64,000 nucleotides of DNA from Larkinella rosea (GTDB lineage: Bacteria; Bacteroidota; Bacteroidia; Cytophagales; Spirosomataceae), in assembly GCF_003858635.1 (NCBI RefSeq), contig NZ_RQJO01000008.1, forward strand, positions 1,364,001-1,428,000. The letters are read 5' to 3'. Made by a program: the position numbers and the translations under genes. A model generated the notes under the pieces. That model saw only the letters and a program-made list of their open reading frames with translations, ran no database searches and was not told where the DNA came from. Shown here one piece after another: positions 1-64,000 of the stretch. The stretch's first letter is position 1, and the number at the start of each line of letters is the position of its first letter.

Positions 1-328
1 AGTCGGCAGTCGTGTAACCGGCGGGCAAACCGCCTTTCCCTTTCGTCAGGTTGGCCGACACCAGCCGACCCAGGGCGGCATCTTCCATCATGATTTTTCC
101 GGCCAGATTTTCGCCGTGGCAATCCGCGCAGCCTTTGATGGCCACCAGGTGCTGACCGCGTTTCAAGGTGGTGCTGTCCGTCGGAATCGTCAGATTTTCA
201 GCCGGAAACCGGTACGGCTTTTCGACCCGGTTGCCAATGTTGGTGGAGATAAATAGGTAACCCGCCAGGAGCAGGGCGATCAGGGAACCCAGCACAATGC
301 CGGTTCCTTTCAAAATTTTGCGTAGCAT
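1..328 (-). CDS. c-type cytochrome, N-terminal part (cut by window edge)
   Basis: The reading frame starts at an ATG at 328 and stays open to the window edge, giving about 109 residues. It begins with a short basic stretch and one hydrophobic segment (residues about 10-27), so the protein is either anchored in the inner membrane or exported. A CADCH heme c motif lies near residue 70 and is followed by a Gly-rich stretch and ANLTKGKGG, as in class I cytochromes that act with membrane dehydrogenases. Its layout matches the first half of the diheme cytochrome at 26642, so the missing part probably carries a second CxxCH. No start further upstream is plausible. The electron donor and acceptor cannot be told from the fragment. 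Confidence 0.85.
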   Translation of the reverse strand, partial: MLRKILKGTGIVLGSLIALLLAGYLFISTNIGNRVEKPYRFPAENLTIPTDSTTLKRGQHLVAIKGCADCHGENLAGKIMMEDAALGRLVSANLTKGKGGLPAGYTTAD

Positions 329-530
329 GTCCCGTGTATTTGTTGTTGTTCAGTGTCCGGTAGCGGTTTTCCGTCACCGTTGTGCAAATGTCAGCAACTT
401 GTGGAGGTTTGTGCCTACGCCGGACGGACGAAAAACTACGCAAAACGGATTAGTAAGATTTTCGATTCTGACAGTAGAGAAAGGCGGTTTTTTCGCTTTA
501 TCGGCCAGGTATCCTTCATTTATTCATTCC

Positions 531-1304
531 ATGATTCTCGATCTATTTTCCCTTCAGGGCAAAACGGCGCTGGTAACCGGCGCCAAACGCGGTATTGGTA
601 AGGCAATGGCCATTGCGCTGGCCGAAGCCGGTGCTGATATTGTAGGTGTTTCGGCGACGCTCGAACCGGGTAGTGAGGTTGAAACCGCCGTAACGGCACT
701 GGGCCGCCAGTTTTATCCGTTTCCCGTCGATTTTACGGACCGGGCCGCTTTATATACTTTTCTGGAAACACTCCGCGATGAATGTCCGCCCATTGATATT
801 CTGGTCAATAATGCCGGTAACATTCGCCGAAAACCGGCCGCCGAACATCCGGACGAATACTGGGACGAAATCATCGACATCAACCTCAATGCCCAGTTCA
901 TTCTCAGCCGGGAAATCGGTCGGGACATGCTGGCGCGGGAGGTGAATTACAACCGAAAAATTATTTTTACGGCCTCTCTGCTCACCTTTCAGGGCGGTTT
1001 GACAGTACCCGGCTATGCCGCCAGCAAAGGGGCCATCGGTTCATTGACCAAGGCGCTGGCGAATGAATGGGCGTCGAAAGGAATCAATGTGAATGCCATT
1101 GCGCCGGGCTACATCGCCACCGACAACACGGCGGCTTTGCGGGCCGATGCCGATCGCAATCCGGCTATTCTGGCGCGGATTCCGGCCGGACGCTGGGGAG
1201 AAGCCGACGACCTGCAGGGCGCGGTTGTCTACCTGGCATCACAGGCTTCCAACTATGTGCAGGGCACCATTCTGACCGTCGATGGCGGCTGGATGGGGCG
1301 GTAG
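531..1304 (+). CDS. kduD: 2-deoxy-D-gluconate 3-dehydrogenase / KduD-type SDR
   Basis: A 257-residue classical short-chain dehydrogenase. It has the cofactor motif TGAKRGIG (near residues 17-24), NNAG (near 95), the active-site Ser in TASLL and YAASK (YxxxK). The start MILDLFSL, the central FQGG.VPGYAASK, and the end IPAGRWGEADDL...VDGGWMGR follow E. coli KduD closely as I remember it. KduD oxidises or reduces the C5 keto/hydroxyl of 2,5-diketo-3-deoxygluconate and 2-keto-3-deoxygluconate in degradation of unsaturated uronic acids. I chose ATG 531 because the frame upstream codes for nothing SDR-like. It stands alone here, but would link GH88 and lyase products (about 50-53 kb) to the KDG pathway. 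Confidence 0.88.
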   Translation: MILDLFSLQGKTALVTGAKRGIGKAMAIALAEAGADIVGVSATLEPGSEVETAVTALGRQFYPFPVDFTDRAALYTFLETLRDECPPIDILVNNAGNIRRKPAAEHPDEYWDEIIDINLNAQFILSREIGRDMLAREVNYNRKIIFTASLLTFQGGLTVPGYAASKGAIGSLTKALANEWASKGINVNAIAPGYIATDNTAALRADADRNPAILARIPAGRWGEADDLQGAVVYLASQASNYVQGTILTVDGGWMGR

Positions 1305-1333
1305 GTTAAAACATATCCACCATTTCGTAGTTT

Positions 1334-1870
1334 ATGATGGAAACAACCCTCACCATCATGGATACGAACGAAGCAAACGATGTAGAAATTACGGATAATA
1401 AAGAAACATTCGACCCGCAGGCGCGGGATGATTCATATTACTCCAAAGACCCCTACCAGCACGGTACGTCGGATTACGGAAAACCGAGCGAAGGCGTAGG
1501 CACCGGTGAAATGGTGGTTTCTTCGGCGGAGCGGGGCGATTTCGCCCATAACATTAGCGCAGATCGGGAAGAAAACCGGGGTAATTTCGAACACGAAGTT
1601 CGCCCGGATAGCCACGGATCGACGCAGGAATGGGACGTAAATCCCGAGGTTATTGCCGAAAACCGCCGGGATGCCGCCAATGCGCCGGACAGCGTCGCTA
1701 TTGGTTTGCCGAGCAGCGTCGAAGGGTTGCCCGACAATCCGTCGGACGAAGCGCTATTTGTCCGGCAGGGCGCTACGTATCTGGAAGAGGGCGATAAACC
1801 GTCGGAAAGCTACGATCCGCACCACATGGGGTACGGCAACGAAGACGATGAGAAAAAAGAGAAGTCGTAA
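1334..1870 (+). CDS. acidic, probably disordered hypothetical protein
   Basis: 178 residues, very rich in Asp, Glu, Asn, Gly, Ser and Pro, with almost no hydrophobic stretch. There is no signal peptide or membrane segment. I recognise no domain. The composition, with patches such as DDEKKEKS at the end, suggests an intrinsically disordered cytoplasmic protein. It starts 29 nt after kduD on the same strand and ends just before a strong terminator, so it may share that transcript. Alternative starts are the next ATG (1337) and one at residue 9. Function unknown. Confidence 0.7.
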   Translation: MMETTLTIMDTNEANDVEITDNKETFDPQARDDSYYSKDPYQHGTSDYGKPSEGVGTGEMVVSSAERGDFAHNISADREENRGNFEHEVRPDSHGSTQEWDVNPEVIAENRRDAANAPDSVAIGLPSSVEGLPDNPSDEALFVRQGATYLEEGDKPSESYDPHHMGYGNEDDEKKEKS

Positions 1871-1890
1871 AGTAAAGTTGAATCTTTGTA

Positions 1891-1925
1891 AAAACCGCCC
1901 GCTGTTCTTAGCGGGCGGTTTTTTT
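1891..1925 (+). terminator. Rho-independent terminator after the acidic ORF
   Basis: A 12-bp stem (AAAACCGCCCGC with its complement), an 8-nt loop and a run of seven T residues. It ends the kduD-side transcript and separates it from the convergent AraC gene. Confidence 0.9.
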
Positions 1926-2016
1926 ATAGAACAGACCGTCAGACGAAAGAGAAAAGAAGTGAAATTAACTCGTTACCCTTAAGGCGATTAGTCGTTGATC
2001 AATTTCTTTTGTAGTA

Positions 2017-2832
2017 CTATAGGTCGGAGGGAAGGCGCTGCGTCAATTGGCGGGTATCTTTCAGAAAATGGGAAAAGTCGGTATACCCGGCGTCTTCAAA
2101 TGGATACCGGCTACCGTGCCGTTTGTAAAGCTGAAGCGCGTGTTTGAAACGCAGGAGTTTCTGACAGTATTTCGGTGAATAACCCAGCGCTTCGGTGAAA
2201 TAGCGGTGTAAAGAAGGGTATGAAACGCCCAGCTCACGGCAAATCGATGGCAGATTCAGCCGCTGATTGATGCCCTGTTTTGCAAAATAATGCAAGGTTC
2301 TCTGCACGACCTGAAACCGGTAGTCCAACTCGACGGCCTGCGTTCGCTGGAGCAACATCATCTCCACGAGGTTGACCCGGGCGTTGAAGGAGGCAGCGGT
2401 TTGCAAGCGGTCTTCCCATTCATCGGATCGGATAAAGGCTGACAAATCCGTGTTCGCGTTTTCAACCTCAATGTTTTGAAAGCGGAGCAATTTTCCCAGC
2501 ATACCCGGTTTGAATTTGACGTAGAATTCGTGAACGCCCGCGGGGTAAATCGAGGTGTGCAAATCGGTCAGATTGCCGAAAAACCGGGAGCCCTGAATGG
2601 TTTTTACGGTGCCGTTTTTTTGATTAATCGTTAACCAGCTTTGCGTAGTCAGGCTGATGCACACCAGATTGGCGAGGTTGGGTAAGGCATTTAAATACAG
2701 TGGGTTGGATAAAGTAGCCGGTTGGTTTACTTCAAAATAATACTCGACAAAAACCGCTAGTGCCGGGCTGGGATAGGCCAGCCGGAAATGCGGTTCTGCT
2801 TCATCTTCGTAAATTACCCGACCCTGGTTCAT
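2017..2832 (-). CDS. AraC-family transcriptional regulator
   Basis: 271 residues. The C-terminal part (about 190-265) has the two helix-turn-helix units of AraC/XylS proteins: LPSICRELGVSYPSLHRYF as the first and FEDAGYTDFSHFLKDTR as the second. The N-terminal about 180 residues resemble the DUF6597-type domain common in Bacteroidota AraC regulators, with SRFFGNL and PAGVHEFYVKFKPG. Its start overlaps the stop of the upstream gene by four bases (ATGA), so it is the last gene of a three-gene operon with the synthetase-like protein and the GNAT enzyme and probably controls that operon. The effector is unknown. Confidence 0.88.
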   Translation of the reverse strand: MNQGRVIYEDEAEPHFRLAYPSPALAVFVEYYFEVNQPATLSNPLYLNALPNLANLVCISLTTQSWLTINQKNGTVKTIQGSRFFGNLTDLHTSIYPAGVHEFYVKFKPGMLGKLLRFQNIEVENANTDLSAFIRSDEWEDRLQTAASFNARVNLVEMMLLQRTQAVELDYRFQVVQRTLHYFAKQGINQRLNLPSICRELGVSYPSLHRYFTEALGYSPKYCQKLLRFKHALQLYKRHGSRYPFEDAGYTDFSHFLKDTRQLTQRLPSDL

Positions 2833-3767
2833 GATAGCAACCGGAACAGCATTTCGACCCCGAGGCCGGTGATCAGAAACCGCTCCTTTTTATTTTGTAA
2901 CAATTGCTGCGTCCAGTCGACAAAACCGCCGTCGCCAATTTCGTATTCCTGCCCGCGAATCGTGGCCATTACCTTGTATTGCAGCCCTTTATAATACGAA
3001 TTCTCGCGGCTCGGCGACGTTTCCGTCTCCATCACAACGTCTTTCCGGAGTTGTAAGATATGATCTTTTACGACTTCCGGCAACCGCCCGCCGTCCGTTC
3101 CTTCCCGCTGAATGAGTTTAAACCGGAGTGCATCGACCCGCAGGGTATCGCGCAAAACGGCGGTCATCACCGCAATGTGTTCGGCCAGGCTTTCTTTTTC
3201 GAATTGAAAATGACCGGTGTCGCGTCCGGACGATACCAGAGCCGCAATCTTAAAATGTTGTGTATGACCCGGAATGGCCACTTTCGGCGTTCGAACGTGC
3301 CGCTGAATGGTGCTGAATCGCAACGGGTCGGTGGGCAAAACCGGCTGCCATTGACCGGTTTTTTTCAGGTCGCTGCAGTGCAAAGCCAGGGCATTGGTGG
3401 CGTCGGCGAGCACTTCGGTACCGCGCAAAGCCGACAGAATTTTCTTCTGATCGGCCGTTGCCACCACCGAACAGGAACCCAGCGGAGCGACCGGTGACAA
3501 CTCGACGGCCCGGAACTGGAAGGTTTCGAAAATCCGCAGCAGCCTGGTTTCCAGTTCCTGCAAAGCCGTAACGTTCAGATCGGCCGGTTTGACAAACCGG
3601 TTTTTCTGGTAGTGCTGCAGCAATTCGGCGGGAGAAATGCGATCCGTTTGCCGGTCGAAAACTTCCAGCAACAGCGAGTTGAGTTCCGAAGGCGTCAGTT
3701 CTTCCGACAAAATCCGGACCAGATCGGGCCGGTTGATGCGTTGCAAAATCTTTTCAGCGATGCTCAT
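2829..3767 (-). CDS. class II aminoacyl-tRNA synthetase-like protein of unknown function
   Basis: 312 residues, no signal peptide. I see patterns of class II synthetase catalytic cores. After R156, HFKIAALVSSGRDTG (171-185) resembles motif 2, and GLGVEMLFR (301-309) close to the C-terminus resembles the Gly-rich motif 3 with its ATP-binding Arg. No anticodon-binding domain follows. HisZ and PoxA/YjeA-type paralogs have this kind of shape. This is pattern recognition, not a proven family. The gene overlaps its neighbours by four bases on each side, so translation is probably coupled with the GNAT and AraC genes. Making an activated amino acid for the acetyltransferase-like partner is a guess. 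Confidence 0.55.
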   Translation of the reverse strand: MSIAEKILQRINRPDLVRILSEELTPSELNSLLLEVFDRQTDRISPAELLQHYQKNRFVKPADLNVTALQELETRLLRIFETFQFRAVELSPVAPLGSCSVVATADQKKILSALRGTEVLADATNALALHCSDLKKTGQWQPVLPTDPLRFSTIQRHVRTPKVAIPGHTQHFKIAALVSSGRDTGHFQFEKESLAEHIAVMTAVLRDTLRVDALRFKLIQREGTDGGRLPEVVKDHILQLRKDVVMETETSPSRENSYYKGLQYKVMATIRGQEYEIGDGGFVDWTQQLLQNKKERFLITGLGVEMLFRLLS

Positions 3768-4318
3768 GATTGCAGTCTGGCTAACTTCGCTTCGTCGATC
3801 AGGCTGTACCGGTATTCATCCACGATTTTCCCGTTCTTATACACGGCAGCCCGCTGGATGATGTCCAGCACAAAACCGTTCTTCTCCAACACCCGCATCG
3901 ACGCTTTGTTATACGCAAAAATGCCCGCAAAGAGCCGGATCAGGTCCGTATTGGCGAAGGTATACTGAATCAACTGCCGAATGGCCGCCGTGGCAATTCC
4001 CCGGCCCCAATACGGTTCGCCCAGCCAATAGCCGATTTCGCCCGAAAGCCGGTGGATGTCGGTTTGCATCACTACCCCGGCCACCCCCGCAAAGTTGCCG
4101 TTCTCGTAAACCCCAAAAACCAGACTTAAATCGCCTTTCAGGGCGGTTTCGATAAACCAGATGGCGTCGGCGAGCGTATACGGATGCGGCATGCGATCGC
4201 GCAGATTGAGCCAGAGCGCCCGGTTATTGGCCAGTTGGGCGATGGATTCGGCATCGGTGGTTTTCAGCGTTTCCAGCGTAATACCGTTTCCGCAATTGAT
4301 TTCGATTCGCGTGTTCAT
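3764..4318 (-). CDS. GNAT-family N-acetyltransferase (RimJ/RimL-like)
   Basis: 184 residues from ATG 4318. The frame is open further upstream, but those residues look non-coding. The GNAT fold is clear: EIGYWLGEPYWGRGIATAAI holds the acetyl-CoA pyrophosphate loop (GRGIAT), followed by IFAYNKASMRVLEKNGF, typical of RimJ/RimL enzymes that acetylate N-terminal amines or other small amines. It is first in the reverse operon and overlaps the synthetase-like gene by four bases (ATGA). The substrate cannot be told; the pairing suggests an aminoacyl- or peptide-type amine. Confidence 0.88.
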   Translation of the reverse strand: MNTRIEINCGNGITLETLKTTDAESIAQLANNRALWLNLRDRMPHPYTLADAIWFIETALKGDLSLVFGVYENGNFAGVAGVVMQTDIHRLSGEIGYWLGEPYWGRGIATAAIRQLIQYTFANTDLIRLFAGIFAYNKASMRVLEKNGFVLDIIQRAAVYKNGKIVDEYRYSLIDEAKLARLQS

Positions 4319-4413
4319 AGTTCGTAAAGTTGCCCGGAAATCCAGTGAATTCAGGTGTAAAATTCTATCATCTTGTAAAAAACGTATTTTATGGAAGCTT
4401 TTTACCAAAAAAG

Positions 4414-4444
4414 TTGCCGTAACCGCCCCGGTTTTCTAATATTG
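4414..4444 (+). promoter_or_regulatory. Probable promoter of the DUF1080 gene
   Basis: TTG at 4414-4416 and TAATATTG at 4437-4444 lie 20 nt apart, one base off the Bacteroidota consensus TTG-N19-TAnnTTTG. The predicted start of transcription near 4451 lies before the chosen ATG at 4493 and argues against the longer ORF start at 4391. Confidence 0.5.
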
Positions 4445-4492
4445 TTCTGCTGTAATCGTGCAGTAAAAAAATTGAACTCAAATTCATTCAGT

Positions 4493-5212
4493 ATGAAAAT
4501 TTCGTTCAGCATGATGGCCCGCGTGGCCTTGTTGGCATTGGTGATCAACGTTGCGAATCGGGCTGAAACTCAGGCAACTGGTCCCAAAAAAGGCAAATGG
4601 GTCAAACTTTTCGATGGCAAGACATTGACAGGCTGGCATACTTATCTGAAAGCGGGTCAGCCGGTGTCCGATAAATGGAAGGTGGAAGACGGCGCGATTA
4701 CATTGGCCAGCCGGGGTGGGGGCGACCTTGTAACCGATAAGGAATTTACGAACTACGAACTGGAACTGGAGTGGAAAATTTCGGAAAAAGGCAACAGCGG
4801 CATTATCTACCGCGTTCATGAAGATCCAAAATACAAGGCTTCGTATCAAACCGGTCCGGAAATGCAGGTGCTTGACAATGAGCGCCATCCGGACGCCAAA
4901 GCGGGTAAAAACGGAAACCGTACGTCCGGTTCACTCTATGACCTGCTGCCGCCATCGGACTTCTCGGCCCAGAAAGTAGCCGGTGAGTGGAACAAAGTGA
5001 AACTGGTGGTCAACAACGGCACCGTGGAGCATTACCTGAACGGCAAGAAAGTGGTTGAATACAAAACCAGCGGCCCGGAATGGGACAAGATGGTGAGTGA
5101 AAGCAAATTCAAAGGCTGGGAAGGATTCAATAAATTCAACACCGGCCACATTGCGCTGCAAGACCACGGCGATAAAGTATGGTATCGGAATATCCGGATC
5201 AAAGAACTTTAA
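4493..5212 (+). CDS. DUF1080 (3-keto-disaccharide hydrolase-like) exported protein
   Basis: 239 residues. A signal peptide covers about residues 1-24 (ending near ANRAETQA). The rest is one DUF1080 domain, a laminin-G/concanavalin-like beta sandwich, with WVKLFDGKTLTGWHTY at its start, EWKISEKGNSGIIYRV in the middle and GHIALQDHGDKVWYRNIRI at the end. Pfam names the family 3-keto-disaccharide hydrolase; members act outside the cytoplasm on keto-glycosides. The next gene is a sugar-isomerase-like TIM barrel, a frequent companion of DUF1080 proteins, so a shared role in glycoside breakdown is likely. I set the start at ATG 4493 from the signal peptide and the promoter at 4414. Confidence 0.88.
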   Translation: MKISFSMMARVALLALVINVANRAETQATGPKKGKWVKLFDGKTLTGWHTYLKAGQPVSDKWKVEDGAITLASRGGGDLVTDKEFTNYELELEWKISEKGNSGIIYRVHEDPKYKASYQTGPEMQVLDNERHPDAKAGKNGNRTSGSLYDLLPPSDFSAQKVAGEWNKVKLVVNNGTVEHYLNGKKVVEYKTSGPEWDKMVSESKFKGWEGFNKFNTGHIALQDHGDKVWYRNIRIKEL

Positions 5213-5216
5213 TTGT

Positions 5217-5289
5217 GATTGAGTGAATGAGCGATTGAGTGAAGGATTAAAAATTACGCTTTTTCACTCAATCGCTCATTTACTCAATC
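5217..5289. repeat. Intergenic long-arm inverted repeat (GAGTGAATGAGCGATT type)
   Basis: Arms 5217-5243 and 5263-5289 pair over 27 nt with one mismatch around a 19-nt loop, filling the gap between the DUF1080 and TIM-barrel genes. The arm is built from repeats of GATTGAGTGAA. It starts five bases after a stop codon and ends 16 nt before the next start. Confidence 0.85.
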
Positions 5290-5305
5290 TCTCAATCAAA
5301 CCTTC

Positions 5306-6184
5306 ATGAAAACTCCTTCCCGCCGTTCGGCCATCAAAACCCTGGCCGGAACCGCCCTGACCTTTTCTGCGATCGACTCTTTAGCTGCTGAAATGGACGC
5401 TACAAAAACCGCCTTTCCGGCGTTGAAAGGCCGGATCAACCACTCGGCCTGCAAATGGTGCTACGGCAAAATTCCGCTGGAAGACTTCGCCAAAGCGGCC
5501 AAGGAAATTGGCCTGACCGGTATCGACCTGCTCGGCCCCGCCGACTGGCCCATTGTGCAGAAATACGGGTTGACCTGCTCCATGGCGCAGGGCGCCGGAA
5601 AAGGCATCAACGACGGTTTTAACGATCCGCGTCTGCACGACGAACTGGTGGCCAGCTACGAAGCCATTTTTCCGAAACTGAAAGAAGCCGGTTTGAAGAA
5701 CGTCATCTGTTTTTCGGGCAACCGCCACGGGATGGACGACCAGAAGGGGCTGGAAAACTGCGCGATCGGTCTGAAACGACTGATGAGCAGCGCCGAAAAA
5801 CACGGCGTGGTGATGGTGATGGAGTTGCTCAATAGCAAGGTCAACCACAAAGATTACATGTGTGACAAGTCGGCCTGGGGCGTTGAACTGTGCAAACGCG
5901 TGGGCTCCGAAAACTTCAAGCTGCTGTACGATATTTACCACATGCAGATCATGGAAGGTGATATCATCCGGACGATCCAGCAAGATCACCAGTATTTTGC
6001 CCATTACCATACCGGCGGAAATCCGGGACGCAACGAGATCGATAATTCGCAGGAACTCTATTACCCGGCCATTATGCAGGCCATCGTCGACACCGGTTTC
6101 AAAGGCTTTGTTGCGCAGGAGTTTATTCCAAAACGCGATCCGCTGACCTCGCTGCGGGAAAGCATCGCAATTTGCGACGTGTAG
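5306..6184 (+). CDS. Exported sugar isomerase/epimerase-like TIM barrel (hydroxypyruvate isomerase-like)
   Basis: 292 residues. The N-terminus SRRSAIKTLAGTAL is Tat-like (twin Arg, then a hydrophobic stretch), with a cleavage region near SLAAE. The body is an AP-endonuclease-2-type TIM barrel. Probable metal ligands are the Glu of VMVMELLNSK, the Asp and His of LLYDIYH, the His of AHYHTGG, and the Glu of VAQEF, the set used by hydroxypyruvate isomerase and ketose 3-epimerases. Export together with the DUF1080 protein suggests work on keto-sugars in the periplasm. Family assignment is firm; the exact reaction is not. Confidence 0.82.
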   Translation: MKTPSRRSAIKTLAGTALTFSAIDSLAAEMDATKTAFPALKGRINHSACKWCYGKIPLEDFAKAAKEIGLTGIDLLGPADWPIVQKYGLTCSMAQGAGKGINDGFNDPRLHDELVASYEAIFPKLKEAGLKNVICFSGNRHGMDDQKGLENCAIGLKRLMSSAEKHGVVMVMELLNSKVNHKDYMCDKSAWGVELCKRVGSENFKLLYDIYHMQIMEGDIIRTIQQDHQYFAHYHTGGNPGRNEIDNSQELYYPAIMQAIVDTGFKGFVAQEFIPKRDPLTSLRESIAICDV

Positions 6185-6186
6185 GG

Positions 6187-6261
6187 ACGTGCCCACGGAC
6201 TTTAGTCCGTGATTCCTGTAAAACTCGGACTAAACAGGGCCGCCCGGCGGTCCGTAGGTAC
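6187..6261. repeat. Dispersed palindrome family A, paired copy
   Basis: Left copy 6187-6211 has the core CACGGACTTTAGTCCGTG. The right copy (6226-6261, opposite orientation) is a variant with a GC-rich insert splitting the core (CGGACTAAAC...GGTCCGTAGGTAC). The same family occurs at 14416, 39375, 42907 and 52179. The element begins three bases after the TIM-barrel stop codon. Confidence 0.8.
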
Positions 6262-6269
6262 CGTAAATA

Positions 6270-6301
6270 AAAGGCTTCTCTGTGACCGGGGAAGCCTTTT
6301 T
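6270..6301 (+). terminator. Rho-independent terminator
   Basis: AAAGGCTTC pairs with GAAGCCTTT around a short loop, followed by T residues. It closes the DUF1080/TIM-barrel transcript. Confidence 0.8.
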
Positions 6302-6358
6302 ACGTCTATGTAGGATTAGGGAATTCGTTTGAAACGCATCTTCCAAAATCCGCTTGCC

Positions 6359-7453
6359 ATGAACACCGATACGCCCGATCAGTATAGTAGCCTACTGAGC
6401 GACATCAGCCGCCAGATTTTACAAAGCCGTTACCGGGCCGCCAAGCTCGTCAATCGTGAGTTGCTGCTGCTTTACTACGCCGTTGGAAAACGATTGTCTG
6501 AGAAGATTGCTGCCGAGAAGTGGGGCGCAGGTGTGTTAGAAAAATTGTCGGCTGATTTGCAAAAGCAGTTGCCGGGCCTGCGGGGCTTTTCATACCGCAA
6601 TCTGAGAAATATCCGCCAGTTTGCTGATGAATACAATGCTCTAATTGGGCAGTTATTAACGGCCAAAAGTCAAACTATTGATAATCAGGAGGATTTAATT
6701 TGGCAGTTAACGACTGCCAAATTGGAGAACTTCGATGTTGACATCTTCTTAAGTGTCGGATTTACCCACCACATCCTGTTACTAAATCGCTGTCATGATT
6801 GGAATGAGCGATGGTTTTATATGCAGAAGGTTGTCGTAAACCAATGGACCATTGACATGCTTGACTGGCAGATAAAATCGAAAGCCTATCAAAAGCGTGA
6901 CCAGACATTACCCAATAATTTTGCCGCTACGCTGACCGAAACTATACGTGATACGGCCTTACAGGCCTTCAAAGACGAATACTTGCTCGATTTTATCAAC
7001 GTCGAAAAAGACGACGAGCGCGTCGTTGAAAAAGGCATTGTACAGAATATCCGCGAATTCATTTTGAAAATGGGCACCGGTTTTTCGTTCGTTGGCAATC
7101 AATACCGGTTGGTGGTGGATGAAAAGGAGTTTTTTGTGGATCTGCTATTTTTTAACAGACAGTTGCAATGCCTGGTTGCGGTGGAATTGAAGCGTAGCGA
7201 GTTCCGACCGGAGTATTTGGGGCAGCTCAATTTTTATGTCAATGTCCTGAATGGTCAAATTCGATTGCCACACGAAAATCCCAGTATTGGCATCCTGCTT
7301 TGTAAAGAGAAATCAAATGCAGTGATTGAATACGCTTTTCAAGGGTACACCACACCAATGGGCGTATCGACCTACCAACTCAGCTCCGATCTTCCCGAAC
7401 ACCTGCGAGCGGTGTTACCCGATCCGGAAGCGTTGAGAAAGTTGCTGGACTAA
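6359..7453 (+). CDS. DUF1016 / YhcG-type PD-(D/E)XK nuclease-domain protein
   Basis: 364 residues from ATG 6359; an in-frame TTG at 6329 is an alternative. The N-terminal part (about 10-160) matches DUF1016_N, with KLVNRELLLLYYAVGKRLSE and GFSYRNLRNIRQFADEY. The C-terminal nuclease core has D261 (FFVDLLFF) and E276/K278 (VAVELKRSEF), then GQLNFYVNVL, a complete PD-(D/E)XK site. Family members are patchily distributed, travel with restriction-modification and toxin loci, and E. coli YhcG is one. Here it sits alone between two terminators. Its sequence is visibly more AT-rich than its neighbours, which suggests recent transfer. The target is unknown. Confidence 0.9.
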   Translation: MNTDTPDQYSSLLSDISRQILQSRYRAAKLVNRELLLLYYAVGKRLSEKIAAEKWGAGVLEKLSADLQKQLPGLRGFSYRNLRNIRQFADEYNALIGQLLTAKSQTIDNQEDLIWQLTTAKLENFDVDIFLSVGFTHHILLLNRCHDWNERWFYMQKVVVNQWTIDMLDWQIKSKAYQKRDQTLPNNFAATLTETIRDTALQAFKDEYLLDFINVEKDDERVVEKGIVQNIREFILKMGTGFSFVGNQYRLVVDEKEFFVDLLFFNRQLQCLVAVELKRSEFRPEYLGQLNFYVNVLNGQIRLPHENPSIGILLCKEKSNAVIEYAFQGYTTPMGVSTYQLSSDLPEHLRAVLPDPEALRKLLD

Positions 7454-7468
7454 TGGTGTGGAAAAACA

Positions 7469-7504
7469 AACCCCGGCTTTCCTGTGCACAGGAAAGCCGG
7501 GGTT
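7469..7504. terminator. Bidirectional terminator between convergent genes
   Basis: A perfect palindrome with 18-bp arms (AACCCCGGCTTTCCTGTG and its complement) flanked by A and T residues, between the DUF1016 stop at 7453 and the convergent exported-protein stop at 7526. It should work in both directions. Confidence 0.85.
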
Positions 7505-7525
7505 GCACATAGGTCAGGTGTAAAA

Positions 7526-7933
7526 TTACTTCGCCGGAGCGTAGGTAATAAACCGTTGCGCCTGAACGGCGGGTAACGCGCCGATCTCGACCTGACGGAC
7601 AACGACCTGCTGCCCGGCGCTGATCTCAAAATAATACACCCCGGTTTTCATTCCTTCGAAGTCGAATTTACGCCAGTGGCTGGCCGGCGTTTTGCTCAGG
7701 TCTTCCTGGTAAAGAACCGTGTTTTTGGCGTCTTTCAACCGGATGGTCACCTTCTTAGGCTGGCGGACGGCCAGCATTAAATTGATTTTTTCCTGGGCTC
7801 CCAGAAACATGCTTACTTCAAAAGCATTGTTGTCAGATGCGGGTTCACTGGCTGCGGTTACCTGGGCGTTCGATACCGGAATCAGGAAGCCCAAAAAAAG
7901 AATCATCAGTACTTGTTGTGCGATCGTTTTCAT
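7526..7933 (-). CDS. Small exported protein with beta-sandwich-like domain
   Basis: 135 residues from ATG 7933; the longer frame only adds a Gln-rich tail from a repeat-like stretch. A signal peptide (LMILFLGFLIPVSNAQ) ends near residue 24. The mature part, with KVTIRLKDAKNTVLYQEDL and MKTGVYYFEISAGQQVVVRQVEIG, has the rhythm of the short beta-sandwich proteins of Bacteroidota that resemble secretion-tail or DUF3244 domains. I do not recognise the exact family. It is divergent from the LysR gene, with 94 nt between them, and may be controlled by it. Confidence 0.72.
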   Translation of the reverse strand: MKTIAQQVLMILFLGFLIPVSNAQVTAASEPASDNNAFEVSMFLGAQEKINLMLAVRQPKKVTIRLKDAKNTVLYQEDLSKTPASHWRKFDFEGMKTGVYYFEISAGQQVVVRQVEIGALPAVQAQRFITYAPAK

Positions 7934-7972
7934 GATTTGCTGTTGTTGTTGTCTGTGACAAAGGTGCGGCAT

Positions 7973-8003
7973 TTTGAAATATTAGCATAACGAATTATTT
8001 TTG
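7973..8003 (+). promoter_or_regulatory. Promoter of the LysR/MetR-like gene
   Basis: TTTG at 7973-7976 and TATTTTTG at 7996-8003 with exactly 19 nt between match the Bacteroidota -33/-7 consensus. Transcription should begin near 8010, right at the operator-like palindrome. Confidence 0.7.
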
Positions 8004-8011
8004 TCAAAATC

Positions 8012-8026
8012 ATGAATTTTATTCAT
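8012..8026. promoter_or_regulatory. MetR-type operator (TGAA-N5-TTCA) before the LysR start
   Basis: The perfect dyad ATGAA-TTTTA-TTCAT contains TGAANNNNNTTCA, the consensus known for E. coli MetR. It ends one base before the start codon at 8028 and covers the predicted transcription start, a position suited to autorepression. Confidence 0.65.
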
Positions 8027-8027
8027 C

Positions 8028-8936
8028 ATGGAAATCCGGCACCTTCAGATGGTCAAAGAGGTCGCTTGCTGCGGGAATCTTACCAAAGCCGCCGACCGAC
8101 TCTACCTGACCCAATCGGCCTTAAGCCATCAATTGAAAGAAATTGAAGGTTTTTTTAACACGCAGCTGTTCATTCGCGACAAAAAGCAGATGCGGCTGAC
8201 GGATGCCGGAGCCGTGGTGCTGGAAGCGGCCGAGAAGATATTGCAGGAAGTCGCGGAAACGAAAGCGAAAGTCAAGTGCCTGACCGACAAGGATTCCGGG
8301 GCGGTTCGACTCTGTACCGAATGCTACACGTCGTATCACTGGCTGTCCGGTTTTCTGCGGGCGTATCGGGATATTTATCCGAAAGTCGATGTGAAAATCG
8401 ACATCGAAGCCACGCATTTTGCCGAACAACACCTGCTCGAAAACAAAATCGACGTCGCCATTCTGGAAGATTCTTCCAATCCGAAACTGACTTTTACTCC
8501 GCTTTTTCAGGATGAATTTATGGCCATTGTCGCTCCCGATCACGGATGGGCGGGGCGCGACTGGGTCGAAATCGAGGAATTTGCTGACCAGAATTACGTC
8601 ATGTACAACATTCCGGAAGAGGAAAGCTCCAATTTCAAGATGCTTTATAAAAACAGCCGGCCGCAGCGACTCTATAAAATGACGCTGACGGAAGCCATTC
8701 TGGAGATGGTGAAAGCGGGCATGGGCGTGGCGGTTTTGCCCAACTGGATCGTCAGACCGTACCTGAAATCCGGCGAACTGGCTGCGGTTTCGCTCACCCG
8801 GCAACGGCTGCTCCGGACGTGGTATGCCGCTACCCTGAAGAATAAACAACATGCACCTTACACCGATGCTTTCATCGAAAAACTAGCGTCGTATATGAAA
8901 GAACTGGATGGATACGCCGTCCTGTGTTCCGCTTAA
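8028..8936 (+). CDS. LysR-family regulator, MetR-like
   Basis: 302 residues. The winged helix-turn-helix (residues 1-60) has GNLTKAADRLYLTQSALSHQ, and LTQSALSHQLKEIE closely follows MetR. The effector domain spans about 90-295. MetR senses homocysteine and controls methionine synthesis genes in enterobacteria. The match of both the recognition helix and the operator at 8012 supports a MetR-type regulator, but the ligand here is inference. An amino-acid permease follows 66 nt downstream on the same strand and the small exported-protein gene is divergent; both are candidate targets. Confidence 0.85.
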   Translation: MEIRHLQMVKEVACCGNLTKAADRLYLTQSALSHQLKEIEGFFNTQLFIRDKKQMRLTDAGAVVLEAAEKILQEVAETKAKVKCLTDKDSGAVRLCTECYTSYHWLSGFLRAYRDIYPKVDVKIDIEATHFAEQHLLENKIDVAILEDSSNPKLTFTPLFQDEFMAIVAPDHGWAGRDWVEIEEFADQNYVMYNIPEEESSNFKMLYKNSRPQRLYKMTLTEAILEMVKAGMGVAVLPNWIVRPYLKSGELAAVSLTRQRLLRTWYAATLKNKQHAPYTDAFIEKLASYMKELDGYAVLCSA

Positions 8937-9002
8937 AACCGGGCGGTTTTGCCTAAATCCGATTTATTTACCAGACAACTGCTGTCTTAACCCAACCCCA
9001 TT

Positions 9003-10391
9003 GTGTCTTCTTCTTCTGATTCTGCACCCTTGCCCCGGCGACTGGGATTCTGGCAGGCTACGGCCCTGAATATGATCGATATGGTCGGCATCGGGCCATT
9101 TGTGGTGCTGCCACTGGTTATTCACACAATTGGCGGGCCGCATTTTCTCTGGGCCTGGATTTTAGGAGCGGTTATTTCGCTGATCGACGCGCTGGTCTGG
9201 TCGGAGTTGGGGGCGGCTTATCCGCAGGCCGGCGGGAGCTACAATTTCCTCAAAATTGCGTATGGCGAAAAACACTGGGGCAAGATGGTTTCGTTTCTCT
9301 ATGTCTGGCAAACCATGATTCAGGCACCGTTGGTGGTGGCATCGGGTGCCATCGGCTTTGCCCAGTATGCGTCGTATCTCATTCCGCTCGAAGGCTGGGA
9401 GCGCAAGGCAGTTTCCGGCGGTGTCGTCATCCTGATTACGTTGCTATTATACCGTAAAATTGAGTCCATCGGCCGAATTAGCATTCTCCTTTGGGTGTGC
9501 GTACTGGCTACGCTGGGCTGGATTATCTGGGGTGGTCTGACGGGTGGGACGCAGGCGGTTTCGCTGGCCTTACCCGCCGGCGAATCGCTGTCCGGACTGT
9601 TCGGTGCCGGTCTGGGAATTGCCTCCGTAAAAACCATTTATTGCTATCTGGGCTACTACAACGTGTGCCATCTGGGTGGAGAAATCCGCAATCCGTCGCG
9701 GAATATTCCGTTGAGCATGCTGGTTTCCGTCGTCGGTATTGCGGCTTTGTACCTGGCGATGAACTGGAGCGTCGTCAGCGTGATTCCGTGGCAGGAAGCG
9801 CAGCACAGCGAGTTCATTATCAGTGCGGTTATCGAGCGGTTGTATGGCTCGCGGGCGGGGACTATCGCTACGTTTATGGTGCTGATCGTGGCGTTTTCGT
9901 CGCTATTTGCGGTTTTACTGGGTTATTCGCGGGTACCGTACGCAGCCGCAGCCGATGGTCAGTTTTTCCGCATTTTTGCCAAACTGCATCCAACCCGTCA
10001 GTTTCCGTACGTTTCGCTCTTGTTTTTGGGTGCGTTGGGCTTCGGGTTCAGTTTGCTCTTTCGCTTATCAGATGTCATTACGGCGATTCTGGCGATGCGC
10101 ATCGTGGTGCAATTTATCGGACAAGCCATCGGCTTGCTGCTCCTGCATCGACGCAAACAGGCGGCTCATTTTCCGTTTAAAATGCCGCTTTATCCCTTAC
10201 CGGTTTTGCTGGCCATCGCCATCTGGACGTTCATCTTCATTTCGACCGGCTGGACGTTCATGCTGTCGGGTCTGACGGTCATTGGTCTGGGAATCATTGT
10301 CTTTATCATCACCGCCCGAATTCGGGGACAATGGCCGTTTGAACATACGGATCAACCCGTTACGCCCCTGGTGAACCCGAAGAAATTGTGA
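9003..10391 (+). CDS. APC-family amino-acid permease
   Basis: 462 residues with about 12 membrane segments and no signal peptide. The first helix carries NMIDMVGIGPFVVLP, the Gly-rich unwound region that binds substrate in APC transporters. The second region, SELGAAYPQAGGSYNFLK, is the usual APC signature (ELG...P..GG.Y). The start is GTG 9003; no ATG fits. It lies 66 nt after the MetR-like gene and may be its target, which would point to methionine or a related amino acid, though this is inference. Its 3' end overlaps the convergent helicase gene by 32 nt, which is uncommon here. Confidence 0.88.
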   Translation: MSSSSDSAPLPRRLGFWQATALNMIDMVGIGPFVVLPLVIHTIGGPHFLWAWILGAVISLIDALVWSELGAAYPQAGGSYNFLKIAYGEKHWGKMVSFLYVWQTMIQAPLVVASGAIGFAQYASYLIPLEGWERKAVSGGVVILITLLLYRKIESIGRISILLWVCVLATLGWIIWGGLTGGTQAVSLALPAGESLSGLFGAGLGIASVKTIYCYLGYYNVCHLGGEIRNPSRNIPLSMLVSVVGIAALYLAMNWSVVSVIPWQEAQHSEFIISAVIERLYGSRAGTIATFMVLIVAFSSLFAVLLGYSRVPYAAAADGQFFRIFAKLHPTRQFPYVSLLFLGALGFGFSLLFRLSDVITAILAMRIVVQFIGQAIGLLLLHRRKQAAHFPFKMPLYPLPVLLAIAIWTFIFISTGWTFMLSGLTVIGLGIIVFIITARIRGQWPFEHTDQPVTPLVNPKKL

Positions 10392-13300
10392 GCTGTTCGG
10401 CCAGACGTCCCCGCCAGAACTCGCGGCTGTAGACCCGCTGGAACGGCCAGTTTTTCAATTGCAATGCAAACGGCGTGTAGGCGTGGGCATCTTTCGGGCT
10501 GCTCTCGTAGTATAGATCATCGTCGGTCAGCAGCAATCCTTCGTATTGTTCGGCGGTTTTCCGGGTCAGATCTGCAAAGGGCAATTCTTCAATTAAACCG
10601 AGCTGAGGGTCTTTTAACGCATCTTTCAACAGGCGCGCGCCCGGAACGCGGTCGGTTTGGCGGGGCTGGGGCAAATACGCACCATCGGCCACCGACAAGG
10701 CGTATTCAAGGTATTGCTTCAGGATTTTAGGTCCGACGTTGGCCGTATTTTCAACCGAAAGTTGTTGCGGATAGATGCTCGTGACTACGTAGACCCGTTC
10801 GCGGGCCCGCGTGACGGCCACATTCAGGCGGTTTTCACCTCCTTTGGCGTTCAGGCTACCGAACTGCGCTGATAATCGCCCGCGCGGATCGGGTGCGTAA
10901 CCGATGGAAAAAATGATCACATCGCGCTCGTCGCCCTGTACATTTTCAATGTTTTTGACGAAAGTTGTTTCCGAAGTTACGGTTTCGGATACGGTTTTTG
11001 GGTCCGATTCCGCACCGGTTTCCGGTTTCCCGTCCAAAACCGCCAGCGCGTTCTCTTCCAGCAATTCCTGAATCAGTTGCTGCTGCTGAAAGTTGAACGT
11101 TACCACGCCAATCGAGCGCCCCGGCAACTCGTCGGCCAGTTGATCGATCAGTTCGACCACAGCGCGGGCTTCGGTTTCGTTGGTATTATGTTCCCATACG
11201 CCTTTGACGTTCAAATACCGGATCGCGGGCTCCCGGCGATTAAGCTGTTGAAAATCAGGAAGCAGATGGAGCGAATTTTTGTAAAAAAGCCGGTTTGAGA
11301 AATCGATCAGATCAATCGAGCGGCTGCGGTAATGGCCGCGCAACTGGGTTTGCGGGAAATAGTGCGTCGCCAGATCGAGCAGCGATTCCACTTCCAGCTC
11401 GATCGGAATTTCTTCATTCGGCTCGGTTTCAAACCGGATACGGTACAAATCGCTCGGCTGAAGCTGCTTGCTGTCGCCGGTAATTACCACCTGTTTGGCG
11501 CGGTAAATCGCCGGAATACCATTTTCAGCAAAACACTGCGAGGCTTCGTCAAAAATCACCAGATCGAATAGCTCCGGTTGCATCGGAAAAATGGCCGACA
11601 CCGATTCCGGCGACGCCATCCAGCAGGGAACCAACTGAAATACCTCGTCCGCATGTTGTTCCATCAGCTTCCGAACCGGCCAGATATTCCTTTTTTTTGT
11701 CACCTGATGATTCAATTCCCGGTACGTAACCAGGTTATTCAAGCGATTGAAAGCCAGATTCTGGTAGGCTCGTTCGCGGAGTTTGACCAGCAGAATCTGA
11801 CGGCTCAGGGTCTGTTTTTTACGAACACCTTCCTGTAACACACTTTCTAACTGATTGATTTTTAACGATGAAACGCCACGCAAAATGGGGTGCTGCATTT
11901 CCACGTGTTCGATCCAGGCCAGATGCAGACTATTCAAAAACCGCTCCACAGAGAAGGGTTCGCCCAGCCGCTGAACAATTTCCCGTTCCGCCGTCGTAAA
12001 GTTTTCGTTCAGCCGATCGGTTTCAATCAGCAAATCGACATCACGTTCCAACGATCGAATCAACACATCGGTTTGGGTGGGTTCCTGCCACAGCCGCTGG
12101 ATTTGCGATTCGCTCAAAAAGGATCGCCAGCGACCGAGTTGTGCCGCAACCTGACGACCGGTTTCCAGGAGTTGCCGGGCGGTTTTGGCAAAAATCGCGA
12201 CGGTTTCCAGCCGGGCTTCGGGCAAGCTTGTCAGCCACGCAATGGCGTTCAGTCGCAAAACCGCTTCGAGCGCCTGACGGGCCAGCCGGACGGTTTGCTG
12301 TGCGTTCTCAGGCGTTACATCCTGGCCAATTTTCTGGCCGATCTGCTGACGAATGAGTTCAAACCGAATGCGACGCTGCACTTTCTCCAGCAAAACCGGC
12401 AGTGTTTCGTCGGAAAGCGCCAGGCCGTTGACGGCCGCGAGTTGTTGCAAACCGGTTTTATCTTTACTGAATAATCCCCAAACCGTTCGCCCGACAAACG
12501 ACGAACGGCTTTCAATGGCCTCCTGCAACCGTTGCGCCGTGTTGGGCAAATCCGTTATGGACAGGCTTTTTTCGATACCTTTTCCGCCCAGGCAGTCGTT
12601 TAACTCCTGTTCAAGGTGCTCTAAATTAGTCGGTTCAAGGCTGAAAAGCGGATGGTTGGGCTGCTGTTGCAATCGCCGGACCCACTGCCAGCGTTGCGTT
12701 GACGGGTCGGCCTCCAGCAAGGTCAGCAAGGCCGTTGTTTCCCATTCGTCTTCCTGCACGGTTTGCCAGTCGGTCAGTGAAAACGAGCGAGTGGCCAGGT
12801 TCTGCGCCTGTTCGGTTACGGTTTTTACAAAAACCGGTAATTCACTCAGCAGCTTTTTGAGCGTCGGTAATTGGCCGAATGAAAAAGTCGCGAAGGAAAC
12901 GCGGTCGGCCCACGGATGGCCGGGACCCAGCCGGTTCAGATAAGCACCGTATTCGTGCAATTTCTCCACAAAACCGGTGATGGAATTCGGCCGAAACTGG
13001 GTGTATAAATCGTTGATCGGGATGGTTTCGGCCGCTGGATCGCTGGTCAGGTACAATTGCTTGACCGAAACACCGGCTTCGGTTTCATCGAACAACGCTT
13101 CTTTGAACGTCTGCAACTCCGCCAGCGTCTGATCGATCCGGCGGCTTTCCTGATCAAAATTGCGTTCCAGCAAAATGGCATCCAGGCCGTAATTCTGTTT
13201 GCGGTATTCTTCGACGCGCTCAATCTGGCCGGCCAGTTGATCATACAACGCCTTGCGGTCGTTTTTGAAGTCGTGAATCAGGGCTGAAAAGGGTTGCATC

Positions 13301-14415
13301 CCTACCTGCCGCAGTCGTTCATAGACTACATCAAGGGCTGCCCGTTTCTGGCAAACCAGCAAAACACGCTTGCCCTGCGCGGCAAAATCAGCCATCAAAT
13401 TCCCAATCAACTGGGATTTGCCGGTTCCCGGAGGCCCCTGCACCACCATCGATTCCCCGGTTTTGATCCGCCGAATTGCTTCCTCCTGCGACGCATCCAG
13501 GGCCAATGGCGTGTGCAGCGTTTCCTCGCGGATGGTGGGAAGAGGGGAGGAGGGGAGGAGGGGGGGAAGGGAGGAGGGGAATAGGGTCGCATTGGCTTCC
13601 CCTTCACTCCCTTCTTCCTCTCCTCCACCTCTCCCTTCCTCTCCTTCCAGCAAAACATCATAATCCGGTACTAAATACGAACCGGCTTGCGGAAAAATGC
13701 CCAAAACCGCTTCGGGCTGGAGTTTCAGCTCGCCGTTTCGCTCCAGTTTATCAAGGTCGGTTTTCTTGACCGCGTTGAACCACTGAAGCTGGTCGGTAAA
13801 AAGTTCCTGATTGAAATTGATTTCCAACGGGCTGGTTTTCAGCCATTCGTAGAGTTGCGTGCGAAAAACCGTAGCGTCTTTATCGTATTCATCCAGCGTG
13901 TGTTCCAGCACCGCATCGGGCAGGATATACTGATTATAATACGCATAGGCCATCAGAAAGCTGCGGTTGAGCGTGATGGATTCATCCTCCCGCCGAACCA
14001 GCATCCACTTGTTCGTCTGTTGCTGAAGATGAACCGGAAAAAAAATCAGTGGCGCGTGGATCACCGTACCATCGGCCAGCTTTCCGCGCACGAATGGATA
14101 GCCCACGTACAAATCTTCCGAACCGCGTTCTTCTTCGATAAACCGGTCGGTACGGGCAATTTTCCGGAGTTTTTTACTGACCTCGTTGCCTTTTTCCAAC
14201 CGGCTGTCGAGTACGTCGCAGAGCGGAATGGCCGCTCGGCGGGCGATTAACTGGCGGATCAGTTCGAAGGATGATTTATTATTCAGAAAATCAATTTCGT
14301 GCAGATCCAGAAACTGCTCGACGGGCAGACTCGTCAGCAGCAGCGAACGGTTGCGGCTGCTGAGGTTGGTCAGGCGTTTCAGATAGGCTTTGAGAACGGT
14401 TTGGGGGAGTTGCAT
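10360..14415 (-). CDS. Very large SF1 (Upf1/Dna2-like) DNA/RNA helicase, DUF4011 type
   Basis: 1351 residues from ATG 14415; the longer frame would translate repeat family A. The N-terminal about 255 residues match DUF4011-type proteins. The helicase core begins with Q-motif-like LDASQEEAI and Walker A GPPGTGKS (near residue 328), then FDEASQC (motif II, near 954), ITGDSKQLQP (III), LRGHYRS (IV), and NVAVTRARERVYV (VI, near 1200). The C-terminal region with LLLTDDDLYYESSP...FQRVYSREFW resembles the terminal domain of such helicases. About 620 residues of helical sequence separate motifs I and II. Residues about 256-293 are a low-complexity insertion encoded by a palindrome (13536-13648). Relatives occur in DNA repair and in defence loci; its role here is unknown. 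Confidence 0.88.
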   Translation of the reverse strand: MQLPQTVLKAYLKRLTNLSSRNRSLLLTSLPVEQFLDLHEIDFLNNKSSFELIRQLIARRAAIPLCDVLDSRLEKGNEVSKKLRKIARTDRFIEEERGSEDLYVGYPFVRGKLADGTVIHAPLIFFPVHLQQQTNKWMLVRREDESITLNRSFLMAYAYYNQYILPDAVLEHTLDEYDKDATVFRTQLYEWLKTSPLEINFNQELFTDQLQWFNAVKKTDLDKLERNGELKLQPEAVLGIFPQAGSYLVPDYDVLLEGEEGRGGGEEEGSEGEANATLFPSSLPPLLPSSPLPTIREETLHTPLALDASQEEAIRRIKTGESMVVQGPPGTGKSQLIGNLMADFAAQGKRVLLVCQKRAALDVVYERLRQVGMQPFSALIHDFKNDRKALYDQLAGQIERVEEYRKQNYGLDAILLERNFDQESRRIDQTLAELQTFKEALFDETEAGVSVKQLYLTSDPAAETIPINDLYTQFRPNSITGFVEKLHEYGAYLNRLGPGHPWADRVSFATFSFGQLPTLKKLLSELPVFVKTVTEQAQNLATRSFSLTDWQTVQEDEWETTALLTLLEADPSTQRWQWVRRLQQQPNHPLFSLEPTNLEHLEQELNDCLGGKGIEKSLSITDLPNTAQRLQEAIESRSSFVGRTVWGLFSKDKTGLQQLAAVNGLALSDETLPVLLEKVQRRIRFELIRQQIGQKIGQDVTPENAQQTVRLARQALEAVLRLNAIAWLTSLPEARLETVAIFAKTARQLLETGRQVAAQLGRWRSFLSESQIQRLWQEPTQTDVLIRSLERDVDLLIETDRLNENFTTAEREIVQRLGEPFSVERFLNSLHLAWIEHVEMQHPILRGVSSLKINQLESVLQEGVRKKQTLSRQILLVKLRERAYQNLAFNRLNNLVTYRELNHQVTKKRNIWPVRKLMEQHADEVFQLVPCWMASPESVSAIFPMQPELFDLVIFDEASQCFAENGIPAIYRAKQVVITGDSKQLQPSDLYRIRFETEPNEEIPIELEVESLLDLATHYFPQTQLRGHYRSRSIDLIDFSNRLFYKNSLHLLPDFQQLNRREPAIRYLNVKGVWEHNTNETEARAVVELIDQLADELPGRSIGVVTFNFQQQQLIQELLEENALAVLDGKPETGAESDPKTVSETVTSETTFVKNIENVQGDERDVIIFSIGYAPDPRGRLSAQFGSLNAKGGENRLNVAVTRARERVYVVTSIYPQQLSVENTANVGPKILKQYLEYALSVADGAYLPQPRQTDRVPGARLLKDALKDPQLGLIEELPFADLTRKTAEQYEGLLLTDDDLYYESSPKDAHAYTPFALQLKNWPFQRVYSREFWRGRLAEQLTISSGSPGA
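13536..13648. repeat. Purine/pyrimidine-tract palindrome inserted in frame in the helicase gene
   Basis: A G/A-only tract (13536-13580) is followed after about 16 nt by a C/T-only tract (13597-13648) that is its imperfect reverse complement. On the coding strand it gives a Glu/Gly-rich then Pro/Ser/Leu-rich linker between the DUF4011 part and the helicase core. The length keeps the frame. Confidence 0.8.
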
Positions 14416-14440
14416 ACGTACCCACGGATTAAAGTCCGTG
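14416..14440. repeat. Dispersed palindrome family A, single copy
   Basis: ACGTACCCACGGATTAAAGTCCGTG, one base upstream of the helicase start codon. It thus forms part of the 5' leader of the helicase mRNA. Confidence 0.75.
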
Positions 14441-14869
14441 TTTGGAAGAAATGAACTGATACCGGATTGGTAACGAAAAGAAACCGGGAAAGAATGCCCT
14501 GATCGCGCAAATGGCAAGAACAACTTCCCCGTGGCCTATGTACAAAACTACCCAAAAAGCCGTAAAAAAAGAATCCTTCCCGGCCCGGCAGAGGAGGTAT
14601 CCAAACCGGCTATTTAGGGTCTATCCGGGCATAAATCGGGCTGATTGAGCCCTTTTGCCTGCTTTTGGGGCTGGATTATACGTTCCAAAGCCGTCCTGAT
14701 GAACCAATAATTACCGCACAACTGATTGTGGTAAAATCGTACATTGAATGGCTATAAATGTATATTAAAACAACAAAATATTATTATAATATTGCGATAT
14801 AATTATATAAGTCGCAATTGTTATCATAGATACTGTGCTTTTATCCTAACGGGAATCCTTCTTTAATCC
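14441..14869. other. Intergenic region between divergent helicase and sigma-like genes
   Basis: 429 nt, very AT-rich from about 14750. On the minus strand, CAAAACTA at 14543-14550 reads TAGTTTTG and is a good -7 element for the helicase, although no clean -33 is placed. Toward the small sigma-like gene there is a dyad ATTGCGA-N14-TCGCAAT (14791-14818). Overlapping it, 14783-14798 matches the arsR operator palindrome of this window at 14 of 16 bases. No coding sequence seen. Confidence 0.5.
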
Positions 14870-15166
14870 ATGACTTCTTTCGGTAAACACCTATTTAGTA
14901 AAATGATCGAGAGCAATCCAACACTGGGTGAAGGTCCTCATGGCTATTACTGGTCGGCTTCGCTTCGATTTTGCGAGTCGCTGATCAAGGATAAAGAGGA
15001 GGCCCAAAAGATGGTATGTACGGTGTTCAGCGATCTCAGCGATACCCCATCCGGACTCCGGATCTCCGATCCGAATTTCGAATCCCGCTTATTCATCATG
15101 CTGCGTACCCAGGTTTTTAACTACCTGAAAACCGCTGCAAAAAGGGAACTGGTCAGCGTCCATTGA
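14870..15166 (+). CDS. Orphan sigma-70 region-2-like small protein
   Basis: 98 residues. The stretch CESLIKDKEEAQKMVCTVFSD and, after a gap, FESRLFIMLRTQVFNYLKTA follows the pattern of sigma-70 region 2 (core-binding helices and the -10 recognition helix: DAED.VQEVF...F...L..IARN...DYLR). Nothing like region 4 follows in any frame before the terminator at 15253, so this is not a simple frameshift. It could bind RNA polymerase core as a partial sigma or act as an anti-sigma decoy, or be a decayed ECF gene. The dyad at 14791 lies in its promoter region. Confidence 0.6.
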   Translation: MTSFGKHLFSKMIESNPTLGEGPHGYYWSASLRFCESLIKDKEEAQKMVCTVFSDLSDTPSGLRISDPNFESRLFIMLRTQVFNYLKTAAKRELVSVH

Positions 15167-15252
15167 TTCAACTGAAGACGTCCGTCGTACGTATTTAATG
15201 ATCGCTTTCTGTTGGTAATCTCGATGCCCAAAGAAGCGGTTTTGCCCTATAG

Positions 15253-15297
15253 AAAAAGCGGACCAGGTGGAGATTTTCTCCCGTGGTCCGCTTTTTT
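15253..15297. terminator. Bidirectional terminator
   Basis: A stem AAAAAGCGGACCA / TGGTCCGCTTTTTT around a 19-nt loop with A run on one side and T run on the other, between the convergent sigma-like gene and terC. Confidence 0.85.
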
Positions 15298-15315
15298 ATT
15301 GCTGAATTTCTCTTG

Positions 15316-16389
15316 TTAAACCTGTACTTCTTCGGGTTTCTTTTCTTTTTCCGGAATCAGCCAGGACGCCAGAATACTGATGCCGAGAATGCCCACAATG
15401 ATATACAATGAGTAAACCGTCTCAAAACCAATTGATTCCAGCCAGATGTGCAGAATCATTTTCAAACCGATGAAGGTAAGCAGGGCCGCCAGGCCGACTT
15501 TGAGGAATCGGAATTGACTCATGATACTCGACAGGAAGAAGAACATCGACCGCAGCCCCATAATGGCAAAAACGTTGGAGAAAAAGACGATATAGGGGTC
15601 TTTCGTGATCGAGAAAATAGCCGGAATCGAGTCAACAGCGAAGACTAAATCGGTGAATGCAACGACGATAACGACAATGAAAAGGGGCGTCACGAACAGC
15701 TTGCGGTCGGATTTCCGGCGGACAAAAAAGTGGTCGATCACGTTCCGGCGGTAGACGTTCATGTATTTAGCCGTCAGTTTCACTACCGGGTGGTTTTTCG
15801 GTTCCATCTGTTCATCTTCGTCTTTTTCGAAGAACAGCTTTACGCCGGTATACACCAGAAAAGCCCCAAAAATATAGATGATCCAATCGAACCGCTGCAG
15901 GAGGGCCGAGCCGACGAAAATAAAGATAAACCGCAGGACAATGGCCCCCAGAATTCCCCAGACCAGAATCTTTTTGTAGAACTTCTGGCGTACGCCGAAC
16001 GACGCGAAAATCATGATGAATACAAAGATGTTATCGGCGGATAAGGAGTATTCGACCAGATAACCGGTGATGTATTCGAGCGCCATGTTGTTCTGGAAAA
16101 TTGCCAGACTCTGCTCAAAATTGCCCGGAACCAGTTTAAGGTGTTCGGCGTAGCGGCTCCGGATTTCTTCCAGCCGGGCCATATCGGTGATGCCGTGAAC
16201 GAGGTAGCCGTAATTTTTAATGAAAAAGTAAAAACCGACCGACAATGCCACCCAGATCGCACTCCAGGTTCCGGCTTCCTTAAAACTGACAACGTGGCTT
16301 TTCTGCTTCGTAAACGCTCCTAAATCGAACGCCATAACCAACAGAACAAAGAGCGCGAAGCAGATAAAAAATATGGTTTCGTAACTCAT
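15316..16389 (-). CDS. TerC/Alx-family integral membrane protein
   Basis: 357 residues with about nine membrane segments. The two family signatures are present: YSLSADNIFVFIMIF in the first half and AFTDLVFAVDSIPAIFSIT in the second, each with the membrane-embedded acidic residue (Asp) thought to bind metal. E. coli Alx, a relative, exports manganese; other TerC proteins help load metal onto exported enzymes or confer tellurite resistance. Length is slightly above the usual about 320 because of a longer loop between residues 40 and 100. It is monocistronic; I see no yybP-ykoY manganese riboswitch upstream. Confidence 0.88.
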   Translation of the reverse strand: MSYETIFFICFALFVLLVMAFDLGAFTKQKSHVVSFKEAGTWSAIWVALSVGFYFFIKNYGYLVHGITDMARLEEIRSRYAEHLKLVPGNFEQSLAIFQNNMALEYITGYLVEYSLSADNIFVFIMIFASFGVRQKFYKKILVWGILGAIVLRFIFIFVGSALLQRFDWIIYIFGAFLVYTGVKLFFEKDEDEQMEPKNHPVVKLTAKYMNVYRRNVIDHFFVRRKSDRKLFVTPLFIVVIVVAFTDLVFAVDSIPAIFSITKDPYIVFFSNVFAIMGLRSMFFFLSSIMSQFRFLKVGLAALLTFIGLKMILHIWLESIGFETVYSLYIIVGILGISILASWLIPEKEKKPEEVQV

Positions 16390-16732
16390 GAGTCGTTAAT
16401 TCAATAAAAATTGGGATAGAATGAGCAATTGGGTTTCAGAATCTGAATTGAGTTAAACATTCTGCCGGTAGATCAGCAAGTTGTAAAAACAGTTGCCGAT
16501 TCGGTGCTGAATTTTATTGCAATATAGCTCTATTAAGTAACAGGTGATGATGCCCGTTGATTCCTTATTTTTACAAAAAGGGTTCAGCGCCGGGATTCGG
16601 CGGATTAATGGAAAAATAAAGCGTTGATTGGTTGATAATCTGAACTGGGATTCCGCAGATTAAAACGGTTCGCCGTAGCGGGATTAACTGGGATAGCTGC
16701 CGCAATCTTATTCTGAAATCTTTTATATCCTC
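16390..16732. other. Intergenic region between PKS 3' end and terC
   Basis: 343 nt with no plausible gene. It must hold the terC promoter on the minus strand, but I find no good CAAAnnTA element. Its right half is the loop and left arm of the inverted repeat that ends inside the polyketide synthase gene. Confidence 0.5.
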
Positions 16733-16763
16733 TTAATCCTTTAATCCGCGGAATCCGAGTTCA
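16641..16763. repeat. Long-arm inverted repeat reaching into the PKS coding sequence
   Basis: Arms 16641-16664 and 16740-16763 pair over 24 nt with two mismatches. The word is GGATTCCGCGGATTAAA. The right arm codes for the last residues of the polyketide synthase (ELGFRGLK). Confidence 0.8.
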
Positions 16764-17905
16764 AGATGCTTTATAGCGGTTTTTTCTACGGGCGGTTTTG
16801 CCGGCACAATTTCCAGAATCATCGATTCGAGCGTGAGACCGGGGCCAAAAGCACAGCTCAGGATGTGGCCCGCTCCCGGTTCCCGCAACAGGTGATTTCC
16901 GATTTCTTTCAGGACAAACAAAACCGTTGCCGACGACATATTGCCGTATTGCCGCAACACCTCGTAAGCAAAGCGGTTTTCGGCCGGATCGATGCCGAGT
17001 TGCTGCTCAATCACTTCCAGAATTTTGCGGCCACCGGGGTGCATGGCGTAGTAAGTGATGTCTTCGATGGCGAGTCCGCTGCGCTCCAGCAACCGGGAAA
17101 GGGTTTTTCCGATGCCTTGCCGGATGACGGTCGGCACCTCGGAGGTGAGCGTCATTTCAAAACCGTGGTCGTTGATGATCCAGCCCATGTCGCTTTTTCC
17201 TTCCGGCAACAGGTCGCAAAAGAACGTCCGAAGTCGGAAAGAAGGCCCCGGTTTTTCCGGATGCGGCTCCGATTCGACGAGAACAGCCGCGGCTCCGTCG
17301 GCGAAGAGGGCGTTGGAAAGGAGATGGTCGTCATCGGGTTTTTTCTGAAAATGGATCGTACAAAGTTCCAGGCAAACGATCAGGACACGCGCCGATGGAT
17401 CGGCACGAACGAACGCATCGGCGGTTTTCAGTGCGTTGAAGGCGCCATAACACCCCATAAAGTTGATGGCCGTTCGCTGAACGGTAGTCGGAAGCTGGAG
17501 GGCTTCAATCAGGTCAATATCCAGACCCGGCGCATACATCCCGGTGCAGCTGACCGTAATCAAATGGGTAAAACCGCTGGGGTGGCGGGTCCGGTATAAA
17601 TCCTGAACGGCGGCCACGGCCAGCGGCAGGGCATCCTTTCGATAACGTTCCATCCGCGCTCCGACCGTTGGAAAAGGTTCGAGATCCGGGGTATTCGGAA
17701 AAAATGTATATTCACCCGGAGATGCACCATAATCGGGCAATACCGAATGTCGCCGGTCGATTCGGGTCAGGCGATACAAGGCCTGGAGTTTCCGGCGGTT
17801 GGGGGCATCGAGTTGGAGAGCCTCCGCCATAAACGAAGCGATTTGCATCTGCGAGAAACCGTGCTGCGGTATGGCGGTACCGATGGCGGTGATGTAACTA
17901 TCCAT
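16733..17905 (-). CDS. Type III polyketide synthase (chalcone/stilbene synthase family)
   Basis: 390 residues, the usual length. The Cys-His-Asn triad is complete: Cys152 in NFMGCYGAFNALK, His289 in YAMHPGGRKILE and Asn322 in YGNMSSATVLFVL. The C-terminal CAFGPGLTLE is the conserved GFGPG loop. Bacterial relatives extend acyl-CoA starters with malonyl-CoA to alkylresorcinols or alkylpyrones. A UbiA prenyltransferase gene is divergent from it with a 126-nt gap; that pairing suggests a prenylated or membrane-bound phenolic lipid. The last about 9 residues are encoded by a repeat arm, so the native C-terminus has been replaced or extended; the triad and GFGPG loop are intact. Confidence 0.9.
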   Translation of the reverse strand: MDSYITAIGTAIPQHGFSQMQIASFMAEALQLDAPNRRKLQALYRLTRIDRRHSVLPDYGASPGEYTFFPNTPDLEPFPTVGARMERYRKDALPLAVAAVQDLYRTRHPSGFTHLITVSCTGMYAPGLDIDLIEALQLPTTVQRTAINFMGCYGAFNALKTADAFVRADPSARVLIVCLELCTIHFQKKPDDDHLLSNALFADGAAAVLVESEPHPEKPGPSFRLRTFFCDLLPEGKSDMGWIINDHGFEMTLTSEVPTVIRQGIGKTLSRLLERSGLAIEDITYYAMHPGGRKILEVIEQQLGIDPAENRFAYEVLRQYGNMSSATVLFVLKEIGNHLLREPGAGHILSCAFGPGLTLESMILEIVPAKPPVEKTAIKHLELGFRGLKD

Positions 17906-18031
17906 GTAGTCCTGTTCATTGTTACCGGAGCGATCCGAATCCGTCTCAATCCTTTGCTATAACCACTGCTTCCCAGTAATGTTAGACTTTTCGATGATGA
18001 AATCCCAATCCTTCTTATCCATTTTTCCGGT

Positions 18032-18910
18032 ATGACTGTCCGCACCGTCTGGCTCCATTTGCGGGTGCCGTTTTCATTTTTTTTGTTACCGGTCTTTCTG
18101 TTTGCGCTGAGTCAGTCGGCTGCGCTTCGTTTGGGGACGCTGGATTGGGGGCGGGTGGTGGTAATCTGGGCGGTTATTCACCTGCTGCTTTATCCGGCCA
18201 GCAATGCCTATAACAGTTATTTTGACAAAGACGAAGGCAGCATCGGGATTCTGGAGGTTCCTCCACCGGTCGATAAAGAGCTGTTTTACGTCGCCTGGCT
18301 GCTGGATGTCCTTGCGTTGGTAATTGGCGTCTGGATCGGCTGGCCTTTTGTCGTTTACCTGCTCATCTACGGACTGATTTCCAAGGCCTATAGTCACCCG
18401 GCGATTCGGTTGAAAAAATACCCGATCATCAGTTGGCTCGTTATCGGGTTATTTCAGGGCGGTTTTACGTACCTGATGACCTTGCAGACCGTTGATAACC
18501 TGCCGATTAAAGAATTGCTAAACGCCCGACCTTTGCTGGCGGCCCTGCTTTGCACGCTGAATCTGTTGGCTATTTACCCCATTACGCAGGTGTATCAGCA
18601 CGACGAGGACGGCCGTCGCGGTGACCTGACGATGAGCCGTTTGCTGGGCGTCCGCGGCACCTTTCTGAATGCGGTTTTCTGGTTTACGCTGTCATTGGGC
18701 GGCTTTTACCGGTATTTTGAAGGGGCTGCGGTTTTTTGGTTACTACCGCTCTGTTTTCTGCCGGGTGTTGTTTATTTTTTGTTCTGGACGCTTCGGGTCT
18801 TTCGCGACGATCGGGCGGCTGATTTCCGCTCTGCAATGCGAATGACGCTGCTGGCGGGCACGGGTCTCAATCTTTTCTTCGTTTTTGTTTTGATTTTAAC
18901 CGGTTCATAA
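18032..18910 (+). CDS. UbiA-family prenyltransferase-like membrane protein
   Basis: 292 residues with eight or nine membrane helices. The first Asp-rich motif is NAYNSYFDKDEG (residues 58-69), the NxxxDxxxD form that binds prenyl diphosphate through Mg2+. The second is VYQHDEDGRRGD near residue 190. Family enzymes move prenyl groups to aromatic acceptors in quinone, heme and lipid synthesis. It diverges from the type III polyketide synthase, whose phenolic product is a likely acceptor (inference). A tRNA promoter begins 55 nt after its stop. Confidence 0.85.
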   Translation: MTVRTVWLHLRVPFSFFLLPVFLFALSQSAALRLGTLDWGRVVVIWAVIHLLLYPASNAYNSYFDKDEGSIGILEVPPPVDKELFYVAWLLDVLALVIGVWIGWPFVVYLLIYGLISKAYSHPAIRLKKYPIISWLVIGLFQGGFTYLMTLQTVDNLPIKELLNARPLLAALLCTLNLLAIYPITQVYQHDEDGRRGDLTMSRLLGVRGTFLNAVFWFTLSLGGFYRYFEGAAVFWLLPLCFLPGVVYFLFWTLRVFRDDRAADFRSAMRMTLLAGTGLNLFFVFVLILTGS

Positions 18911-18965
18911 TCAGAACCGAAAATGGGTATTTAGAAAATAAGATCGATTTTTTTCAAAAAAGTAC

Positions 18966-18995
18966 TTGCCAAACGTCGCAGACCCGTTATATTTG
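18966..18995 (+). promoter_or_regulatory. tRNA promoter (-33/-7)
   Basis: TTG at 18966-18968, 19 nt, then TATATTTG at 18988-18995: an exact fit to the Bacteroidota consensus, 30 nt before the tRNA-Gly 5' end. A small hairpin CGCCA-N6-TGGCG (19007-19022) lies between. Confidence 0.75.
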
Positions 18996-19025
18996 CATCC
19001 ACAAAACGCCAACGTTCTGGCGAAT

Positions 19026-19098
19026 GCGAAAGTAGCTCAGCTGGTAGAGCGCGACCTTGCCAAGGTCGAGGTCGCGGGTTCGAACCCCGTCTTTCGCT
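19026..19098 (+). tRNA. tRNA-Gly (anticodon GCC)
   Basis: 73 nt. Acceptor GCGAAAG pairs with CTTTCGC, discriminator T. D arm GCTCAGCTGGTAGAGC, anticodon stem CGACC/GGTCG with loop TTGCCAA, T loop TTCGAAC. The 3' CCA is not encoded. Confidence 0.95.
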
Positions 19099-19100
19099 CA

Positions 19101-19127
19101 AAAGCACCCACCGCGGTGCTTTTTTTG
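19101..19127 (+). terminator. Terminator between the two tRNA genes
   Basis: AAAGCACC and GGTGCTTT pair around six nt, followed by a T run. It should separate most tRNA-Gly transcripts from tRNA-Leu. Confidence 0.75.
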
Positions 19128-19147
19128 TAAAATGTGGTTACGTCCAC

Positions 19148-19233
19148 GCCGGGATGGCGGAACAGGTAGACGCGCAGGACTTAAAATCCTGTGGGCAGTA
19201 ATGTCCGTACGGGTTCGATTCCCGTTCCCGGTA
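19148..19233 (+). tRNA. tRNA-Leu (anticodon TAA)
   Basis: 86 nt class II tRNA. Acceptor GCCGGGA pairs with TCCCGGT (G1-U72 as in E. coli tRNA-Leu), discriminator A. Anticodon loop CTTAAAA flanked by GCAGGA/TCCTGT, a long variable arm (GGGCAGTAATGTCC), and T loop TTCGATT. CCA is not encoded. Confidence 0.95.
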
Positions 19234-19266
19234 CCCAACCTCTCTAACAAGGGAAAACAAAAGAAA

Positions 19267-19294
19267 CAAAAAGCTCTGATGATCAGGGCTTTTT
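19267..19294 (+). terminator. Terminator after tRNA-Leu
   Basis: AAAAAGC.CTGA / TCAG.GCTTTTT stem with a short loop and T run, about 35 nt after the tRNA. Confidence 0.75.
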
Positions 19295-19633
19295 GTGTTT
19301 GGCCCCCTCGGTTCACCTGGAAAAATTAAGAATACGTTCGTGAGTACTATAGTCATCCGGAGCAGAAAAGGAATGTAGCTGACCTTTTCGGAAGGGGCTC
19401 TGATCGTCAAAACCAAGGTGTTGAAAGACTCCGCCTGCTAGTCAGCTGCACGCATCATTGAGTAAATTCCCCCATTTAGCCCCTTTACCAGAAGTCTCCT
19501 TTATACTGATCGAAGAATGACGGGAAGGCCAGGTCAGACTCTCTATATACATTAAGCAGCTGTTTGATCCCAGTTAAAAGATCAAATTGGGGTAAGTACA
19601 GCGCACGTTCACTGACTTTTTCTGAAAGTAATA
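19295..19633. other. Intergenic region downstream of the tRNAs
   Basis: 339 nt. I see no gene or strong hairpin. As the 3' flank of a tRNA gene it is a possible integration boundary, but I found no second copy of the tRNA 3' end in the window. Confidence 0.4.
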
Positions 19634-21304
19634 ATGATTAAGCGCACTCGAATGACGAAGCATCTCCTCCTGACGTTCCTCTTATCAATCACAGCATTGA
19701 TGACACAGGGGCAGAACAAAGGTTCGCTTGAAAACGTAGTGATTACCTCTCAAAAAGAGAAGACCCGGGTGTATACGGAAAACGGGGAATTACGTGTGAA
19801 CGTATCCCCGAAGGATGTGGCCAGACTGAAAGCCGCCGGATTGGTGCGGTACAGCGACTTTGGGGCCAGGGGCAATGGCAAAACCGATGATAGTGAGGTG
19901 ATTGCTGCGGCCCATGCCGTTGCCAATCGGTACGGTCTTTCGGTGAAAGCCGACGAGGGTGCGACGTATTACATTGGTGGGAAAGAGCGCCCGGCGGTTA
20001 TTCAGACGGACACGGATTTTGGCACGGCAGCCTTCATCATCGATGATACGGAAGTGGAAAACCGCAATGCTTCGATCTTCACGGTTAGTTCGGACTTTAA
20101 ACCGTTTAAACTGGAAACGATAACCTCTCTGAAGCGGAACCAGGAGAAAATAGACGCGTCCTTGCCCGGCCCCTGTCTGATCACGGTCACAAATGCGAAC
20201 GTTAAGCAGTACATCCGGTTTGGGCTCAACCAAAATAACGGTTCTTCGCAGACCGATATTTTTGTGGTCGACAAAACCGGTAAGGTCGATAAGAACGCTC
20301 CGATCATCTGGGATTTCGACCAGATTACGGAAATCTCCGCACTACCTATCGACGAAAAACCGCTGAAAATTACCGGAGGGCGTTTTACTACCATTGCCAA
20401 TAAGGCCGAATCAAAGTATACTTATTACGACCGGAACATCGCGATCAGGCGCTCCAATGTCCTGGTTGAGGGGCTGGAACACCGCATCACGGGCGAAGGA
20501 GACCACGGGGCGCCCTACAGCGGTTTTATCAACATCGGGGACTGCGCCCACGTAACGGTCAGGAATACCGTCCTGACCGGGCACAAGATGTATAGCACCA
20601 TTGGCGCGGCCGGTAAGCCGGTTTCCATGGGGACGTACGACCTTCTGGCCAACCGCGCCCTGAATGTATCTTTCGTGAATTGCACCCAGACCAACGACAT
20701 CAACGACAATACATACTGGGGCATTCTGGGCTCCAACTTCTGTAAAAACATGCTGTACGACCATTGTACACTTTCCCGGTTTGATGCCCATCAGGGGGTT
20801 GCCAACGCCACCATTCGCAACTCGACCCTCGGACACATGGGGATCAATGCAATTGGCAGCGGCCTCTTACTGGTGGAGAACTCGACCATTCGCGGCAGGA
20901 GCATCGTCAACCTGCGCTCCGACTACGGCAGTACCTGGCAGGGCGAGTTGGTGATTCGCAACTGTCAATTTGTACCGGCCGACGGCAAACCCGTCAGTGC
21001 TCCCCTGATCAGCGGTTTTTATTCGGGTCAGCATGATTTCGGTTACACCTGCTACATGCCGGAACGAATCACCATCGAAAATCTCCGTATCGACGACTCC
21101 CGCCATCCGGACAATTACCAGGGACCGGCTATTTTCGCCAATTTCAATCCGGACATGACAGACAATTCTTACCAGGAAAAATTCCCGTATGTCAAAACCA
21201 AAGAAGTCATTCTTCGGAACGTAACGACTGCCAGCGGAAAAACGCTGAGAATCAGCGATAATCCGTTTATGTTCCGGGATGTAAAGGTGAATGCCGGGCA
21301 ATAA
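19634..21304 (+). CDS. Secreted right-handed parallel beta-helix protein (pectate-lyase-3 type)
   Basis: 556 residues. A basic start and hydrophobic segment (LLLTFLLSITALMTQGQ) form a signal peptide; ATG 19652 is an alternative start. VRYSDFGARGNGKTDDSEVI (near residue 71) is the typical opening of pectate-lyase-3 and GH28-like beta-helix proteins. The later half shows repeated turns of the form hxNxxhxxxx (VRNTVLTGH, VSFVNCTQTND, YDHCTLSRFDAHQGV, ATIRNSTLGH). Such folds bind or cut polysaccharides. I cannot name catalytic residues, so the substrate is open. It stands alone after the tRNA pair. Confidence 0.75.
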   Translation: MIKRTRMTKHLLLTFLLSITALMTQGQNKGSLENVVITSQKEKTRVYTENGELRVNVSPKDVARLKAAGLVRYSDFGARGNGKTDDSEVIAAAHAVANRYGLSVKADEGATYYIGGKERPAVIQTDTDFGTAAFIIDDTEVENRNASIFTVSSDFKPFKLETITSLKRNQEKIDASLPGPCLITVTNANVKQYIRFGLNQNNGSSQTDIFVVDKTGKVDKNAPIIWDFDQITEISALPIDEKPLKITGGRFTTIANKAESKYTYYDRNIAIRRSNVLVEGLEHRITGEGDHGAPYSGFINIGDCAHVTVRNTVLTGHKMYSTIGAAGKPVSMGTYDLLANRALNVSFVNCTQTNDINDNTYWGILGSNFCKNMLYDHCTLSRFDAHQGVANATIRNSTLGHMGINAIGSGLLLVENSTIRGRSIVNLRSDYGSTWQGELVIRNCQFVPADGKPVSAPLISGFYSGQHDFGYTCYMPERITIENLRIDDSRHPDNYQGPAIFANFNPDMTDNSYQEKFPYVKTKEVILRNVTTASGKTLRISDNPFMFRDVKVNAGQ

Positions 21305-21592
21305 TATTCTATTGATTCGTAAATCGTTTTATCCTACGGTATGATGTAAAATAGCAGGCAGTTCCCACTTTTAGCGAGCGTTTTCACCCGGCTTTGATGG
21401 TGCGAACAGGATATGATTTGAAAACCTCGATCCGCAGCAGGGTCTTCCTGACCGTCTTTTTCTTCCTTATCGGGATGGAACTAAGGAACTAAACCGGCGG
21501 ATTCGTTCTCAATTGGGGCTGTGCAACAACTTAGGGAGGCTGTTGCACAACTTTTCTGCTTAAAAGGAAGGATTGAATAGGGGAATGGTTCA
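21305..21592. other. Intergenic region with hairpin resembling an IS end
   Basis: 288 nt. A 9-bp stem TGTGCAACA / TGTTGCACA (21520-21528 and 21541-21549) with GAGGC before the right arm looks like ends of some IS5/IS1182-type elements, but no transposase is present. A 31-codon frame (21397-21492) with one hydrophobic run is probably chance. Confidence 0.4.
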
Positions 21593-22183
21593 TCAAGGTC
21601 GGATCACTTGCCCGGTATTAGCCCCAAACACACTTTTCCGGAATCCGTATTCCAGTTGTTTCATGGTAGTGGGTATTTCCCCCGGGAAAAACGGGAAATA
21701 GTGTGGCGAATTTTCAATCACGGTGGGACTCACGGCATTAATACGAATGCCCTTTTCCAACTCAATGGCAGCCGCCCGAACAAACCCTTCCACCGCTGCA
21801 TTGGCCGCCGAAGCGTTGGCAAAGTTCTTTTGGGGTTCGTGGGTTACGGCTCCCGTGATGAGGGTGAACGATCCTTTGGGATTGATGTAATGCTGGCCAA
21901 TGAGCACTAAATTGATTTGCCCCATCATCTTGCCTTCCAACCCATTCCGAAATTCCTTCGCGGTCAGGTTTTTCCAGGGACCAACGTACGTGGGACCTGC
22001 CGTACAGATCAGAGCGTCGAAGGCCCCGACTTTCTGGTACATGTCTTCGATGGACGCTGGCGATGTAAGATCCACCTGAATGGCACTGCGACGGCCAATT
22101 CCGATGACTTCATGCTCTTTTTCAAAGGCATTGGAGAGGTAGCTTCCCATCGTGCCGGAAGCTCCTACGATAATTATTTTCAT
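21593..22183 (-). CDS. Atypical short-chain dehydrogenase without the YxxxK motif
   Basis: 196 residues, shorter than the usual about 250. The Rossmann start IIIVGASGTMGSYL and GIGRRS are intact, CTAGP replaces NNAG, and ITGAVTHEP is the Ser region. Where the catalytic YxxxK should be, the sequence reads NASAANAAVEGFVRAA, so the Tyr and Lys are missing. The structural helix and RINAVSPTVIENS that follow are normal. This about 200-residue subfamily is known in many bacteria; members may bind NAD(P) without classical catalysis. Reaction unknown. It is monocistronic, reverse strand. Confidence 0.82.
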   Translation of the reverse strand: MKIIIVGASGTMGSYLSNAFEKEHEVIGIGRRSAIQVDLTSPASIEDMYQKVGAFDALICTAGPTYVGPWKNLTAKEFRNGLEGKMMGQINLVLIGQHYINPKGSFTLITGAVTHEPQKNFANASAANAAVEGFVRAAAIELEKGIRINAVSPTVIENSPHYFPFFPGEIPTTMKQLEYGFRKSVFGANTGQVIRP

Positions 22184-22341
22184 GGTGTTGTATGTATGAA
22201 GTATTCTGAATTAAAAGGAGACGGATTGCCGATTTGGATGCATCGGTCCTGCATCGTCAATGCAGGAAATGGGTTGTATTTGACGAGTTGATGGGGCGGT
22301 TTTCCCAGCTGTAGTTATTTTTCCCAGTGAAATTAAAACCG

Positions 22342-23022
22342 TTATCCTTTCTTTTCGGTCTGATTCCGGGGTCGTTTTGAAACGACCAGGCTAATAGCGA
22401 GCAGGCGGTTATACCGTTTTACATCGTTGGAAATGGTAACGAATCCATAGCCGTAACGGGCATCGAGCGTAAGGTGAGTGCTCTTGACTTTAAAGTTGTA
22501 ACCAACACCCGCCTGAACACCGGCATCCCACCGTTTAAACTCACCCGGAGACGTGCCAAATGAAAGCTTCGTGGATGAGCCTGGCGTCTCTTCAGTACCC
22601 TCCAATTTTAAGCGGCCTCCCAGCGTATAAGCCGCATAGGGACCGGCATTGAGATAAAACCGGTGGAGGTGTAAACGCGCCAGGACGGGCATCTCCACCG
22701 AATAAAGCCGAATGGTTGACCGGTTGTTGGTGAGCCCATTATTTTCTTTCAATATTCCCCCTTTCATGGCGAAATAAAGCTCCGGTACGAGCGAAAAATG
22801 AGGGTTAATGGCGGCCTGATAGGATGCGCCGATCTGCAATCCTTTAAAGTCTTTTTTGTGTGATTTTAATTCCTTATTTAAGCTTCCATAATTGAAGTTT
22901 GTGGTTAGGGAATTGAATGAAATGCTAAAACGGTTTTCCTGAGCGAAGGTCGCAGTTGAAATGGCCATAAACAGTGCCGTGGCCGTTAAAAAAGAGATGC
23001 TTGATTTGATGTGAGCGTACAT
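22342..23022 (-). CDS. PorT-like outer-membrane beta-barrel protein
   Basis: 226 residues. A signal peptide (ISFLTATALFMAISTATFAQ) ends near residue 28. The rest alternates hydrophobic and polar residues in strands of about ten: KGLQIGASYQAAINPHFSLVPELYFAMKG (read here as strands), RLYSVEMPVLARLHL and FYLNAGPYAAYTLGG. The pattern VPVLA.....YLNAGPY is characteristic of the outer-membrane beta-barrel (porin_PorT) proteins of Bacteroidota. It probably spans the outer membrane with eight strands. Substrate and partner are unknown. No operon partner lies close; the upstream gap is 460 nt. Confidence 0.82.
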   Translation of the reverse strand: MYAHIKSSISFLTATALFMAISTATFAQENRFSISFNSLTTNFNYGSLNKELKSHKKDFKGLQIGASYQAAINPHFSLVPELYFAMKGGILKENNGLTNNRSTIRLYSVEMPVLARLHLHRFYLNAGPYAAYTLGGRLKLEGTEETPGSSTKLSFGTSPGEFKRWDAGVQAGVGYNFKVKSTHLTLDARYGYGFVTISNDVKRYNRLLAISLVVSKRPRNQTEKKG

Positions 23023-23482
23023 GTCTATCTGTTTTATTGATTATTTGAATGGTTGATTAAATGAAAATTTGAATGCGCATTAATTGCTCCTTGTGGTGTA
23101 TTGGATGCTGAAACCTCTGACAATAAAGACGTTAATTTTGTCTTTCCTTCTGATTGTAAGGGTAATACTCGTCCTGACTTCCTGAGCGGAAGGTTTTTTT
23201 GTTCGCTTCATTTTTTTAGATGGTATGAGTTGGGAATGCTTCGGTAAGAGTTGTAAGATTTGTCAACCACTTGCGTAAAAGTAGTACCTGTTGACAGCGG
23301 TTTGATAGGACAATGCTTTACTTTACTAGCACTTATTTCAATTAAAATACTCGAATAATGTGAGTTGACGTTTTAACTTTCGGTTCACTATGCTGATTTA
23401 ACACAGGATAAAGTGGTTTGTAAACAATAAACTGAAAACGACTAACTACTTATGGTTTTTTCTTTTGGGTAATTGCCCGTGC
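23023..23482. other. AT-rich intergenic region
   Basis: 460 nt, clearly more AT-rich than the window average. CTTCC-N5-GGAAG with a T run (about 23178-23200) is a possible terminator reading rightward. I see no other structure and no clear promoter for the barrel gene. Confidence 0.4.
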
Positions 23483-23701
23483 TTACTGCCCTTTTTCAGC
23501 TACTTTTCGAATGAGAAATTCCACCACGGGAACTCCCACAAATAGCATCCAGGGAACGAGCGTAATCGTCAGAATAAAGGTTCGTTGATACAGAGGCAAC
23601 TCCGACAGTCCTTCGCCAAAAAGCGACAGGAAAAGGGTGATGGACGGGTAAATGACAACCCAGATTTTCAGGGCGGCTACAAACTTTGTTTTTGCTTTCA
23701 T
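23483..23701 (-). CDS. Small two-helix membrane protein
   Basis: 72 residues. Two hydrophobic segments (about 9-28 and 41-62) with a short loop between and Lys-rich ends give a helical hairpin in the inner membrane. The size and layout recall DUF2798-type proteins, but the similarity is too weak to name it. It lies 77 nt downstream of the AraC gene on the same strand, so it may be co-transcribed. Function unknown. Confidence 0.6.
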   Translation of the reverse strand: MKAKTKFVAALKIWVVIYPSITLFLSLFGEGLSELPLYQRTFILTITLVPWMLFVGVPVVEFLIRKVAEKGQ

Positions 23702-23778
23702 GATCTATGCTTTTGGAACGATGATCGAATCGCCAGCAAAAGTAGATCGGAAAGCAAAGGGGGAGATAGGACGATTTT

Positions 23779-24657
23779 TTAGTTGGATGGTACTTCTTTG
23801 AAGTTCTTCCGGAAAGCGTCGGGAGAATAGCCCGTGTGCTTCTTAAAAAACCGGATGAAGTAAGACGGATCCTCGTAGCCCAGGTGCCAGGCAATGTCTT
23901 TAATTTGGTTGGGCGTTGCCAGCAAATACCGCTTTGCCTCCAGCGTGATCTGCTCGGTGATTAAGTCGGCCGTTGTTTTGCCAACGGTTGCTCTGGTGAT
24001 GGCATTCAATTGGAAAACCGAAAGGTTGAGCAGCGCGGCATACTGGGAAACACGCTTGATTTGGGTGATGTTGGTTTCTAACAGCCGGAGCAACTCCTCG
24101 TAGCGTTCCTGGGTGTAGGTGTTTACGCCGGCCGAAATTCGTGCTGGATGCTGGCTTTGCCTGGCTAACTCAATGACAAACAGGTCGAGGGTCGCTTTTA
24201 TGGCTTCCATATAGCCATCTTCCTGGGCGGTAAACTCATTGAAAATAGCCGACAGGAAGAAAAACAGTTTTTTGAAGCGGTTTTCGTCAACTTCACAAAC
24301 GTTTTTGTTCGTGACTTTCTTCCACTTCTGTTCGGTAAAGCTGCTTTTGGGCTGATAAAACGACGGGTCGAATTCCACTAAATACCCCGAAGCATCGGCG
24401 GTCAGCTGAAGTTGGTGGACCTGACCGGGACGAAGAATGAACAGGGCATGCTGAGCAATAGCGTATCGGACAAAGTCAATTTCATGGAAACCCTGCCCTT
24501 TTTCTAAGGCCAGAAAGAAATAGAAATCGTGTTTGTGCAGGTCGTGTACTAAATCCGCTCCGTTAAGGACCGATTGAATATCCCGAATGCTAAACCGACC
24601 CGTATAGCTTTGCTGCTGATGGGAAGTCGTAATATGTCTGATCGGAATGGCCTTCAT
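23779..24657 (-). CDS. AraC-family regulator, possible regulator of rclA
   Basis: 292 residues. The N-terminal cupin-like domain (about 25-120) has HKHDFYFFLALEKGQGFHEID and RPGQVHQL. The C-terminal AraC double helix-turn-helix (about 190-285) ends with IKDIAWHLGYEDPSYFIRFFKKHTGYSP. It is divergent from rclA, an arrangement that recalls the AraC-type RclR next to rclA in E. coli. RclR senses hypochlorous acid through cysteines; this protein has few cysteines and is not clearly RclR, so the sensing mechanism should not be carried over. Confidence 0.85.
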   Translation of the reverse strand: MKAIPIRHITTSHQQQSYTGRFSIRDIQSVLNGADLVHDLHKHDFYFFLALEKGQGFHEIDFVRYAIAQHALFILRPGQVHQLQLTADASGYLVEFDPSFYQPKSSFTEQKWKKVTNKNVCEVDENRFKKLFFFLSAIFNEFTAQEDGYMEAIKATLDLFVIELARQSQHPARISAGVNTYTQERYEELLRLLETNITQIKRVSQYAALLNLSVFQLNAITRATVGKTTADLITEQITLEAKRYLLATPNQIKDIAWHLGYEDPSYFIRFFKKHTGYSPDAFRKNFKEVPSN

Positions 24658-25010
24658 TATTGCCTTAAATAAGGTTCTAACTTGCTGACATCAAAATAGA
24701 TAGCTTCTTATCCATAAAGAAAGGAAAAATTGCAATACTCCTTTTACGAAATTTCAATAATTCACCAAGATTTTGTGCCCCCGGGCTTTCTCCGTTTCAC
24801 ATGTGGCAATAGCCGTAGCGACGTTCTCCCGGTTTCTCGATGTATACGTACAGGCAAGACTTGTATTCAGTCAAGATGGTTTCCATGAGTTCGATTTTAT
24901 GCGATTCGTATCCTCAATACATTTACCTTTAGACGATGGATCGGATGATCAAAGCATACGGCGTCAAACCGATCAGAACGAATGACTGCTATAGCCCTGT
25001 TTCTTACTCG
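24658..25010. other. Divergent promoter region between araC-type gene and rclA
   Basis: 353 nt. TACATTTA and TACCTTTA (24918-24931) resemble -7 elements toward rclA, but neither has a clear TTG 19 nt upstream. Short open frames here on both strands lack features of real genes. Confidence 0.4.
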
Positions 25011-26372
25011 ATGAAATCAATCCATAGTTCGTACGATGCCCTGATCATTGGCTTCGGCAAAGGAGGCAAAACACTGGCGGCTTACCTGGCCAATCAAGGC
25101 TGGACCGTTGCTTTGGTGGAGCAGTCTCCGCTGATGTATGGAGGTACCTGTATCAACATTGCCTGCATCCCGACCAAATTCCTGATTCATAATGCCGAAA
25201 TGGGCGTTCCCTATCCGGAGTCGATTGGCGAAAAGGATCAACTGATTGCGGCCCTCCGGCAACGGAATTTTAATCTGGTTGATCAGTCGCCCAACGCGAC
25301 GGTTATTACGGGGAAAGCCGCTTTCGTATCTCCGCACCAGGTTTCCGTTCGGCTGGCGGATACGGCAGAAGAGATCCGGATCGAAGCTGAGCGGATTTTT
25401 ATCAATACCGGTGCCAGCCCCCTTATTCCGGCGATTCCGGGTATCGGGCAAAGTCAACGGGTTTTTACCAGCACAACCCTCATTCAGGAAACTCAACTTC
25501 CTAACGAACTGGTCATTATCGGCGGAGGATACATCGCGCTGGAATTTGCCGGAATGTACGCCCAATATGGTGCCACGGTTACCATTCTGGATCGATCCAC
25601 CCGGTTTTTGCCCCATGAAGATCGGGACATGGCTGATGCGGTCCGGTCCGTTCTACTGGCTCAGGGCATTCGGATTGAGCAAGGAGCAAGCGTGGACGAA
25701 ATTATTCCGGGCCACACCGGTCAGGACACGGTTGTTTATCACACGCCCGAAAAAGAACAACAGCAAATTCAGGCTTCTGCCATTCTGGTAGCAACCGGTC
25801 GGCAACCCTATACCGAAGGATTGAACCTTTCGGCGGCTGGCGTGGAGCAGGATGCAAAGGGCTATATCAAGGTCAACGAGCTCCTTCAGACCAATGTGCC
25901 GCACATCTGGGCGATGGGCGATGTAAATGGTGGCCCCCAGTTTACGTACATTTCACTGGATGATTTTCGGATCATCCGGAGTCAATTCTCCAACCTTGAC
26001 CGGCATACCCTGCTCGATCGTGGTCAGGTGGCGTTTAGCTTATTCATCAGCCCTCCTTTCTCCCATGTCGGACTGCGCGAACACGAAGCACAGACGAAAG
26101 GCTATCGCACCCAAGTAGCCACCTTACCGGCCGCTTCGATCACGCGCGCCCAGGTTTTAAAAGAAACCGCCGGGTTGTTAAAATGTGTGGTTGATGCGGA
26201 TACGAATCAAATTCTGGGGTGTACCCTTTTTTGTGCTAACTCCAGTGAATTGATCAATCTGGTTCAGCTGGCCATGCGCGCCCGGTTCGCGTATACGGTT
26301 TTGCGGGATACCATTTACACCCACCCTTCCATGAGTGAAGGACTGAACGATCTTTTCGGTAAATTGAAATAA
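25011..26372 (+). CDS. rclA: RclA-type flavoprotein disulfide reductase
   Basis: 453 residues from ATG 25011; the frame upstream adds a tail not found in the family. FAD-binding IIGFGKGGKTLA is at the N-terminus, the redox pair CINIAC in YGGTCINIACIPTK follows, then NAD(P)H-binding IIGGGYIALEFAGMY and the second FAD motif IWAMGDVNGGPQFTY. The C-terminal dimer domain ends in YTHPSMSEGLNDLF, almost as in E. coli RclA. RclA protects against hypochlorous acid and reduces copper(II) with NADH. A divergent AraC-family gene is the likely regulator. No rclB or rclC homolog is adjacent. Confidence 0.9.
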   Translation: MKSIHSSYDALIIGFGKGGKTLAAYLANQGWTVALVEQSPLMYGGTCINIACIPTKFLIHNAEMGVPYPESIGEKDQLIAALRQRNFNLVDQSPNATVITGKAAFVSPHQVSVRLADTAEEIRIEAERIFINTGASPLIPAIPGIGQSQRVFTSTTLIQETQLPNELVIIGGGYIALEFAGMYAQYGATVTILDRSTRFLPHEDRDMADAVRSVLLAQGIRIEQGASVDEIIPGHTGQDTVVYHTPEKEQQQIQASAILVATGRQPYTEGLNLSAAGVEQDAKGYIKVNELLQTNVPHIWAMGDVNGGPQFTYISLDDFRIIRSQFSNLDRHTLLDRGQVAFSLFISPPFSHVGLREHEAQTKGYRTQVATLPAASITRAQVLKETAGLLKCVVDADTNQILGCTLFCANSSELINLVQLAMRARFAYTVLRDTIYTHPSMSEGLNDLFGKLK

Positions 26373-26421
26373 ACCCCGCTGGAATGCTATTTCCCGGCTG
26401 ATTTTGGGGCTATTGGGGGCC

Positions 26422-26462
26422 TTTGGAACAGATGTTATCGTATTTGGAACAAGCGTTATCGT
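26422..26462. promoter_or_regulatory. Pair of 20-bp direct repeats, 21-bp period
   Basis: TTTGGAACAgatGTTATCGT (26422-26441) is repeated with three changes at 26443-26462. A 21-bp period equals two helical turns, as expected for tandem binding of a regulator on one face. It lies 180 nt before the diheme cytochrome gene. Confidence 0.55.
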
Positions 26463-26641
26463 CGGGCGGTTTTTCTTCTCCTAGGTTTGCAGGCAAGTGT
26501 TTTCGCTAAACCTGCCCTTTCTATGATCCGTTATTTTTCCTGCCGGTTTCCGATTGCCCCGGCGTCTGTGCCGAACCGGCAATCCCGCCCGGTACCCGCC
26601 CGTACACCTAACGATTACCTACTCTTTTATTCAATTTTAGC

Positions 26642-27646
26642 ATGAAAAAAGTATTGCGCATCCTGGCCATCGTTCTCGGAGTTGTTGTGTTGCTGGTCGT
26701 TGGTGGCATTGGCTACGTCAAACTCGCGCTGCCCCAGGTGGGCCCGGCCCCCGAATTAACCGTGCAGGCCGACTCCGCCCAAATTGCCCGGGGCGGATAC
26801 CTGGCCAACCACGTTGCCGTTTGTATCGACTGCCATTCGCAACGGGATTGGAGCCGCATTGCCGGGCCAATTGTGCCGGGGACGGAAGGAAAAGGGGGCG
26901 AACCCTTTACCCACGACATCGGCTTTCCGGGAAACTATTACGCTAAAAACCTGACGCCAACCCACCTGAGCGACTGGAGCGACGGCGAAATTTACCGCGC
27001 CGTCACAACCGGGGTGAGCAAAGACGGCCACGCGTTGTTCCCGGTGATGCCGTATCTGAATTACGGACAAGTGGATCCGGAAGATATTAAAGCGGTTATT
27101 GCCTACGTCCGGACGCTGAAACCGATCGAAAACCCGTCCATTCCAAGCTCGGAGTCCGACTTTCCGATGAATCTGATCATCAACACGATACCCGCCAAAA
27201 CCGCCGGAAGCAAACGCCCCGAACCGGCGGATTCGGTGGCTTACGGAAAGTACGTGCTGACGTTTGCCGGTTGCGGAGAATGCCATACGCCGGTCGATGA
27301 CAAAGGCCAACCCCTGCCGGGCATGTCAATGGCTGGTGGACGGCCGTTTGCCATGCCGCCGGGCGTGGTTCGCTCGGCCAACCTGACCCCCGATTCGGAA
27401 ACCGGGATTGGCAAATGGACCAAGGAGGCTTTTATCGCGCGTTTCAAAGCGGCCGAAAAAGATGACTTTAAACATCCGATTTCCCTTCAACACGACGAAT
27501 TTAACACCGTCATGCCCTGGCGGATGTATGCCGGCATGAGTGAGCAGGATTTGGGAGCGATTTTTTCGTACTTAAAAACCGTAGCTCCTGTAAAAAATAC
27601 GGTGACTTTATTCACGCCAAAAGGAAAAGAAGTAGCCGCCCGTTAA
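26642..27646 (+). CDS. Membrane-anchored diheme c-type cytochrome
   Basis: 334 residues. An N-terminal hydrophobic segment (about 6-27) anchors or exports the protein. Two cytochrome c domains follow, with CIDCH near residue 62 and CGECH near residue 212. Each has the distal Met region downstream (ALFPVMPYLNYG and FNTVMPWRMYAG). ANLTPDSETGIGKWT is typical of the cytochrome subunits of membrane-bound alcohol or gluconate dehydrogenases and of related soluble pairs. No dehydrogenase subunit is adjacent. The partial gene at 1-328 is a likely paralog. Acts in the periplasm in electron transfer. Confidence 0.88.
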   Translation: MKKVLRILAIVLGVVVLLVVGGIGYVKLALPQVGPAPELTVQADSAQIARGGYLANHVAVCIDCHSQRDWSRIAGPIVPGTEGKGGEPFTHDIGFPGNYYAKNLTPTHLSDWSDGEIYRAVTTGVSKDGHALFPVMPYLNYGQVDPEDIKAVIAYVRTLKPIENPSIPSSESDFPMNLIINTIPAKTAGSKRPEPADSVAYGKYVLTFAGCGECHTPVDDKGQPLPGMSMAGGRPFAMPPGVVRSANLTPDSETGIGKWTKEAFIARFKAAEKDDFKHPISLQHDEFNTVMPWRMYAGMSEQDLGAIFSYLKTVAPVKNTVTLFTPKGKEVAAR

Positions 27647-27652
27647 ACCCAA

Positions 27653-27674
27653 AGACCCACTCCTCGGTGGGTCT
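27653..27674 (+). terminator. Terminator after the cytochrome gene
   Basis: AGACCCAC pairs with GTGGGTCT around six nt; a T-rich stretch follows a few bases later. Confidence 0.7.
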
Positions 27675-27889
27675 CCTGGTTTTCATTTTCCAGACGGAGA
27701 ACCGGAGAATTCCGGTCATATTGCCAGGGGTTTATCGAAGTTCTGATTTTCGCAGGAGTGAAGTACGTTCACATATTGTAACCACTTGAAAATTCCCGGT
27801 AGCTAAGAGTTCTGGCTCAATTCGGGTTTCAAAAACAATATTCGGACAACAGGTACGTAGTGGGGGTAATCACAAGACTCACCTGCACA

Positions 27890-28231
27890 ATGAGCGTTAC
27901 TCCCAAACCCAACCGGTATTACGTCGTTCAGAAAGAACCGGTTTTGCTAACGGCAGCCCTCCTGAAAGGGCTTCAATCGCCGGATATTCCCCAGCCAATC
28001 AAACTGACCAAACCGTGGTTGCTGGCCTTCGGATTTCAACCCGATAAATCCACGAACTTCTGGAGTCTGGAAAATGCCCGGCTGGTGGCCGGCATGAATT
28101 GCTGGCTGTGTACCAAAAGCCGTCGGTATATTCAGTACGTTCACGAGCTTCAGGACCTGTTTGAAGAGCAATTTCGCGAAACGACACTGGTGCTGAAGTC
28201 CCTTAATTTTTACGTCTCCGGCGCGGTATAG
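27890..28231 (+). CDS. Hypothetical protein
   Basis: 113 residues from ATG 27890; an in-frame GTG at 27860 is possible. No signal peptide or membrane segment. The sequence has a mixed alpha/beta look, with PIKLTKPWLLAFGFQPDKS, a Trp/Cys patch (MNCWLCTK) and a helical end (YVHELQDLFEEQF). Bacteroidota genomes have many small proteins of this look, with a strand-rich start and YVHQLQNLYFALTG-like ends, so it may belong to a widespread uncharacterised family. It has its own gap on both sides. Function unknown. Confidence 0.65.
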   Translation: MSVTPKPNRYYVVQKEPVLLTAALLKGLQSPDIPQPIKLTKPWLLAFGFQPDKSTNFWSLENARLVAGMNCWLCTKSRRYIQYVHELQDLFEEQFRETTLVLKSLNFYVSGAV

Positions 28232-28330
28232 CAAACGGCTTACCCGACATACAAAACCCCGACAAAGGTGCCTGGGCCTGTAAGCCTGTTATCCTGGTAT
28301 ATGAAGTATTGAGGAAGGAAATAGCGGGTT

Positions 28331-28675
28331 TTAGTCTTCGTCGCCCGTGTTTTCGGTCGCTGCGTCGCTGACAACCTGGTACAGGCTGACCAGATCATCG
28401 GTCGAAAGTTCGTCCAATTCGACATCCAGATCATCACCAAAACGAATGGTCAGCGGATCGCTTTCGTCATCATTCAGCGTCAGGGACGTAAGTTCCAGAT
28501 CGGATTCGTTCAGCGTCAGCGGCAAAAACCGCAGGTCGAATTCGGAAGCATCGGCGTCCTCGCCCAATTCTGTCACCACTTTTACGATGGCGTTCTTGAT
28601 GGTCGTGCGAAAATCATCCAGCCGGTAAACCAGATCGTCGGCGGTTGGCAAGGCGGAAAAATCAGGAGTAGCCAT
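28331..28675 (-). CDS. Acidic hypothetical protein
   Basis: 114 residues, strongly acidic, with no signal peptide. The middle (DLRFLPLTLNESDLELTSLTLNDDE) repeats a short strand-like pattern L-x-L-x-(D/E), and the ends are helical. I recognise no domain. It is convergent with the hypothetical gene ending at 28231 and is preceded on its own strand by the palindromic region at 28791. Function unknown. Confidence 0.65.
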   Translation of the reverse strand: MATPDFSALPTADDLVYRLDDFRTTIKNAIVKVVTELGEDADASEFDLRFLPLTLNESDLELTSLTLNDDESDPLTIRFGDDLDVELDELSTDDLVSLYQVVSDAATENTGDED

Positions 28676-28790
28676 AGTAATGAAGGAGTTAAGAGATGTT
28701 TTTCGGTTCAGCTATCACGGGGCGAAATTGCGGTAAATCCCCGGATTCCGGTCACTGGTTGAGGTTATGGTTTCGTGAAGTTTTGAAAGA

Positions 28791-28869
28791 GAGTAAAGAA
28801 GTAAGACCAGAGAATAAAGACAAATACGGTCGGTCCGGTCTCTATTCTCTGGTCTTATTTCTTTTATCC
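28791..28869. repeat. Intergenic long-arm inverted repeat (AAGACCAGAGAATA type)
   Basis: A perfect 15-bp core (28802-28816 with 28843-28857) extended with mismatches to about 30 bp per arm. It sits in the 289-nt gap before the FecI sigma gene. Confidence 0.8.
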
Positions 28870-28901
28870 CACCTAAGTATCTTTTCATTTTTTAAAAAAA
28901 T

Positions 28902-28925
28902 AATCTTAAAACGAAGGTTAAGATT
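28902..28925. promoter_or_regulatory. Operator-like dyad upstream of the FecI sigma gene
   Basis: AATCTTAA-N8-TTAAGATT is perfect, with 16 bp between arm centres, 40 nt before the start at 28965. It is a candidate regulator site controlling the whole sugar-acid locus. Confidence 0.55.
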
Positions 28926-28964
28926 GGATTAAAAACCGCTCTTGTTACTATAGCATCTGTAACT

Positions 28965-29591
28965 ATGAGTAAACGGCTACCTTCGGAAGAAGCACAACAA
29001 TTGTGGCAGGAATACCGGGCGGGCGACATGTATGCCCTCGCTAAAATCATGCAGAGTTATTACGCCGATCTCTTTCACTGGGGAATGCGCCTGCAGGCCG
29101 ACCGGGAATTTGTGAAAGACTGCATTCAGGAGCTTTTTTTAAACCTCTGGAAACACCAGAAAACCGTTCGATCAGTCGAAAACGTGCGGGCGTATTTGCT
29201 CGTCGTACTCAAATCCCGTATCCTGCGCGAGCTTTCCAGAAAACACACCACCCACCAGTCGACACTCTCGGAAGAATATGCTTTTTCGGTCGAATTTGCC
29301 GCCGATGTCCAGTTGATCGAGGAGGAGAACGAAGTATACCAAATCCGCAAACTGGAACACGGAATCAGTCATTTACCCGAACGTCAGAAAGAGCTGATTT
29401 ACCTGCGGTTTTACCAGAACCTGAGTTTCGAGCAAATCGCGGATGTCATGCACCTGGGTCGCCAGTCCGTTTACAACCTGCTCCAGAAATCCCTGATCAG
29501 CCTGCGGAAAAACTGGCCGGTGAGCTGCCTGGCACTTCTTATTCAGTTTACGGTTTACGGTTTTCAGTTTACGGTAGCTGGCGTGTGCTAG
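28965..29591 (+). CDS. FecI-type ECF sigma factor
   Basis: 208 residues. Region 2 (about 20-95) includes FVKDCIQELFLNLWKH and VRAYLLVVLKSRILREL. Region 4 (about 135-185) has LPERQKELIYLRFYQNLSFEQIADVM and GRQSVYNLL, the helix-turn-helix for the -35 region. The adjacent FecR-type gene and the STN-bearing SusC make this a cell-surface signalling trio, as in FecIRA: substrate binding at the outer-membrane transporter is passed to FecR, which frees the sigma. The last about 20 codons run through a repeat arm (29551-29574) that encodes VYGFQFTVA, so the natural C-terminus was replaced. Confidence 0.9.
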   Translation: MSKRLPSEEAQQLWQEYRAGDMYALAKIMQSYYADLFHWGMRLQADREFVKDCIQELFLNLWKHQKTVRSVENVRAYLLVVLKSRILRELSRKHTTHQSTLSEEYAFSVEFAADVQLIEEENEVYQIRKLEHGISHLPERQKELIYLRFYQNLSFEQIADVMHLGRQSVYNLLQKSLISLRKNWPVSCLALLIQFTVYGFQFTVAGVC

Positions 29592-29648
29592 CTGTCGCAC
29601 GAATAGCACGCGCGGGGAACCGCGCCGTAAACTGAAAACCGTAAACCG
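29551..29648. repeat. Long-arm inverted repeat overlapping the sigma gene 3' end
   Basis: Arms 29551-29574 and 29625-29648 are a perfect 24-bp match, built of GGTTTACGG and TTTTCAGTTTACGG words. A second, imperfect hairpin (GCGTGTGCTA/TAGCACGCGC) is nested in the loop. The element fills the gap to the FecR gene and its left arm is coding. Confidence 0.9.
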
Positions 29649-29663
29649 AATACCGGAAAAACT

Positions 29664-30767
29664 ATGAAAAACTACCATACCTATAAAGTGGAGGACTTTA
29701 TTCAGGACGAGGATTTTCAGGACTGGGTGCAGGGTCGTGGGAATCGGGAATCGTTCTGGCGATCGTTTCTTCAGAAGTATCCCGATAAACGGGAGGCTTT
29801 TCAACAGGCCGAGCAATTTATTCGGGCGGCCAACGTGGCTCCCGAACGACTCAGCGAAGCGGAAATCCGGAAAGAAACGGAAGTATTCATTGAAAATGCC
29901 AGTGCGTATATACCAAACCGTCAGCCTGGAGTAGCGGTTTTTCAGGATGAACAGTCGCCTGTTTATACCTTCCGTTGGGTCCTGGCCGTTGCCGCCGTTT
30001 TCGTGGTTGTAATGGGTTTTGGCTGGTATTTTACTACGAATAAACTGGAACCAACGGCAACTAAGCTGTCCGATAATCCGGTTAGTCAACTGGTCGAAAC
30101 CACCAACGATACCCAGCATTTACTGCGGGTAGTACTCAACGACAGTTCGGAAGTGTTGCTGAGCCCCAAAAGCCGCCTGCGGTATCCGTCGCAGTTTTCC
30201 GGAAACGCCCGGATCGTGTATTTGCAGGGCGAAGGCAGCTTTTCGGTGAGGCACCAGCACCAGCCGTTTATGGTCTATACCGGCGAGATGATTACGCAGG
30301 TTCTCGGCACCCGGTTTGTCGTGAAAGCTTTCGACCGCGATCAGAAAATGACGGTACAGGTCATTTCCGGCAAAGTGTCGGTGTATAAGAAAAAACCGGC
30401 CCAGGTTCCGGATAACAAAGAAGTTAATGGGCTGATTCTGAATGCTAATCAGGCCGCCATTTTTGAAAAAAGCGACGGAAACCTGACCAAGACGCTGGTG
30501 GCAAAACCGCTGCCGATTGAGAAACGAGCCAAAGAAATTCCTTTTGTCTATGATGAAGTGCCCTTGCCCGTGATTCTGCGGGAGCTGGAAAAGAGCTACG
30601 GAATTCCGATCCAGTTCGACGAACAGACGTTTGCCACCAGTAAAATCACCGCCATTCTGTCGAGCGAGTCGCTCTACGAAAAGCTGGATTTGCTCTGCAA
30701 GGCATCGTCGGCGAGTTACGAAATCACAGATGGTCAAATTGTCATCAGCCGAAAGGGATACCGATAA
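29664..30767 (+). CDS. FecR-family anti-sigma factor with DUF4974
   Basis: 367 residues. The N-terminal cytoplasmic part (1-100) should hold the sigma. One membrane helix follows (about 103-123, RWVLAVAAVFVVVMGFGWYF). The periplasmic FecR domain (about 150-250) has LNDSSEVLLSPKSRLRYPSQF and YLQGEGSFSV, and the C-terminal DUF4974 (about 290-360) has DEVPLPVILRELEKSYGIPI. DUF4974 resembles an STN fold and touches the transporter's signalling domain. It starts 73 nt after the sigma gene, across the palindrome. Role: transduces the SusC substrate signal through the inner membrane. Confidence 0.9.
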   Translation: MKNYHTYKVEDFIQDEDFQDWVQGRGNRESFWRSFLQKYPDKREAFQQAEQFIRAANVAPERLSEAEIRKETEVFIENASAYIPNRQPGVAVFQDEQSPVYTFRWVLAVAAVFVVVMGFGWYFTTNKLEPTATKLSDNPVSQLVETTNDTQHLLRVVLNDSSEVLLSPKSRLRYPSQFSGNARIVYLQGEGSFSVRHQHQPFMVYTGEMITQVLGTRFVVKAFDRDQKMTVQVISGKVSVYKKKPAQVPDNKEVNGLILNANQAAIFEKSDGNLTKTLVAKPLPIEKRAKEIPFVYDEVPLPVILRELEKSYGIPIQFDEQTFATSKITAILSSESLYEKLDLLCKASSASYEITDGQIVISRKGYR

Positions 30768-30788
30768 ATCCTAAACCCTAAAAAAGAA

Positions 30789-30813
30789 TTGGCAGTGACG
30801 AAGCCACTGCCAA
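30789..30813 (+). terminator. Intercistronic hairpin before SusC
   Basis: TTGGCAGTG-N7-CACTGCCAA, a perfect 9-bp stem in the 133-nt gap between fecR and susC. No T run follows, so it more likely protects or processes the mRNA than ends it. Confidence 0.55.
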
Positions 30814-30900
30814 CTGGTCGATTCACTGAGTGTCGCTCGCCAAAGTAACCGCTCAGGGAAAAGCGTTCCGAAAACAGAACTAGTCAACCTTAACAAAACT

Positions 30901-33900
30901 ATGAAAAAACACCTTGCCGGACAACTCTGGTTGAAGCTTATGCGGTTTTCATTAACACAAAGTTTGGTTATGTTATCGCTGGTGGGCGTGTCGTTTGCCC
31001 ATCCGAGTAACGCTCAGGAATACCTGAGCCGACGCCTTACGTTACATGCTGATAACCAGGACATAAAAAGGGTATTGGCGGATATTGAAAAAGCGACAGA
31101 TGTGCAGTTCGTCTACAGTTCGCAGGTGATCGAGAAGCGGCAGAAAATGAGCATTCAGGCCACGAACTCGACGCTGGAAGAGGTGCTGGTGAAATACTTC
31201 AAACCGCTGCCGGTCAACTACGAACTGGTCGGCCGGAAGGTAGTTTTGTCGGCCAGTACGACCTCCGCCTACGAGACCGGTTTTGTCGATCTTATTGAAA
31301 AAGCCGCAACGCTGGCACCCAAACGGATGCTGTCCGGCAAAGTGACCGACGAGAAAAATCTGGGGCTTCCGGGTGTTACCATCCTCATCAAAGGTTCATC
31401 GCGGGGAACGACGACCAACGCCAGTGGCGCGTTTCAGTTGGATGTGCCGGATGCGGACGCGGCTTCGACGGTGCTGGTTTTCAGTTATGTCGGTTACGAA
31501 AGCAAGGAATTGACCGTCGGGAATCAGACCAATCTGCAAATCTCGCTGACGCCGGAAAGCAAAGCCCTGAACGAAGTGGTGGTAACCGCATTAGGGATTA
31601 AAAAACAGGCTAAAAGTCTGGGTTACGCGACGGCAACGGTCGGTTCGGAAGAAATGACCATCAACCGCACGGCCAATTTTATGAACGCTTTGCAGGGAAA
31701 AATGGCGGGCGTTAACATCACTCCCCTCGGAGCGGGACCTGCCGGAACCAGTAAAATCCGGATTCGCGGGCAGTCGTCGTTTGGCGGCAACAACTCCCCG
31801 CTGATCGTCGTTAACGGCGTACCGATCGACAACACGAACTACGGCGCGCGGGGAGACGTGTCGGACCGGGGCAGCAACCGGACCTCCGATAGCGGGGACG
31901 GTTTAAGCAGCATCAACCCGGATAACATCGAAACCATGACGGTTTTGAAAGGAGCGGCTGCCTCGGCACTTTATGGCTCGCGGGCGAAAGACGGCGTCAT
32001 CATGATCACGACCAAAACCCGCGGAACCGGCAGCGGCATCAACCTGGAATACAACACCAATTTTACGTCCGACACGCCATTGGATTACACGGATTATCAG
32101 TACGAATACGGTCAGGGAGAAAACGGCGTCCGTCCTACCACGCCGTTCCCGACCTCCGGCCAGTGGAGTTTTGGCGAAAAATTCCAGCCCGGCATGACGC
32201 AGGTCTTGTTTGATAACGTCACCGTTCCGTACGAACCGCAACGGCATCAGATCACGGATTTCTACCGGACCGGCGGCACCTGGACCAACACGCTGACGCT
32301 GTCGTCCGGTGGTGAAAATGGCGGTTTTAGCCTGTCCATTGCCAATCTGGACAACAAGAACATTTATCCCGGTTCGAGCTACAACCGGAAAAACATCAAC
32401 CTGGGCTTCACGCAGACGCTGGCGAAAAAGCTGACGGTGTCGGGTAATATCAACTATTCCAAAGAGTTTCGGAAGAATCCGCCCAACATTGCCGAGCAGG
32501 ATTTCAGCCCGGTAATTATTTTCAGCATGGCAAACTCCATGCCGCTGGATATTCTGGAAAAATACGCGACAGATGCGAACGGCAACGAAACCGTCTGGTC
32601 GCGGTTTACAAACCGGACCAACCCGTATTTTGCGCTGAAACGCTTTGAAAACATCAACACCGACCGGGTTTTCGGGAACCTGACGGCAAAATACAATTTC
32701 ACGAACTGGCTGTTTTTGCAGGCCCGGATCGGTCAGGACTTCTACGCCCGCGAACAGGAATACAACCTGCCGACCGGCACGCAGCGCCAGCCCGCAGCCC
32801 CCGCCGGTTTTGTCAACGGACAGTATGTGCAGGATGTCCGCACGGTTCGCGAGTTGAACGCCGATTTCCTGCTGAATGCCAACAAAACCTTCGGCGTGTT
32901 TGGCGTGAATGTGAATTTGGGGGGCAACCAGATGTACCGGAAAATCAGCCGTCACAACGTGCTGGTGCAGGATTTCTACACCCGTGGCTTGTATACAATT
33001 GGCAACGGACGGCAGCGTGACGCCATTTATGATTTGTCGGAACGGCAGGTAAATTCGCTGTATGCGTCGGCGGAAGTTTCATTCAAAGACTATTTATTCC
33101 TGAACGGAACGGCCCGAAACGACTGGTTTTCAACCCTGTCGCCCGCCAACCGCAGCATTCTGTATCCATCGCTCACCGCCAGTTTTGTCTTTTCGCAAGC
33201 CTTTGCCAACTCGCTGCCAACCTGGCTGACATTCGGCAAAATCCGGGCGGCCTACGCCGAAGTGGGCAGTGATACGGATGTGTCGCCCTACGCCAATAAT
33301 TTGTTCTACGGCATTAATTCCCAGCAGTTTCCGGGCCCCAGCGGAACCGCCCAGCCGTTGGCGAGCATCAGCGGAACAACGGTTCCAAATGCCAACCTGC
33401 GCCCGATGCGGGTTTCCGAAAAAGAGATTGGTCTGGAGTTGAAACTGTTCAATAACAACGTCGGGCTGGATTTGACGTATTACGACAAGCTGTCGTCCGA
33501 TCAGATTCTGCGCGCCCAGACGTCCGACGCGGGCGGTTATCAAACCCAGTTGATCAACGTGGGAAAAAGCAGTAACAAAGGGCTGGAAATGATGGTGACG
33601 CTAAATCCGGTTAAACGGACGAATTTTACCTGGAACGCCATTTTCAACGCATCCTACAACGTCACGAAAGTGCTGGATCTCGGTTCGAGCGTCAGCGACA
33701 ACATGATCACCGTCGGAACCGGCGATTTCAGTGGCGAACTCCGTCAGGTCGTTGGTTTGCCGATGGGTCAGTTGTTCGGTTTCGGGTACCTGCGGGATGC
33801 GCAGGGTCGGCAGGTGTTCGACGCCGGAAACGGCCGGCCGTTGCGCACGGCGACGCAAATCAGTTTCGGGAGCGCGATTCCCAAATGGGTGGGCGGTATT

Positions 33901-34407
33901 ACCAACAGCTTCAATTACAAAGGCGTCAACCTCTCGTTCCTGATCGATTTCAAACTGGGTCATAAGATGATTTCCGGTACCAACCACAACGCCTGGCGGC
34001 ACGGTTTGAGCAAGGAGACGCTGGTGGGCCGGGAGCAGGGCTATGTCATTGGCGACGGCGTCAATCCGAACGGCGAAGTCAACAAAACGCAATCGGGCGT
34101 GCAGGCATTTTACGAAACCGTTCGTTCGCAGAACATTGCCGAGCAGTTTGTTTACAACGCCGGTTTGTGGCAGTTGCGGCAGATTTCAATCGGCTACGAC
34201 TTCACCAAATTCATTCCGACGGGTGCCAAATTTATCAAGGGATTGCGGTTGAATGCCGTCGCGAACAACGTGGCAGTTATCAAGAAATGGGTGCCGAATA
34301 TCCACCCCGAGCAGTTCGGTTTTCCGTCGGATAACCTCGTCGGTCTCGAAGCCACCGGTCTGCCCATCACGCGAAGCATTGGTTTTAACCTGAATGTCAA
34401 GTTTTAG
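30901..34407 (+). CDS. SusC/RagA-type TonB-dependent transporter with STN signalling domain
   Basis: 1168 residues. After a signal sequence (to about residue 38, SNAQEYLS) comes an STN domain (about 45-118; LTLHADNQDIKRVLADIEKA), a carboxypeptidase-D-like domain (about 143-225; LSGKVTDEKNLGLPGVTILIKG), the TonB-linked SusC signature near ALNEVVVTALG, a plug (to about 350) and a 22-strand barrel. The STN domain couples it to the FecR/FecI pair just upstream. It would import an oligosaccharide or sugar acid across the outer membrane using TonB energy, with the next-gene SusD as surface lid. The co-transcribed enzymes point to uronate/aldarate-containing substrates. Confidence 0.95.
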   Translation: MKKHLAGQLWLKLMRFSLTQSLVMLSLVGVSFAHPSNAQEYLSRRLTLHADNQDIKRVLADIEKATDVQFVYSSQVIEKRQKMSIQATNSTLEEVLVKYFKPLPVNYELVGRKVVLSASTTSAYETGFVDLIEKAATLAPKRMLSGKVTDEKNLGLPGVTILIKGSSRGTTTNASGAFQLDVPDADAASTVLVFSYVGYESKELTVGNQTNLQISLTPESKALNEVVVTALGIKKQAKSLGYATATVGSEEMTINRTANFMNALQGKMAGVNITPLGAGPAGTSKIRIRGQSSFGGNNSPLIVVNGVPIDNTNYGARGDVSDRGSNRTSDSGDGLSSINPDNIETMTVLKGAAASALYGSRAKDGVIMITTKTRGTGSGINLEYNTNFTSDTPLDYTDYQYEYGQGENGVRPTTPFPTSGQWSFGEKFQPGMTQVLFDNVTVPYEPQRHQITDFYRTGGTWTNTLTLSSGGENGGFSLSIANLDNKNIYPGSSYNRKNINLGFTQTLAKKLTVSGNINYSKEFRKNPPNIAEQDFSPVIIFSMANSMPLDILEKYATDANGNETVWSRFTNRTNPYFALKRFENINTDRVFGNLTAKYNFTNWLFLQARIGQDFYAREQEYNLPTGTQRQPAAPAGFVNGQYVQDVRTVRELNADFLLNANKTFGVFGVNVNLGGNQMYRKISRHNVLVQDFYTRGLYTIGNGRQRDAIYDLSERQVNSLYASAEVSFKDYLFLNGTARNDWFSTLSPANRSILYPSLTASFVFSQAFANSLPTWLTFGKIRAAYAEVGSDTDVSPYANNLFYGINSQQFPGPSGTAQPLASISGTTVPNANLRPMRVSEKEIGLELKLFNNNVGLDLTYYDKLSSDQILRAQTSDAGGYQTQLINVGKSSNKGLEMMVTLNPVKRTNFTWNAIFNASYNVTKVLDLGSSVSDNMITVGTGDFSGELRQVVGLPMGQLFGFGYLRDAQGRQVFDAGNGRPLRTATQISFGSAIPKWVGGITNSFNYKGVNLSFLIDFKLGHKMISGTNHNAWRHGLSKETLVGREQGYVIGDGVNPNGEVNKTQSGVQAFYETVRSQNIAEQFVYNAGLWQLRQISIGYDFTKFIPTGAKFIKGLRLNAVANNVAVIKKWVPNIHPEQFGFPSDNLVGLEATGLPITRSIGFNLNVKF

Positions 34408-34416
34408 TAAAAGTTA

Positions 34417-34504
34417 TTTCGCGGAGTTAAGCGGAGTTTAAAGAGTTAAACAGAGAAAAAATAACTCCGCTTAACTCTTTAAACTCCGCTCAACTCCGCG
34501 AAAC
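34417..34504. repeat. Intergenic long-arm inverted repeat, family B
   Basis: Arms 34417-34449 and about 34471-34503 match over 33 nt with one mismatch. Words: CGCGGAGTTAAGCGGAG and TTTAAAGAGTTAA. It fills the susC-susD gap. A relative lies at 37786-37884. Confidence 0.9.
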
Positions 34505-34521
34505 GAAACACTCTTCTAAAG

Positions 34522-36039
34522 ATGAAAAAGATACATATTGCCCTATTCCTAACCCTTTTCTTCACCTCCTGCGACAAGGGATTTGACGAGATGAACATCA
34601 ACCCGATCGCTCTGACGTCGGTGGACCCGGCTTTTCAGCTCAATACGGCCATCGTTGCCAGTGCGCCCGGCTACGGCAACCTGAGCTACGAAACCACCAT
34701 CGTCAAGCAGATGATCACGCCGTTCAGCGGGCAGGGATCGGCGGCCAACTTCAACCAGGACAACCGGACAGTTTCAAACGGTAACTGGACGACCTATTAC
34801 GGCAACATCATCCGGGAATTGACCGATGTCATCGCCCAAACGAAAGACAATGCCGCCCGCTCTAATTTGTACAATATGACGCGAATCTGGCGCGCTTATG
34901 CCTTCATGATTGTCTCGGATTCTTACGGCGATGTGCCCTATACGCAGGCCGGGAAGAGCTACCTGGAAGGCATCGTAAAACCGGTTTACGACACGCAGGA
35001 ATCGATTTATACCGATATTCTGACCGAACTGGATGCCGCTTCGGCGGGACTGGATGCGGCCAAGGCGAAAGTGGCCAGTGATGTATTGTACGACGGCGAT
35101 GTGGTGAAATGGAAGCGGCTGGGGTATTCGATTCTGCTGCGGGCGGCCATGCGGCTTTCCAAAGTAAACCCGACCAAAGCCGCCGAATATGTGGCGAAAG
35201 CGGTAGCGGGTGGTGTCATGCAGTCCAACGCCGACAATGCGATTATCCGCCATACGGCCAGTTTTACGAACCCGGTCGGTAGCCAGTTGAACGGCGGACA
35301 GTCGGCATTCTTTTACCTGGATGAAGAGTTTGTGAGCTTTTTGCAAAAGAATAATGACCCGCGTCTGACGTCCATTGCGGTTCGGTATGTGGGCGCCACC
35401 AGCGGGGCGCAGCAGGTTGAATCGCGGGCTAACCGGACGGCTGCCGTGCAGATTGGTGCCCCGCAAGGCTACGACAATACGACGATCAGCGCGGCCGTAA
35501 CCGCTAGTAAATTAGCCAGTTTGTGGGATTACAGTCAGCTCGACAAAACCCGAATGGCTGCCCTGACCGCCCCGAGTTTTCTGGTCACCTACGCCCAAAC
35601 CCAGTTGCTGCTGGCCGAAGCGGTTTTCCGGAAGTGGACGACGGGCAATGCCGCCACGCTTTATGCCAACGGCATCAAAGCCCACATGCAGCAACTGGCC
35701 AGCTACGGCAGCAGCACCGCCGTGGCAGAAAGCGCCATTACGGCGTATGTGGACGCCAATCCGCTGGCGGCCGGGAAAGAACTGGAGCAGATCAACACGC
35801 AGTATTGGGTGGCCTCGTTTCTGGTCGGGCCCGAAGCCTGGGCCAATTTCCGGCGGAGCGGTTTTCCGGTTTTGAAACCCAATCCGTATCCCGGTAAAGA
35901 CCTGAAAACTGAAGATTTTATCCGTCGGCTGACGTACACTGATGCCGAATTGAACGTCAATAAAGCCAATGTGCAACAGGCCATAAGCCGGCAGGGTGCC
36001 AACTTGCTGGATACCCGGATCTGGTGGGATAAAAAATAA
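34522..36039 (+). CDS. SusD/RagB-type surface lipoprotein
   Basis: 505 residues. Signal peptide II with lipobox ending FFTSC17, then acidic DKGFDE, suited to surface export in Bacteroidota. The sequence fits the SusD-like_2 branch, with FDEMNINPIALTSVDPAFQLN at the start of the mature protein, NMTRIWRAYAFMIVSDSYGDVPY in the TPR part and YWVASFLVGPEAWANFRRSGFP near the C-terminus. It forms the lid of the SusC transporter encoded upstream and binds the glycan at the cell surface. The ligand cannot be told from the sequence. Confidence 0.93.
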   Translation: MKKIHIALFLTLFFTSCDKGFDEMNINPIALTSVDPAFQLNTAIVASAPGYGNLSYETTIVKQMITPFSGQGSAANFNQDNRTVSNGNWTTYYGNIIRELTDVIAQTKDNAARSNLYNMTRIWRAYAFMIVSDSYGDVPYTQAGKSYLEGIVKPVYDTQESIYTDILTELDAASAGLDAAKAKVASDVLYDGDVVKWKRLGYSILLRAAMRLSKVNPTKAAEYVAKAVAGGVMQSNADNAIIRHTASFTNPVGSQLNGGQSAFFYLDEEFVSFLQKNNDPRLTSIAVRYVGATSGAQQVESRANRTAAVQIGAPQGYDNTTISAAVTASKLASLWDYSQLDKTRMAALTAPSFLVTYAQTQLLLAEAVFRKWTTGNAATLYANGIKAHMQQLASYGSSTAVAESAITAYVDANPLAAGKELEQINTQYWVASFLVGPEAWANFRRSGFPVLKPNPYPGKDLKTEDFIRRLTYTDAELNVNKANVQQAISRQGANLLDTRIWWDKK

Positions 36040-36069
36040 AAACCGTCCCGCTCAACCCCTGATTCTGCG

Positions 36070-37014
36070 ATGAAAAACTCCCGATTGCCGACCCGGCGTG
36101 AAATCCTTTCTACGTTTGTAGGTGTTGGAATGGCCAACGTCGGTTTCGGGGTATTTCATACGCCGAAAAAGCAATCCGATGGCGAGTCAACCCAAAAACC
36201 GGCAGAGGTAACGATTGAGTGGAATGCCCATATTTTTAGTCCGGATGTGGGGCGGTTTCCGTTTCATCCCCAAGCCGCCTATAAACCGGATGTTGCCAAA
36301 CAGCCTGTCGATCAGCTCGCTGTCTATTTGAAACGGCTGGATGACGAGAAAATAGACCGGGCGGTGATTGTGCATCCCGAACCGTATGGCGACGATCACA
36401 GGCTGATGCTCGACTGTCTCCGGCGGGAACCGAAACGATTGAGAGGTACCAGTTTATTCTTTCCGAAAGACACCGATGCGCCCCGAAAACTGGCCGCGCT
36501 GGTCCGGCAGGAACCGCACATTGTGTCGACCCGGTTTCACGCGCATCGGGGAAAAGAAACGTATCTCGACACGTTTGCCGATTCGGGGGTGCGCGCGTTG
36601 TGGAAGCAGGCTGTCGACCTGAATCTGGTGATCGAGCTGCACATCGGGCCAAACTACGCCCGGCAGGCGGGTCAGGCCATTGCGGCATTTCCGGGTTGTA
36701 AAGTTCTGATCGATCACCTGGCCGAACCGCAGATGGGAACCGGAGCGGAGTATGCGGACGTGCTCGAACTGGCCCGGTTTCCGAATGTGTATATGAAACT
36801 CTCCGGACTTGATTATTTTGCCAAAGATAATCCGTATTATGAAAGTGCCATTCCGTTTACGCGCCGGATCATCAGGGAGTTTGGTGCCAATCGAATGGTC
36901 TGGGGTGGTGGTTCGCCCGCGATCGTCGACAAACACATGGCCAATTATTCCGAAGCCGACCGGGCCAACGTGAAAGGCGGAAATCTCCGCAAATTGCTGA
37001 ACTGGATTGTATGA
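36070..37014 (+). CDS. Exported amidohydrolase-2 family protein (LigI-like) with altered active site
   Basis: 314 residues. The start LPTRREILSTFVGVGMANVG is Tat-like. The body is a TIM-barrel of the COG3618 lactonase/2-pyrone-4,6-dicarboxylate hydrolase group: AHIFSPDVGRFPFHPQAAY resembles LigI CHVFGP...FPF. Two usual catalytic features differ: the first His of HxH is Asn (WNAHIF), and the barrel-end GSDWP with its catalytic Asp reads WGGGSP. So lactonase activity is uncertain. In this operon a periplasmic sugar-acid lactonase or a binding role is likely. Its stop overlaps the aldolase start by four bases. Confidence 0.82.
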   Translation: MKNSRLPTRREILSTFVGVGMANVGFGVFHTPKKQSDGESTQKPAEVTIEWNAHIFSPDVGRFPFHPQAAYKPDVAKQPVDQLAVYLKRLDDEKIDRAVIVHPEPYGDDHRLMLDCLRREPKRLRGTSLFFPKDTDAPRKLAALVRQEPHIVSTRFHAHRGKETYLDTFADSGVRALWKQAVDLNLVIELHIGPNYARQAGQAIAAFPGCKVLIDHLAEPQMGTGAEYADVLELARFPNVYMKLSGLDYFAKDNPYYESAIPFTRRIIREFGANRMVWGGGSPAIVDKHMANYSEADRANVKGGNLRKLLNWIV

Positions 37015-37775
37015 AAAACCTGAAAAAAAGACTGAAACAAGGTGAGACCCTGAATGGGTGTTGGTTAAATCTGGGGAGCTCGTTAACGGCCGAAATTGTG
37101 GGGCACTCCGGTTTCGACTGGGTGCTGATCGATCTCGAACACGGAGCGGGTTCCGAAAAAGACGTGCTGTATCAATTGCAGGCGCTGGAAAACACGGCTG
37201 CGGGCGTGATTGTCCGCGTGGAAAGCTCCGAAAGTCAGCGCATTCACCGGGTGCTGGACATGGGCGCGGAAGGCATTATGTGTCCGAAAGTTCATAATCC
37301 CGAAGAGGCAAAAAAGGTGGTCCACGGGTTGCATTACCCACCCCACGGCGGCCGGGGAGTCGCCAAGATGGTGCGCGCGACCGGTTTTGCGCAGAACTTC
37401 CAGCAGTATTACGAAGAGGCTCAGGAAACGATTCTCGGCGTGGTCCAGATCGAAACCGTCGAAGTGCTGGATCACCTGGATGAAGTGGCGGCCATGGATG
37501 GCGTCGATGTGTTGTTCATCGGCCCTGCCGACCTGTCGATGGAACTCGGGATTTTCGGACAGTTCGACCACCCGCGGTTTAAGGAAGCGTTGCAGGAAAC
37601 CGTCAATGCCGCCCAGAAAGCCGGAAAATCCACCGGTATTCTCTTTTTCAATCCCGACGATTACAAACGCTACCACGACCTCGGCATCCGGCTCATTGCC
37701 TGCGGTGCCGATGCCACCTTCGTCGCCGACGGTGCCCGCAATCTGGCGAAAAAGCTGGATGCATTCCGAAAATGA
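37011..37775 (+). CDS. HpcH/HpaI (GarL-like) 2-keto-3-deoxy sugar-acid aldolase
   Basis: 254 residues, the family length. Conserved features are GCWLNLGSS near the start, FDWVLIDLEHG (the catalytic His-containing segment), VRVESSESQRIHRVLDMGAEGIMCPKV, the metal ligands Glu in QIETVE and Asp in FIGPADLSMELG, and the TGI segment at the end. Such aldolases split 5-keto-4-deoxy-D-glucarate into pyruvate and tartronate semialdehyde (GarL), or KDR-type acids. The nearby GarR-like and glucarate-dehydratase-like enzymes favour the GarL role. Cytoplasmic. Start overlaps the amidohydrolase stop (ATGA), so translation is coupled. Confidence 0.88.
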   Translation: MKNLKKRLKQGETLNGCWLNLGSSLTAEIVGHSGFDWVLIDLEHGAGSEKDVLYQLQALENTAAGVIVRVESSESQRIHRVLDMGAEGIMCPKVHNPEEAKKVVHGLHYPPHGGRGVAKMVRATGFAQNFQQYYEEAQETILGVVQIETVEVLDHLDEVAAMDGVDVLFIGPADLSMELGIFGQFDHPRFKEALQETVNAAQKAGKSTGILFFNPDDYKRYHDLGIRLIACGADATFVADGARNLAKKLDAFRK

Positions 37776-37785
37776 ATGAATTATG

Positions 37786-37884
37786 TCGCGGAGTTAAGCA
37801 GAGAAAAGAAGAGTTAAGCAGAGTTTTTATGAAATTTCTTTTTCCTCCGCTTAACTCTGCAAACTCCGCTCAACTCCGCGAAAC
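37786..37884. repeat. Intergenic long-arm inverted repeat, family B
   Basis: Begins TCGCGGAGTTAAGC and ends CAACTCCGCGAAAC, nearly the same outer words as the copy at 34417. The inner words are CAGAG-type variants. It lies between the aldolase and permease genes. Confidence 0.85.
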
Positions 37885-37916
37885 AACCCCCTTAAATCCT
37901 AAACCGAAAACTCTTA

Positions 37917-39350
37917 ATGTCTGATCCGCTTCTCATTCTGGCCGTTGGTGTATGTATCGTTGTCGGTGGCATCATCGGATTAAAATTACATCCATTCCTC
38001 GCGCTGCTGCTCGGCGCTTTCGTTGTTGCCCTGATGACCCCCGCGTCGGCCATCGAGCAGTTTGCGCTGGCGAAGGGAACCGCTCCGGCGGCTGCGCAGG
38101 CCCTGGCCAAAAAAGGCATCGGCGAACGCATCGCTACCGAGTTTGGCAACACCTGCAGCAAAATCGGCATCCTGATTGCCATGGCCGCCATCATCGGCAA
38201 GTGCATGCTGGAAAGCGGAGCCGCCGAACGAATCATTCGTTCCATGTTGAAACTGACGGGCATCGGCAAAGCACCCATCGCCTTCCTGGTCAGTAGTTTT
38301 TTTATCGGGATACCGGTTTTTTTTGACACCGTTCTTTTTCTGATGATGCCGCTCGCCAAGGCCATGACCCTGCGGATCGGCAAAAATTACCTGTTGCTCG
38401 TTTTGTGTATCATGGCTGGGGCCGCGATGGCGAACTCGCTGGTTCCGCCCGCGCCGGGACCACTGTTCCTGATTGGCGAAATGCACATTCCGATTGGACT
38501 GATGATGATTGCCGGTACCATCGTGGGGCTTTTTACGATCACGGCCGGGTATTTCTTTGCGCTCTGGGCCAACCGGAAGTGGCCGATTCCGTTGCGGGAT
38601 TCGCTGGATGCCAAACTGGAAGACATCAAATTGATTGCGGCCAAAGAAGACGTTCACCTGCCCGGTTTGGGCGTGTCGTTACTGCCATTGTTGATTCCGC
38701 TGGTCTTTATTTGCGCCGATACCGTGCTGAGTACGATGGCCACGCCCGGAGATCCACTGACCCAATCGGCGGTTTTGAAGGTGGTGAAGTTTTTTGGGGA
38801 CAAAAACATTGCCGTCGTCACCGGCGGAATTGCGGCTTTGCTGATTCTGGCCGCCCACAAGAAAAGTGGCAAGGAAGGTTTGACGCCTTTCGTTCAGGCG
38901 GCATTGATGAGCGGGGGCGGCATCATCCTGATCACGGCGGCCGGGGGCGCGTTCGGCGGGATGTTGCAGCAAACCGGCATCAGCACGCGGATTGCCGACA
39001 TGACCAAAGATTACCAGATGGCGCTGATTCCGCTCGCGTTCCTGATTGCCGCCGTCGTCCGCACCGCGCAGGGTTCGGCCACCGTAGCCCTGATCACGGC
39101 GTCGGGGATTTTGTCCGGTATGGCGAGTAACGCGAACCTGGAATTTCATCCGGTTTATTTGGGACTGGCCATCGGCTGCGGTTCCAAACTCGTGCCGTGG
39201 ATGAACGACGCCGGTTTCTGGATCATCTGTAAACTCAGCAACTTAACCGAGCAGGAAGCGCTCAAAACCATTTCGCCCCTGCTCGTCGTCATGGGCCTGA
39301 CCGGCCTCGTCATCATCATGATCGGCGCGCAGTTGTTTCCGTTAATTTAA
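37917..39350 (+). CDS. GntP-family sugar-acid:H+ symporter
   Basis: 477 residues with about 12-14 membrane segments. GntP features include VGGIIGLKLHPFLALLLGAFVVALM at the N-terminus (a signature of gluconate permeases), VSSFFIGIPVFFDTVLFLMMPLA, GNSLVPPAPGPLFL-like ANSLVPPAPGPLFL, and TAQGSATVALITASG with GLAIGCGSKLVPWMNDAGFW. The family carries gluconate, idonate, fructuronate and glycerate. Placed between the aldolase and GarR it should bring sugar acids from the periplasm to the cytoplasm. Confidence 0.92.
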   Translation: MSDPLLILAVGVCIVVGGIIGLKLHPFLALLLGAFVVALMTPASAIEQFALAKGTAPAAAQALAKKGIGERIATEFGNTCSKIGILIAMAAIIGKCMLESGAAERIIRSMLKLTGIGKAPIAFLVSSFFIGIPVFFDTVLFLMMPLAKAMTLRIGKNYLLLVLCIMAGAAMANSLVPPAPGPLFLIGEMHIPIGLMMIAGTIVGLFTITAGYFFALWANRKWPIPLRDSLDAKLEDIKLIAAKEDVHLPGLGVSLLPLLIPLVFICADTVLSTMATPGDPLTQSAVLKVVKFFGDKNIAVVTGGIAALLILAAHKKSGKEGLTPFVQAALMSGGGIILITAAGGAFGGMLQQTGISTRIADMTKDYQMALIPLAFLIAAVVRTAQGSATVALITASGILSGMASNANLEFHPVYLGLAIGCGSKLVPWMNDAGFWIICKLSNLTEQEALKTISPLLVVMGLTGLVIIMIGAQLFPLI

Positions 39351-39374
39351 AAAAGTTTAGAGTTTATAGTTTCT

Positions 39375-39479
39375 GACGCAGACGTACCCACGGACTTTAG
39401 TCCGTGAATTACTGTCCACTGAGTTAAGTTGGGAACGCTGAGGATTACACGGACTTTAGTCCGTGGGTACGTCTGCGTC
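39375..39479. repeat. Dispersed palindrome family A, paired copy
   Basis: Two inverted arms of 32 nt (39375-39406 and 39448-39479) pair with two mismatches. Each contains the self-complementary core CACGGACTTTAGTCCGTG, so either one large or two small hairpins can form. Outside it, ACCGTAAACTGTATACCG (about 39489-39506) resembles the words of the repeat at 29551. Confidence 0.9.
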
Positions 39480-39524
39480 GGCCCACCGAAAACCGTAAAC
39501 TGTATACCGAAAACCCTTTAAATT

Positions 39525-40382
39525 ATGCAAAAAATAGGATTTATTGGATTGGGGATCATGGGGAAACCCATGGCGTTAAATTTGATCAGGGCCGGTTTTT
39601 CGGTATCCATTTTGGGAAAAAGTGGCGCGGCTGACGAACTGGTGGAAGCGGGTGCGAACACATTTCCGACGGGCAAAGCCCTGGCGCAACACAGTGACAT
39701 GGTCATTACGATGTTGCCGGATTCGCCGGATGTGGAACAGGTCGTTTCCGGTCCGGATGGCGTACTGGAGGGTATTCAATCGGGGGCGTTGTTCATCGAT
39801 ATGTCGACGATCTCTCCTTCTGTTGCCCGGAACATTCACCAGATGATGCAGGCAAAGGGCGTGGAAGCGCTGGACGCGCCGGTTTCGGGCGGACAGGTGG
39901 GGGCGGTTTCGGCCTCGCTGTCGATCATGGTGGGCGGGAGAGAAGCGGCTTTTGAACGGGCGCTACCGGTTTTTCAGGCGATGGGGAAAAACATCGTTCG
40001 GATCGGCGAACCGGGTGCGGGACAAACCACCAAAGCCTGCAACCAGATGATTGTCGGCATCACGATTCAGGCGGTGGCCGAAGCCTTTACGCTGGCGAAA
40101 AACGCGGGCGTCGATCTGGAAAAAATGCGGGAGGTGTTGCTGGGCGGTTTTGCCCAGAGCCGTATTCTGGATTTGCACGGCAAACGGATGATTGAGCGAA
40201 ATTTTGCGCCCGGTTTCAAAATCAAACTGCACAAAAAAGACCTGGGCATCGCCCTGCAATCTGGTGACGAATTTTCGGTTCCGCTGAAAGCCACGGCGCT
40301 CGTTGCCGAACAGATGAAAGCCGCCATCGCGGCCGGAAACGGCGAACTGGACCACAGTGCGATCATTCAGGAATTGGAATAA
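39525..40382 (+). CDS. garR: 2-hydroxy-3-oxopropionate (tartronate semialdehyde) reductase-like
   Basis: 285 residues, beta-hydroxyacid dehydrogenase family. NAD(P)-binding GFIGLGIMGKPMALNL (5-20), substrate-binding DAPVSGGQVGA (117-127), and catalytic Lys170 in GQTTKACNQM are all in place. GarR converts tartronate semialdehyde to D-glycerate, the step after GarL cleavage of keto-deoxy-glucarate. Its place four genes after the transporter and two after the aldolase supports this. A 3-hydroxyisobutyrate dehydrogenase-like activity cannot be excluded from sequence alone. Confidence 0.87.
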   Translation: MQKIGFIGLGIMGKPMALNLIRAGFSVSILGKSGAADELVEAGANTFPTGKALAQHSDMVITMLPDSPDVEQVVSGPDGVLEGIQSGALFIDMSTISPSVARNIHQMMQAKGVEALDAPVSGGQVGAVSASLSIMVGGREAAFERALPVFQAMGKNIVRIGEPGAGQTTKACNQMIVGITIQAVAEAFTLAKNAGVDLEKMREVLLGGFAQSRILDLHGKRMIERNFAPGFKIKLHKKDLGIALQSGDEFSVPLKATALVAEQMKAAIAAGNGELDHSAIIQELE

Positions 40383-40433
40383 TTTCTAAGAAAAACCGGG
40401 GAATCATACCCTGAAACCTAAATCCTTACGACT

Positions 40434-41552
40434 ATGAAACGGAAAAGTTTTATCAAAGCCATCGCGACGGGCTCCGTCGGTGCGGCTGCTTTTAGTTCCG
40501 AAAACGCGCGGGCGGAAATCAAAGCCGCTCCCAAAAAAGTGCTGATGAAAGTGGGCTGTCAGTCGGGTGGCACCACCGTCGAAAATCTGGAATTCAAGGC
40601 CCGTCACGGGGTTTTTAACCTCGACGGCGGAGCGCCCAAAACCATCCCGGGCAAAGGCTGGGACCTCGACGATTCGATGAAAAAGCGGGAAGCCTGCGAG
40701 AAATACGGCATCAGCCTCGACGCTTACCACTTCCCGCTGACCTCGGCCGGAATCGACAAGGTGGAGTATCCGAACATCATGCTGGGAAAAAGCCCGGAGC
40801 GGGATCGCGAAATTGAAATTCTGCAGCAAATGATTCAGGTCGCCGGAAAAACCGGTATTAAAGTCCTGAATTACAATACAACGATTCTGCCGGTTTTGCG
40901 CACCGGGCGGTATACTGATCCGAAACGCGGCAACGCCGATTACAGTGTCTGGAATTATGAAGAAGCGCTGAAACAGAACCATCCTAAAACCGTTGCCGGG
41001 GATGTTACCATCGAGCAAATGTTCGAGCGCATTACGTACCTGCTGGACCGGATTCTACCGGTGGCAAAAGAGTACAAAGTCAAGATGGCCAACCACATCG
41101 CCGATCCGCCGACGCCGGTTGGCTACCGGGGCATTACGCGCTGGAACAGCCCGGATGTGTTTAAAGGCATTCAGCGGTTTGCGAAATTATATGATTCTGA
41201 ATACCACGGTTTTAACTTTTGCATCGGTTCGATTGCGGAAGGCTTGAAAGATCCGAAAACCGAAATTATGCCGATTATTAAGTGGGTCGGTGAGCGAAAT
41301 CAGATTTTTAACGTTCATTTGCGGAACATAAAAGGCGGCTGGAACAACTTTCAGGAAGTCTATCCCGACAACGGCGACATGAATTTCCTGCACGTTGTCC
41401 GCGCCCTCCGGGATGTCGGTTTTTCCGGGATGGTCATGCCCGACCACGTGCCGCACCACCACGATCCGGCCAGCACACCGCAGGCGTTTTCGTTTGCGTA
41501 CGGTTACATCAAAGCGCTGTTGCAGGCGGTTTCTGACGAAGTGAAAAGTTGA
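40434..41552 (+). CDS. UxuA-like mannonate dehydratase with export signal
   Basis: 372 residues. The N-terminus has a basic start (KRKSFIKAIA) then a weakly hydrophobic stretch to about ENARAE, a Tat-like pattern not found in cytoplasmic UxuA. The TIM barrel follows UxuA: VKMANHIADPPTP (His-containing metal site), GFNFCIGSIAE (Cys ligand), FNVHLRNIKGG (His), and MVMPDHVPHHHDP near the C-terminus. UxuA dehydrates D-mannonate to 2-keto-3-deoxygluconate with a divalent metal. If exported it would work in the periplasm ahead of the GntP permease. Reaction identity is probable, not certain. Confidence 0.8.
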   Translation: MKRKSFIKAIATGSVGAAAFSSENARAEIKAAPKKVLMKVGCQSGGTTVENLEFKARHGVFNLDGGAPKTIPGKGWDLDDSMKKREACEKYGISLDAYHFPLTSAGIDKVEYPNIMLGKSPERDREIEILQQMIQVAGKTGIKVLNYNTTILPVLRTGRYTDPKRGNADYSVWNYEEALKQNHPKTVAGDVTIEQMFERITYLLDRILPVAKEYKVKMANHIADPPTPVGYRGITRWNSPDVFKGIQRFAKLYDSEYHGFNFCIGSIAEGLKDPKTEIMPIIKWVGERNQIFNVHLRNIKGGWNNFQEVYPDNGDMNFLHVVRALRDVGFSGMVMPDHVPHHHDPASTPQAFSFAYGYIKALLQAVSDEVKS

Positions 41553-41583
41553 TTAATCAGACAACAGAATCCTGAATTTGACT

Positions 41584-42906
41584 ATGAATTTGACTCCGCG
41601 TTTTTCCCTCAGGACCGGGCCGAGAATCAAGGAAATAACCGTTACACCGATTGCCGTGGTCGATCCGCCCTTGCTGAATGCCGCCGGTTTGCATGCGCCC
41701 TACGCCCTCCGCACGATCGTGGAGCTGGTGACGGACGACGGTATTTCGGGCATCAGCGAGATTCCGGGCAACAGCGACATCGATGCGGCTCTGGAGGCTT
41801 CCAAACCGCTGCTGATCGGACGCGATGTGTTTCAACTCAGCGAAATCCGACAGGTGCTGGTCGATCATTTCGGGAAAGACACGGCGGCCCAGCGGGGCGA
41901 TGCGCCCTGGGATCAGCGGAAAATGGTGCATATTTTCAGTTCCATCGAAGTGGCCTGTCTCGATATCATCGGCAAAGTGACGGGCCGCCCGGTGGTCGAT
42001 TTGCTGGGGGGCAAAATGCGTGATCGCGTGCCGTTTTCGGCTTATCTGTTCTATAAATACGAAGGCGCCGGGGGAAAACTGGCGTTCGACATCGACCCGA
42101 ATGCGCAGGGTTGGGCGGCTGCCCGGCAAGCCAGCGCCCTGAATCCGGCCGAGATTGTGGCGCAGGCCCAGGCCATGTGTGCGGAGTTCGGCTTTCAGTC
42201 CATCAAACTCAAAGGCGGTGTTTTTGAACCCCGGCAGGAGGTCGATGCGATGTTTGCCCTCTACGAAGCCTTTGGTCCGAATGTGCCGCTGCGCGTCGAT
42301 CCGAACGCCCTCTGGAAAGTCGAAACCGCCATTCAATACGGCCGGGAAATGGAGCCGATTCTAGAATACCTGGAAGATCCGGTTCGCGGGCAGGCGGCCA
42401 TGGCGGAAGTTCGGAAGGCGATTAAAACCCCGCTGGCGACCAACATGTGCACGACCTCGTTCGAAGATATTCCGACCAGCATTGCGATTGGTTCCGAAGA
42501 TATTATCCTGAGCGATCACCATTTCTGGGGCGGTTTGCGGTCGTCGATGACGCTTTCGGGCATTTGTGAAACCTTCGGTCGCGGGTTGTCGATGCACTCC
42601 AACAGCCATTTGGGCATTTCGCTGGCGGCCATGGTGCACCTCGGCGCGGCCCTGCCGCAGGTTCCGTACGCGCTGGATACCCATTATCCGTGGCAATCGG
42701 ATGAGGTCATTGTCGGCGGGCGGTTTACGTTCGAAGAAGGATCGGTTCTGGTGCCACAGGAACCCGGGCTCGGCGTCGAACTGGATCGCGACGCCCTGGC
42801 CGCTTTGCACCAGAATTACCTGGAATGCGGTTTAAAGAAACGCGACGATGAACCCGAAATGCAGAAAAAACAGCCCGGCTGGAAATTTCAAGCCGTCCGC
42901 TGGTAA
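41584..42906 (+). CDS. Glucarate-dehydratase-like enolase superfamily enzyme
   Basis: 440 residues from ATG 41584, the length of GudD. The capping domain runs to about 130. The barrel carries the acid/base KxK motif in QSIKLKGGVFEPR, metal ligands in LRVDPNALW, LEDPVRG and TNMCTTSFEDI, and the His of DHHFWGG, followed by MHSNSHLGISLAAM, all as in glucarate dehydratase, where the catalytic base pair is Lys and His. Product would be 5-keto-4-deoxy-D-glucarate, the GarL substrate. It ends the catabolic operon; palindrome family A follows immediately. Confidence 0.87.
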   Translation: MNLTPRFSLRTGPRIKEITVTPIAVVDPPLLNAAGLHAPYALRTIVELVTDDGISGISEIPGNSDIDAALEASKPLLIGRDVFQLSEIRQVLVDHFGKDTAAQRGDAPWDQRKMVHIFSSIEVACLDIIGKVTGRPVVDLLGGKMRDRVPFSAYLFYKYEGAGGKLAFDIDPNAQGWAAARQASALNPAEIVAQAQAMCAEFGFQSIKLKGGVFEPRQEVDAMFALYEAFGPNVPLRVDPNALWKVETAIQYGREMEPILEYLEDPVRGQAAMAEVRKAIKTPLATNMCTTSFEDIPTSIAIGSEDIILSDHHFWGGLRSSMTLSGICETFGRGLSMHSNSHLGISLAAMVHLGAALPQVPYALDTHYPWQSDEVIVGGRFTFEEGSVLVPQEPGLGVELDRDALAALHQNYLECGLKKRDDEPEMQKKQPGWKFQAVRW

Positions 42907-43026
42907 CGTACCCACGGACTTTAGTCCGTGTAATCTATGCGACTCAAATGATTCCTCCGTTGTCGCCCGCGACAACGAAAGTAAAAATCGGTTTTTAAAA
43001 AATACGGACTAAAGTCCGTAGGTACG
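42907..43026. repeat. Dispersed palindrome family A, paired copy
   Basis: Arms 42907-42931 and 43002-43026 (CGTACCCACGGACTTTAGT and complement) start at the first base after the stop codon. A smaller hairpin CGTTGTCG-N4-CGACAACG lies in the loop (42959-42978). Confidence 0.88.
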
Positions 43027-43092
43027 AGTTTTCGGTGTCTTTATAAGATAAATACATTCCGTTACACAATTAATCCTGTCGGGGAATGGTTT

Positions 43093-46000
43093 ATGAAGAC
43101 AACGATGACTTATCTCACCTATAAAGCCCGGTTTTGGCTGGGCGTTCTTACTAATTTTCTTCTGCTCCCGGCTGGATTTTGCCAGCCGGACGGGCAAACC
43201 TTCAGTCACCTCGGCGTGGACGACGGTTTGTCGCAAAGCAGCGTGTATGCCATTGCGCAGGACAACCACGGATTCATGTGGTTCGGCACCCGCGACGGAC
43301 TCAACCGCTACGATTCCCGCCGGGTAGCGGTTTACAAAAATCAGACTGGGAATCCGCAGAGTCTGGCGTCCAATACCGTCAACAGTTTGCTGCGGGATAA
43401 ACGGGGGCGGCTTTGGGTCGGTACCACGCGCGGACTGGCTTTGTTTCGGCCGGAAACGGATGATTTTCAGCGGTTTTCGTTTGGTAATTCACAGGATTCG
43501 ACCATTATTAGTCTGGCGGAAGACAGTCGCGGACACATCTGGGTCGGCACCTTACACGGTTTGTACCGACTCCGAACTGAAAAACCATACTGGTTTGAGC
43601 GACTCGCCGAGTTGACCCAAAACCGCCTGGATCTCAAAAACCAGCACGTCCGAACCCTCTACGAAGACCGCGAGCGCAACCTCTGGGTGGGCACAACCGG
43701 CGGATTGGTGCAACTCCGGCCAATGCCTTCGGGAAAATTTCAACTGACCCCTTATTTTCTGGAACCGGCGGATTCGAAATTCCACAACGCCTTCAACGGC
43801 ATCAACGCCATTGCCGAAGACCGGGCCGGGCGCTTGTGGCTCGGCACCGAGCGGCACGGTATTGCGCTGTTCGACAGTAAGTTGGGCCGGGTAACCTCGT
43901 GGACGGCGGCCACCGGTTTAGACCTCAAAACGCAAACCATCCGAACGATTCAGGCCGACGGAAAAAGCAATTTCTGGATTGGCACCATGTCCGGTTTGTA
44001 CATTGTGGCACAGGATGGCAGCCGGTTTCGGGCCTTGACCAACCAGCCCACGGACCCCGGTTCGCTGAGCGATAATTCCGTTCGGTCGGTTTTTCGGGAC
44101 CGCGACGGCTCGGTCTGGGTTGGTTCCTATTACGGGGGCGTCGATCTGTACAGCCCGCTGGCCCGGCAGTTTGGTTCGTACCGGCCCATGGGCGAAAAAG
44201 GCGGCATGCCGTTTAAGATTGCAGGACCGATGTTGCCCGCCAACGCATCGAATCAGCGCTGGCTCGGCACCGAAGACCGGGGGCTTTTTTTGCTGAATGC
44301 CGATAAAACCGTTGCCCGGCACTATGTCCATAATCCAAAAAATAGCCAATCTCTTTCGAATGATAAAGTAAAATGCCTGCTGGCCGACGGAACAACCGGT
44401 TTGTGGGTCGGAACGCTTCAGGGACTGAATTACCTGGACTTACGTCGCCAAACCATTACGCGGTATTTGCACGAACCCAACAACCCGAACTCGCTGCCGA
44501 ATGATCGGATTTATGACCTGAAACGGGATGCGGACGGAACGCTGTGGGTAGTTACCAATCTGGGCGGTTTATGCCGATTCGAGCCGAAAACGCAGTCGTT
44601 TATTCAATTGGGCCATCGATCAGAACAGAAAAACTCGCTCAGTTCCAACAACGCCATGAGCTTGCTTATCGACAGCCAGCAACAATTGTGGGTAGGAACA
44701 ACGAACGGATTAAACCGGAAATTACCGAATGAGGACGGTTTTGTTCACTTTTTTCATGACGACCAAAACCCCGCTTCGATCAGCAACAGCCACGTTACCT
44801 GCTTTCTGGAAGACCGCCAGCGTCGGCTCTGGGTTGGCACGCGCGACGGCGGATTGAATCTATTGCTGCCCGACCAACGTTCGTTTCGGCACTACACAAT
44901 GGCGCAGGGGTTGCCCAGCAACACGGTTTTTGGAATCCGCGAAGATCGTCAGGGGCGCTTGTGGATCAGCACGGACAACGGCCTGGCACAGCTCGATCCG
45001 GTTCAGTCGAAAATCGTTTCGTACAATAAACACGACGGTTTGGTGTCCAAAGAATTTACATCCAATTCAACGTATCAGGATGCGAGCGGTTATTTTTACT
45101 TTGGCGGCTACAACGGAATTGTTCAATTTCACCCGGACAGCATTCGCCGGAATACGACCCCGCCCCGGCTGGCTTTTACCCAGCTGCGGCTATTCAACGA
45201 ACCGGTTACCGGTCTTTCTTCCGAGGGCATCGACTACGAGCGCGGGCTGACATTGACGCACCGGCAGAATGTGTTTTCGCTCGATTTTGCGGCTTTCAAC
45301 TACATCAATTCCTCCAAAAACCGCTACGCGTATCAGTTACGTGGTTTCGACGATGGCTGGAATTACGTCAGCGAACCGCGGGCGATGTACATGAATCTGG
45401 CACCGGGCGAGTATGTTCTGCGGGTGAACGGTGCCAACAACGACGGCGTCTGGAACCCGAAACCGCTGGAACTGAAAATTACCGTGTTGCCACCCATCTG
45501 GAAAACCGGCTGGGCGTATTTGCTGTATGCGCTGACATTCATTGGGTTACTGGCACTCTGGTCGCGGTTTAATCGGAACCGCTTGCGCCTGGCGCACGAG
45601 CTGGAGGTCGAACAGAACGAGAAAAACCGGCAGCAGGAACTGCACCAGACCAAGCTGAATTTCTTTACCGAAATTGCCCACGAAATCCGGACGCCCTTGA
45701 CGTTGGTGATGGGCCCGATTGAGGTATTGAGCACCCACAAGCCAAATGATGCCTTTCTCCAGAAACAACTGGCGATCATGCGCGGCAGCACCGACCGGCT
45801 GTTGCGGCTATTGAACCAGCTTTTGGATTTTCGGAAACACGAAACCGGTCATAGTCAGTTGCAGAAACGGGAAACCGATCTGGTGGCTTTTCTGGAAAAA
45901 ATCACGGCTTCCTTCCTGGAACACGCCCGCTCGCGGCAAGTTACGTTGCTGACTGAATCGGAAGTAACAAAACTGCCGGTCTGGATCGACGCCGGAGAAA

Positions 46001-47262
46001 TGGAGAAAGTCGTATACAACCTGTTGCTGAACGCGTTCAAATTTACCCCGGCGGGTGGCACGATTTCGGTTCGGGTCCAACAGGATTTTGGCGAGTCAGA
46101 TGCTGAAAATAAGGCGGTTATCACCGTCGGGGATACGGGCAGCGGAATTCCGGCGGACGAACTGGACCCGATTTTCAACCCGTTTTATCAGGTCAATCCG
46201 TCCAGAAAGCGCGATTCCGGTTTTGGGTTAGGATTGGCACTGAGTAAAAGTATTGTCGAACAGCATCAGGGGCAAATCACCGTTGAAAGCCGGGAGTCGG
46301 TTTTGCAAATGGCTGGTTTTACACGGTTTACCATTACACTGCCCGCCCTTCCGCCCGATTGTTCCGAAGCGGTTCCGTCCGGTTTGTCGACCGAAATCGA
46401 GTTTCCATCAGGTCACCCAACGGCTTTGACTAAACCCGCCGACGAATGGGTGGAAAAAGAAGAAGAGGGATCGGTTTCCGGGAAAACGCTCATTCTGGTG
46501 GTGGAAGATCAGGACGATATTCGGGCGTATATCCGGGATCTGTTTGCCGAAACCGCGCAGGTGATCGAGGCCGCCGACGGAGCCGTTGCCTGGGAAAAAG
46601 CCGCGCAATTATTGCCGGATCTGATCATTACCGACGTCGCCATGCCGAAAATGGACGGTTTTGCGCTGACGAACCGCATCAAGTCCGACCCGCGAACCAG
46701 CCACATTCCGGTGATTATGCTGACGGCAAAAGGCACGACGGACGATCAGTTGACGGGCTTGCAAACCGGTGCAGACGACTACGTGACCAAACCGTTTCAT
46801 CCGGTTTTGCTGCAGGCCCGCGTTCGCAATCTGCTGTTGCTCCGGGAACAATTGAAAGCGAAATACCACCGGATCGTTACGCTGCAACCCCAGGAGCAGC
46901 AACTGGATCACCCGGACGATAAATTTCTGAACCAACTGATGTCCGTGCTGAACGCCAACCTCAGCAACGCCGATTTTAATGTAACCAGTCTGGTCGGTGA
47001 AATGGGCATGAGCCGACCGGTTTTGTTTCGAAAAGTGAAGATGCTGACCGGTTTGTCGGTAATTGATTTATTGCGTACGACACGACTGAAAAAGGCGGAA
47101 ATCCTGTTGAAACAAAAGAAAGCCAGTGTGTCCGAAATCGCCTTTGCCGTCGGATTTGGCGATCCCCGGTATTTCAGCCGCGCTTTCCGCGCGCAGTTTG
47201 GCGTGACTCCGACGGAGTATGCCAGTCGGTGTGCGGAAGTGGCTGAGGTGGGCGTGCACTGA
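43093..47262 (+). CDS. Hybrid two-component system regulator (HTCS)
   Basis: 1389 residues in one chain. A signal segment (to about 32) precedes about 14 Reg_prop beta-propeller repeats (e.g. GLSQSSVYAIAQDNHGFMWFGT), a Y_Y_Y domain (about 735-805), and a membrane helix (about 812-832). The cytoplasmic part has a histidine kinase (phospho-acceptor His863 in EIAHEIRTPL; N box YNLLLNAFKF), a receiver domain with Asp1181 (LIITDVAMPKMDGF), and an AraC helix-turn-helix (about 1285-1385). HTCS proteins sense glycan breakdown products in the periplasm and activate SusC/SusD loci. Candidate targets are this locus and the susC promoter at 53896-53951. Confidence 0.95.
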   Translation: MKTTMTYLTYKARFWLGVLTNFLLLPAGFCQPDGQTFSHLGVDDGLSQSSVYAIAQDNHGFMWFGTRDGLNRYDSRRVAVYKNQTGNPQSLASNTVNSLLRDKRGRLWVGTTRGLALFRPETDDFQRFSFGNSQDSTIISLAEDSRGHIWVGTLHGLYRLRTEKPYWFERLAELTQNRLDLKNQHVRTLYEDRERNLWVGTTGGLVQLRPMPSGKFQLTPYFLEPADSKFHNAFNGINAIAEDRAGRLWLGTERHGIALFDSKLGRVTSWTAATGLDLKTQTIRTIQADGKSNFWIGTMSGLYIVAQDGSRFRALTNQPTDPGSLSDNSVRSVFRDRDGSVWVGSYYGGVDLYSPLARQFGSYRPMGEKGGMPFKIAGPMLPANASNQRWLGTEDRGLFLLNADKTVARHYVHNPKNSQSLSNDKVKCLLADGTTGLWVGTLQGLNYLDLRRQTITRYLHEPNNPNSLPNDRIYDLKRDADGTLWVVTNLGGLCRFEPKTQSFIQLGHRSEQKNSLSSNNAMSLLIDSQQQLWVGTTNGLNRKLPNEDGFVHFFHDDQNPASISNSHVTCFLEDRQRRLWVGTRDGGLNLLLPDQRSFRHYTMAQGLPSNTVFGIREDRQGRLWISTDNGLAQLDPVQSKIVSYNKHDGLVSKEFTSNSTYQDASGYFYFGGYNGIVQFHPDSIRRNTTPPRLAFTQLRLFNEPVTGLSSEGIDYERGLTLTHRQNVFSLDFAAFNYINSSKNRYAYQLRGFDDGWNYVSEPRAMYMNLAPGEYVLRVNGANNDGVWNPKPLELKITVLPPIWKTGWAYLLYALTFIGLLALWSRFNRNRLRLAHELEVEQNEKNRQQELHQTKLNFFTEIAHEIRTPLTLVMGPIEVLSTHKPNDAFLQKQLAIMRGSTDRLLRLLNQLLDFRKHETGHSQLQKRETDLVAFLEKITASFLEHARSRQVTLLTESEVTKLPVWIDAGEMEKVVYNLLLNAFKFTPAGGTISVRVQQDFGESDAENKAVITVGDTGSGIPADELDPIFNPFYQVNPSRKRDSGFGLGLALSKSIVEQHQGQITVESRESVLQMAGFTRFTITLPALPPDCSEAVPSGLSTEIEFPSGHPTALTKPADEWVEKEEEGSVSGKTLILVVEDQDDIRAYIRDLFAETAQVIEAADGAVAWEKAAQLLPDLIITDVAMPKMDGFALTNRIKSDPRTSHIPVIMLTAKGTTDDQLTGLQTGADDYVTKPFHPVLLQARVRNLLLLREQLKAKYHRIVTLQPQEQQLDHPDDKFLNQLMSVLNANLSNADFNVTSLVGEMGMSRPVLFRKVKMLTGLSVIDLLRTTRLKKAEILLKQKKASVSEIAFAVGFGDPRYFSRAFRAQFGVTPTEYASRCAEVAEVGVH

Positions 47263-47350
47263 ACTAATTTTTCATAGAAAACCGATGACGTAGCCGAATT
47301 CAACCCGAAGCGGTTTTTAACTTCAACGCTACCAAGCGACAGTAAACAAA

Positions 47351-47848
47351 ATGGACTATTATTTTAAAACGATGGCGTCGCCGGTGGGTGAATTGAAGCT
47401 GGTAGCAAGTGACAACGGCTTGGCCGCCGTGCTCTGGGAAAATGACGATCCGCGTCGCGTTCCGATCAACGCAACGATTGACGATCCCACGCATCCGGTT
47501 TTACTCGAAGCCGAACAACAATTGAACGACTATTTTGCCGGAAAACGAACCACATTTTCCTTTCAGCTGGATTTTGTTGGAACCGAATTTCAGAAGAAAG
47601 TCTGGCAGGCCCTGTTGACGATTCCCTTTGGCGAAACACGGAGCTACGGCGAGATTGCCCGCCAAATCGGGGATATCAAAGCCGTTCGGGCGGTGGGCGC
47701 GGCCAATGGAAAAAATCCCATTTCGATCATTGCGCCCTGCCACCGCGTCATTGGTTCGACCGGTAAATTGACCGGTTTTGCGGGTGGTCTGGCAGCTAAA
47801 GCGTATCTGCTTAAACTGGAAAACCGCCAGATGGAGCTGGCGTTTTAA
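47351..47848 (+). CDS. ogt: Methylated-DNA--protein-cysteine methyltransferase
   Basis: 165 residues. The active site is APCHRVIG with Cys130, preceded by the DNA-binding helix RSYGEIARQIG and AVRAVGAANGKNP. The N-terminal about 80 residues form the usual short ribonuclease-H-like domain. The enzyme repairs O6-methylguanine by taking the alkyl group onto Cys130, once per molecule. Length and layout are of the Ogt/MGMT type with no Ada regulator domain. Monocistronic, with no link to the neighbouring sugar genes. Confidence 0.92.
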   Translation: MDYYFKTMASPVGELKLVASDNGLAAVLWENDDPRRVPINATIDDPTHPVLLEAEQQLNDYFAGKRTTFSFQLDFVGTEFQKKVWQALLTIPFGETRSYGEIARQIGDIKAVRAVGAANGKNPISIIAPCHRVIGSTGKLTGFAGGLAAKAYLLKLENRQMELAF

Positions 47849-47908
47849 TTAGGGTAGTCATTCACTGAAAACATAATGGGCTGAACTGATAAGGGAAAGG
47901 CGGTTTTA

Positions 47909-48068
47909 AGTCCCGTAGGGACGAAATATTTGTAGAATACAACGATCTCCAACCGGTTCCGGCCTGCCTTTAGGGCCGCAATCTCATGCTAAAATTGCGC
48001 ACCCAAAGGCACGCGCCTGTACGCGCAAAATGACTTTACTGCTACAAACATTTCGTCCCTACGGGACT
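47909..48068. repeat. MITE-like element, family C
   Basis: Outer arms 47909-47935 and 48042-48068 pair over 27 nt (GTAGGGACGAAATATTTGTAG with a few changes). A second inverted pair is nested (47966-47982 with 47994-48010), and a short GCGC/GCGC hairpin follows. The total of 160 nt fills most of the 377-nt gap between ogt and the next gene. The copy at 52296 shares the arm words. Confidence 0.85.
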
Positions 48069-48225
48069 GAAACCCGCATTGAGTTATTTCGTAACGTGTT
48101 TGGAAAGTGTTTCGGTTTTTTATGGACCCTTTCAATAAGAAAAACAACTCCCGGTGCAACAGCTTCTCATTCTGGTAACGAAAAACTAGTTTCTTAGTTA
48201 AATTGCGCAACCAAAAGGAAACGTT

Positions 48226-49179
48226 ATGCGATTTACACTACTGGTTCTTGCCTTTCTCTATCAGTCACTTACGTATGCGCAAACGTACAAGTCGCTCATC
48301 AGCGAAGCCGAAAAGAAGTACAACGAAAAAGCCTATCCGAGGTCGGTCGAGCTGTATCAGCGGGCGTTCAAACTTGAACAGAAAAACCGGGCCGATTTCT
48401 ACAACGCGGCTTGCTCGGCGGCATTGATGAAAGATACAAAACTGGCTTTCAATTGGCTAAACCGGGCGATTGAAAAGGGCTACATCAACATCCGGCATAT
48501 GAAAACGGATTCCGATCTGAACATCCTGCACGGACGCACGGAATGGAACGAACTGGTGGCCCGCTTGCAAACCAAAGTGGATAAAATTGAAGCGAATTAT
48601 GATAAGCCGTTGCAAGCCAGACTTTTAGCAATTTATGACGATGATCAGAAATACCGCAAACAGATCGATTCCGTGAGTCAAAAATATGGTTTCGATTCCA
48701 GGGAAATGAAAAGCCACTGGAAAACCATCGGCCAGAAGGATAGCATCAATCTGGTTCAGGTCAAAGCGATTCTGGATGAATACGGCTGGTTGGGTGAAGA
48801 CAAAGTGGGTTCTCAGGCCAACATGACGCTGTTTCTGGTGATCCAGCACGCGGATCTGGCGACGCAGCAAAAATACCTTCCGCTGATGCGCGAAGCCGTA
48901 AAAGCCAAAAAGGCCGAACCCAGTTCGCTGGCGATGCTGGAAGACCGGGTGGCGCTGGGCGAGGGACGACGGCAAACCTACGGCAGCCAGATCGGGCAGG
49001 ACCCCGACGGCAAAGCGTATGTGCTGCCGTTGAACGATCCGGACAATGTCGATAAACGCCGGGCCGAAGTCGGCTTGCCACCCTTGGCCGATTACGTAAA
49101 ATATTGGGACCTGAAGTGGGATGTGGCCGACTACAAAAAACGACTTCCCGAATACGAAAAGAAAACCGAAATTAAGTAG
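48226..49179 (+). CDS. DUF6624 protein with short TPR-like N-terminus
   Basis: 317 residues. Signal peptide (to about 18, LSQ-type end QSLTYAQT). Residues about 20-105 look like two TPR-type helix pairs (AYPRSVELYQRAFKLEQKNRADFYNAACSA read across repeats). The C-terminal about 180 residues match DUF6624: YGWLGEDKVGSQANMTLFLVIQHAD, YLPLMREAVKAK, ALLEDRVALGEG-like SLAMLEDRVALGEGRRQTYGSQ, and WDVADYKKRL-type end. Pfam gives no function. Ten nt separate it from the convergent esterase gene. Confidence 0.82.
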   Translation: MRFTLLVLAFLYQSLTYAQTYKSLISEAEKKYNEKAYPRSVELYQRAFKLEQKNRADFYNAACSAALMKDTKLAFNWLNRAIEKGYINIRHMKTDSDLNILHGRTEWNELVARLQTKVDKIEANYDKPLQARLLAIYDDDQKYRKQIDSVSQKYGFDSREMKSHWKTIGQKDSINLVQVKAILDEYGWLGEDKVGSQANMTLFLVIQHADLATQQKYLPLMREAVKAKKAEPSSLAMLEDRVALGEGRRQTYGSQIGQDPDGKAYVLPLNDPDNVDKRRAEVGLPPLADYVKYWDLKWDVADYKKRLPEYEKKTEIK

Positions 49180-49188
49180 CGGGTTTGC

Positions 49189-50895
49189 TTAGTTAATGTT
49201 GAACGTCAGGCGGTTTACCCACACGGCCTGATGATCCGTTTCCCGCTCATATTCGTTCAGCATAAAGGGTTTGTCCATTTTTACGCGGGCATTAAATACG
49301 GTTTTGTTGTTAACCATCACTTTGACGGGACGACTCAAGTCAACCATTTCGGGCGACAAATAAACCGTAACTGATCCGGCACATGACGTCTTGATAATGA
49401 ACTGGTTCTGGCTGTACGTGGCCGAAACCGCCCCCGATTTGCGGGGAAAAACGAAGGCTTGCGACGTGCTGTCTTTGACAATGGCCGGATCATACACATC
49501 ACGCCAGCCACTTACTTGAAAATGAACAGGTTGATGCCATTCCGCCCTTGATGCCAGCGTGTCTAGTGTGGTAATTTCAATCCAGTCGCAGCGCCCGTGC
49601 GTTTGATCGTCGCATTCCCAATACAATTGGTGTTGAAACGGATTGCGCTTTTTGGTCAGCATGTCGGCAAAAAGCTGGCGGTAAATAGCACGGGTGGCGG
49701 TATCTTTCGCGTTGACCAAATAACCATGCGTTCGATGGCCTTCCACTTCGACATTCTGCCAGTTGATCTGCCATTTTTTAGCAACATCCACCAACGAACG
49801 ATGCCCTTCGAACGGGAAATAATAATCGTAATCCGTCGCGACGTTGTAAAAAGAGCGGTTTTGGGCATTCCTGAAGAAGGTTCCTCCGGTTCGGACCTGC
49901 GGGCGGTTGTTGATTCCGGAGAAACCGGCGAACAAACCGGGTTGCTTCAGCAGGTACGAAAACGCGCCGGTGGCACCGTTCGAATGGCCGGTTACGTAGA
50001 CGCGACTATCGTCGATGTTGTACATCTTTTTGACTTCCCGAATCACTTCCGGCACGATGTCGAAACCGTCGTCCGGCATCATCCAGTTGTAACGCCGGGT
50101 GCTGTACGGAAAAACCGCAATTAATCCCGACTCGCTGGCCTGATTCATAAACGATTGCCCGAAAAAGGTATGGGTCGTATCGGCGACGTCAGGGAAAGAG
50201 CGCTGTTGTCCCACGGCGCCGTGCAAAACCACGACCATGGGATAGTCTTTCTGTCCGTCAAAATGGGCCGGTAATTGAATGAAATACGGGACTTCTACGG
50301 AATCGGCAAACGACAGCCAGTCCAGTTGGTACCGACCGGGCAGTGGGTTCGGACGCGGGGAAGGGGGCTGGCGAAGTTGTTGATAAAGCGCCGATGCCGA
50401 CGGGATTTTAGCCAATGTGGTCAATTCTTCGCGGGCTTTCGCAAGCAATTCTTTCTGGAGCTGACGAAACGGCAAACTGGTCTTGATTCGATGCTGCCGT
50501 TCCCGTTCTTTCGCTTCGTTTACTTTCCCCATAAAAACCGCCCAGCGGGGATCCGACCGAAGCCAGTCGAAACTTTTGTTACCATAAGGCCCTTTGGTAA
50601 AAATATCGGAATCAACCACCTGATTGAGGTAGTAGAAAGTGAGGTCGGCATTTTTGTCGCGGCTGGCGAAATCGGCCGCGTTCAGGTAGCGCCAGTATTT
50701 ATCTTCGGGATTGGCTTCTCCGGCTTTCAACGCCCACTCGATGGCGGCTTTCCAGTTTTGCCGCCCCATATTGGCTCCCATACTGTCTACCGCGGGGTTG
50801 CGCGATTGGGCAAGTCCGGAGAGAAAAGACAAAAGGAAAAGCAGGAGCCAGCCAAGCGACTGAAATCCGGTTCGAAACGTAGTAGAGTTGCTCAT
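49189..50895 (-). CDS. Secreted alpha/beta-hydrolase esterase (PHB depolymerase/feruloyl-esterase-like)
   Basis: 568 residues from ATG 50895. A signal peptide (WLLLFLLSFLSGLAQS) ends near residue 31. About 100 residues of helical repeat follow, then an alpha/beta hydrolase (about 180-420) with VVVLHGAVGQQRSF (oxyanion side), VYVTGHSNGATGAF (nucleophile Ser, near 300) and a catalytic His in the EGHRTHGY region. The C-terminal part looks like a beta-sandwich. Such enzymes remove acyl or feruloyl groups from cell-wall polysaccharides. It is 71 nt from the GH88 gene, same strand, so it likely trims esters from the same glycan. Confidence 0.83.
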   Translation of the reverse strand: MSNSTTFRTGFQSLGWLLLFLLSFLSGLAQSRNPAVDSMGANMGRQNWKAAIEWALKAGEANPEDKYWRYLNAADFASRDKNADLTFYYLNQVVDSDIFTKGPYGNKSFDWLRSDPRWAVFMGKVNEAKERERQHRIKTSLPFRQLQKELLAKAREELTTLAKIPSASALYQQLRQPPSPRPNPLPGRYQLDWLSFADSVEVPYFIQLPAHFDGQKDYPMVVVLHGAVGQQRSFPDVADTTHTFFGQSFMNQASESGLIAVFPYSTRRYNWMMPDDGFDIVPEVIREVKKMYNIDDSRVYVTGHSNGATGAFSYLLKQPGLFAGFSGINNRPQVRTGGTFFRNAQNRSFYNVATDYDYYFPFEGHRSLVDVAKKWQINWQNVEVEGHRTHGYLVNAKDTATRAIYRQLFADMLTKKRNPFQHQLYWECDDQTHGRCDWIEITTLDTLASRAEWHQPVHFQVSGWRDVYDPAIVKDSTSQAFVFPRKSGAVSATYSQNQFIIKTSCAGSVTVYLSPEMVDLSRPVKVMVNNKTVFNARVKMDKPFMLNEYERETDHQAVWVNRLTFNIN

Positions 50896-50966
50896 GTTCG
50901 GGTCAGGAATATGAGCCAAAGAGGGAGTGAACGGGTTCCGCGTTGCATGATCAGGTAATCATTATT

Positions 50967-52172
50967 TCAGAACAGCGGTTTTTTCTCGTTCAGTTTTTTC
51001 GCCCGCAGCAAGGCTTCCAGGTAATAATAATCGGCGTAAATCAGCGGCACATCGCGCTCAAACGTCTTCGCGCCGGTGCTGTGCAGGAGTAGAAAGCCGT
51101 GGTTTTTCCCGACGGGCGACGCATAATTTTTGGACAAACTGGCGATGATTTGATCGGCGTTTGTGCGGTATTTCGCATTCGCTGAACCGTATGTACTCAA
51201 TTCGTACAAAGCCGAAGCCATCACCGCTGCCGCCGACACGTCGCGCAGTTCATTCGGAATCGCTGGCGCGTCGAAATCGTAATACGGCACCAGATCGGTC
51301 GGCATTCGCGGGTGATTGAGCATAAAGCGGGCGATATCCCCGGCTTGTTTCAGAAACACCGGGTCTTTCGTTTCGCGGTAACAAACCGTATATCCGTACA
51401 ATCCCCAGGCTTGCCCCCGCGCCCAGGCCGACTCGTCGCTGAAGCCCTGGTGCGTGTTTTTCTTCAACACGTTTCCGGTCAGCGTGTCATAATCGACAAC
51501 GTGGTACGAACTGTGGTCGGGGCGGTAATGGTTTTTGATCGTCGTCCGGGCGTGTGTTACGGCAATCTTGTAAAACGTCGAATCGCCGGTCAGTCGGGTG
51601 GCCGCAAACAGCAGTTCCAGGTTCATCAGGTTGTCGATAATCACCGGACATTGCCAGACCTCCTGGTGGTGGTCCCACGATCGGATGATACCCGCCGTCG
51701 GCTTGAACCGCTTGCTTAACGTTCTGGCTCCCTGAATGATGACGTCGCGGTACGCCGGATCGTTGGTCAACCGAAAACCGTTGCCGTAACTCGTATACAG
51801 CTTGAAACCCATGTCGTGCGTACCGGCATTCCACTTTTCATTTTCCAGATTGGCGGTGAAAAACCGGGCCTGTTTTTTCCATTCCGGTTTGCCGGTGTAT
51901 TCGTAGAGGTACCACAACTCGCCCGGGAAAAAACCGCTCGTCCAGTCGCGGGCCGGCACCAGTTGCAAGGCACCGGATTCATCGAGCGTTCGGGGCGACA
52001 CAACGGGCGGTTTGTTGCCGACCGGTTTTTTATCGGCCGCAGTCACCTCGCTCAGCATCAGCCGGGTTTGCTGTTCGGCCTGCGTGAACAGGGACTTGAT
52101 TGACGTGGTTGGTATGAAGCTGATTGCCGGAATCAGTCCTAGAACGATAGCGGTTAGTTTACGGATTTTCAT
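50967..52172 (-). CDS. Glycoside hydrolase family 88 unsaturated uronyl hydrolase
   Basis: 401 residues with a signal or anchor segment (to about 25). The (alpha/alpha)6 barrel has the two GH88 catalytic Asp: D120 in GTHDMGFKLY and D180 in VIIDNLMNLELL. Around them lie DWTSGFFPGELWYLYEYTG and ARGQAWGLYGY, all typical. GH88 enzymes cleave the 4,5-unsaturated uronic acid left at the non-reducing end by polysaccharide lyases, through hydration of the double bond. The lyase-family gene upstream (52485) supplies such ends. Export implies work in the periplasm. A family A repeat lies seven nt before the start codon. Confidence 0.93.
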   Translation of the reverse strand: MKIRKLTAIVLGLIPAISFIPTTSIKSLFTQAEQQTRLMLSEVTAADKKPVGNKPPVVSPRTLDESGALQLVPARDWTSGFFPGELWYLYEYTGKPEWKKQARFFTANLENEKWNAGTHDMGFKLYTSYGNGFRLTNDPAYRDVIIQGARTLSKRFKPTAGIIRSWDHHQEVWQCPVIIDNLMNLELLFAATRLTGDSTFYKIAVTHARTTIKNHYRPDHSSYHVVDYDTLTGNVLKKNTHQGFSDESAWARGQAWGLYGYTVCYRETKDPVFLKQAGDIARFMLNHPRMPTDLVPYYDFDAPAIPNELRDVSAAAVMASALYELSTYGSANAKYRTNADQIIASLSKNYASPVGKNHGFLLLHSTGAKTFERDVPLIYADYYYLEALLRAKKLNEKKPLF

Positions 52173-52178
52173 TTTTTA

Positions 52179-52218
52179 ACGTACCCACGGACCGGCGGGA
52201 GGCCCCGTTTAGTCCGTG
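52179..52218. repeat. Dispersed palindrome family A, split variant
   Basis: GTACCCACGGAC, a GC-rich insert, then GTTTAGTCCGTG: the same split form as the right arm at 6226-6261. It lies in the 5' leader of the GH88 gene. Confidence 0.75.
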
Positions 52219-52295
52219 AGCAATTTGTGTAGATTTAAAATGAAGAATTAATGTAAATGGTGTCTTGGTTATCAGTGGATAGTGAGTTTGTTAAG

Positions 52296-52449
52296 CACCA
52301 TAGGTGCGAAATATTTGTAGTAAAGTAGATTTCACTAGTTCGCCCGCGTGCCGTCAGGTACGCAATTAGCAAGGTGTTGCGTACCTGACGGCACGCGGGC
52401 GGATTATAAATATTTCCTAATTCTACAAACATTCGACCGCTACGCGGTC
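52296..52449. repeat. MITE-like element, family C
   Basis: Outer arms have GCGAAATATTTGTAG (left, 52296-52320) and CTACAAACATTCG (right, 52423-52449). Nested inside is a perfect 25-bp hairpin (52341-52365 with 52377-52401; GCCGTCAGGTACGC words). It fills the 312-nt gap between lyase and GH88 genes together with the family A copy; nothing else is seen there. Confidence 0.85.
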
Positions 52450-52484
52450 AGTAAGTTGGCACCTCATAACTTTCTAAAACTCCT

Positions 52485-53660
52485 TTAGAGCCAGATGACC
52501 GGATTTCGGATGGGCAGATTTCTTAACACTTCCTCGACCTGCGGATCGTGGTCCAGTTTTTTCCAGGTCGTCAGCCAATCTGCCTGGTTGAAAGCCACCG
52601 CGCCGAAAACCAGAAACGGATGCGCTACCGGCCAGTCGTTCCAGTACATCACGTCTGGTTTCAACGGCCAGCGCGACTTGTCCTGAACAAACGGATATAA
52701 ATAGGTGATGCCCTGCCGGATGCCGCGCCCGTCGGCGGTTTGGTACGTCCAGAGGTTGTCGGTTGGGGTGGATAAAATCTGACAGATCATCGTCATGGCG
52801 TCGAGGTTGAAGAGCGAATACCCGTACGGTTTGGTCCGGCGCAATTCCAGCGGAAAGCTGCCGTCGGCGGCCATCTGGTCGGGGAGGAGCACGTTTTTGT
52901 AGCGGTTTCGGCAAAAAACCAGCAGCGAGTCGTTTTTCGTCAGTTTGGCAAATACCGCCACCTGCATCACCCAGCAGGTTCCGTGGTTGTTTTTTGCATT
53001 CATTTCATCTCTGCCGTACGGATGCGTCGTCAGCCAGTTCAGGTAATCGGCAAACCACTGGCGAATGGCAGCCACCGCTTTTCGATCAGCACTTTTGGCT
53101 TTTTCCATGACCTGCAATCCCTGCGCCACTTCCATCAGGTGAATGGTATCGATGATGCCGATGCCCCGGCCCGTTGCGCGCCCTTTGATGGCCTGCGTAT
53201 ACAGCAACGACGGATTCATGCGCGTGGCCGGATCGACAAACCAGGCGTTGAGGTGTCGGAAAGCCTGCCGGGCGAATCGTTCATCTTTCGTAATCACATA
53301 CGCTGACGCCAGTGCGCCCACAATCCGGCTGAACCGAATCATGGCCTGGCGGTGGGCCACAAAATTACCGGGATTCGTCAAACCGTCGCGCTGGATGTAC
53401 GGCCCCTGGGGGTTGGTCGAATCCGGCCACCAGTAATCGCCTTCCGAGAAAAAATCGTGCGGACCGCCCGCGCTCCGGGGCGACGTCTGTGCCGTCACGG
53501 TGACCGGTTCCTGCTGCATCGCCCAACGCGCTTCCGCCAGAATGTGGGATTTCAGTGTAGCGGCAATGGCGGTTTTCAGTGAACCGGGCGTCGGTGATTG
53601 TCCTCGGCCGGCCAGACCGTGGCACAGAAAAACCGTGAGAAGGAAAAACCGTGTTTGCAT
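52485..53660 (-). CDS. Alginate-lyase-family polysaccharide lyase
   Basis: 391 residues from ATG 53660. A signal peptide ends near residue 21 (HGLAGRGQ). The alpha/alpha toroid of the alginate_lyase family (PF05426 type) is shown by HDFFSEGDYWWPDSTNP, then NAKNNHGTCWVMQV (Asn/His catalytic region, near 230) and ELRRTKPYGYSLFNLDAM (Arg/Tyr, near 285). Relatives include PL5 alginate lyases and PL38-like glucuronan lyases, so the substrate is a polyuronide but not surely alginate. It would feed the GH88 enzyme. It diverges from the susC gene at 54088. Confidence 0.87.
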   Translation of the reverse strand: MQTRFFLLTVFLCHGLAGRGQSPTPGSLKTAIAATLKSHILAEARWAMQQEPVTVTAQTSPRSAGGPHDFFSEGDYWWPDSTNPQGPYIQRDGLTNPGNFVAHRQAMIRFSRIVGALASAYVITKDERFARQAFRHLNAWFVDPATRMNPSLLYTQAIKGRATGRGIGIIDTIHLMEVAQGLQVMEKAKSADRKAVAAIRQWFADYLNWLTTHPYGRDEMNAKNNHGTCWVMQVAVFAKLTKNDSLLVFCRNRYKNVLLPDQMAADGSFPLELRRTKPYGYSLFNLDAMTMICQILSTPTDNLWTYQTADGRGIRQGITYLYPFVQDKSRWPLKPDVMYWNDWPVAHPFLVFGAVAFNQADWLTTWKKLDHDPQVEEVLRNLPIRNPVIWL

Positions 53661-53722
53661 TGGACTAAGTTGGGAAGCATGAACTGGTAACGGCACCCCA
53701 AAACCGGGTGGTGCGACCGAAA

Positions 53723-53818
53723 TTAGAGAAATATCGAAAGCAAATACAGCAACAACGAGACGAGCAGCGTAATGGACCCGACTTCGGCCAGGATGATGAT
53801 GAATCTGTTTTTTCTCAC
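53723..53818 (-). CDS. Predicted 31-residue single-pass membrane peptide
   Basis: A GTG-initiated frame of 31 codons plus TAA. The product begins MRKNRF and then is almost wholly hydrophobic (residues 7-31, ending LLYLLSIFL), a single membrane helix with positive N-terminus. AAGGAAAG lies about 10 nt upstream as a ribosome site. It stands 62 nt before the lyase gene on the same strand, within the divergent promoter region of the polyuronide locus. It may be a real small protein or chance; I favour real because of the complete helix and ribosome site. Confidence 0.45.
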   Translation of the reverse strand: MRKNRFIIILAEVGSITLLVSLLLYLLSIFL

Positions 53819-53895
53819 GAATTGCTCTTTCCTTTTGGAAAGTGCAAGTTTAAGTATACCCTGATTTTTTCGGATGCGGTTTTTTGATCAAAAAA

Positions 53896-53951
53896 GTGGA
53901 CAAACCGTTCGGGAGTGTGAAAAACCGTTCAAAGAGGTGGACAAACCGTTC
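53896..53951. promoter_or_regulatory. Three direct repeats phased at 20-21 bp before SusC
   Basis: GTGGACAAACCGTTC at 53896, a weaker GTGAAAAACCGTTC ending 53930, and GTGGACAAACCGTTC ending 53951. The shared AAACCGTTC starts at 53902, 53922 and 53943. About two helical turns apart, they are typical tandem sites for an AraC-type regulator such as the HTCS at 43093. The 427-nt gap (53661-54087) holds otherwise only the small ORF. Confidence 0.65.
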
Positions 53952-54087
53952 GATTTAGATTATTCCGTCATTTTATAGGCTCCTGCCCATTATTATTGCT
54001 TTAGAAAATTGACAAATCGGCTTTTTAACCCAATCAACAATCCTGTTTGAGTCGATGGCATCAGGTATCCTACTAGTCAAAAATCCT

Positions 54088-57000
54088 ATGAAAAAAAATG
54101 GTATTTATGCCAGCCGGTGGTTCTGGATCGCCTTACTGATTTGCTTTCAGTTGCCAGTTCTGCTGATGGCGCAGCAAACCGCTCCGGTTTCCGGACGAGT
54201 AACCGGAACCGGGGGCGATGCGATTCCCGGCGCAAACGTAGTCGTGAAAGGAACCACGACCGGAACGTCCACCGACGCGCAGGGTCGGTTTAGCCTGAAC
54301 GCGCCTTCCGACGGAACGCTGGTGATTTCGTCGCTGGGATTTGCCTCCCTGGAAGTGAACATTGGCGGTCGGAGTCAACTCACGGTGACGCTGGCGGAAG
54401 ATCAGAAGGCGCTGGAAGAAGTGGTAGTGGTGGGGTACGGAACGCAGCGGAAAAGTGACGTAACCGGTTCGCTGTCTTCGGTAACTTCGAAAGACATTAA
54501 GGCCGTGCCGGTGACGGGCGTCGGTCAGGCGCTGCAGGGCCGGGCGGCCGGGGTGCAGGTAACGCAGGCATCCAACGCGCCGGGCGGTGGGGTAACGATC
54601 CGGATTCGGGGCGGCAATTCCATCAATGCCGGAAACGAGCCGCTCTACGTCATCGACGGTTTTCCGGTGTACAACGAAAGCGGAGCGAACCTCAATCCGA
54701 ACGACATCGAGTCGATGGAAATCCTGAAAGATGCGTCGGCGACGGCCATTTACGGCTCACGGGGTGCCAATGGCGTGGTACTGATCACGACCAAACGCGG
54801 CAAATCCGGCCAGAACCGCATCGAATTTGAGACGTATTACGGGATTCAGCAGGTGCGGAAAAAACTGCCAATGCTGAATGCGACCGAATATGCCACATTG
54901 GTTAACGAAGCTAACACAAACGTCGGTCGCGCACCGGTTTTTACGCAGGAGCAAATCGCCGGTTTTGGCGCGGGAACCAACTGGCAGGACGAAATTTTCC
55001 GGGAAGCGCCGATTCAGAACTATCAGTTGACAGCCTCGGGCGGTTCGGACAAAACGCGGTATGCGGTTTCGGCCAATTACCTGAACCAACAGGGCGTCAT
55101 CATCAATTCCAAATACGACCGGGCGTCGTTTCGGTTCAATTTTGACCACAAGATCAACGACCGGTTCAACATTGGAACCAGCCTGAACGTGATCCGGAGC
55201 CGCAACAACGCCGTTCCGACGGACGCGGACGGCGGAACGAGCGGAACGGTGGTCTACAGCGCGCTGAATTTTTCACCCACCCAGCCGGTTCGCAATCCGG
55301 ACGGAACGTTGGTGGTTTTCAACACGCCGGGACGCATTCAGATTGGCAGCCCGGTGGCGCAGGCACTGGGAACGTATAACCTTACCGTTGGTACGCGGAT
55401 GATTGGGAGCGTCTTTGCCGACTATAAAATCATTCCCGGTTTGACGTTCCGCACGAGTTTTGGTGCCGATGTGAATTATTCCAAACGCAGCCTTTATCTG
55501 TCGCGGAATACCGCAACGGGAACGCAATTGAGCGGCCAGGCGTCGATCATCAACAACCAGTCGTCGACCTGGCTGAACGAGAATACGCTGACCTACAACA
55601 AGACGTTCGGTAATGTCCACAACCTGACGTTGCTGGCCGGTTATACGATGCAGGGAAACCGGTTTGAAAGCGTCGAGGCCCGTTCGCAGGGATTTGCCAA
55701 TGATATTCTGACCTACGAAAACCTGGGCTCGGCGTCGACAGCGCTGGTTCCGGCTTCCTCGGCCAGCAACTGGCAGCTCAACTCGTACATCGGTCGCGCC
55801 AATTATGATTATTCCGGTAAATACCTGCTGACGGCGACGGTTCGGGCCGATGGTTCGTCGCGGTTTGGCGCCAGCAACAAGTGGGCGGTTTTTCCATCGG
55901 CTTCGGTGGCCTGGCGGTTATCGGAAGAGGATTTTCTGAAAGGAAACCGCGTCGTCAACGACCTGAAACTGCGGGTGAGCTACGGTTTGAGCGGCAATCA
56001 GGAAATCACGCAGTATCAGTCGCTGGCGACCCTGGGCACGCAGAATGCCAATTTCAACAATACCGTAGTGATCGGCATCGGGCCGTCGCGCGTGGCCAAT
56101 CCCGATTTGCGCTGGGAAACCACGGCGCAGGCGGATGTGGGGATCGACGTCGGTTTGCTGAGCAACCGGATCACGCTGACGGCGGATTATTACAACAAGA
56201 AAACCACCGATCTGCTGCTGTCGGTGCCGCTGCCGTATGTTTCGGGGTACGCGTCGGCGCTGCAAAATCTGGGCAGTATCCGGAATCAGGGGTTTGAACT
56301 GGGCATCAATTCGACCAACCTAAACGGCGCTTTCAAGTGGACGACGGCGTTCAACATTGCCGCCAACCGCAACAAAGTGCTCAATCTGGGCGATCAGACG
56401 GAGTTTGCGTCGGGCGACGCCAGCGGCCATTTACAACTTCCGAATTCCGGTCTGGTGCGGGTGGGCGAGCAGATTGGCTTGTTCTACGGCTATCAGTCGA
56501 GCGGTATTTTTCAAACCCAGGCCGAAGTGGACGGCTCGGCGCAGAAAACCGCTAAACCGGGCGACCGGCGTTACGTGGACCAGAACGGCGACGGCGCCAT
56601 CAACGCCAGCGACCGCGTAATTCTGGGCTACGCCCAACCGAAATTCTACGGCGGTCTGACCAATACGTTTTCGTATAAAGGCGTCGAACTGAGCATTTTC
56701 ATGCAGGGAACGTCCGGCAACAGCATTTTCAACATCAACCGGTTTGAGCAGGAATCCCTGACGGGCGTGAGCAATCAGTCGGCGGAAACACTGAATCGCT
56801 GGACCCCGACGAATCCGAGCAACACGATCCCGCGCGCCAACGCCGTTGGAAATGCGTACGTGCTGTCGAGCCGCCAGATCGAAGACGGGTCGTACCTGCG
56901 GGTGAAAAACATCAATTTGTCGTACACGCTGCCGTCGTCGCTGGTCAGTAAAGCCAAACTGTATAACGTGAAAGTGTACGTCAGCGCGCAGAACTGGATT

Positions 57001-57132
57001 ACGTTCACGAAATACACCGGTTTTGATCCGGAAGTAAACCGGTTTGGACAAAGTACGCTGAGCCAGGGGAGCGACTACGGGAGTTATCCGGGCAATAAAA
57101 TGATGCTGGTTGGACTGAACATTGGACTCTAA
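54088..57132 (+). CDS. SusC/RagA-type TonB-dependent transporter (no STN domain)
   Basis: 1014 residues from ATG 54088; ATG 54055 is possible but adds residues before the signal peptide. Signal peptide to about 29 (LLICFQLPVLLMAQQ). Carboxypeptidase-D-like domain (about 33-105; VSGRVTGTGGDAIPGANVVV), the SusC-linked segment EEVVVVGYGTQRKSDVTGS, plug (about 115-235; LYVIDGFPVYN) and barrel to the C-terminus, ending in an aromatic/Leu-rich strand. Unlike the 30901 transporter it lacks STN, so it is not FecR-coupled; the phased repeats upstream suggest HTCS or AraC control. Imports products of the lyase/GH88/esterase side. Confidence 0.95.
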   Translation: MKKNGIYASRWFWIALLICFQLPVLLMAQQTAPVSGRVTGTGGDAIPGANVVVKGTTTGTSTDAQGRFSLNAPSDGTLVISSLGFASLEVNIGGRSQLTVTLAEDQKALEEVVVVGYGTQRKSDVTGSLSSVTSKDIKAVPVTGVGQALQGRAAGVQVTQASNAPGGGVTIRIRGGNSINAGNEPLYVIDGFPVYNESGANLNPNDIESMEILKDASATAIYGSRGANGVVLITTKRGKSGQNRIEFETYYGIQQVRKKLPMLNATEYATLVNEANTNVGRAPVFTQEQIAGFGAGTNWQDEIFREAPIQNYQLTASGGSDKTRYAVSANYLNQQGVIINSKYDRASFRFNFDHKINDRFNIGTSLNVIRSRNNAVPTDADGGTSGTVVYSALNFSPTQPVRNPDGTLVVFNTPGRIQIGSPVAQALGTYNLTVGTRMIGSVFADYKIIPGLTFRTSFGADVNYSKRSLYLSRNTATGTQLSGQASIINNQSSTWLNENTLTYNKTFGNVHNLTLLAGYTMQGNRFESVEARSQGFANDILTYENLGSASTALVPASSASNWQLNSYIGRANYDYSGKYLLTATVRADGSSRFGASNKWAVFPSASVAWRLSEEDFLKGNRVVNDLKLRVSYGLSGNQEITQYQSLATLGTQNANFNNTVVIGIGPSRVANPDLRWETTAQADVGIDVGLLSNRITLTADYYNKKTTDLLLSVPLPYVSGYASALQNLGSIRNQGFELGINSTNLNGAFKWTTAFNIAANRNKVLNLGDQTEFASGDASGHLQLPNSGLVRVGEQIGLFYGYQSSGIFQTQAEVDGSAQKTAKPGDRRYVDQNGDGAINASDRVILGYAQPKFYGGLTNTFSYKGVELSIFMQGTSGNSIFNINRFEQESLTGVSNQSAETLNRWTPTNPSNTIPRANAVGNAYVLSSRQIEDGSYLRVKNINLSYTLPSSLVSKAKLYNVKVYVSAQNWITFTKYTGFDPEVNRFGQSTLSQGSDYGSYPGNKMMLVGLNIGL

Positions 57133-57157
57133 TCGGTTCTAAACCTTTTGTAAGATC

Positions 57158-58597
57158 ATGAAAATCAAGAATATCCTTGCTAGTGCCGCATTGGCTTTCG
57201 GACTCGGAGCGTGTTCGCTGGAAGAAACGCCCCCGTCGTCGCTGGCTCCGGTCAATTTTTATACGAACGCGAACGATGCCACGGCAGCCGTCAATGCGGT
57301 TTACGACATTGCCAATCAGGTGGGCGACCAGAGCCGGAATTTCATCATCATGGGCGATCTGCCGTCGGATGATATGGACCCGTTGCTGAATAACGCCGAC
57401 CGGGTGCAGCTCTGGAGTTTCCAGACCATTGCAACGAATAGCGTGGTGGCGCAAACCTGGCAGGTGATTTACCAGGGCATCAACCGGGCCAACACCGCCA
57501 TCGACCGGATTCCGGGGATTTCGATGGACGAAACGTTGAAAAAACGGCTGATCGGCGAAGCGAAATTCCTGCGGGCCTACTACTACTTCTACCTCGTGCG
57601 CTGGTACGGCGGAGTGCCGCTGATGCTGACCGAAACCCAGTCGCTGAGCGCCGGAAAAGATGTAGCTCGCGCCAGTGCGGATGAGACGTATACGCAAATC
57701 ATCAAAGATCTAACCGAAGCCGAAACTGCCTTGCCGGACAAATTCACCGGGGCTGATCTGGGTCGCGTGACAGCCGGAGCTGCCAAAGCGATGCTGGCGC
57801 GGGTTTATTTGACCCGCAAGGATTTTCCGAACGCCCGCACCAAGGCCAAAGAGGTGATCGATAATGCCGCGAAATACGGGTACGGTTTATTCGACAAATA
57901 CATCGACGTGTTCGCGATTTCCAATAAAAATGGCAAGGAATCGGTTTTCGAGATTCAGTTTGTCGGCGGTGGCAGCGGGCAGGGAAGCGGCATGGTGACG
58001 TATTTTGCGCCCGAAAACTCACCGATTACCGGCCGCGGTTTTGGGTCATTTATCCCGACGATGGATTTATACAACAGCTTCAAAACCGGTGACAAACGAA
58101 AAGAACTGTTCATCAATTCGTACGTCGATGGCGCCGGGAAAACCGTCAATACCTTCCAGCACTTCAACAAATACGTCGATCCGGCGGCCAAGGCGTTTGG
58201 CGATGCAAATAATAATTTCCCGATCATTCGCTACGCCGATGTATTGATGATGTTTGCCGAAGCCGAGAACGAAATCAGCGGCCCGACGGCTGCGGCTCTG
58301 GATGCGATCAATCCCGTTCGTCGCCGGGCGTTCGGCTTTCCGTTAACGGGCGCTTCATCGGCCGATTTCACGGCGGCTTTGACGAAGGACGCGTTCCGGC
58401 AGGCCATTTGGGACGAACGGCGCTGGGAGTTCAACGCTGAAGGCCACCGCTGGTTCGATCTGGTGCGGACCGACCGGCTGGTGCCGCTACTGAAAGCAAA
58501 AGGCAAAACCAATATCACCGAAACGCACAAGCTGTATCCTATTCCGCAGCGCGAACGCGATCTGAACCCGAAGCTGACGCAGAATCCGGGGTATTAA
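57158..58597 (+). CDS. SusD/RagB-type surface lipoprotein
   Basis: 479 residues. Lipobox LGAC19 followed by SLEETPPS. Canonical RagB/SusD features: FYTNANDATAAVNAVYD, the INRANTAIDRIPGI helix, EAKFLRAYYYFYLVRWYGGVPL, and the C-terminal IWDERRWEFNAEGHRWFDLVRT with YPIPQRERDLNPKLTQNPGY. It caps the SusC transporter 25 nt upstream and captures glycan at the surface. This is the standard SusD type, in contrast to the SusD-like_2 type at 34522. Confidence 0.95.
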   Translation: MKIKNILASAALAFGLGACSLEETPPSSLAPVNFYTNANDATAAVNAVYDIANQVGDQSRNFIIMGDLPSDDMDPLLNNADRVQLWSFQTIATNSVVAQTWQVIYQGINRANTAIDRIPGISMDETLKKRLIGEAKFLRAYYYFYLVRWYGGVPLMLTETQSLSAGKDVARASADETYTQIIKDLTEAETALPDKFTGADLGRVTAGAAKAMLARVYLTRKDFPNARTKAKEVIDNAAKYGYGLFDKYIDVFAISNKNGKESVFEIQFVGGGSGQGSGMVTYFAPENSPITGRGFGSFIPTMDLYNSFKTGDKRKELFINSYVDGAGKTVNTFQHFNKYVDPAAKAFGDANNNFPIIRYADVLMMFAEAENEISGPTAAALDAINPVRRRAFGFPLTGASSADFTAALTKDAFRQAIWDERRWEFNAEGHRWFDLVRTDRLVPLLKAKGKTNITETHKLYPIPQRERDLNPKLTQNPGY

Positions 58598-58600
58598 ATT

Positions 58601-58673
58601 TTGAAATGTAAAATGAGAAATGGAAAAGTGTCTGGCAATCCGGCCACTTTTCCATTTCTCATTTTACATTCAA
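58601..58673. repeat. Intergenic long-arm inverted repeat (AATGTAAAATGAGAAATGG type)
   Basis: Arms 58601-58630 and 58645-58673 pair perfectly over 26 nt plus a bulged base. It begins four nt after the susD stop and ends 12 nt before the stop of the convergent gene, so it may serve as a two-way terminator. Confidence 0.88.
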
Positions 58674-58684
58674 AAGCTCTCCTT

Positions 58685-59446
58685 TCAAAACGAATAATGC
58701 ACGCCTTTCGGCAGCGCTTCAACCGCCAGTTTCATCCACGTTCCGTTGATCTTGATGACGACGATATTATTGTCTTTGTCGTAAAAGATTGTGCCGTTTT
58801 CGCTGTTTTTTAGTTCCTGATAATTCACGTGTTTCGCATCTTCTGCGTAGTTGGTTTCCGCATCGGCGACCGGTTTTTCCGCCAGAATATTGTCGCGTCC
58901 GATATTCCCCAGCGTCAGGGCATTGGTCATTTTTAGCGAACCGTAAAAAACGGCTTTATCCCGGCTGAATAAAAAAGAATGTTGTCGTACGTCCGAGCCG
59001 ATTTTGAACCAGTTATAAGCCGGTTCGGCGTGCGTATAAACCGTGCTGTAATAATAAAGTTCGGCGACCGGTTTTTCCTCTTCCGTGTGTTTATTCACCA
59101 GCATTGTGATGCGGGATTTGTCGTCTCTGGCGTAGCCTTCAAACACGTGGTAGCCCCAGCGTTTGCGGTTCCGCTCGTTTTCATTGCCCCGCACCTGAAT
59201 CATAAACGGCGTACTTAAAATCCCGTTGACGGTCGTATACATCGGCGTGATTTGCGGGTTAAATCCAAAATTATAGCCGCGTTCTTTCCAGCGGTTCCAG
59301 GTTGTATCGACATCCGACGAAAGCTCCAGCCGTTTGAAGGCCGACCGTTCCGAACCCGGAATCAGTTTTAAATAGTCCGTCGAATTTTGGGCGATGACCG
59401 GATTGATCAACAGAGCAAGACCGAAAAATAATAGGGCGGTTTTCAT
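58685..59446 (-). CDS. Exported hypothetical protein
   Basis: 253 residues from ATG 59446. Signal peptide MKTALLFFGLALLINPVIAQ. The mature part is about 230 residues with many aromatic and charged residues and strand-like stretches (RWGYHVFEGYARDDKSRITMLV read as strands, VAELYYYSTVYTHAEPAYNWFKIG, GTIFYDKDNNIVVIKINGTWMKLAVEALP). I recognise no family. The end, with NNIVVIKINGTWMKLAV, resembles a small beta domain. Periplasmic or surface. It lies convergent to susD and divergent to nhaA; no operon link seen. Confidence 0.75.
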   Translation of the reverse strand: MKTALLFFGLALLINPVIAQNSTDYLKLIPGSERSAFKRLELSSDVDTTWNRWKERGYNFGFNPQITPMYTTVNGILSTPFMIQVRGNENERNRKRWGYHVFEGYARDDKSRITMLVNKHTEEEKPVAELYYYSTVYTHAEPAYNWFKIGSDVRQHSFLFSRDKAVFYGSLKMTNALTLGNIGRDNILAEKPVADAETNYAEDAKHVNYQELKNSENGTIFYDKDNNIVVIKINGTWMKLAVEALPKGVHYSF

Positions 59447-59534
59447 GCGGAATAGAAAATGGATTAAATGCTGAGGGGAATGTTGCAAGGTAAAATCAAA
59501 TCGGTGGATTCGGACGACCGGTTTTCATTTCCCG

Positions 59535-60788
59535 ATGAACCTGGCCGAAAAATGCGGCTTTCTGCTTACTATTGCGTTCTCATCAGGTGGCAACGAAGTG
59601 AAAGCAACTCTTCTCAAACTTTTCCAGGAATTTTTCAGATCAAGCTCCGTCGGCGGGATCATACTCTTTTTGTGCGTCATCCTTTCGCTGCTGATCGCCA
59701 ATTCGTCAGAGGGGACGGCCTTCGAAGAACTGCTGGCTGTGCCGCTCGGGTTTACCGTGTCGGGCATCGATTTAAACTATCCGGTTCTGATCTGGATCAA
59801 CGACGGGCTGATGGCGGTTTTCTTTCTGCTGGTCGGGCTGGAAATCAAGCGGGAACTGATCGAGGGCGAACTGGCGTCCGTCAAAAAAGCCGCTTTGCCC
59901 ATTCTGGCGGCTTTGGGGGGCGTTCTGGCTCCGGCCCTGATTTATTTTCTGTTTAACAAAAACACCGAAACCGCTGGTGGCTGGGGCATTCCGATGGCGA
60001 CCGACATTGCCTTTGCACTCGCCGTGATCACGCTGCTCGGAAACCGGGTTCCGGCTTCGCTGAAGATTTTTCTGGCGGCCCTGGCCATTGTCGACGATCT
60101 GGCGGCTATTGTGGTGATCGCCGTTTTTTATTCGACCGAACTGCACGCTACCTATCTGGCCTACGCGGGTGTTACCTTTCTCGGGCTCCTGATTATCAAC
60201 CGAATGGGTGTAAAGAACCTGGCGGTTTACCTGATTCCGGGTCTGTTGATGTGGTATTTCATCCACCATTCGGGCATCCATGCCACCATCGCCGGTGTGC
60301 TCACCGCCCTGACCATTCCGACGACGCCCGACGAAACGGAGTCATCGCTGGAAAAGCTGGAACATTTGCTGATCAAGCCGGTTAATTTTGTCATCATGCC
60401 GGTTTTTGCGCTGGCCAACACCAACATTCGGTTTGAATCGGGTATGGTTGATGGATTATCAACTCCCCTTGGACTAGGCATTTTGATTGGGCTGGTGATC
60501 GGAAAACCGCTCGGCATTTCGCTCTTTTCCTGGTTGTCGGTCAAAGCCGGTTGGTGCGTGTTGCCGGAAGGCGCCCGCTGGCCCCATATGATCGGTTTAG
60601 GAATTCTGGGCGGAATTGGTTTCACCATGTCGATTTTCATCGCGCTTTTGTCGTTCCCTGACCTACCGGCTATCTCCTCAAAAGCAAAATTTGCCATTCT
60701 GACCAGCTCGGTTTTGGCCGGATTGCTGGGCTATGCGGTTTTGAAAACCGTTAGCCGAAAACCGGGTTTTGCAGACGAGGAAAGCTAA
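59535..60788 (+). CDS. nhaA: Na+/H+ antiporter NhaA
   Basis: 417 residues, about 12 membrane helices. The ion-binding pair lies in AALAIVDDLAAIVVIAVFY (adjacent Asp residues). ATDIAFALAVITLLGNRVP, GLEIKRELIEGELAS and GLGILGGIGFTMSIFIALLSF are family signatures. The enzyme expels Na+ in exchange for protons and supports pH and salt homeostasis. ATG 59535 is the longest sensible start; GTG 59598 (VKATLLKLF) would give the more usual N-terminus. It precedes arsR by 89 nt; no functional tie with arsenic is known. Confidence 0.94.
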   Translation: MNLAEKCGFLLTIAFSSGGNEVKATLLKLFQEFFRSSSVGGIILFLCVILSLLIANSSEGTAFEELLAVPLGFTVSGIDLNYPVLIWINDGLMAVFFLLVGLEIKRELIEGELASVKKAALPILAALGGVLAPALIYFLFNKNTETAGGWGIPMATDIAFALAVITLLGNRVPASLKIFLAALAIVDDLAAIVVIAVFYSTELHATYLAYAGVTFLGLLIINRMGVKNLAVYLIPGLLMWYFIHHSGIHATIAGVLTALTIPTTPDETESSLEKLEHLLIKPVNFVIMPVFALANTNIRFESGMVDGLSTPLGLGILIGLVIGKPLGISLFSWLSVKAGWCVLPEGARWPHMIGLGILGGIGFTMSIFIALLSFPDLPAISSKAKFAILTSSVLAGLLGYAVLKTVSRKPGFADEES

Positions 60789-60834
60789 TCGCTCACCGGA
60801 TCGGGCCAGTTCGGAAAATTTTTACAAATTATTC

Positions 60835-60850
60835 ATCGTAATATTGCGAT
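60835..60850. promoter_or_regulatory. ArsR operator
   Basis: ATCGTAATATTGCGAT is a near-perfect palindrome (ATCG-Y-AATATT-R-CGAT) covering the -33 element of the arsR promoter. The first 12 bases recur before arsM at 61235. Confidence 0.7.
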
Positions 60851-60873
60851 TAATCTGAAAGCCATTACCTTTG
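60844..60873 (+). promoter_or_regulatory. arsR promoter
   Basis: TTG at 60844-60846, 19 nt, TACCTTTG at 60866-60873: consensus spacing. The -7 element ends only four bases before the ATG at 60878, which predicts a leaderless or nearly leaderless mRNA. Confidence 0.7.
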
Positions 60874-60877
60874 TAGC

Positions 60878-61204
60878 ATGGGAGTTACTAAAACCGAAAT
60901 ATTTTCGGATCAGCAAAACCGCCTGGCCGATCTGGCCAAGGCTTTCGCACATCCCGCGCGGGTCGCAATTCTGCAGGTATTGATCGCAAAAAAAGCCTGC
61001 GTTTGTGGTGATCTGGTGGACGAATTGCCGTTGGCCCAACCGACGGTTTCGCAGCATTTGAAAGAACTGAAACGCATTGGCATCATCAAAGGCGAGATCG
61101 ATCCGCCCCGGGTGTGCTACTGCATCAACGAAACCGTTTGGGAAGAAGCCCGGCAAACCTTTGGAACCCTGCTGGATTCGTTTGTAACCGCAAGCTGCTG
61201 TTAA
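60878..61204 (+). CDS. arsR: ArsR-family arsenic-responsive repressor
   Basis: 108 residues. Winged helix with [17 protein letters not shown], recognition helix [17 protein letters not shown], and wing [13 protein letters not shown]. Cys41 and Cys43 (ACVCGD) precede the recognition helix and more Cys lie at RVCYC and at the C-terminal SCC, possible As(III) ligands; the positions differ from the ELCVCDL helix of plasmid R773 ArsR only slightly. It should repress itself and the arsM-acr3 genes through the palindromes at 60835 and 61235 and release them on binding arsenite. Confidence 0.92.
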
Positions 61205-61234
61205 AACCGCTGCGGCTTTTTTTTACCTTTATTC

Positions 61235-61250
61235 ATCGTAATATTACATT
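61235..61250. promoter_or_regulatory. Second ArsR-like site before arsM
   Basis: ATCGTAATATTACATT: the left 11 bases equal the operator at 60835 and the flank TTATTCA is shared. TACCTTTA at 61224-61231 just before it is a weak -7. It suggests separate ArsR control of arsM. Confidence 0.6.
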
Positions 61251-61267
61251 AAACAAATAAGAAAATC

Positions 61268-62179
61268 ATGGAAAATGCTGAACAATTAAAAGAAATTGTG
61301 CGCCAGACCTACGGCGCTATTGCGGACAGCAGCCCGTCCGATGCGGCAGGCTGTGGTTGTGGACCCACGTCGTGCTGTGGTCCGTCAAACGAAGTGCCGA
61401 TCAATATGGCCGTTGGCTACGACGGACTGAACGGTTATGTCGCCGAAGCGGATTTGGGATTAGGTTGTGGTTTACCGACGCAATTTGCACAGATTAAATC
61501 CGGTGATGTGGTTGTCGATCTGGGTTCGGGAGCCGGAAATGACTGCTTTGTTGCCCGCGCCGAAACCGGTGAAACAGGCCGGGTGATTGGGCTGGACATG
61601 ACGCCCGCGATGATCGACCGCGCCCGTCGGAATGCCAAAACGCTGGGTTACACCAATGTTGAATTCGTTTATGGCGACATTGAGGAAATGCCGTTGCCCG
61701 ACAATCTGGCCGATGTAGTGGTGAGTAACTGCGTGATGAATCTGGTGCCGGACAAACAGAAAGCAGTTGTTGAGACGTTCCGGATCCTGAAACCCGGCGG
61801 TCATTTCAGTATTTCGGACATTGTGCTGAAAGGCGAATTGCCCGCCGGTGTACTGAAAGATGCTGAACTATACGCGGGCTGTGTGGCGGGGGCTATTCAG
61901 AAAGATACTTATCTCCAGATCGTGGAAGAAGCCGGATTTACAAACATCATTCTGCAAAAAGAACGTGAAATCGTTCTGCCGGATTCGTTGCTGAAAAACT
62001 ACCTGACAGCCGAAGAAATGGCCGAATACCGCCAGCAGGACAAAGGCCATCCAGCCCGGGGCATTTACAGCGTCACCGTTTTTGCCGAAAAGCCGACTAC
62101 AGCCCATCTGCCGGTTTCCAAATCAACCCAATCAGAGACAAAAGCCGCTTCCTGCTGCGGCCCCGAATGCTGTAGTTAG
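61268..62179 (+). CDS. arsM: Arsenite S-adenosylmethionine methyltransferase
   Basis: 303 residues. SAM-binding VVVDLGSGAGNDCFVA (81-96) and IGLDMTPAMIDRAR. The three conserved As(III)-binding cysteines are at Cys67 (GLGCGLP), Cys155 (SNCVMNLV) and Cys205 (YAGCVAG). Extra Cys clusters lie at the N-terminus (CGCGPTSCCG, 29-38) and the C-terminal end (CCGPECC, 296-302), common in bacterial ArsM and possibly gathering arsenite. It makes methylated and finally volatile arsenicals. It has its own operator-like site and is 64 nt after arsR. Confidence 0.94.
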   Translation: MENAEQLKEIVRQTYGAIADSSPSDAAGCGCGPTSCCGPSNEVPINMAVGYDGLNGYVAEADLGLGCGLPTQFAQIKSGDVVVDLGSGAGNDCFVARAETGETGRVIGLDMTPAMIDRARRNAKTLGYTNVEFVYGDIEEMPLPDNLADVVVSNCVMNLVPDKQKAVVETFRILKPGGHFSISDIVLKGELPAGVLKDAELYAGCVAGAIQKDTYLQIVEEAGFTNIILQKEREIVLPDSLLKNYLTAEEMAEYRQQDKGHPARGIYSVTVFAEKPTTAHLPVSKSTQSETKAASCCGPECCS

Positions 62180-62198
62180 TTTTTAAAAACTGAAAATC

Positions 62199-62648
62199 AT
62201 GGTTTTACGAATCGAAATTGCTCGTCCCGAAGACAAGGAAGCCGTCGTTACGTTGCTACAAAAAGGGCAATTGCTGACCGACGATTTGCCGTCCGATCTT
62301 TCCGGATTTGTACTAACGAAAGAAAAGGACGTTTGTGTCGGTGTCGCCGGTCTGGAACGCTGTGGCTCGGTAGCTTTGCTTCGCTCGGTGGCCGTTGACC
62401 CGCACTATCGGGGCAAAAAGATAGCCGAACAACTGGTTGGCCGGTTGCTGGAAATCGCGAAGGCCGACGGTCTGACCGAATTGTATTTAATCACCACAAC
62501 GGCTGATCATTATTTTGAGCGGCACGGTTTTAAACCAGTTGATCGGCAGGGCGTTCCTGATGCAATCCGGCAAACACAGCAGTTCAATACCCTTTGTCCG
62601 TCTTCAGCCATTGTGATGAAGCGAACCGTAAACGACAATGCCGCATGA
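62199..62648 (+). CDS. arsN2: ArsN2-type GNAT acetyltransferase
   Basis: 149 residues. GNAT fold with [20 protein letters not shown] as the acetyl-CoA site and [20 protein letters not shown], a stretch characteristic of the ArsN2 family found in ars operons. The role is not settled; the related ArsN1 acetylates arsinothricin and phosphinothricin. It lies 19 nt after arsM and overlaps the acr3 start by four bases, so it is translated with the efflux pump. Confidence 0.88.
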
Positions 62649-63706
62649 ACACGCCCCGACTTTCGTTTCTCGACCGGTTTTTAACGTTGTGGATTTTTCT
62701 GGCCATGCTCACCGGCGTGGGTATCGGCTACTTTTTTCCGCAGTCGGAAGGTTTCATCAATCGCTTTAATTCCGGTTCGACGAACGTACCGCTGGCTATT
62801 GGCCTGATTCTGATGATGTATCCGCCTTTGGCGAAAGTGCGTTACGAAGAATTGCCAAAGGTGTTCAGTAACTCCAAAATTCTGGGTCTGTCCCTATTCC
62901 AGAATTGGATTGTCGGCCCGCTGCTGATGTTCATTCTGGCGGTGATTTTTTTGCCCGACAAACCCGAATACATGACCGGTTTGATTCTGATCGGGATTGC
63001 CCGCTGTATTGCGATGGTCATTGTCTGGAACGATCTGGCAGGGGGAGACCGGCAGTATGCGGCCGGTCTGGTGGCTTTCAACAGTATTTTTCAGGTCTTG
63101 TTTTACTCGGTCTACGCTTATGTTTTCATCACCGTTTTGCCTCCCCTTTTCGGTCTGAAAGGCTTTGAGGTCAATATCACGATTGGCGATGTAGCGCAAA
63201 GTGTGTCCATTTACCTGGGCATTCCGTTCCTGACCGGTTTGCTGTCGCGGCTGATTCTGTCGCGGGTTTTTAGTCGACAGTGGTACGAAGAAACGTTTTT
63301 GCCGATCATCAGCCCGGTTACGTTGATCGCTTTGTTATTTACGATTCTGGTGATGTTCAGTCTGAAAGGGCAATTGATCGTGTCCATTCCGCTGGACGTA
63401 CTCCGGATTGCCGTCCCGCTGACGATCTATTTTGCCATCATGTTTTTCTCTGCCTTCTATTTGTCTAAACGGGCCGGAGCGGATTATGCCAAATCCATTT
63501 CGCTGGCTTTCACGGCCGCCGGCAACAACTTTGAGTTGGGCATCGCCGTGGCCATTGCTGTATTCGGCATCGACTCCGGAGCTGCCTTTGCCACCGTCAT
63601 CGGGCCATTGATCGAAGTGCCGGTTTTGATCCTGATGGTCAATTTTGCGCGTAAAAAAAAGAAATTTGAATTATCCTCGCAAAAACCATTGCCAAAAACT
63701 GTATGA
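62645..63706 (+). CDS. acr3: ACR3-family arsenite efflux transporter
   Basis: 353 residues from ATG 62645, in the usual 340-390 range, with ten membrane helices. The conserved Cys121 of ACR3 lies in [20 protein letters not shown] and the conserved Glu in [18 protein letters not shown]. It expels arsenite with the proton gradient. The start overlaps the arsN2 stop and its stop overlaps the next start (ATGA both times). Internal longer frames start in arsN2 and are not used. Confidence 0.95.
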
Positions 63707-64000
63707 AAATTGCCCTGTTTTCCGACATCCACGCCAATTTGCCCGCCCTGGAAGCGGTTTTAGCGGATATCGACCGTCAAAAACCGGACGCGGTGTATTG
63801 CCTGGGCGATTTAGTGGGTTACAATAGCTGGCCTAACGAAGTGATCGCTGAAATCCGCCGTCGGAATATTCCAACGATTGCCGGTAACTATGACTACGGC
63901 ATTGGCCGCTCATCGGACGATTGCGGATGTGCCTACCAAACCGACGACGAAAAAGCCAACGGCAAGGTTTCCATTGCCTACACCAACAAGACTGTAGGCG
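63703..64000 (+). CDS. Metallophosphoesterase (YfcE/MJ0936-like), 5' part, cut by window end
   Basis: 99 residues visible. The metal-binding motifs of calcineurin-like phosphoesterases run in order: [11 protein letters not shown] (DxH), [12 protein letters not shown] (GDxxxx), and AGNYDYGIG, where the usual GNHD His is Tyr. Family members cleave phosphodiesters or phosphomonoesters with Mn2+ or similar. It is translationally coupled to acr3 (ATGA), and such genes are seen in ars operons of other bacteria, so a role in the arsenic response is likely but undefined. Confidence 0.88.

Follow-up and report, generated by a model that had tools for sequence, protein, structure and literature searches.

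The window, a 64,000-nt stretch of Larkinella rosea DNA, carries long-arm inverted repeats in many of the gaps between its genes, and these palindromes belong to two classes, REP/BIME elements and word hairpins. Of the RNA families in Rfam, none but tRNA reached the gathering score in the window, with two genes. The sequence-only reading of this DNA had named 12 gap elements of one architecture whose families share no sequence. Ten of them are present in our mechanical hairpin list, 52296 as an inner hairpin; 47909 was found at 47897 in a second list, and 6187 as well as the outer arms of 52296 were recognized by reading only. The arms, claimed to be 15-33 nt long, measure 23 to 39 nt in the ten mechanically listed elements. 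The earlier observation of repeated gap hairpins is partly confirmed, but its single architecture lumps together at least two classes. We assign the following features:

5217 to 5289, unstranded: word hairpin with 27-nt arms of 8-nt words (GATTGAGT GAATGAGC ...), in both hairpin lists
6189 to 6261, unstranded: REP pair, copy 1 with tag GTGC and copy 2 with tag GTAC, read by eye, copy 1 pattern-matched, absent from the mechanical lists; a 15-nt GC-rich micro-insert lies at about 6235-6249 in the second copy
16641 to 16763, unstranded: word hairpin with 24-nt arms of words of about 10 nt (GGATTACGC GGATTAAA type) and a 75-nt loop
28795 to 28864, unstranded: heptamer hairpin (AGACCAG AGAATAA AGAC; GACAAGAGA vocabulary) in a gap that is divergent by ORF calls
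29539 to 29660, unstranded: heptamer hairpin (GTTTACG GTTTACG GTTTTCA GTTTACG) with co-directional flanking genes
34417 to 34503, unstranded: family A hairpin with 39-nt arms of 10-nt words (TTTCGCGGAG TTAAGCGGAG ...)
37781 to 37886, unstranded: family A hairpin with a degenerate centre, from the mechanical list
39375 to 39479, unstranded: REP pair, arms lengthened to 39 nt
42907 to 43026, unstranded: REP pair, found in the mechanical list and by family B pattern match
47897 to 48080, unstranded: palindrome-tipped arm pair (GTCCCGTAGGGACGAAATATTTGTAG), REP/BIME-like, from the second hairpin list
52181 to 52218, unstranded: single REP, tagged GTAC and split by a 15-nt GC-rich micro-insert, identified against intact copies and missed by the family B pattern
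52293 to 52450, unstranded: composite palindrome with outer GAAATATTTGTAG arms (read by eye) and an inner hairpin at 52336-52406 with 30-nt arms (mechanical)
58600 to 58675, unstranded: heptamer hairpin with 36-nt arms (GAAATGT AAAATGA GAAATGG AAAAGTG), preceding a mechanical minus-strand ORF

Long-arm inverted repeats in the gaps are real and exceed chance. A 464-kb sample (293 gaps in total, gaps <40 nt left out) yielded 42 gap hairpins with a score ≥16, against none in five gap shuffles and none in three whole-sequence shuffles. The second hairpin list, the periodicity samples and the trio of relatives described below were cleared of hairpins with over 60% of their length in an ORF of ≥300 nt. 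Sorting of 128 gap hairpins by rules that were set after inspection of the data (REP, terminator, word, and other palindrome with hand-picked motifs) gave 73 word hairpins with loops >4 nt and 13 terminator-like hairpins (short loop with T run), plus 6 doubtful cases. We regard it as very improbable that the hairpins are ordinary conserved intrinsic terminators, an explanation in keeping with their position past stop codons and with these 13 cases. It was rejected in view of the small terminator-like share and by the contents of the same gap, which differ between species; moreover, some hairpins are located in divergent gaps.

The elements at 6189, 39375, 42907 and 52181 are REP/BIME elements of one family (family B), the last by eye, which contradicts the claim that sequence is not shared. 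The family B palindrome has 136 matches genome-wide (≤1 mismatch), while the reversed control has none. The elements at 47897 and 52293, which have GAAATATTTGTAG and its near-complement in common, probably belong to the same class. Family B copies are extragenic where position was read, namely for the window copies and some fetched copies, and many pairs (BIMEs) are spaced about 38-66 bp start to start among the matches listed. Most copies read carry the tag GTAC and one, at 6189, carries GTGC; a conserved tag of the GTAG type was not seen in them. A REP-type HUH transposase gene with an HVH motif at G000:C16 (76 bits with NF047646, below the cut-off of 80) has a REP on each side, one intact and one interrupted. 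The REP transposase model has matches in eight of nine genomes of the genus, above the cut-off in two. Family B thus resembles the REPtron, REP/BIME elements with RAYT, in its tagged palindrome, its pairs, its extragenic position and the flanking of a REP-type HUH transposase gene, and differs in its tag from the GTAG or CGTC described there (PMC3733652). We infer that a RAYT transposase disperses these tagged palindromes or at any rate has a link to them; the earlier suggestion of REP-like elements moved by RAYT finds support for this one family only. The 39375 pair is missing from the syntenic gap (24 bp) in the relatives G004 and G007, and heptamer hairpins occupy the syntenic gap in G006, G003 and G002. 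At the 42907 gap there is no pair in G006, G003 and G007, one REP in G002 and an altered pair in G004, and the layout of 47897 is kept in G004.

The arms of word hairpins are strings of degenerate 7-nt units, sometimes 8- or 10-nt, whose order differs among copies and is mirrored in the other arm, exactly in some copies; the short repeated words that had been ascribed to all arms are a property of this class and not of REP arms. Cyanobacteria are known to carry intergenic heptamer repeats, the STRR. Autocorrelation of the 5' arm peaks at lags 7, 14 and 10 (z 9.7, 8.8 and 4.2) for 93 hairpins from eight genomes, a set with arms of at least 16 nt that includes orthologs and 20 hairpins later assigned to other classes. 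For a second sample of 26 further word hairpins the values are z 6.0 at lag 7 and z 5.3 at lag 14. Vocabularies recur within and between genomes. Words like those at 16641 are present elsewhere in the sample of the same genome, and the GACAAGAGA vocabulary of 28795 has 36 pattern matches in the genome as a whole. The gap and words of 5217 recur in G006, the one relative whose syntenic gap was fetched, and G002, G003, G005 and G006 have, by eye, the vocabulary of 29539 in their syntenic gap. The hairpins at 34417 and 37781, taken earlier as unrelated, share family A, which has 143 single-arm matches genome-wide (≤1 mismatch). Family A is also found in the gap of 34417 in G004, G003 and G007, where G006 and G002 carry other hairpins and no hairpin was seen in G005. 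With two counted families dispersed and gap contents varying by species, the elements are neither each unique nor at sites unchanged in relatives. The ACGGATT vocabulary was not found beyond the genus with the exact hairpin pattern, which was present in 2 of 61 genomes of the family, both from this genus.

Within a word hairpin the two arms are more alike than arms of different elements. For 19 core-selected elements, two of them overlapping, arm identity was 0.705 within an element and 0.521 from one element to another, with 2000 permutations reaching 0.662 at most. The matching is well short of perfect, the own partner being strictly the best arm match in 8 of the 19; an earlier version of this test, on CGGTTTAC heptamers, caught coding sequence and was superseded. 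The own partner arm was the best or tied match in only 14 of 59 family A elements. An outward extension of family A arms into the host flank, present in 4 of 35 elements, two of which are orthologs, against 2.8% in the control, is suggestive at most.

A single mobile element for all hairpins is ruled out by the two classes and the many vocabularies. We consider it unlikely, too, that RAYT or IS200-type transposases have spread all hairpins, the word class included, as non-autonomous mobile elements (REP, MITE), their arms matching as the copies are young. By eye, family A has conserved ends and a variable interior, and its dispersed arm matches as well as the transposase matches across the genus agree with such spreading. 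So does the presence of a word hairpin in one relative only at sites 12 and 46, among 25 sites read by eye in G007 and G003, and the empty site 44 in G002. However, eight distinct transposase loci, read from among 34 match rows, showed no word hairpin in the 260 nt around them, and in some orthologs both arms have been altered in place. By class definition the arm of a word hairpin is not itself palindromic, unlike that of REP/RAYT elements, and word periodicity is not known as a feature of any transposon.

Regarding position, with mechanical ORF calls the closest stop codon upstream of a word hairpin is a median of 6 nt away (quartiles -1 to 14, n = 77 edges), and the next start is 36 nt away (n = 69). 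The layout described earlier, directly after a stop and before the next gene, broadly fits these medians but not the hairpins at 28795, 29539 and 16641. One arm of the 16641 hairpin lies within the end of ORF 16733-17905 (minus strand, stop codon at 16733) and the 5' arm of 29539 within the end of ORF 28965-29591 (stop codon at 29591). Such proximity to stop codons, together with several hairpins between co-directional genes, would suit selection of the hairpins as RNA (3' mRNA stabilizers, attenuators or terminators), with compensatory mutations keeping the arms paired and the sequence otherwise free. Convergent gaps are indeed the richest, with 21 hairpins for 85 gaps ≥70 nt in the first sample and 8 for 26 in G007, against 35 for 262 and 16 for 109 co-directional gaps; divergent gaps in G007 hold only 2 for 31. 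In the first sample, however, divergent gaps (17 for 134) hold nearly the same share of hairpins as co-directional gaps do, and the sense strand of co-directional word hairpins shows no excess of G-U among its arm mispairs (37 GT vs 42 AC). The option of mRNA stability raised earlier thus agrees with several features of position but not with this lack of preference. Point compensation would yield neither a two-sided 16-nt insertion nor loop inversions such as those described below, and the words and shared vocabularies are left unexplained. We hold selection as RNA to be unlikely as the explanation of the hairpins.

Comparison of relatives 93% identical shows how the hairpins change. Of the 97 hairpins of the trio, 14 lacked a syntenic site in a second relative, and merging of overlaps left 52 unique sites; merged and unmerged lists agree in numbering for the cited sites up to 45. 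Among 892 pairs (ortholog pairs <75% identity, segments >600 nt and gapped pairs left out) all 13 two-sided base-pair changes were complementary, although some sites contribute through more than a single genome pair. When each site is represented by a single pair of genomes, two-sided changes are few: 9 remain, all complementary, and five of them stem from site 9, where the vocabulary switched. A control with the pairing shifted by 1-4 columns gave 1-10 two-sided changes; the number of such changes is therefore not above the control, and complementarity alone stands out. The 58600 hairpin differs from its counterpart in G004 by one base pair on both sides and another base on one side. At site 19, both arms in G003 and neither arm in G007 contain a 16-nt insert, accompanied by a mirrored 3-nt difference, while the 22-nt loop is identical. 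At sites 19, 26 and 28, where the arms contain micro-inserts, the two arms agree without a mismatch over 43, 36 and 41 nt, respectively; these three sites are REP-like palindromes of the CCCCTAAAGGGG family and not word hairpins. Arm indels ≥3 nt (pairs <60% identity and segments >400 nt left out) were called 18 times as single and 8 times as mirrored, the clear mirrored cases being only the four at site 19. Loop inversion exceeded the 99.5% null at three of 27 sites (3, 9 and 33), and the loop of site 60 is inverted as well, scoring 20 reversed vs -6 direct. A looser test, which called 12 loops inverted and 23 direct in 40 comparisons, was dropped in favor of the 99.5% null because many inverted calls scored negative both ways. 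Vocabularies were switched in place, partly as mosaics, at sites 6, 9 and 41; the vocabulary tally over the 25 sites was made by eye.

We propose that word hairpins evolve by template switching between the arms, combined with slippage between words, and consider this reading fairly probable. A polymerase at the hairpin would switch template during replication and copy one arm from the other, so that the arms stay matched; two-sided changes, inserts in both arms and inverted loops would be its marks. Slippage between words may lengthen or reorder one arm before it is copied across, and exchange with other genomic copies may switch the vocabulary of a site. Gene conversion between the arms would produce these marks as well, and the orthologs revealed no donor, switch point or strand bias of the rewriting. 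Nor did reading by eye of word-hairpin sites 12, 44 and 46 show a cleanly empty site with a duplicated target. Among the options raised earlier, the nearest for the word class is a mechanism that writes inverted duplications into gaps, taken narrowly to mean that one arm can be rewritten from the other. More tentatively, and less probably than not, Larkinella genomes may harbor a large population of self-rewriting palindromes. In these, an arm would be assembled by slippage from a small set of heptamers and mirrored by template switching, and exchange among copies would replace the vocabulary of a site without moving the site, so that shape is inherited and not sequence. We found no description in the open literature of palindromic repeats in Larkinella, nor of REP elements tied to template switching and hairpins.

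Template switching is described as homogenizing imperfect inverted repeats in yeast (quasipalindrome correction, PMC8604942), and multi-base compensatory changes and loop-only inversions are described for RNA hairpins (PMC8794818). Their substrates are like word hairpins in that arms are made alike and the spacer is inverted, and both arm homogenization and spacer inversion were seen in our orthologs. The systems described there are scattered inverted repeats, mainly in genes (PMC8604942, PMC8794818), whereas Larkinella has a dense natural intergenic set with periodic words and vocabularies nearly limited to the genus. If our reading is true, template-switch mutation in a bacterium has left a dense natural record in these gaps, and arm covariation, usually taken to prove selected RNA structure, can arise by the mutation process itself.

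The P6b stem-loop of the Nostoc trnL group I intron consists of degenerate heptanucleotide repeats in both arms, with length shifts of 7 or 14 nt, some indels on both stem sides, and two vocabularies, Class I and Class II, the second of which has shifted to the first repeatedly (PMC3488679, PMC4476775). Word hairpins share the degenerate 7-nt units in both arms, with part of the class using 8- or 10-nt units. P6b is one cyanobacterial intron locus (PMC3488679, PMC4476775), whereas word hairpins are intergenic, not in a trnL group I intron, and occur with many vocabularies at many sites across a genus of Bacteroidota. If template switching holds, word hairpins offer many independent sites to ask how the P6b hairpin evolves and why sevens recur. 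The TAACTGA intergenic repeats, direct repeats of one fixed heptamer found in organisms including five Bacteroidetes (PMC4679880), likewise place 7-nt units in gaps; unlike them, word hairpins have mirrored and degenerate units.

The sequence-only reading had listed twelve intergenic long-arm inverted repeats of one architecture, and their presence was borne out: 10 of the 12 places were recovered by a mechanical inverted-repeat list, an eleventh by a second listing and the pair at 6187 by reading. Within 464 kb of the 8.17 Mb genome, comprising the window and its surroundings, we found 42 gap hairpins with a score of at least 16, versus none in five shuffles of the gaps used as control.

The arms of a first class are palindromes themselves. 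The family represented at 6189, 39375 and 42907, to which 52181 was assigned by eye, has 136 genome-wide matches at ≤1 mismatch (reversed control 0), and its copies are often paired. A transposase gene on contig 16 contains an HVH motif and is flanked by two copies, one intact with a GTAC tag and the other broken by a micro-insert; it scores 76 bits against the model for REP-associated tyrosine transposases, below the curated cut-off of 80. This model finds matches in 8 of 9 genomes of the genus, above the cut-off in only 2, and also in 6 of 14 control genomes. We file this class as REP/BIME with a RAYT; two reservations are a tag other than GTAG and a transposase score under the cut-off. Several other transposase loci are flanked by palindromes of different kinds. 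Two more, at 47897 and 52293, resemble this REP/BIME kind, with no transposase linked to either. Outside the window, at about 1551280 on contig 11, the arms of a REP pair run outward into CGGTTTTCGGT, as would follow from an insertion of the pair into a heptamer-hairpin loop.

Arms of the second class, here called word hairpins, are non-palindromic and appear as strings of similar short words, the set of which we term the vocabulary. Compared with dinucleotide shuffles, arm self-repetition in 93 pooled hairpins from eight genomes (self-palindromic and terminator-like ones set aside; 20 were afterwards moved to other classes) is strong at lag 7 (z 9.7) and lag 14 (z 8.8) and weaker at lag 10 (z 4.2). 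The 26 word hairpins in a separate 400-kb stretch of the relative G007 gave z 6.0 at lag 7 and 5.3 at lag 14. As controls, 13 terminator-like arms lack a peak at lag 7 (z 0.0); in 22 self-palindromic arms it is weak (z 1.8), and they have a peak of their own at lag 8 (z 4.5). One vocabulary, with words such as GTTTACG and GTTTTCA, is often found around a core GCTGACGC...GCGTCAGC; this core occurs with other vocabularies too. In 19 elements picked by this core alone, the arms agree at 0.705 of positions within an element versus 0.521 between elements; the former exceeds the maximum of 2000 permutations (0.662), and the own partner arm is strictly the best match in 8 of the 19. A word-like hairpin with purine-rich and pyrimidine-rich arms was also seen at about 13540-13650 within the long minus-strand ORF 10360-14523; the orthologous stretch in the relative G006 is similar in length (202 vs 199 nt) and largely different in sequence at the hairpin.

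An exact scan of a named genome collection for the full hairpin of family A, with members at 34417 (10-nt words) and 37781, yielded 30 stretches, all from Larkinella, with records of the own genome possibly excluded. Of 9 genomes of the genus, 8 contain the exact family A arm; so do 2 of 50 others, at one or two matches each. The GACAAGAGA hairpin pattern matched 36 times in the own genome and once each in 2 of 295 other genomes of the phylum, a draw that held no further Larkinella genome. Of 61 genomes of the taxonomic family, 2 have the ACGGATT hairpin pattern, both among the 4 of Larkinella. Reading by eye of 80 kb drawn from four further genera of that family suggests hairpins with other word-like arms in 2 of 4 stretches.

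Among seven relatives the syntenic gap often carries another palindrome, or none. In the gap of 34417, family A is found in G004, G003 and G007, other hairpins occur in G006 and G002, and none was seen in G005. Three relatives, mutually about 93% identical in the first syntenic stretches, were compared across 400, 400 and 231 kb. Between G007 and G003, a tally by eye of 25 word sites showed the vocabulary kept at 18 (sites 2, 3, 4, 5, 10, 11, 14, 16, 29, 33, 36, 39, 42, 43, 44, 45, 47 and 60) and switched at 3 (sites 6, 9 and 41); at 2 a word hairpin is present in one species only (sites 12 and 46), and at 2 G003 has another palindrome (sites 34 and 38). Site 9 contains both vocabularies as a mosaic and retains its unusual layout, which favours change in place. 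Sites 7, 13, 19, 21, 23, 24, 26-28, 30 and 49 belong to a further, third family of abundant palindromes (CCCCTAAATCCCCTAAAGGGG / CCCCCAACCCCCTAAAGGGGG), which shows filled versus empty sites among close relatives.

The 892 arm base pairs in alignable orthologs, with some sites entered from more than one genome pair, comprise 825 unchanged, 54 with one-sided changes, 13 with two-sided complementary changes and 0 two-sided broken. With a single genome pair per site the counts were 655 unchanged, 43 one-sided and 9 two-sided complementary, 5 of the 9 coming from site 9. Sliding the pairing as a control yielded 1 to 10 two-sided changes, so that their complementarity is informative and their number is not. 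Longer events say more than single base-pair changes. At site 19 a 16-nt GC-rich insert lies at corresponding spots of both G003 arms and in neither G007 arm; a 3-nt difference is also found in both arms, and the loop reads as identical. At sites 26 and 28 the G007 arms, inserts included, match without mismatch across 36 and 41 nt; at site 28 one G003 arm, and not the other, has a different insert. As all three sites are CCCCTAAAGGGG palindromes, they show arm-to-arm copying for this genome group, not for the word hairpins themselves, for which the evidence is two-sided substitutions (e.g. site 42), vocabulary switches and loops. Arm indels are mostly one-sided (18 vs 8 mirrored, the clear ones being the 4 at site 19). 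Among 27 sites compared with a null built from other sites, three word sites (3, 9 and 33) have a loop that is inverted relative to the ortholog above the 99.5% level, and 13 sites have a direct match above it; site 60, also a word site, shows an additional loop inversion.

Matched arms could also reflect selection on paired RNA, in which case pairs lost in a single step would be expected to show an excess of G-U on the transcribed strand. Word hairpins in co-directional gaps show 37 GT and 42 AC mispairs, a GT share with a 95% interval of 0.36-0.58; REP-like arms show 7 GT and 20 AC, in the opposite direction. Per gap of at least 70 nt, word hairpins number 35/262 in co-directional, 21/85 in convergent and 17/134 in divergent gaps of the first sample, and, less evenly, 16/109, 8/26 and 2/31 in G007. 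Because of these mispair and orientation counts, RNA selection is a weaker account of arm matching; the hairpins may still have an RNA function.

Polymerase template switching between inverted repeats is described as leaving two marks, homogenised arms and inverted spacers (PMC8604942, PMC8794818). The P6b stem-loop of the Nostoc trnL intron, which the Larkinella word hairpins resemble in heptamer architecture, is reported to undergo 7- and 14-nt changes and shifts between two repeat classes, its two-sided indels being interpreted as two separate events (PMC3488679, PMC4476775). From these marks and parallels we propose that word hairpins may change through word slippage and that their arms would then be re-matched by template switching or arm-to-arm conversion, both of which fit the present data. 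Relative to known systems in the openly accessible literature, the abundance, the vocabularies and the site-constant switching appear to be new.

GC-rich micro-inserts of about 14-20 nt, belonging to a few related types, break into REP, CCCCTAAAGGGG and word elements of several species, at the arms or at the tips; some are mirrored in both arms and some are not. They were located at:
6235-6249, in the window
52193-52207, in the window
sites 1, 19, 26, 28 and 41 of the three-relative comparison
locus L181, beside the transposase

At about 1470-1620 of a further locus (L021) and at site 44, the palindrome runs past the ends of family A into the host flank, with extension scores of 18, 13.5 and 10.5; it looks as if the flank had been copied to the opposite side.
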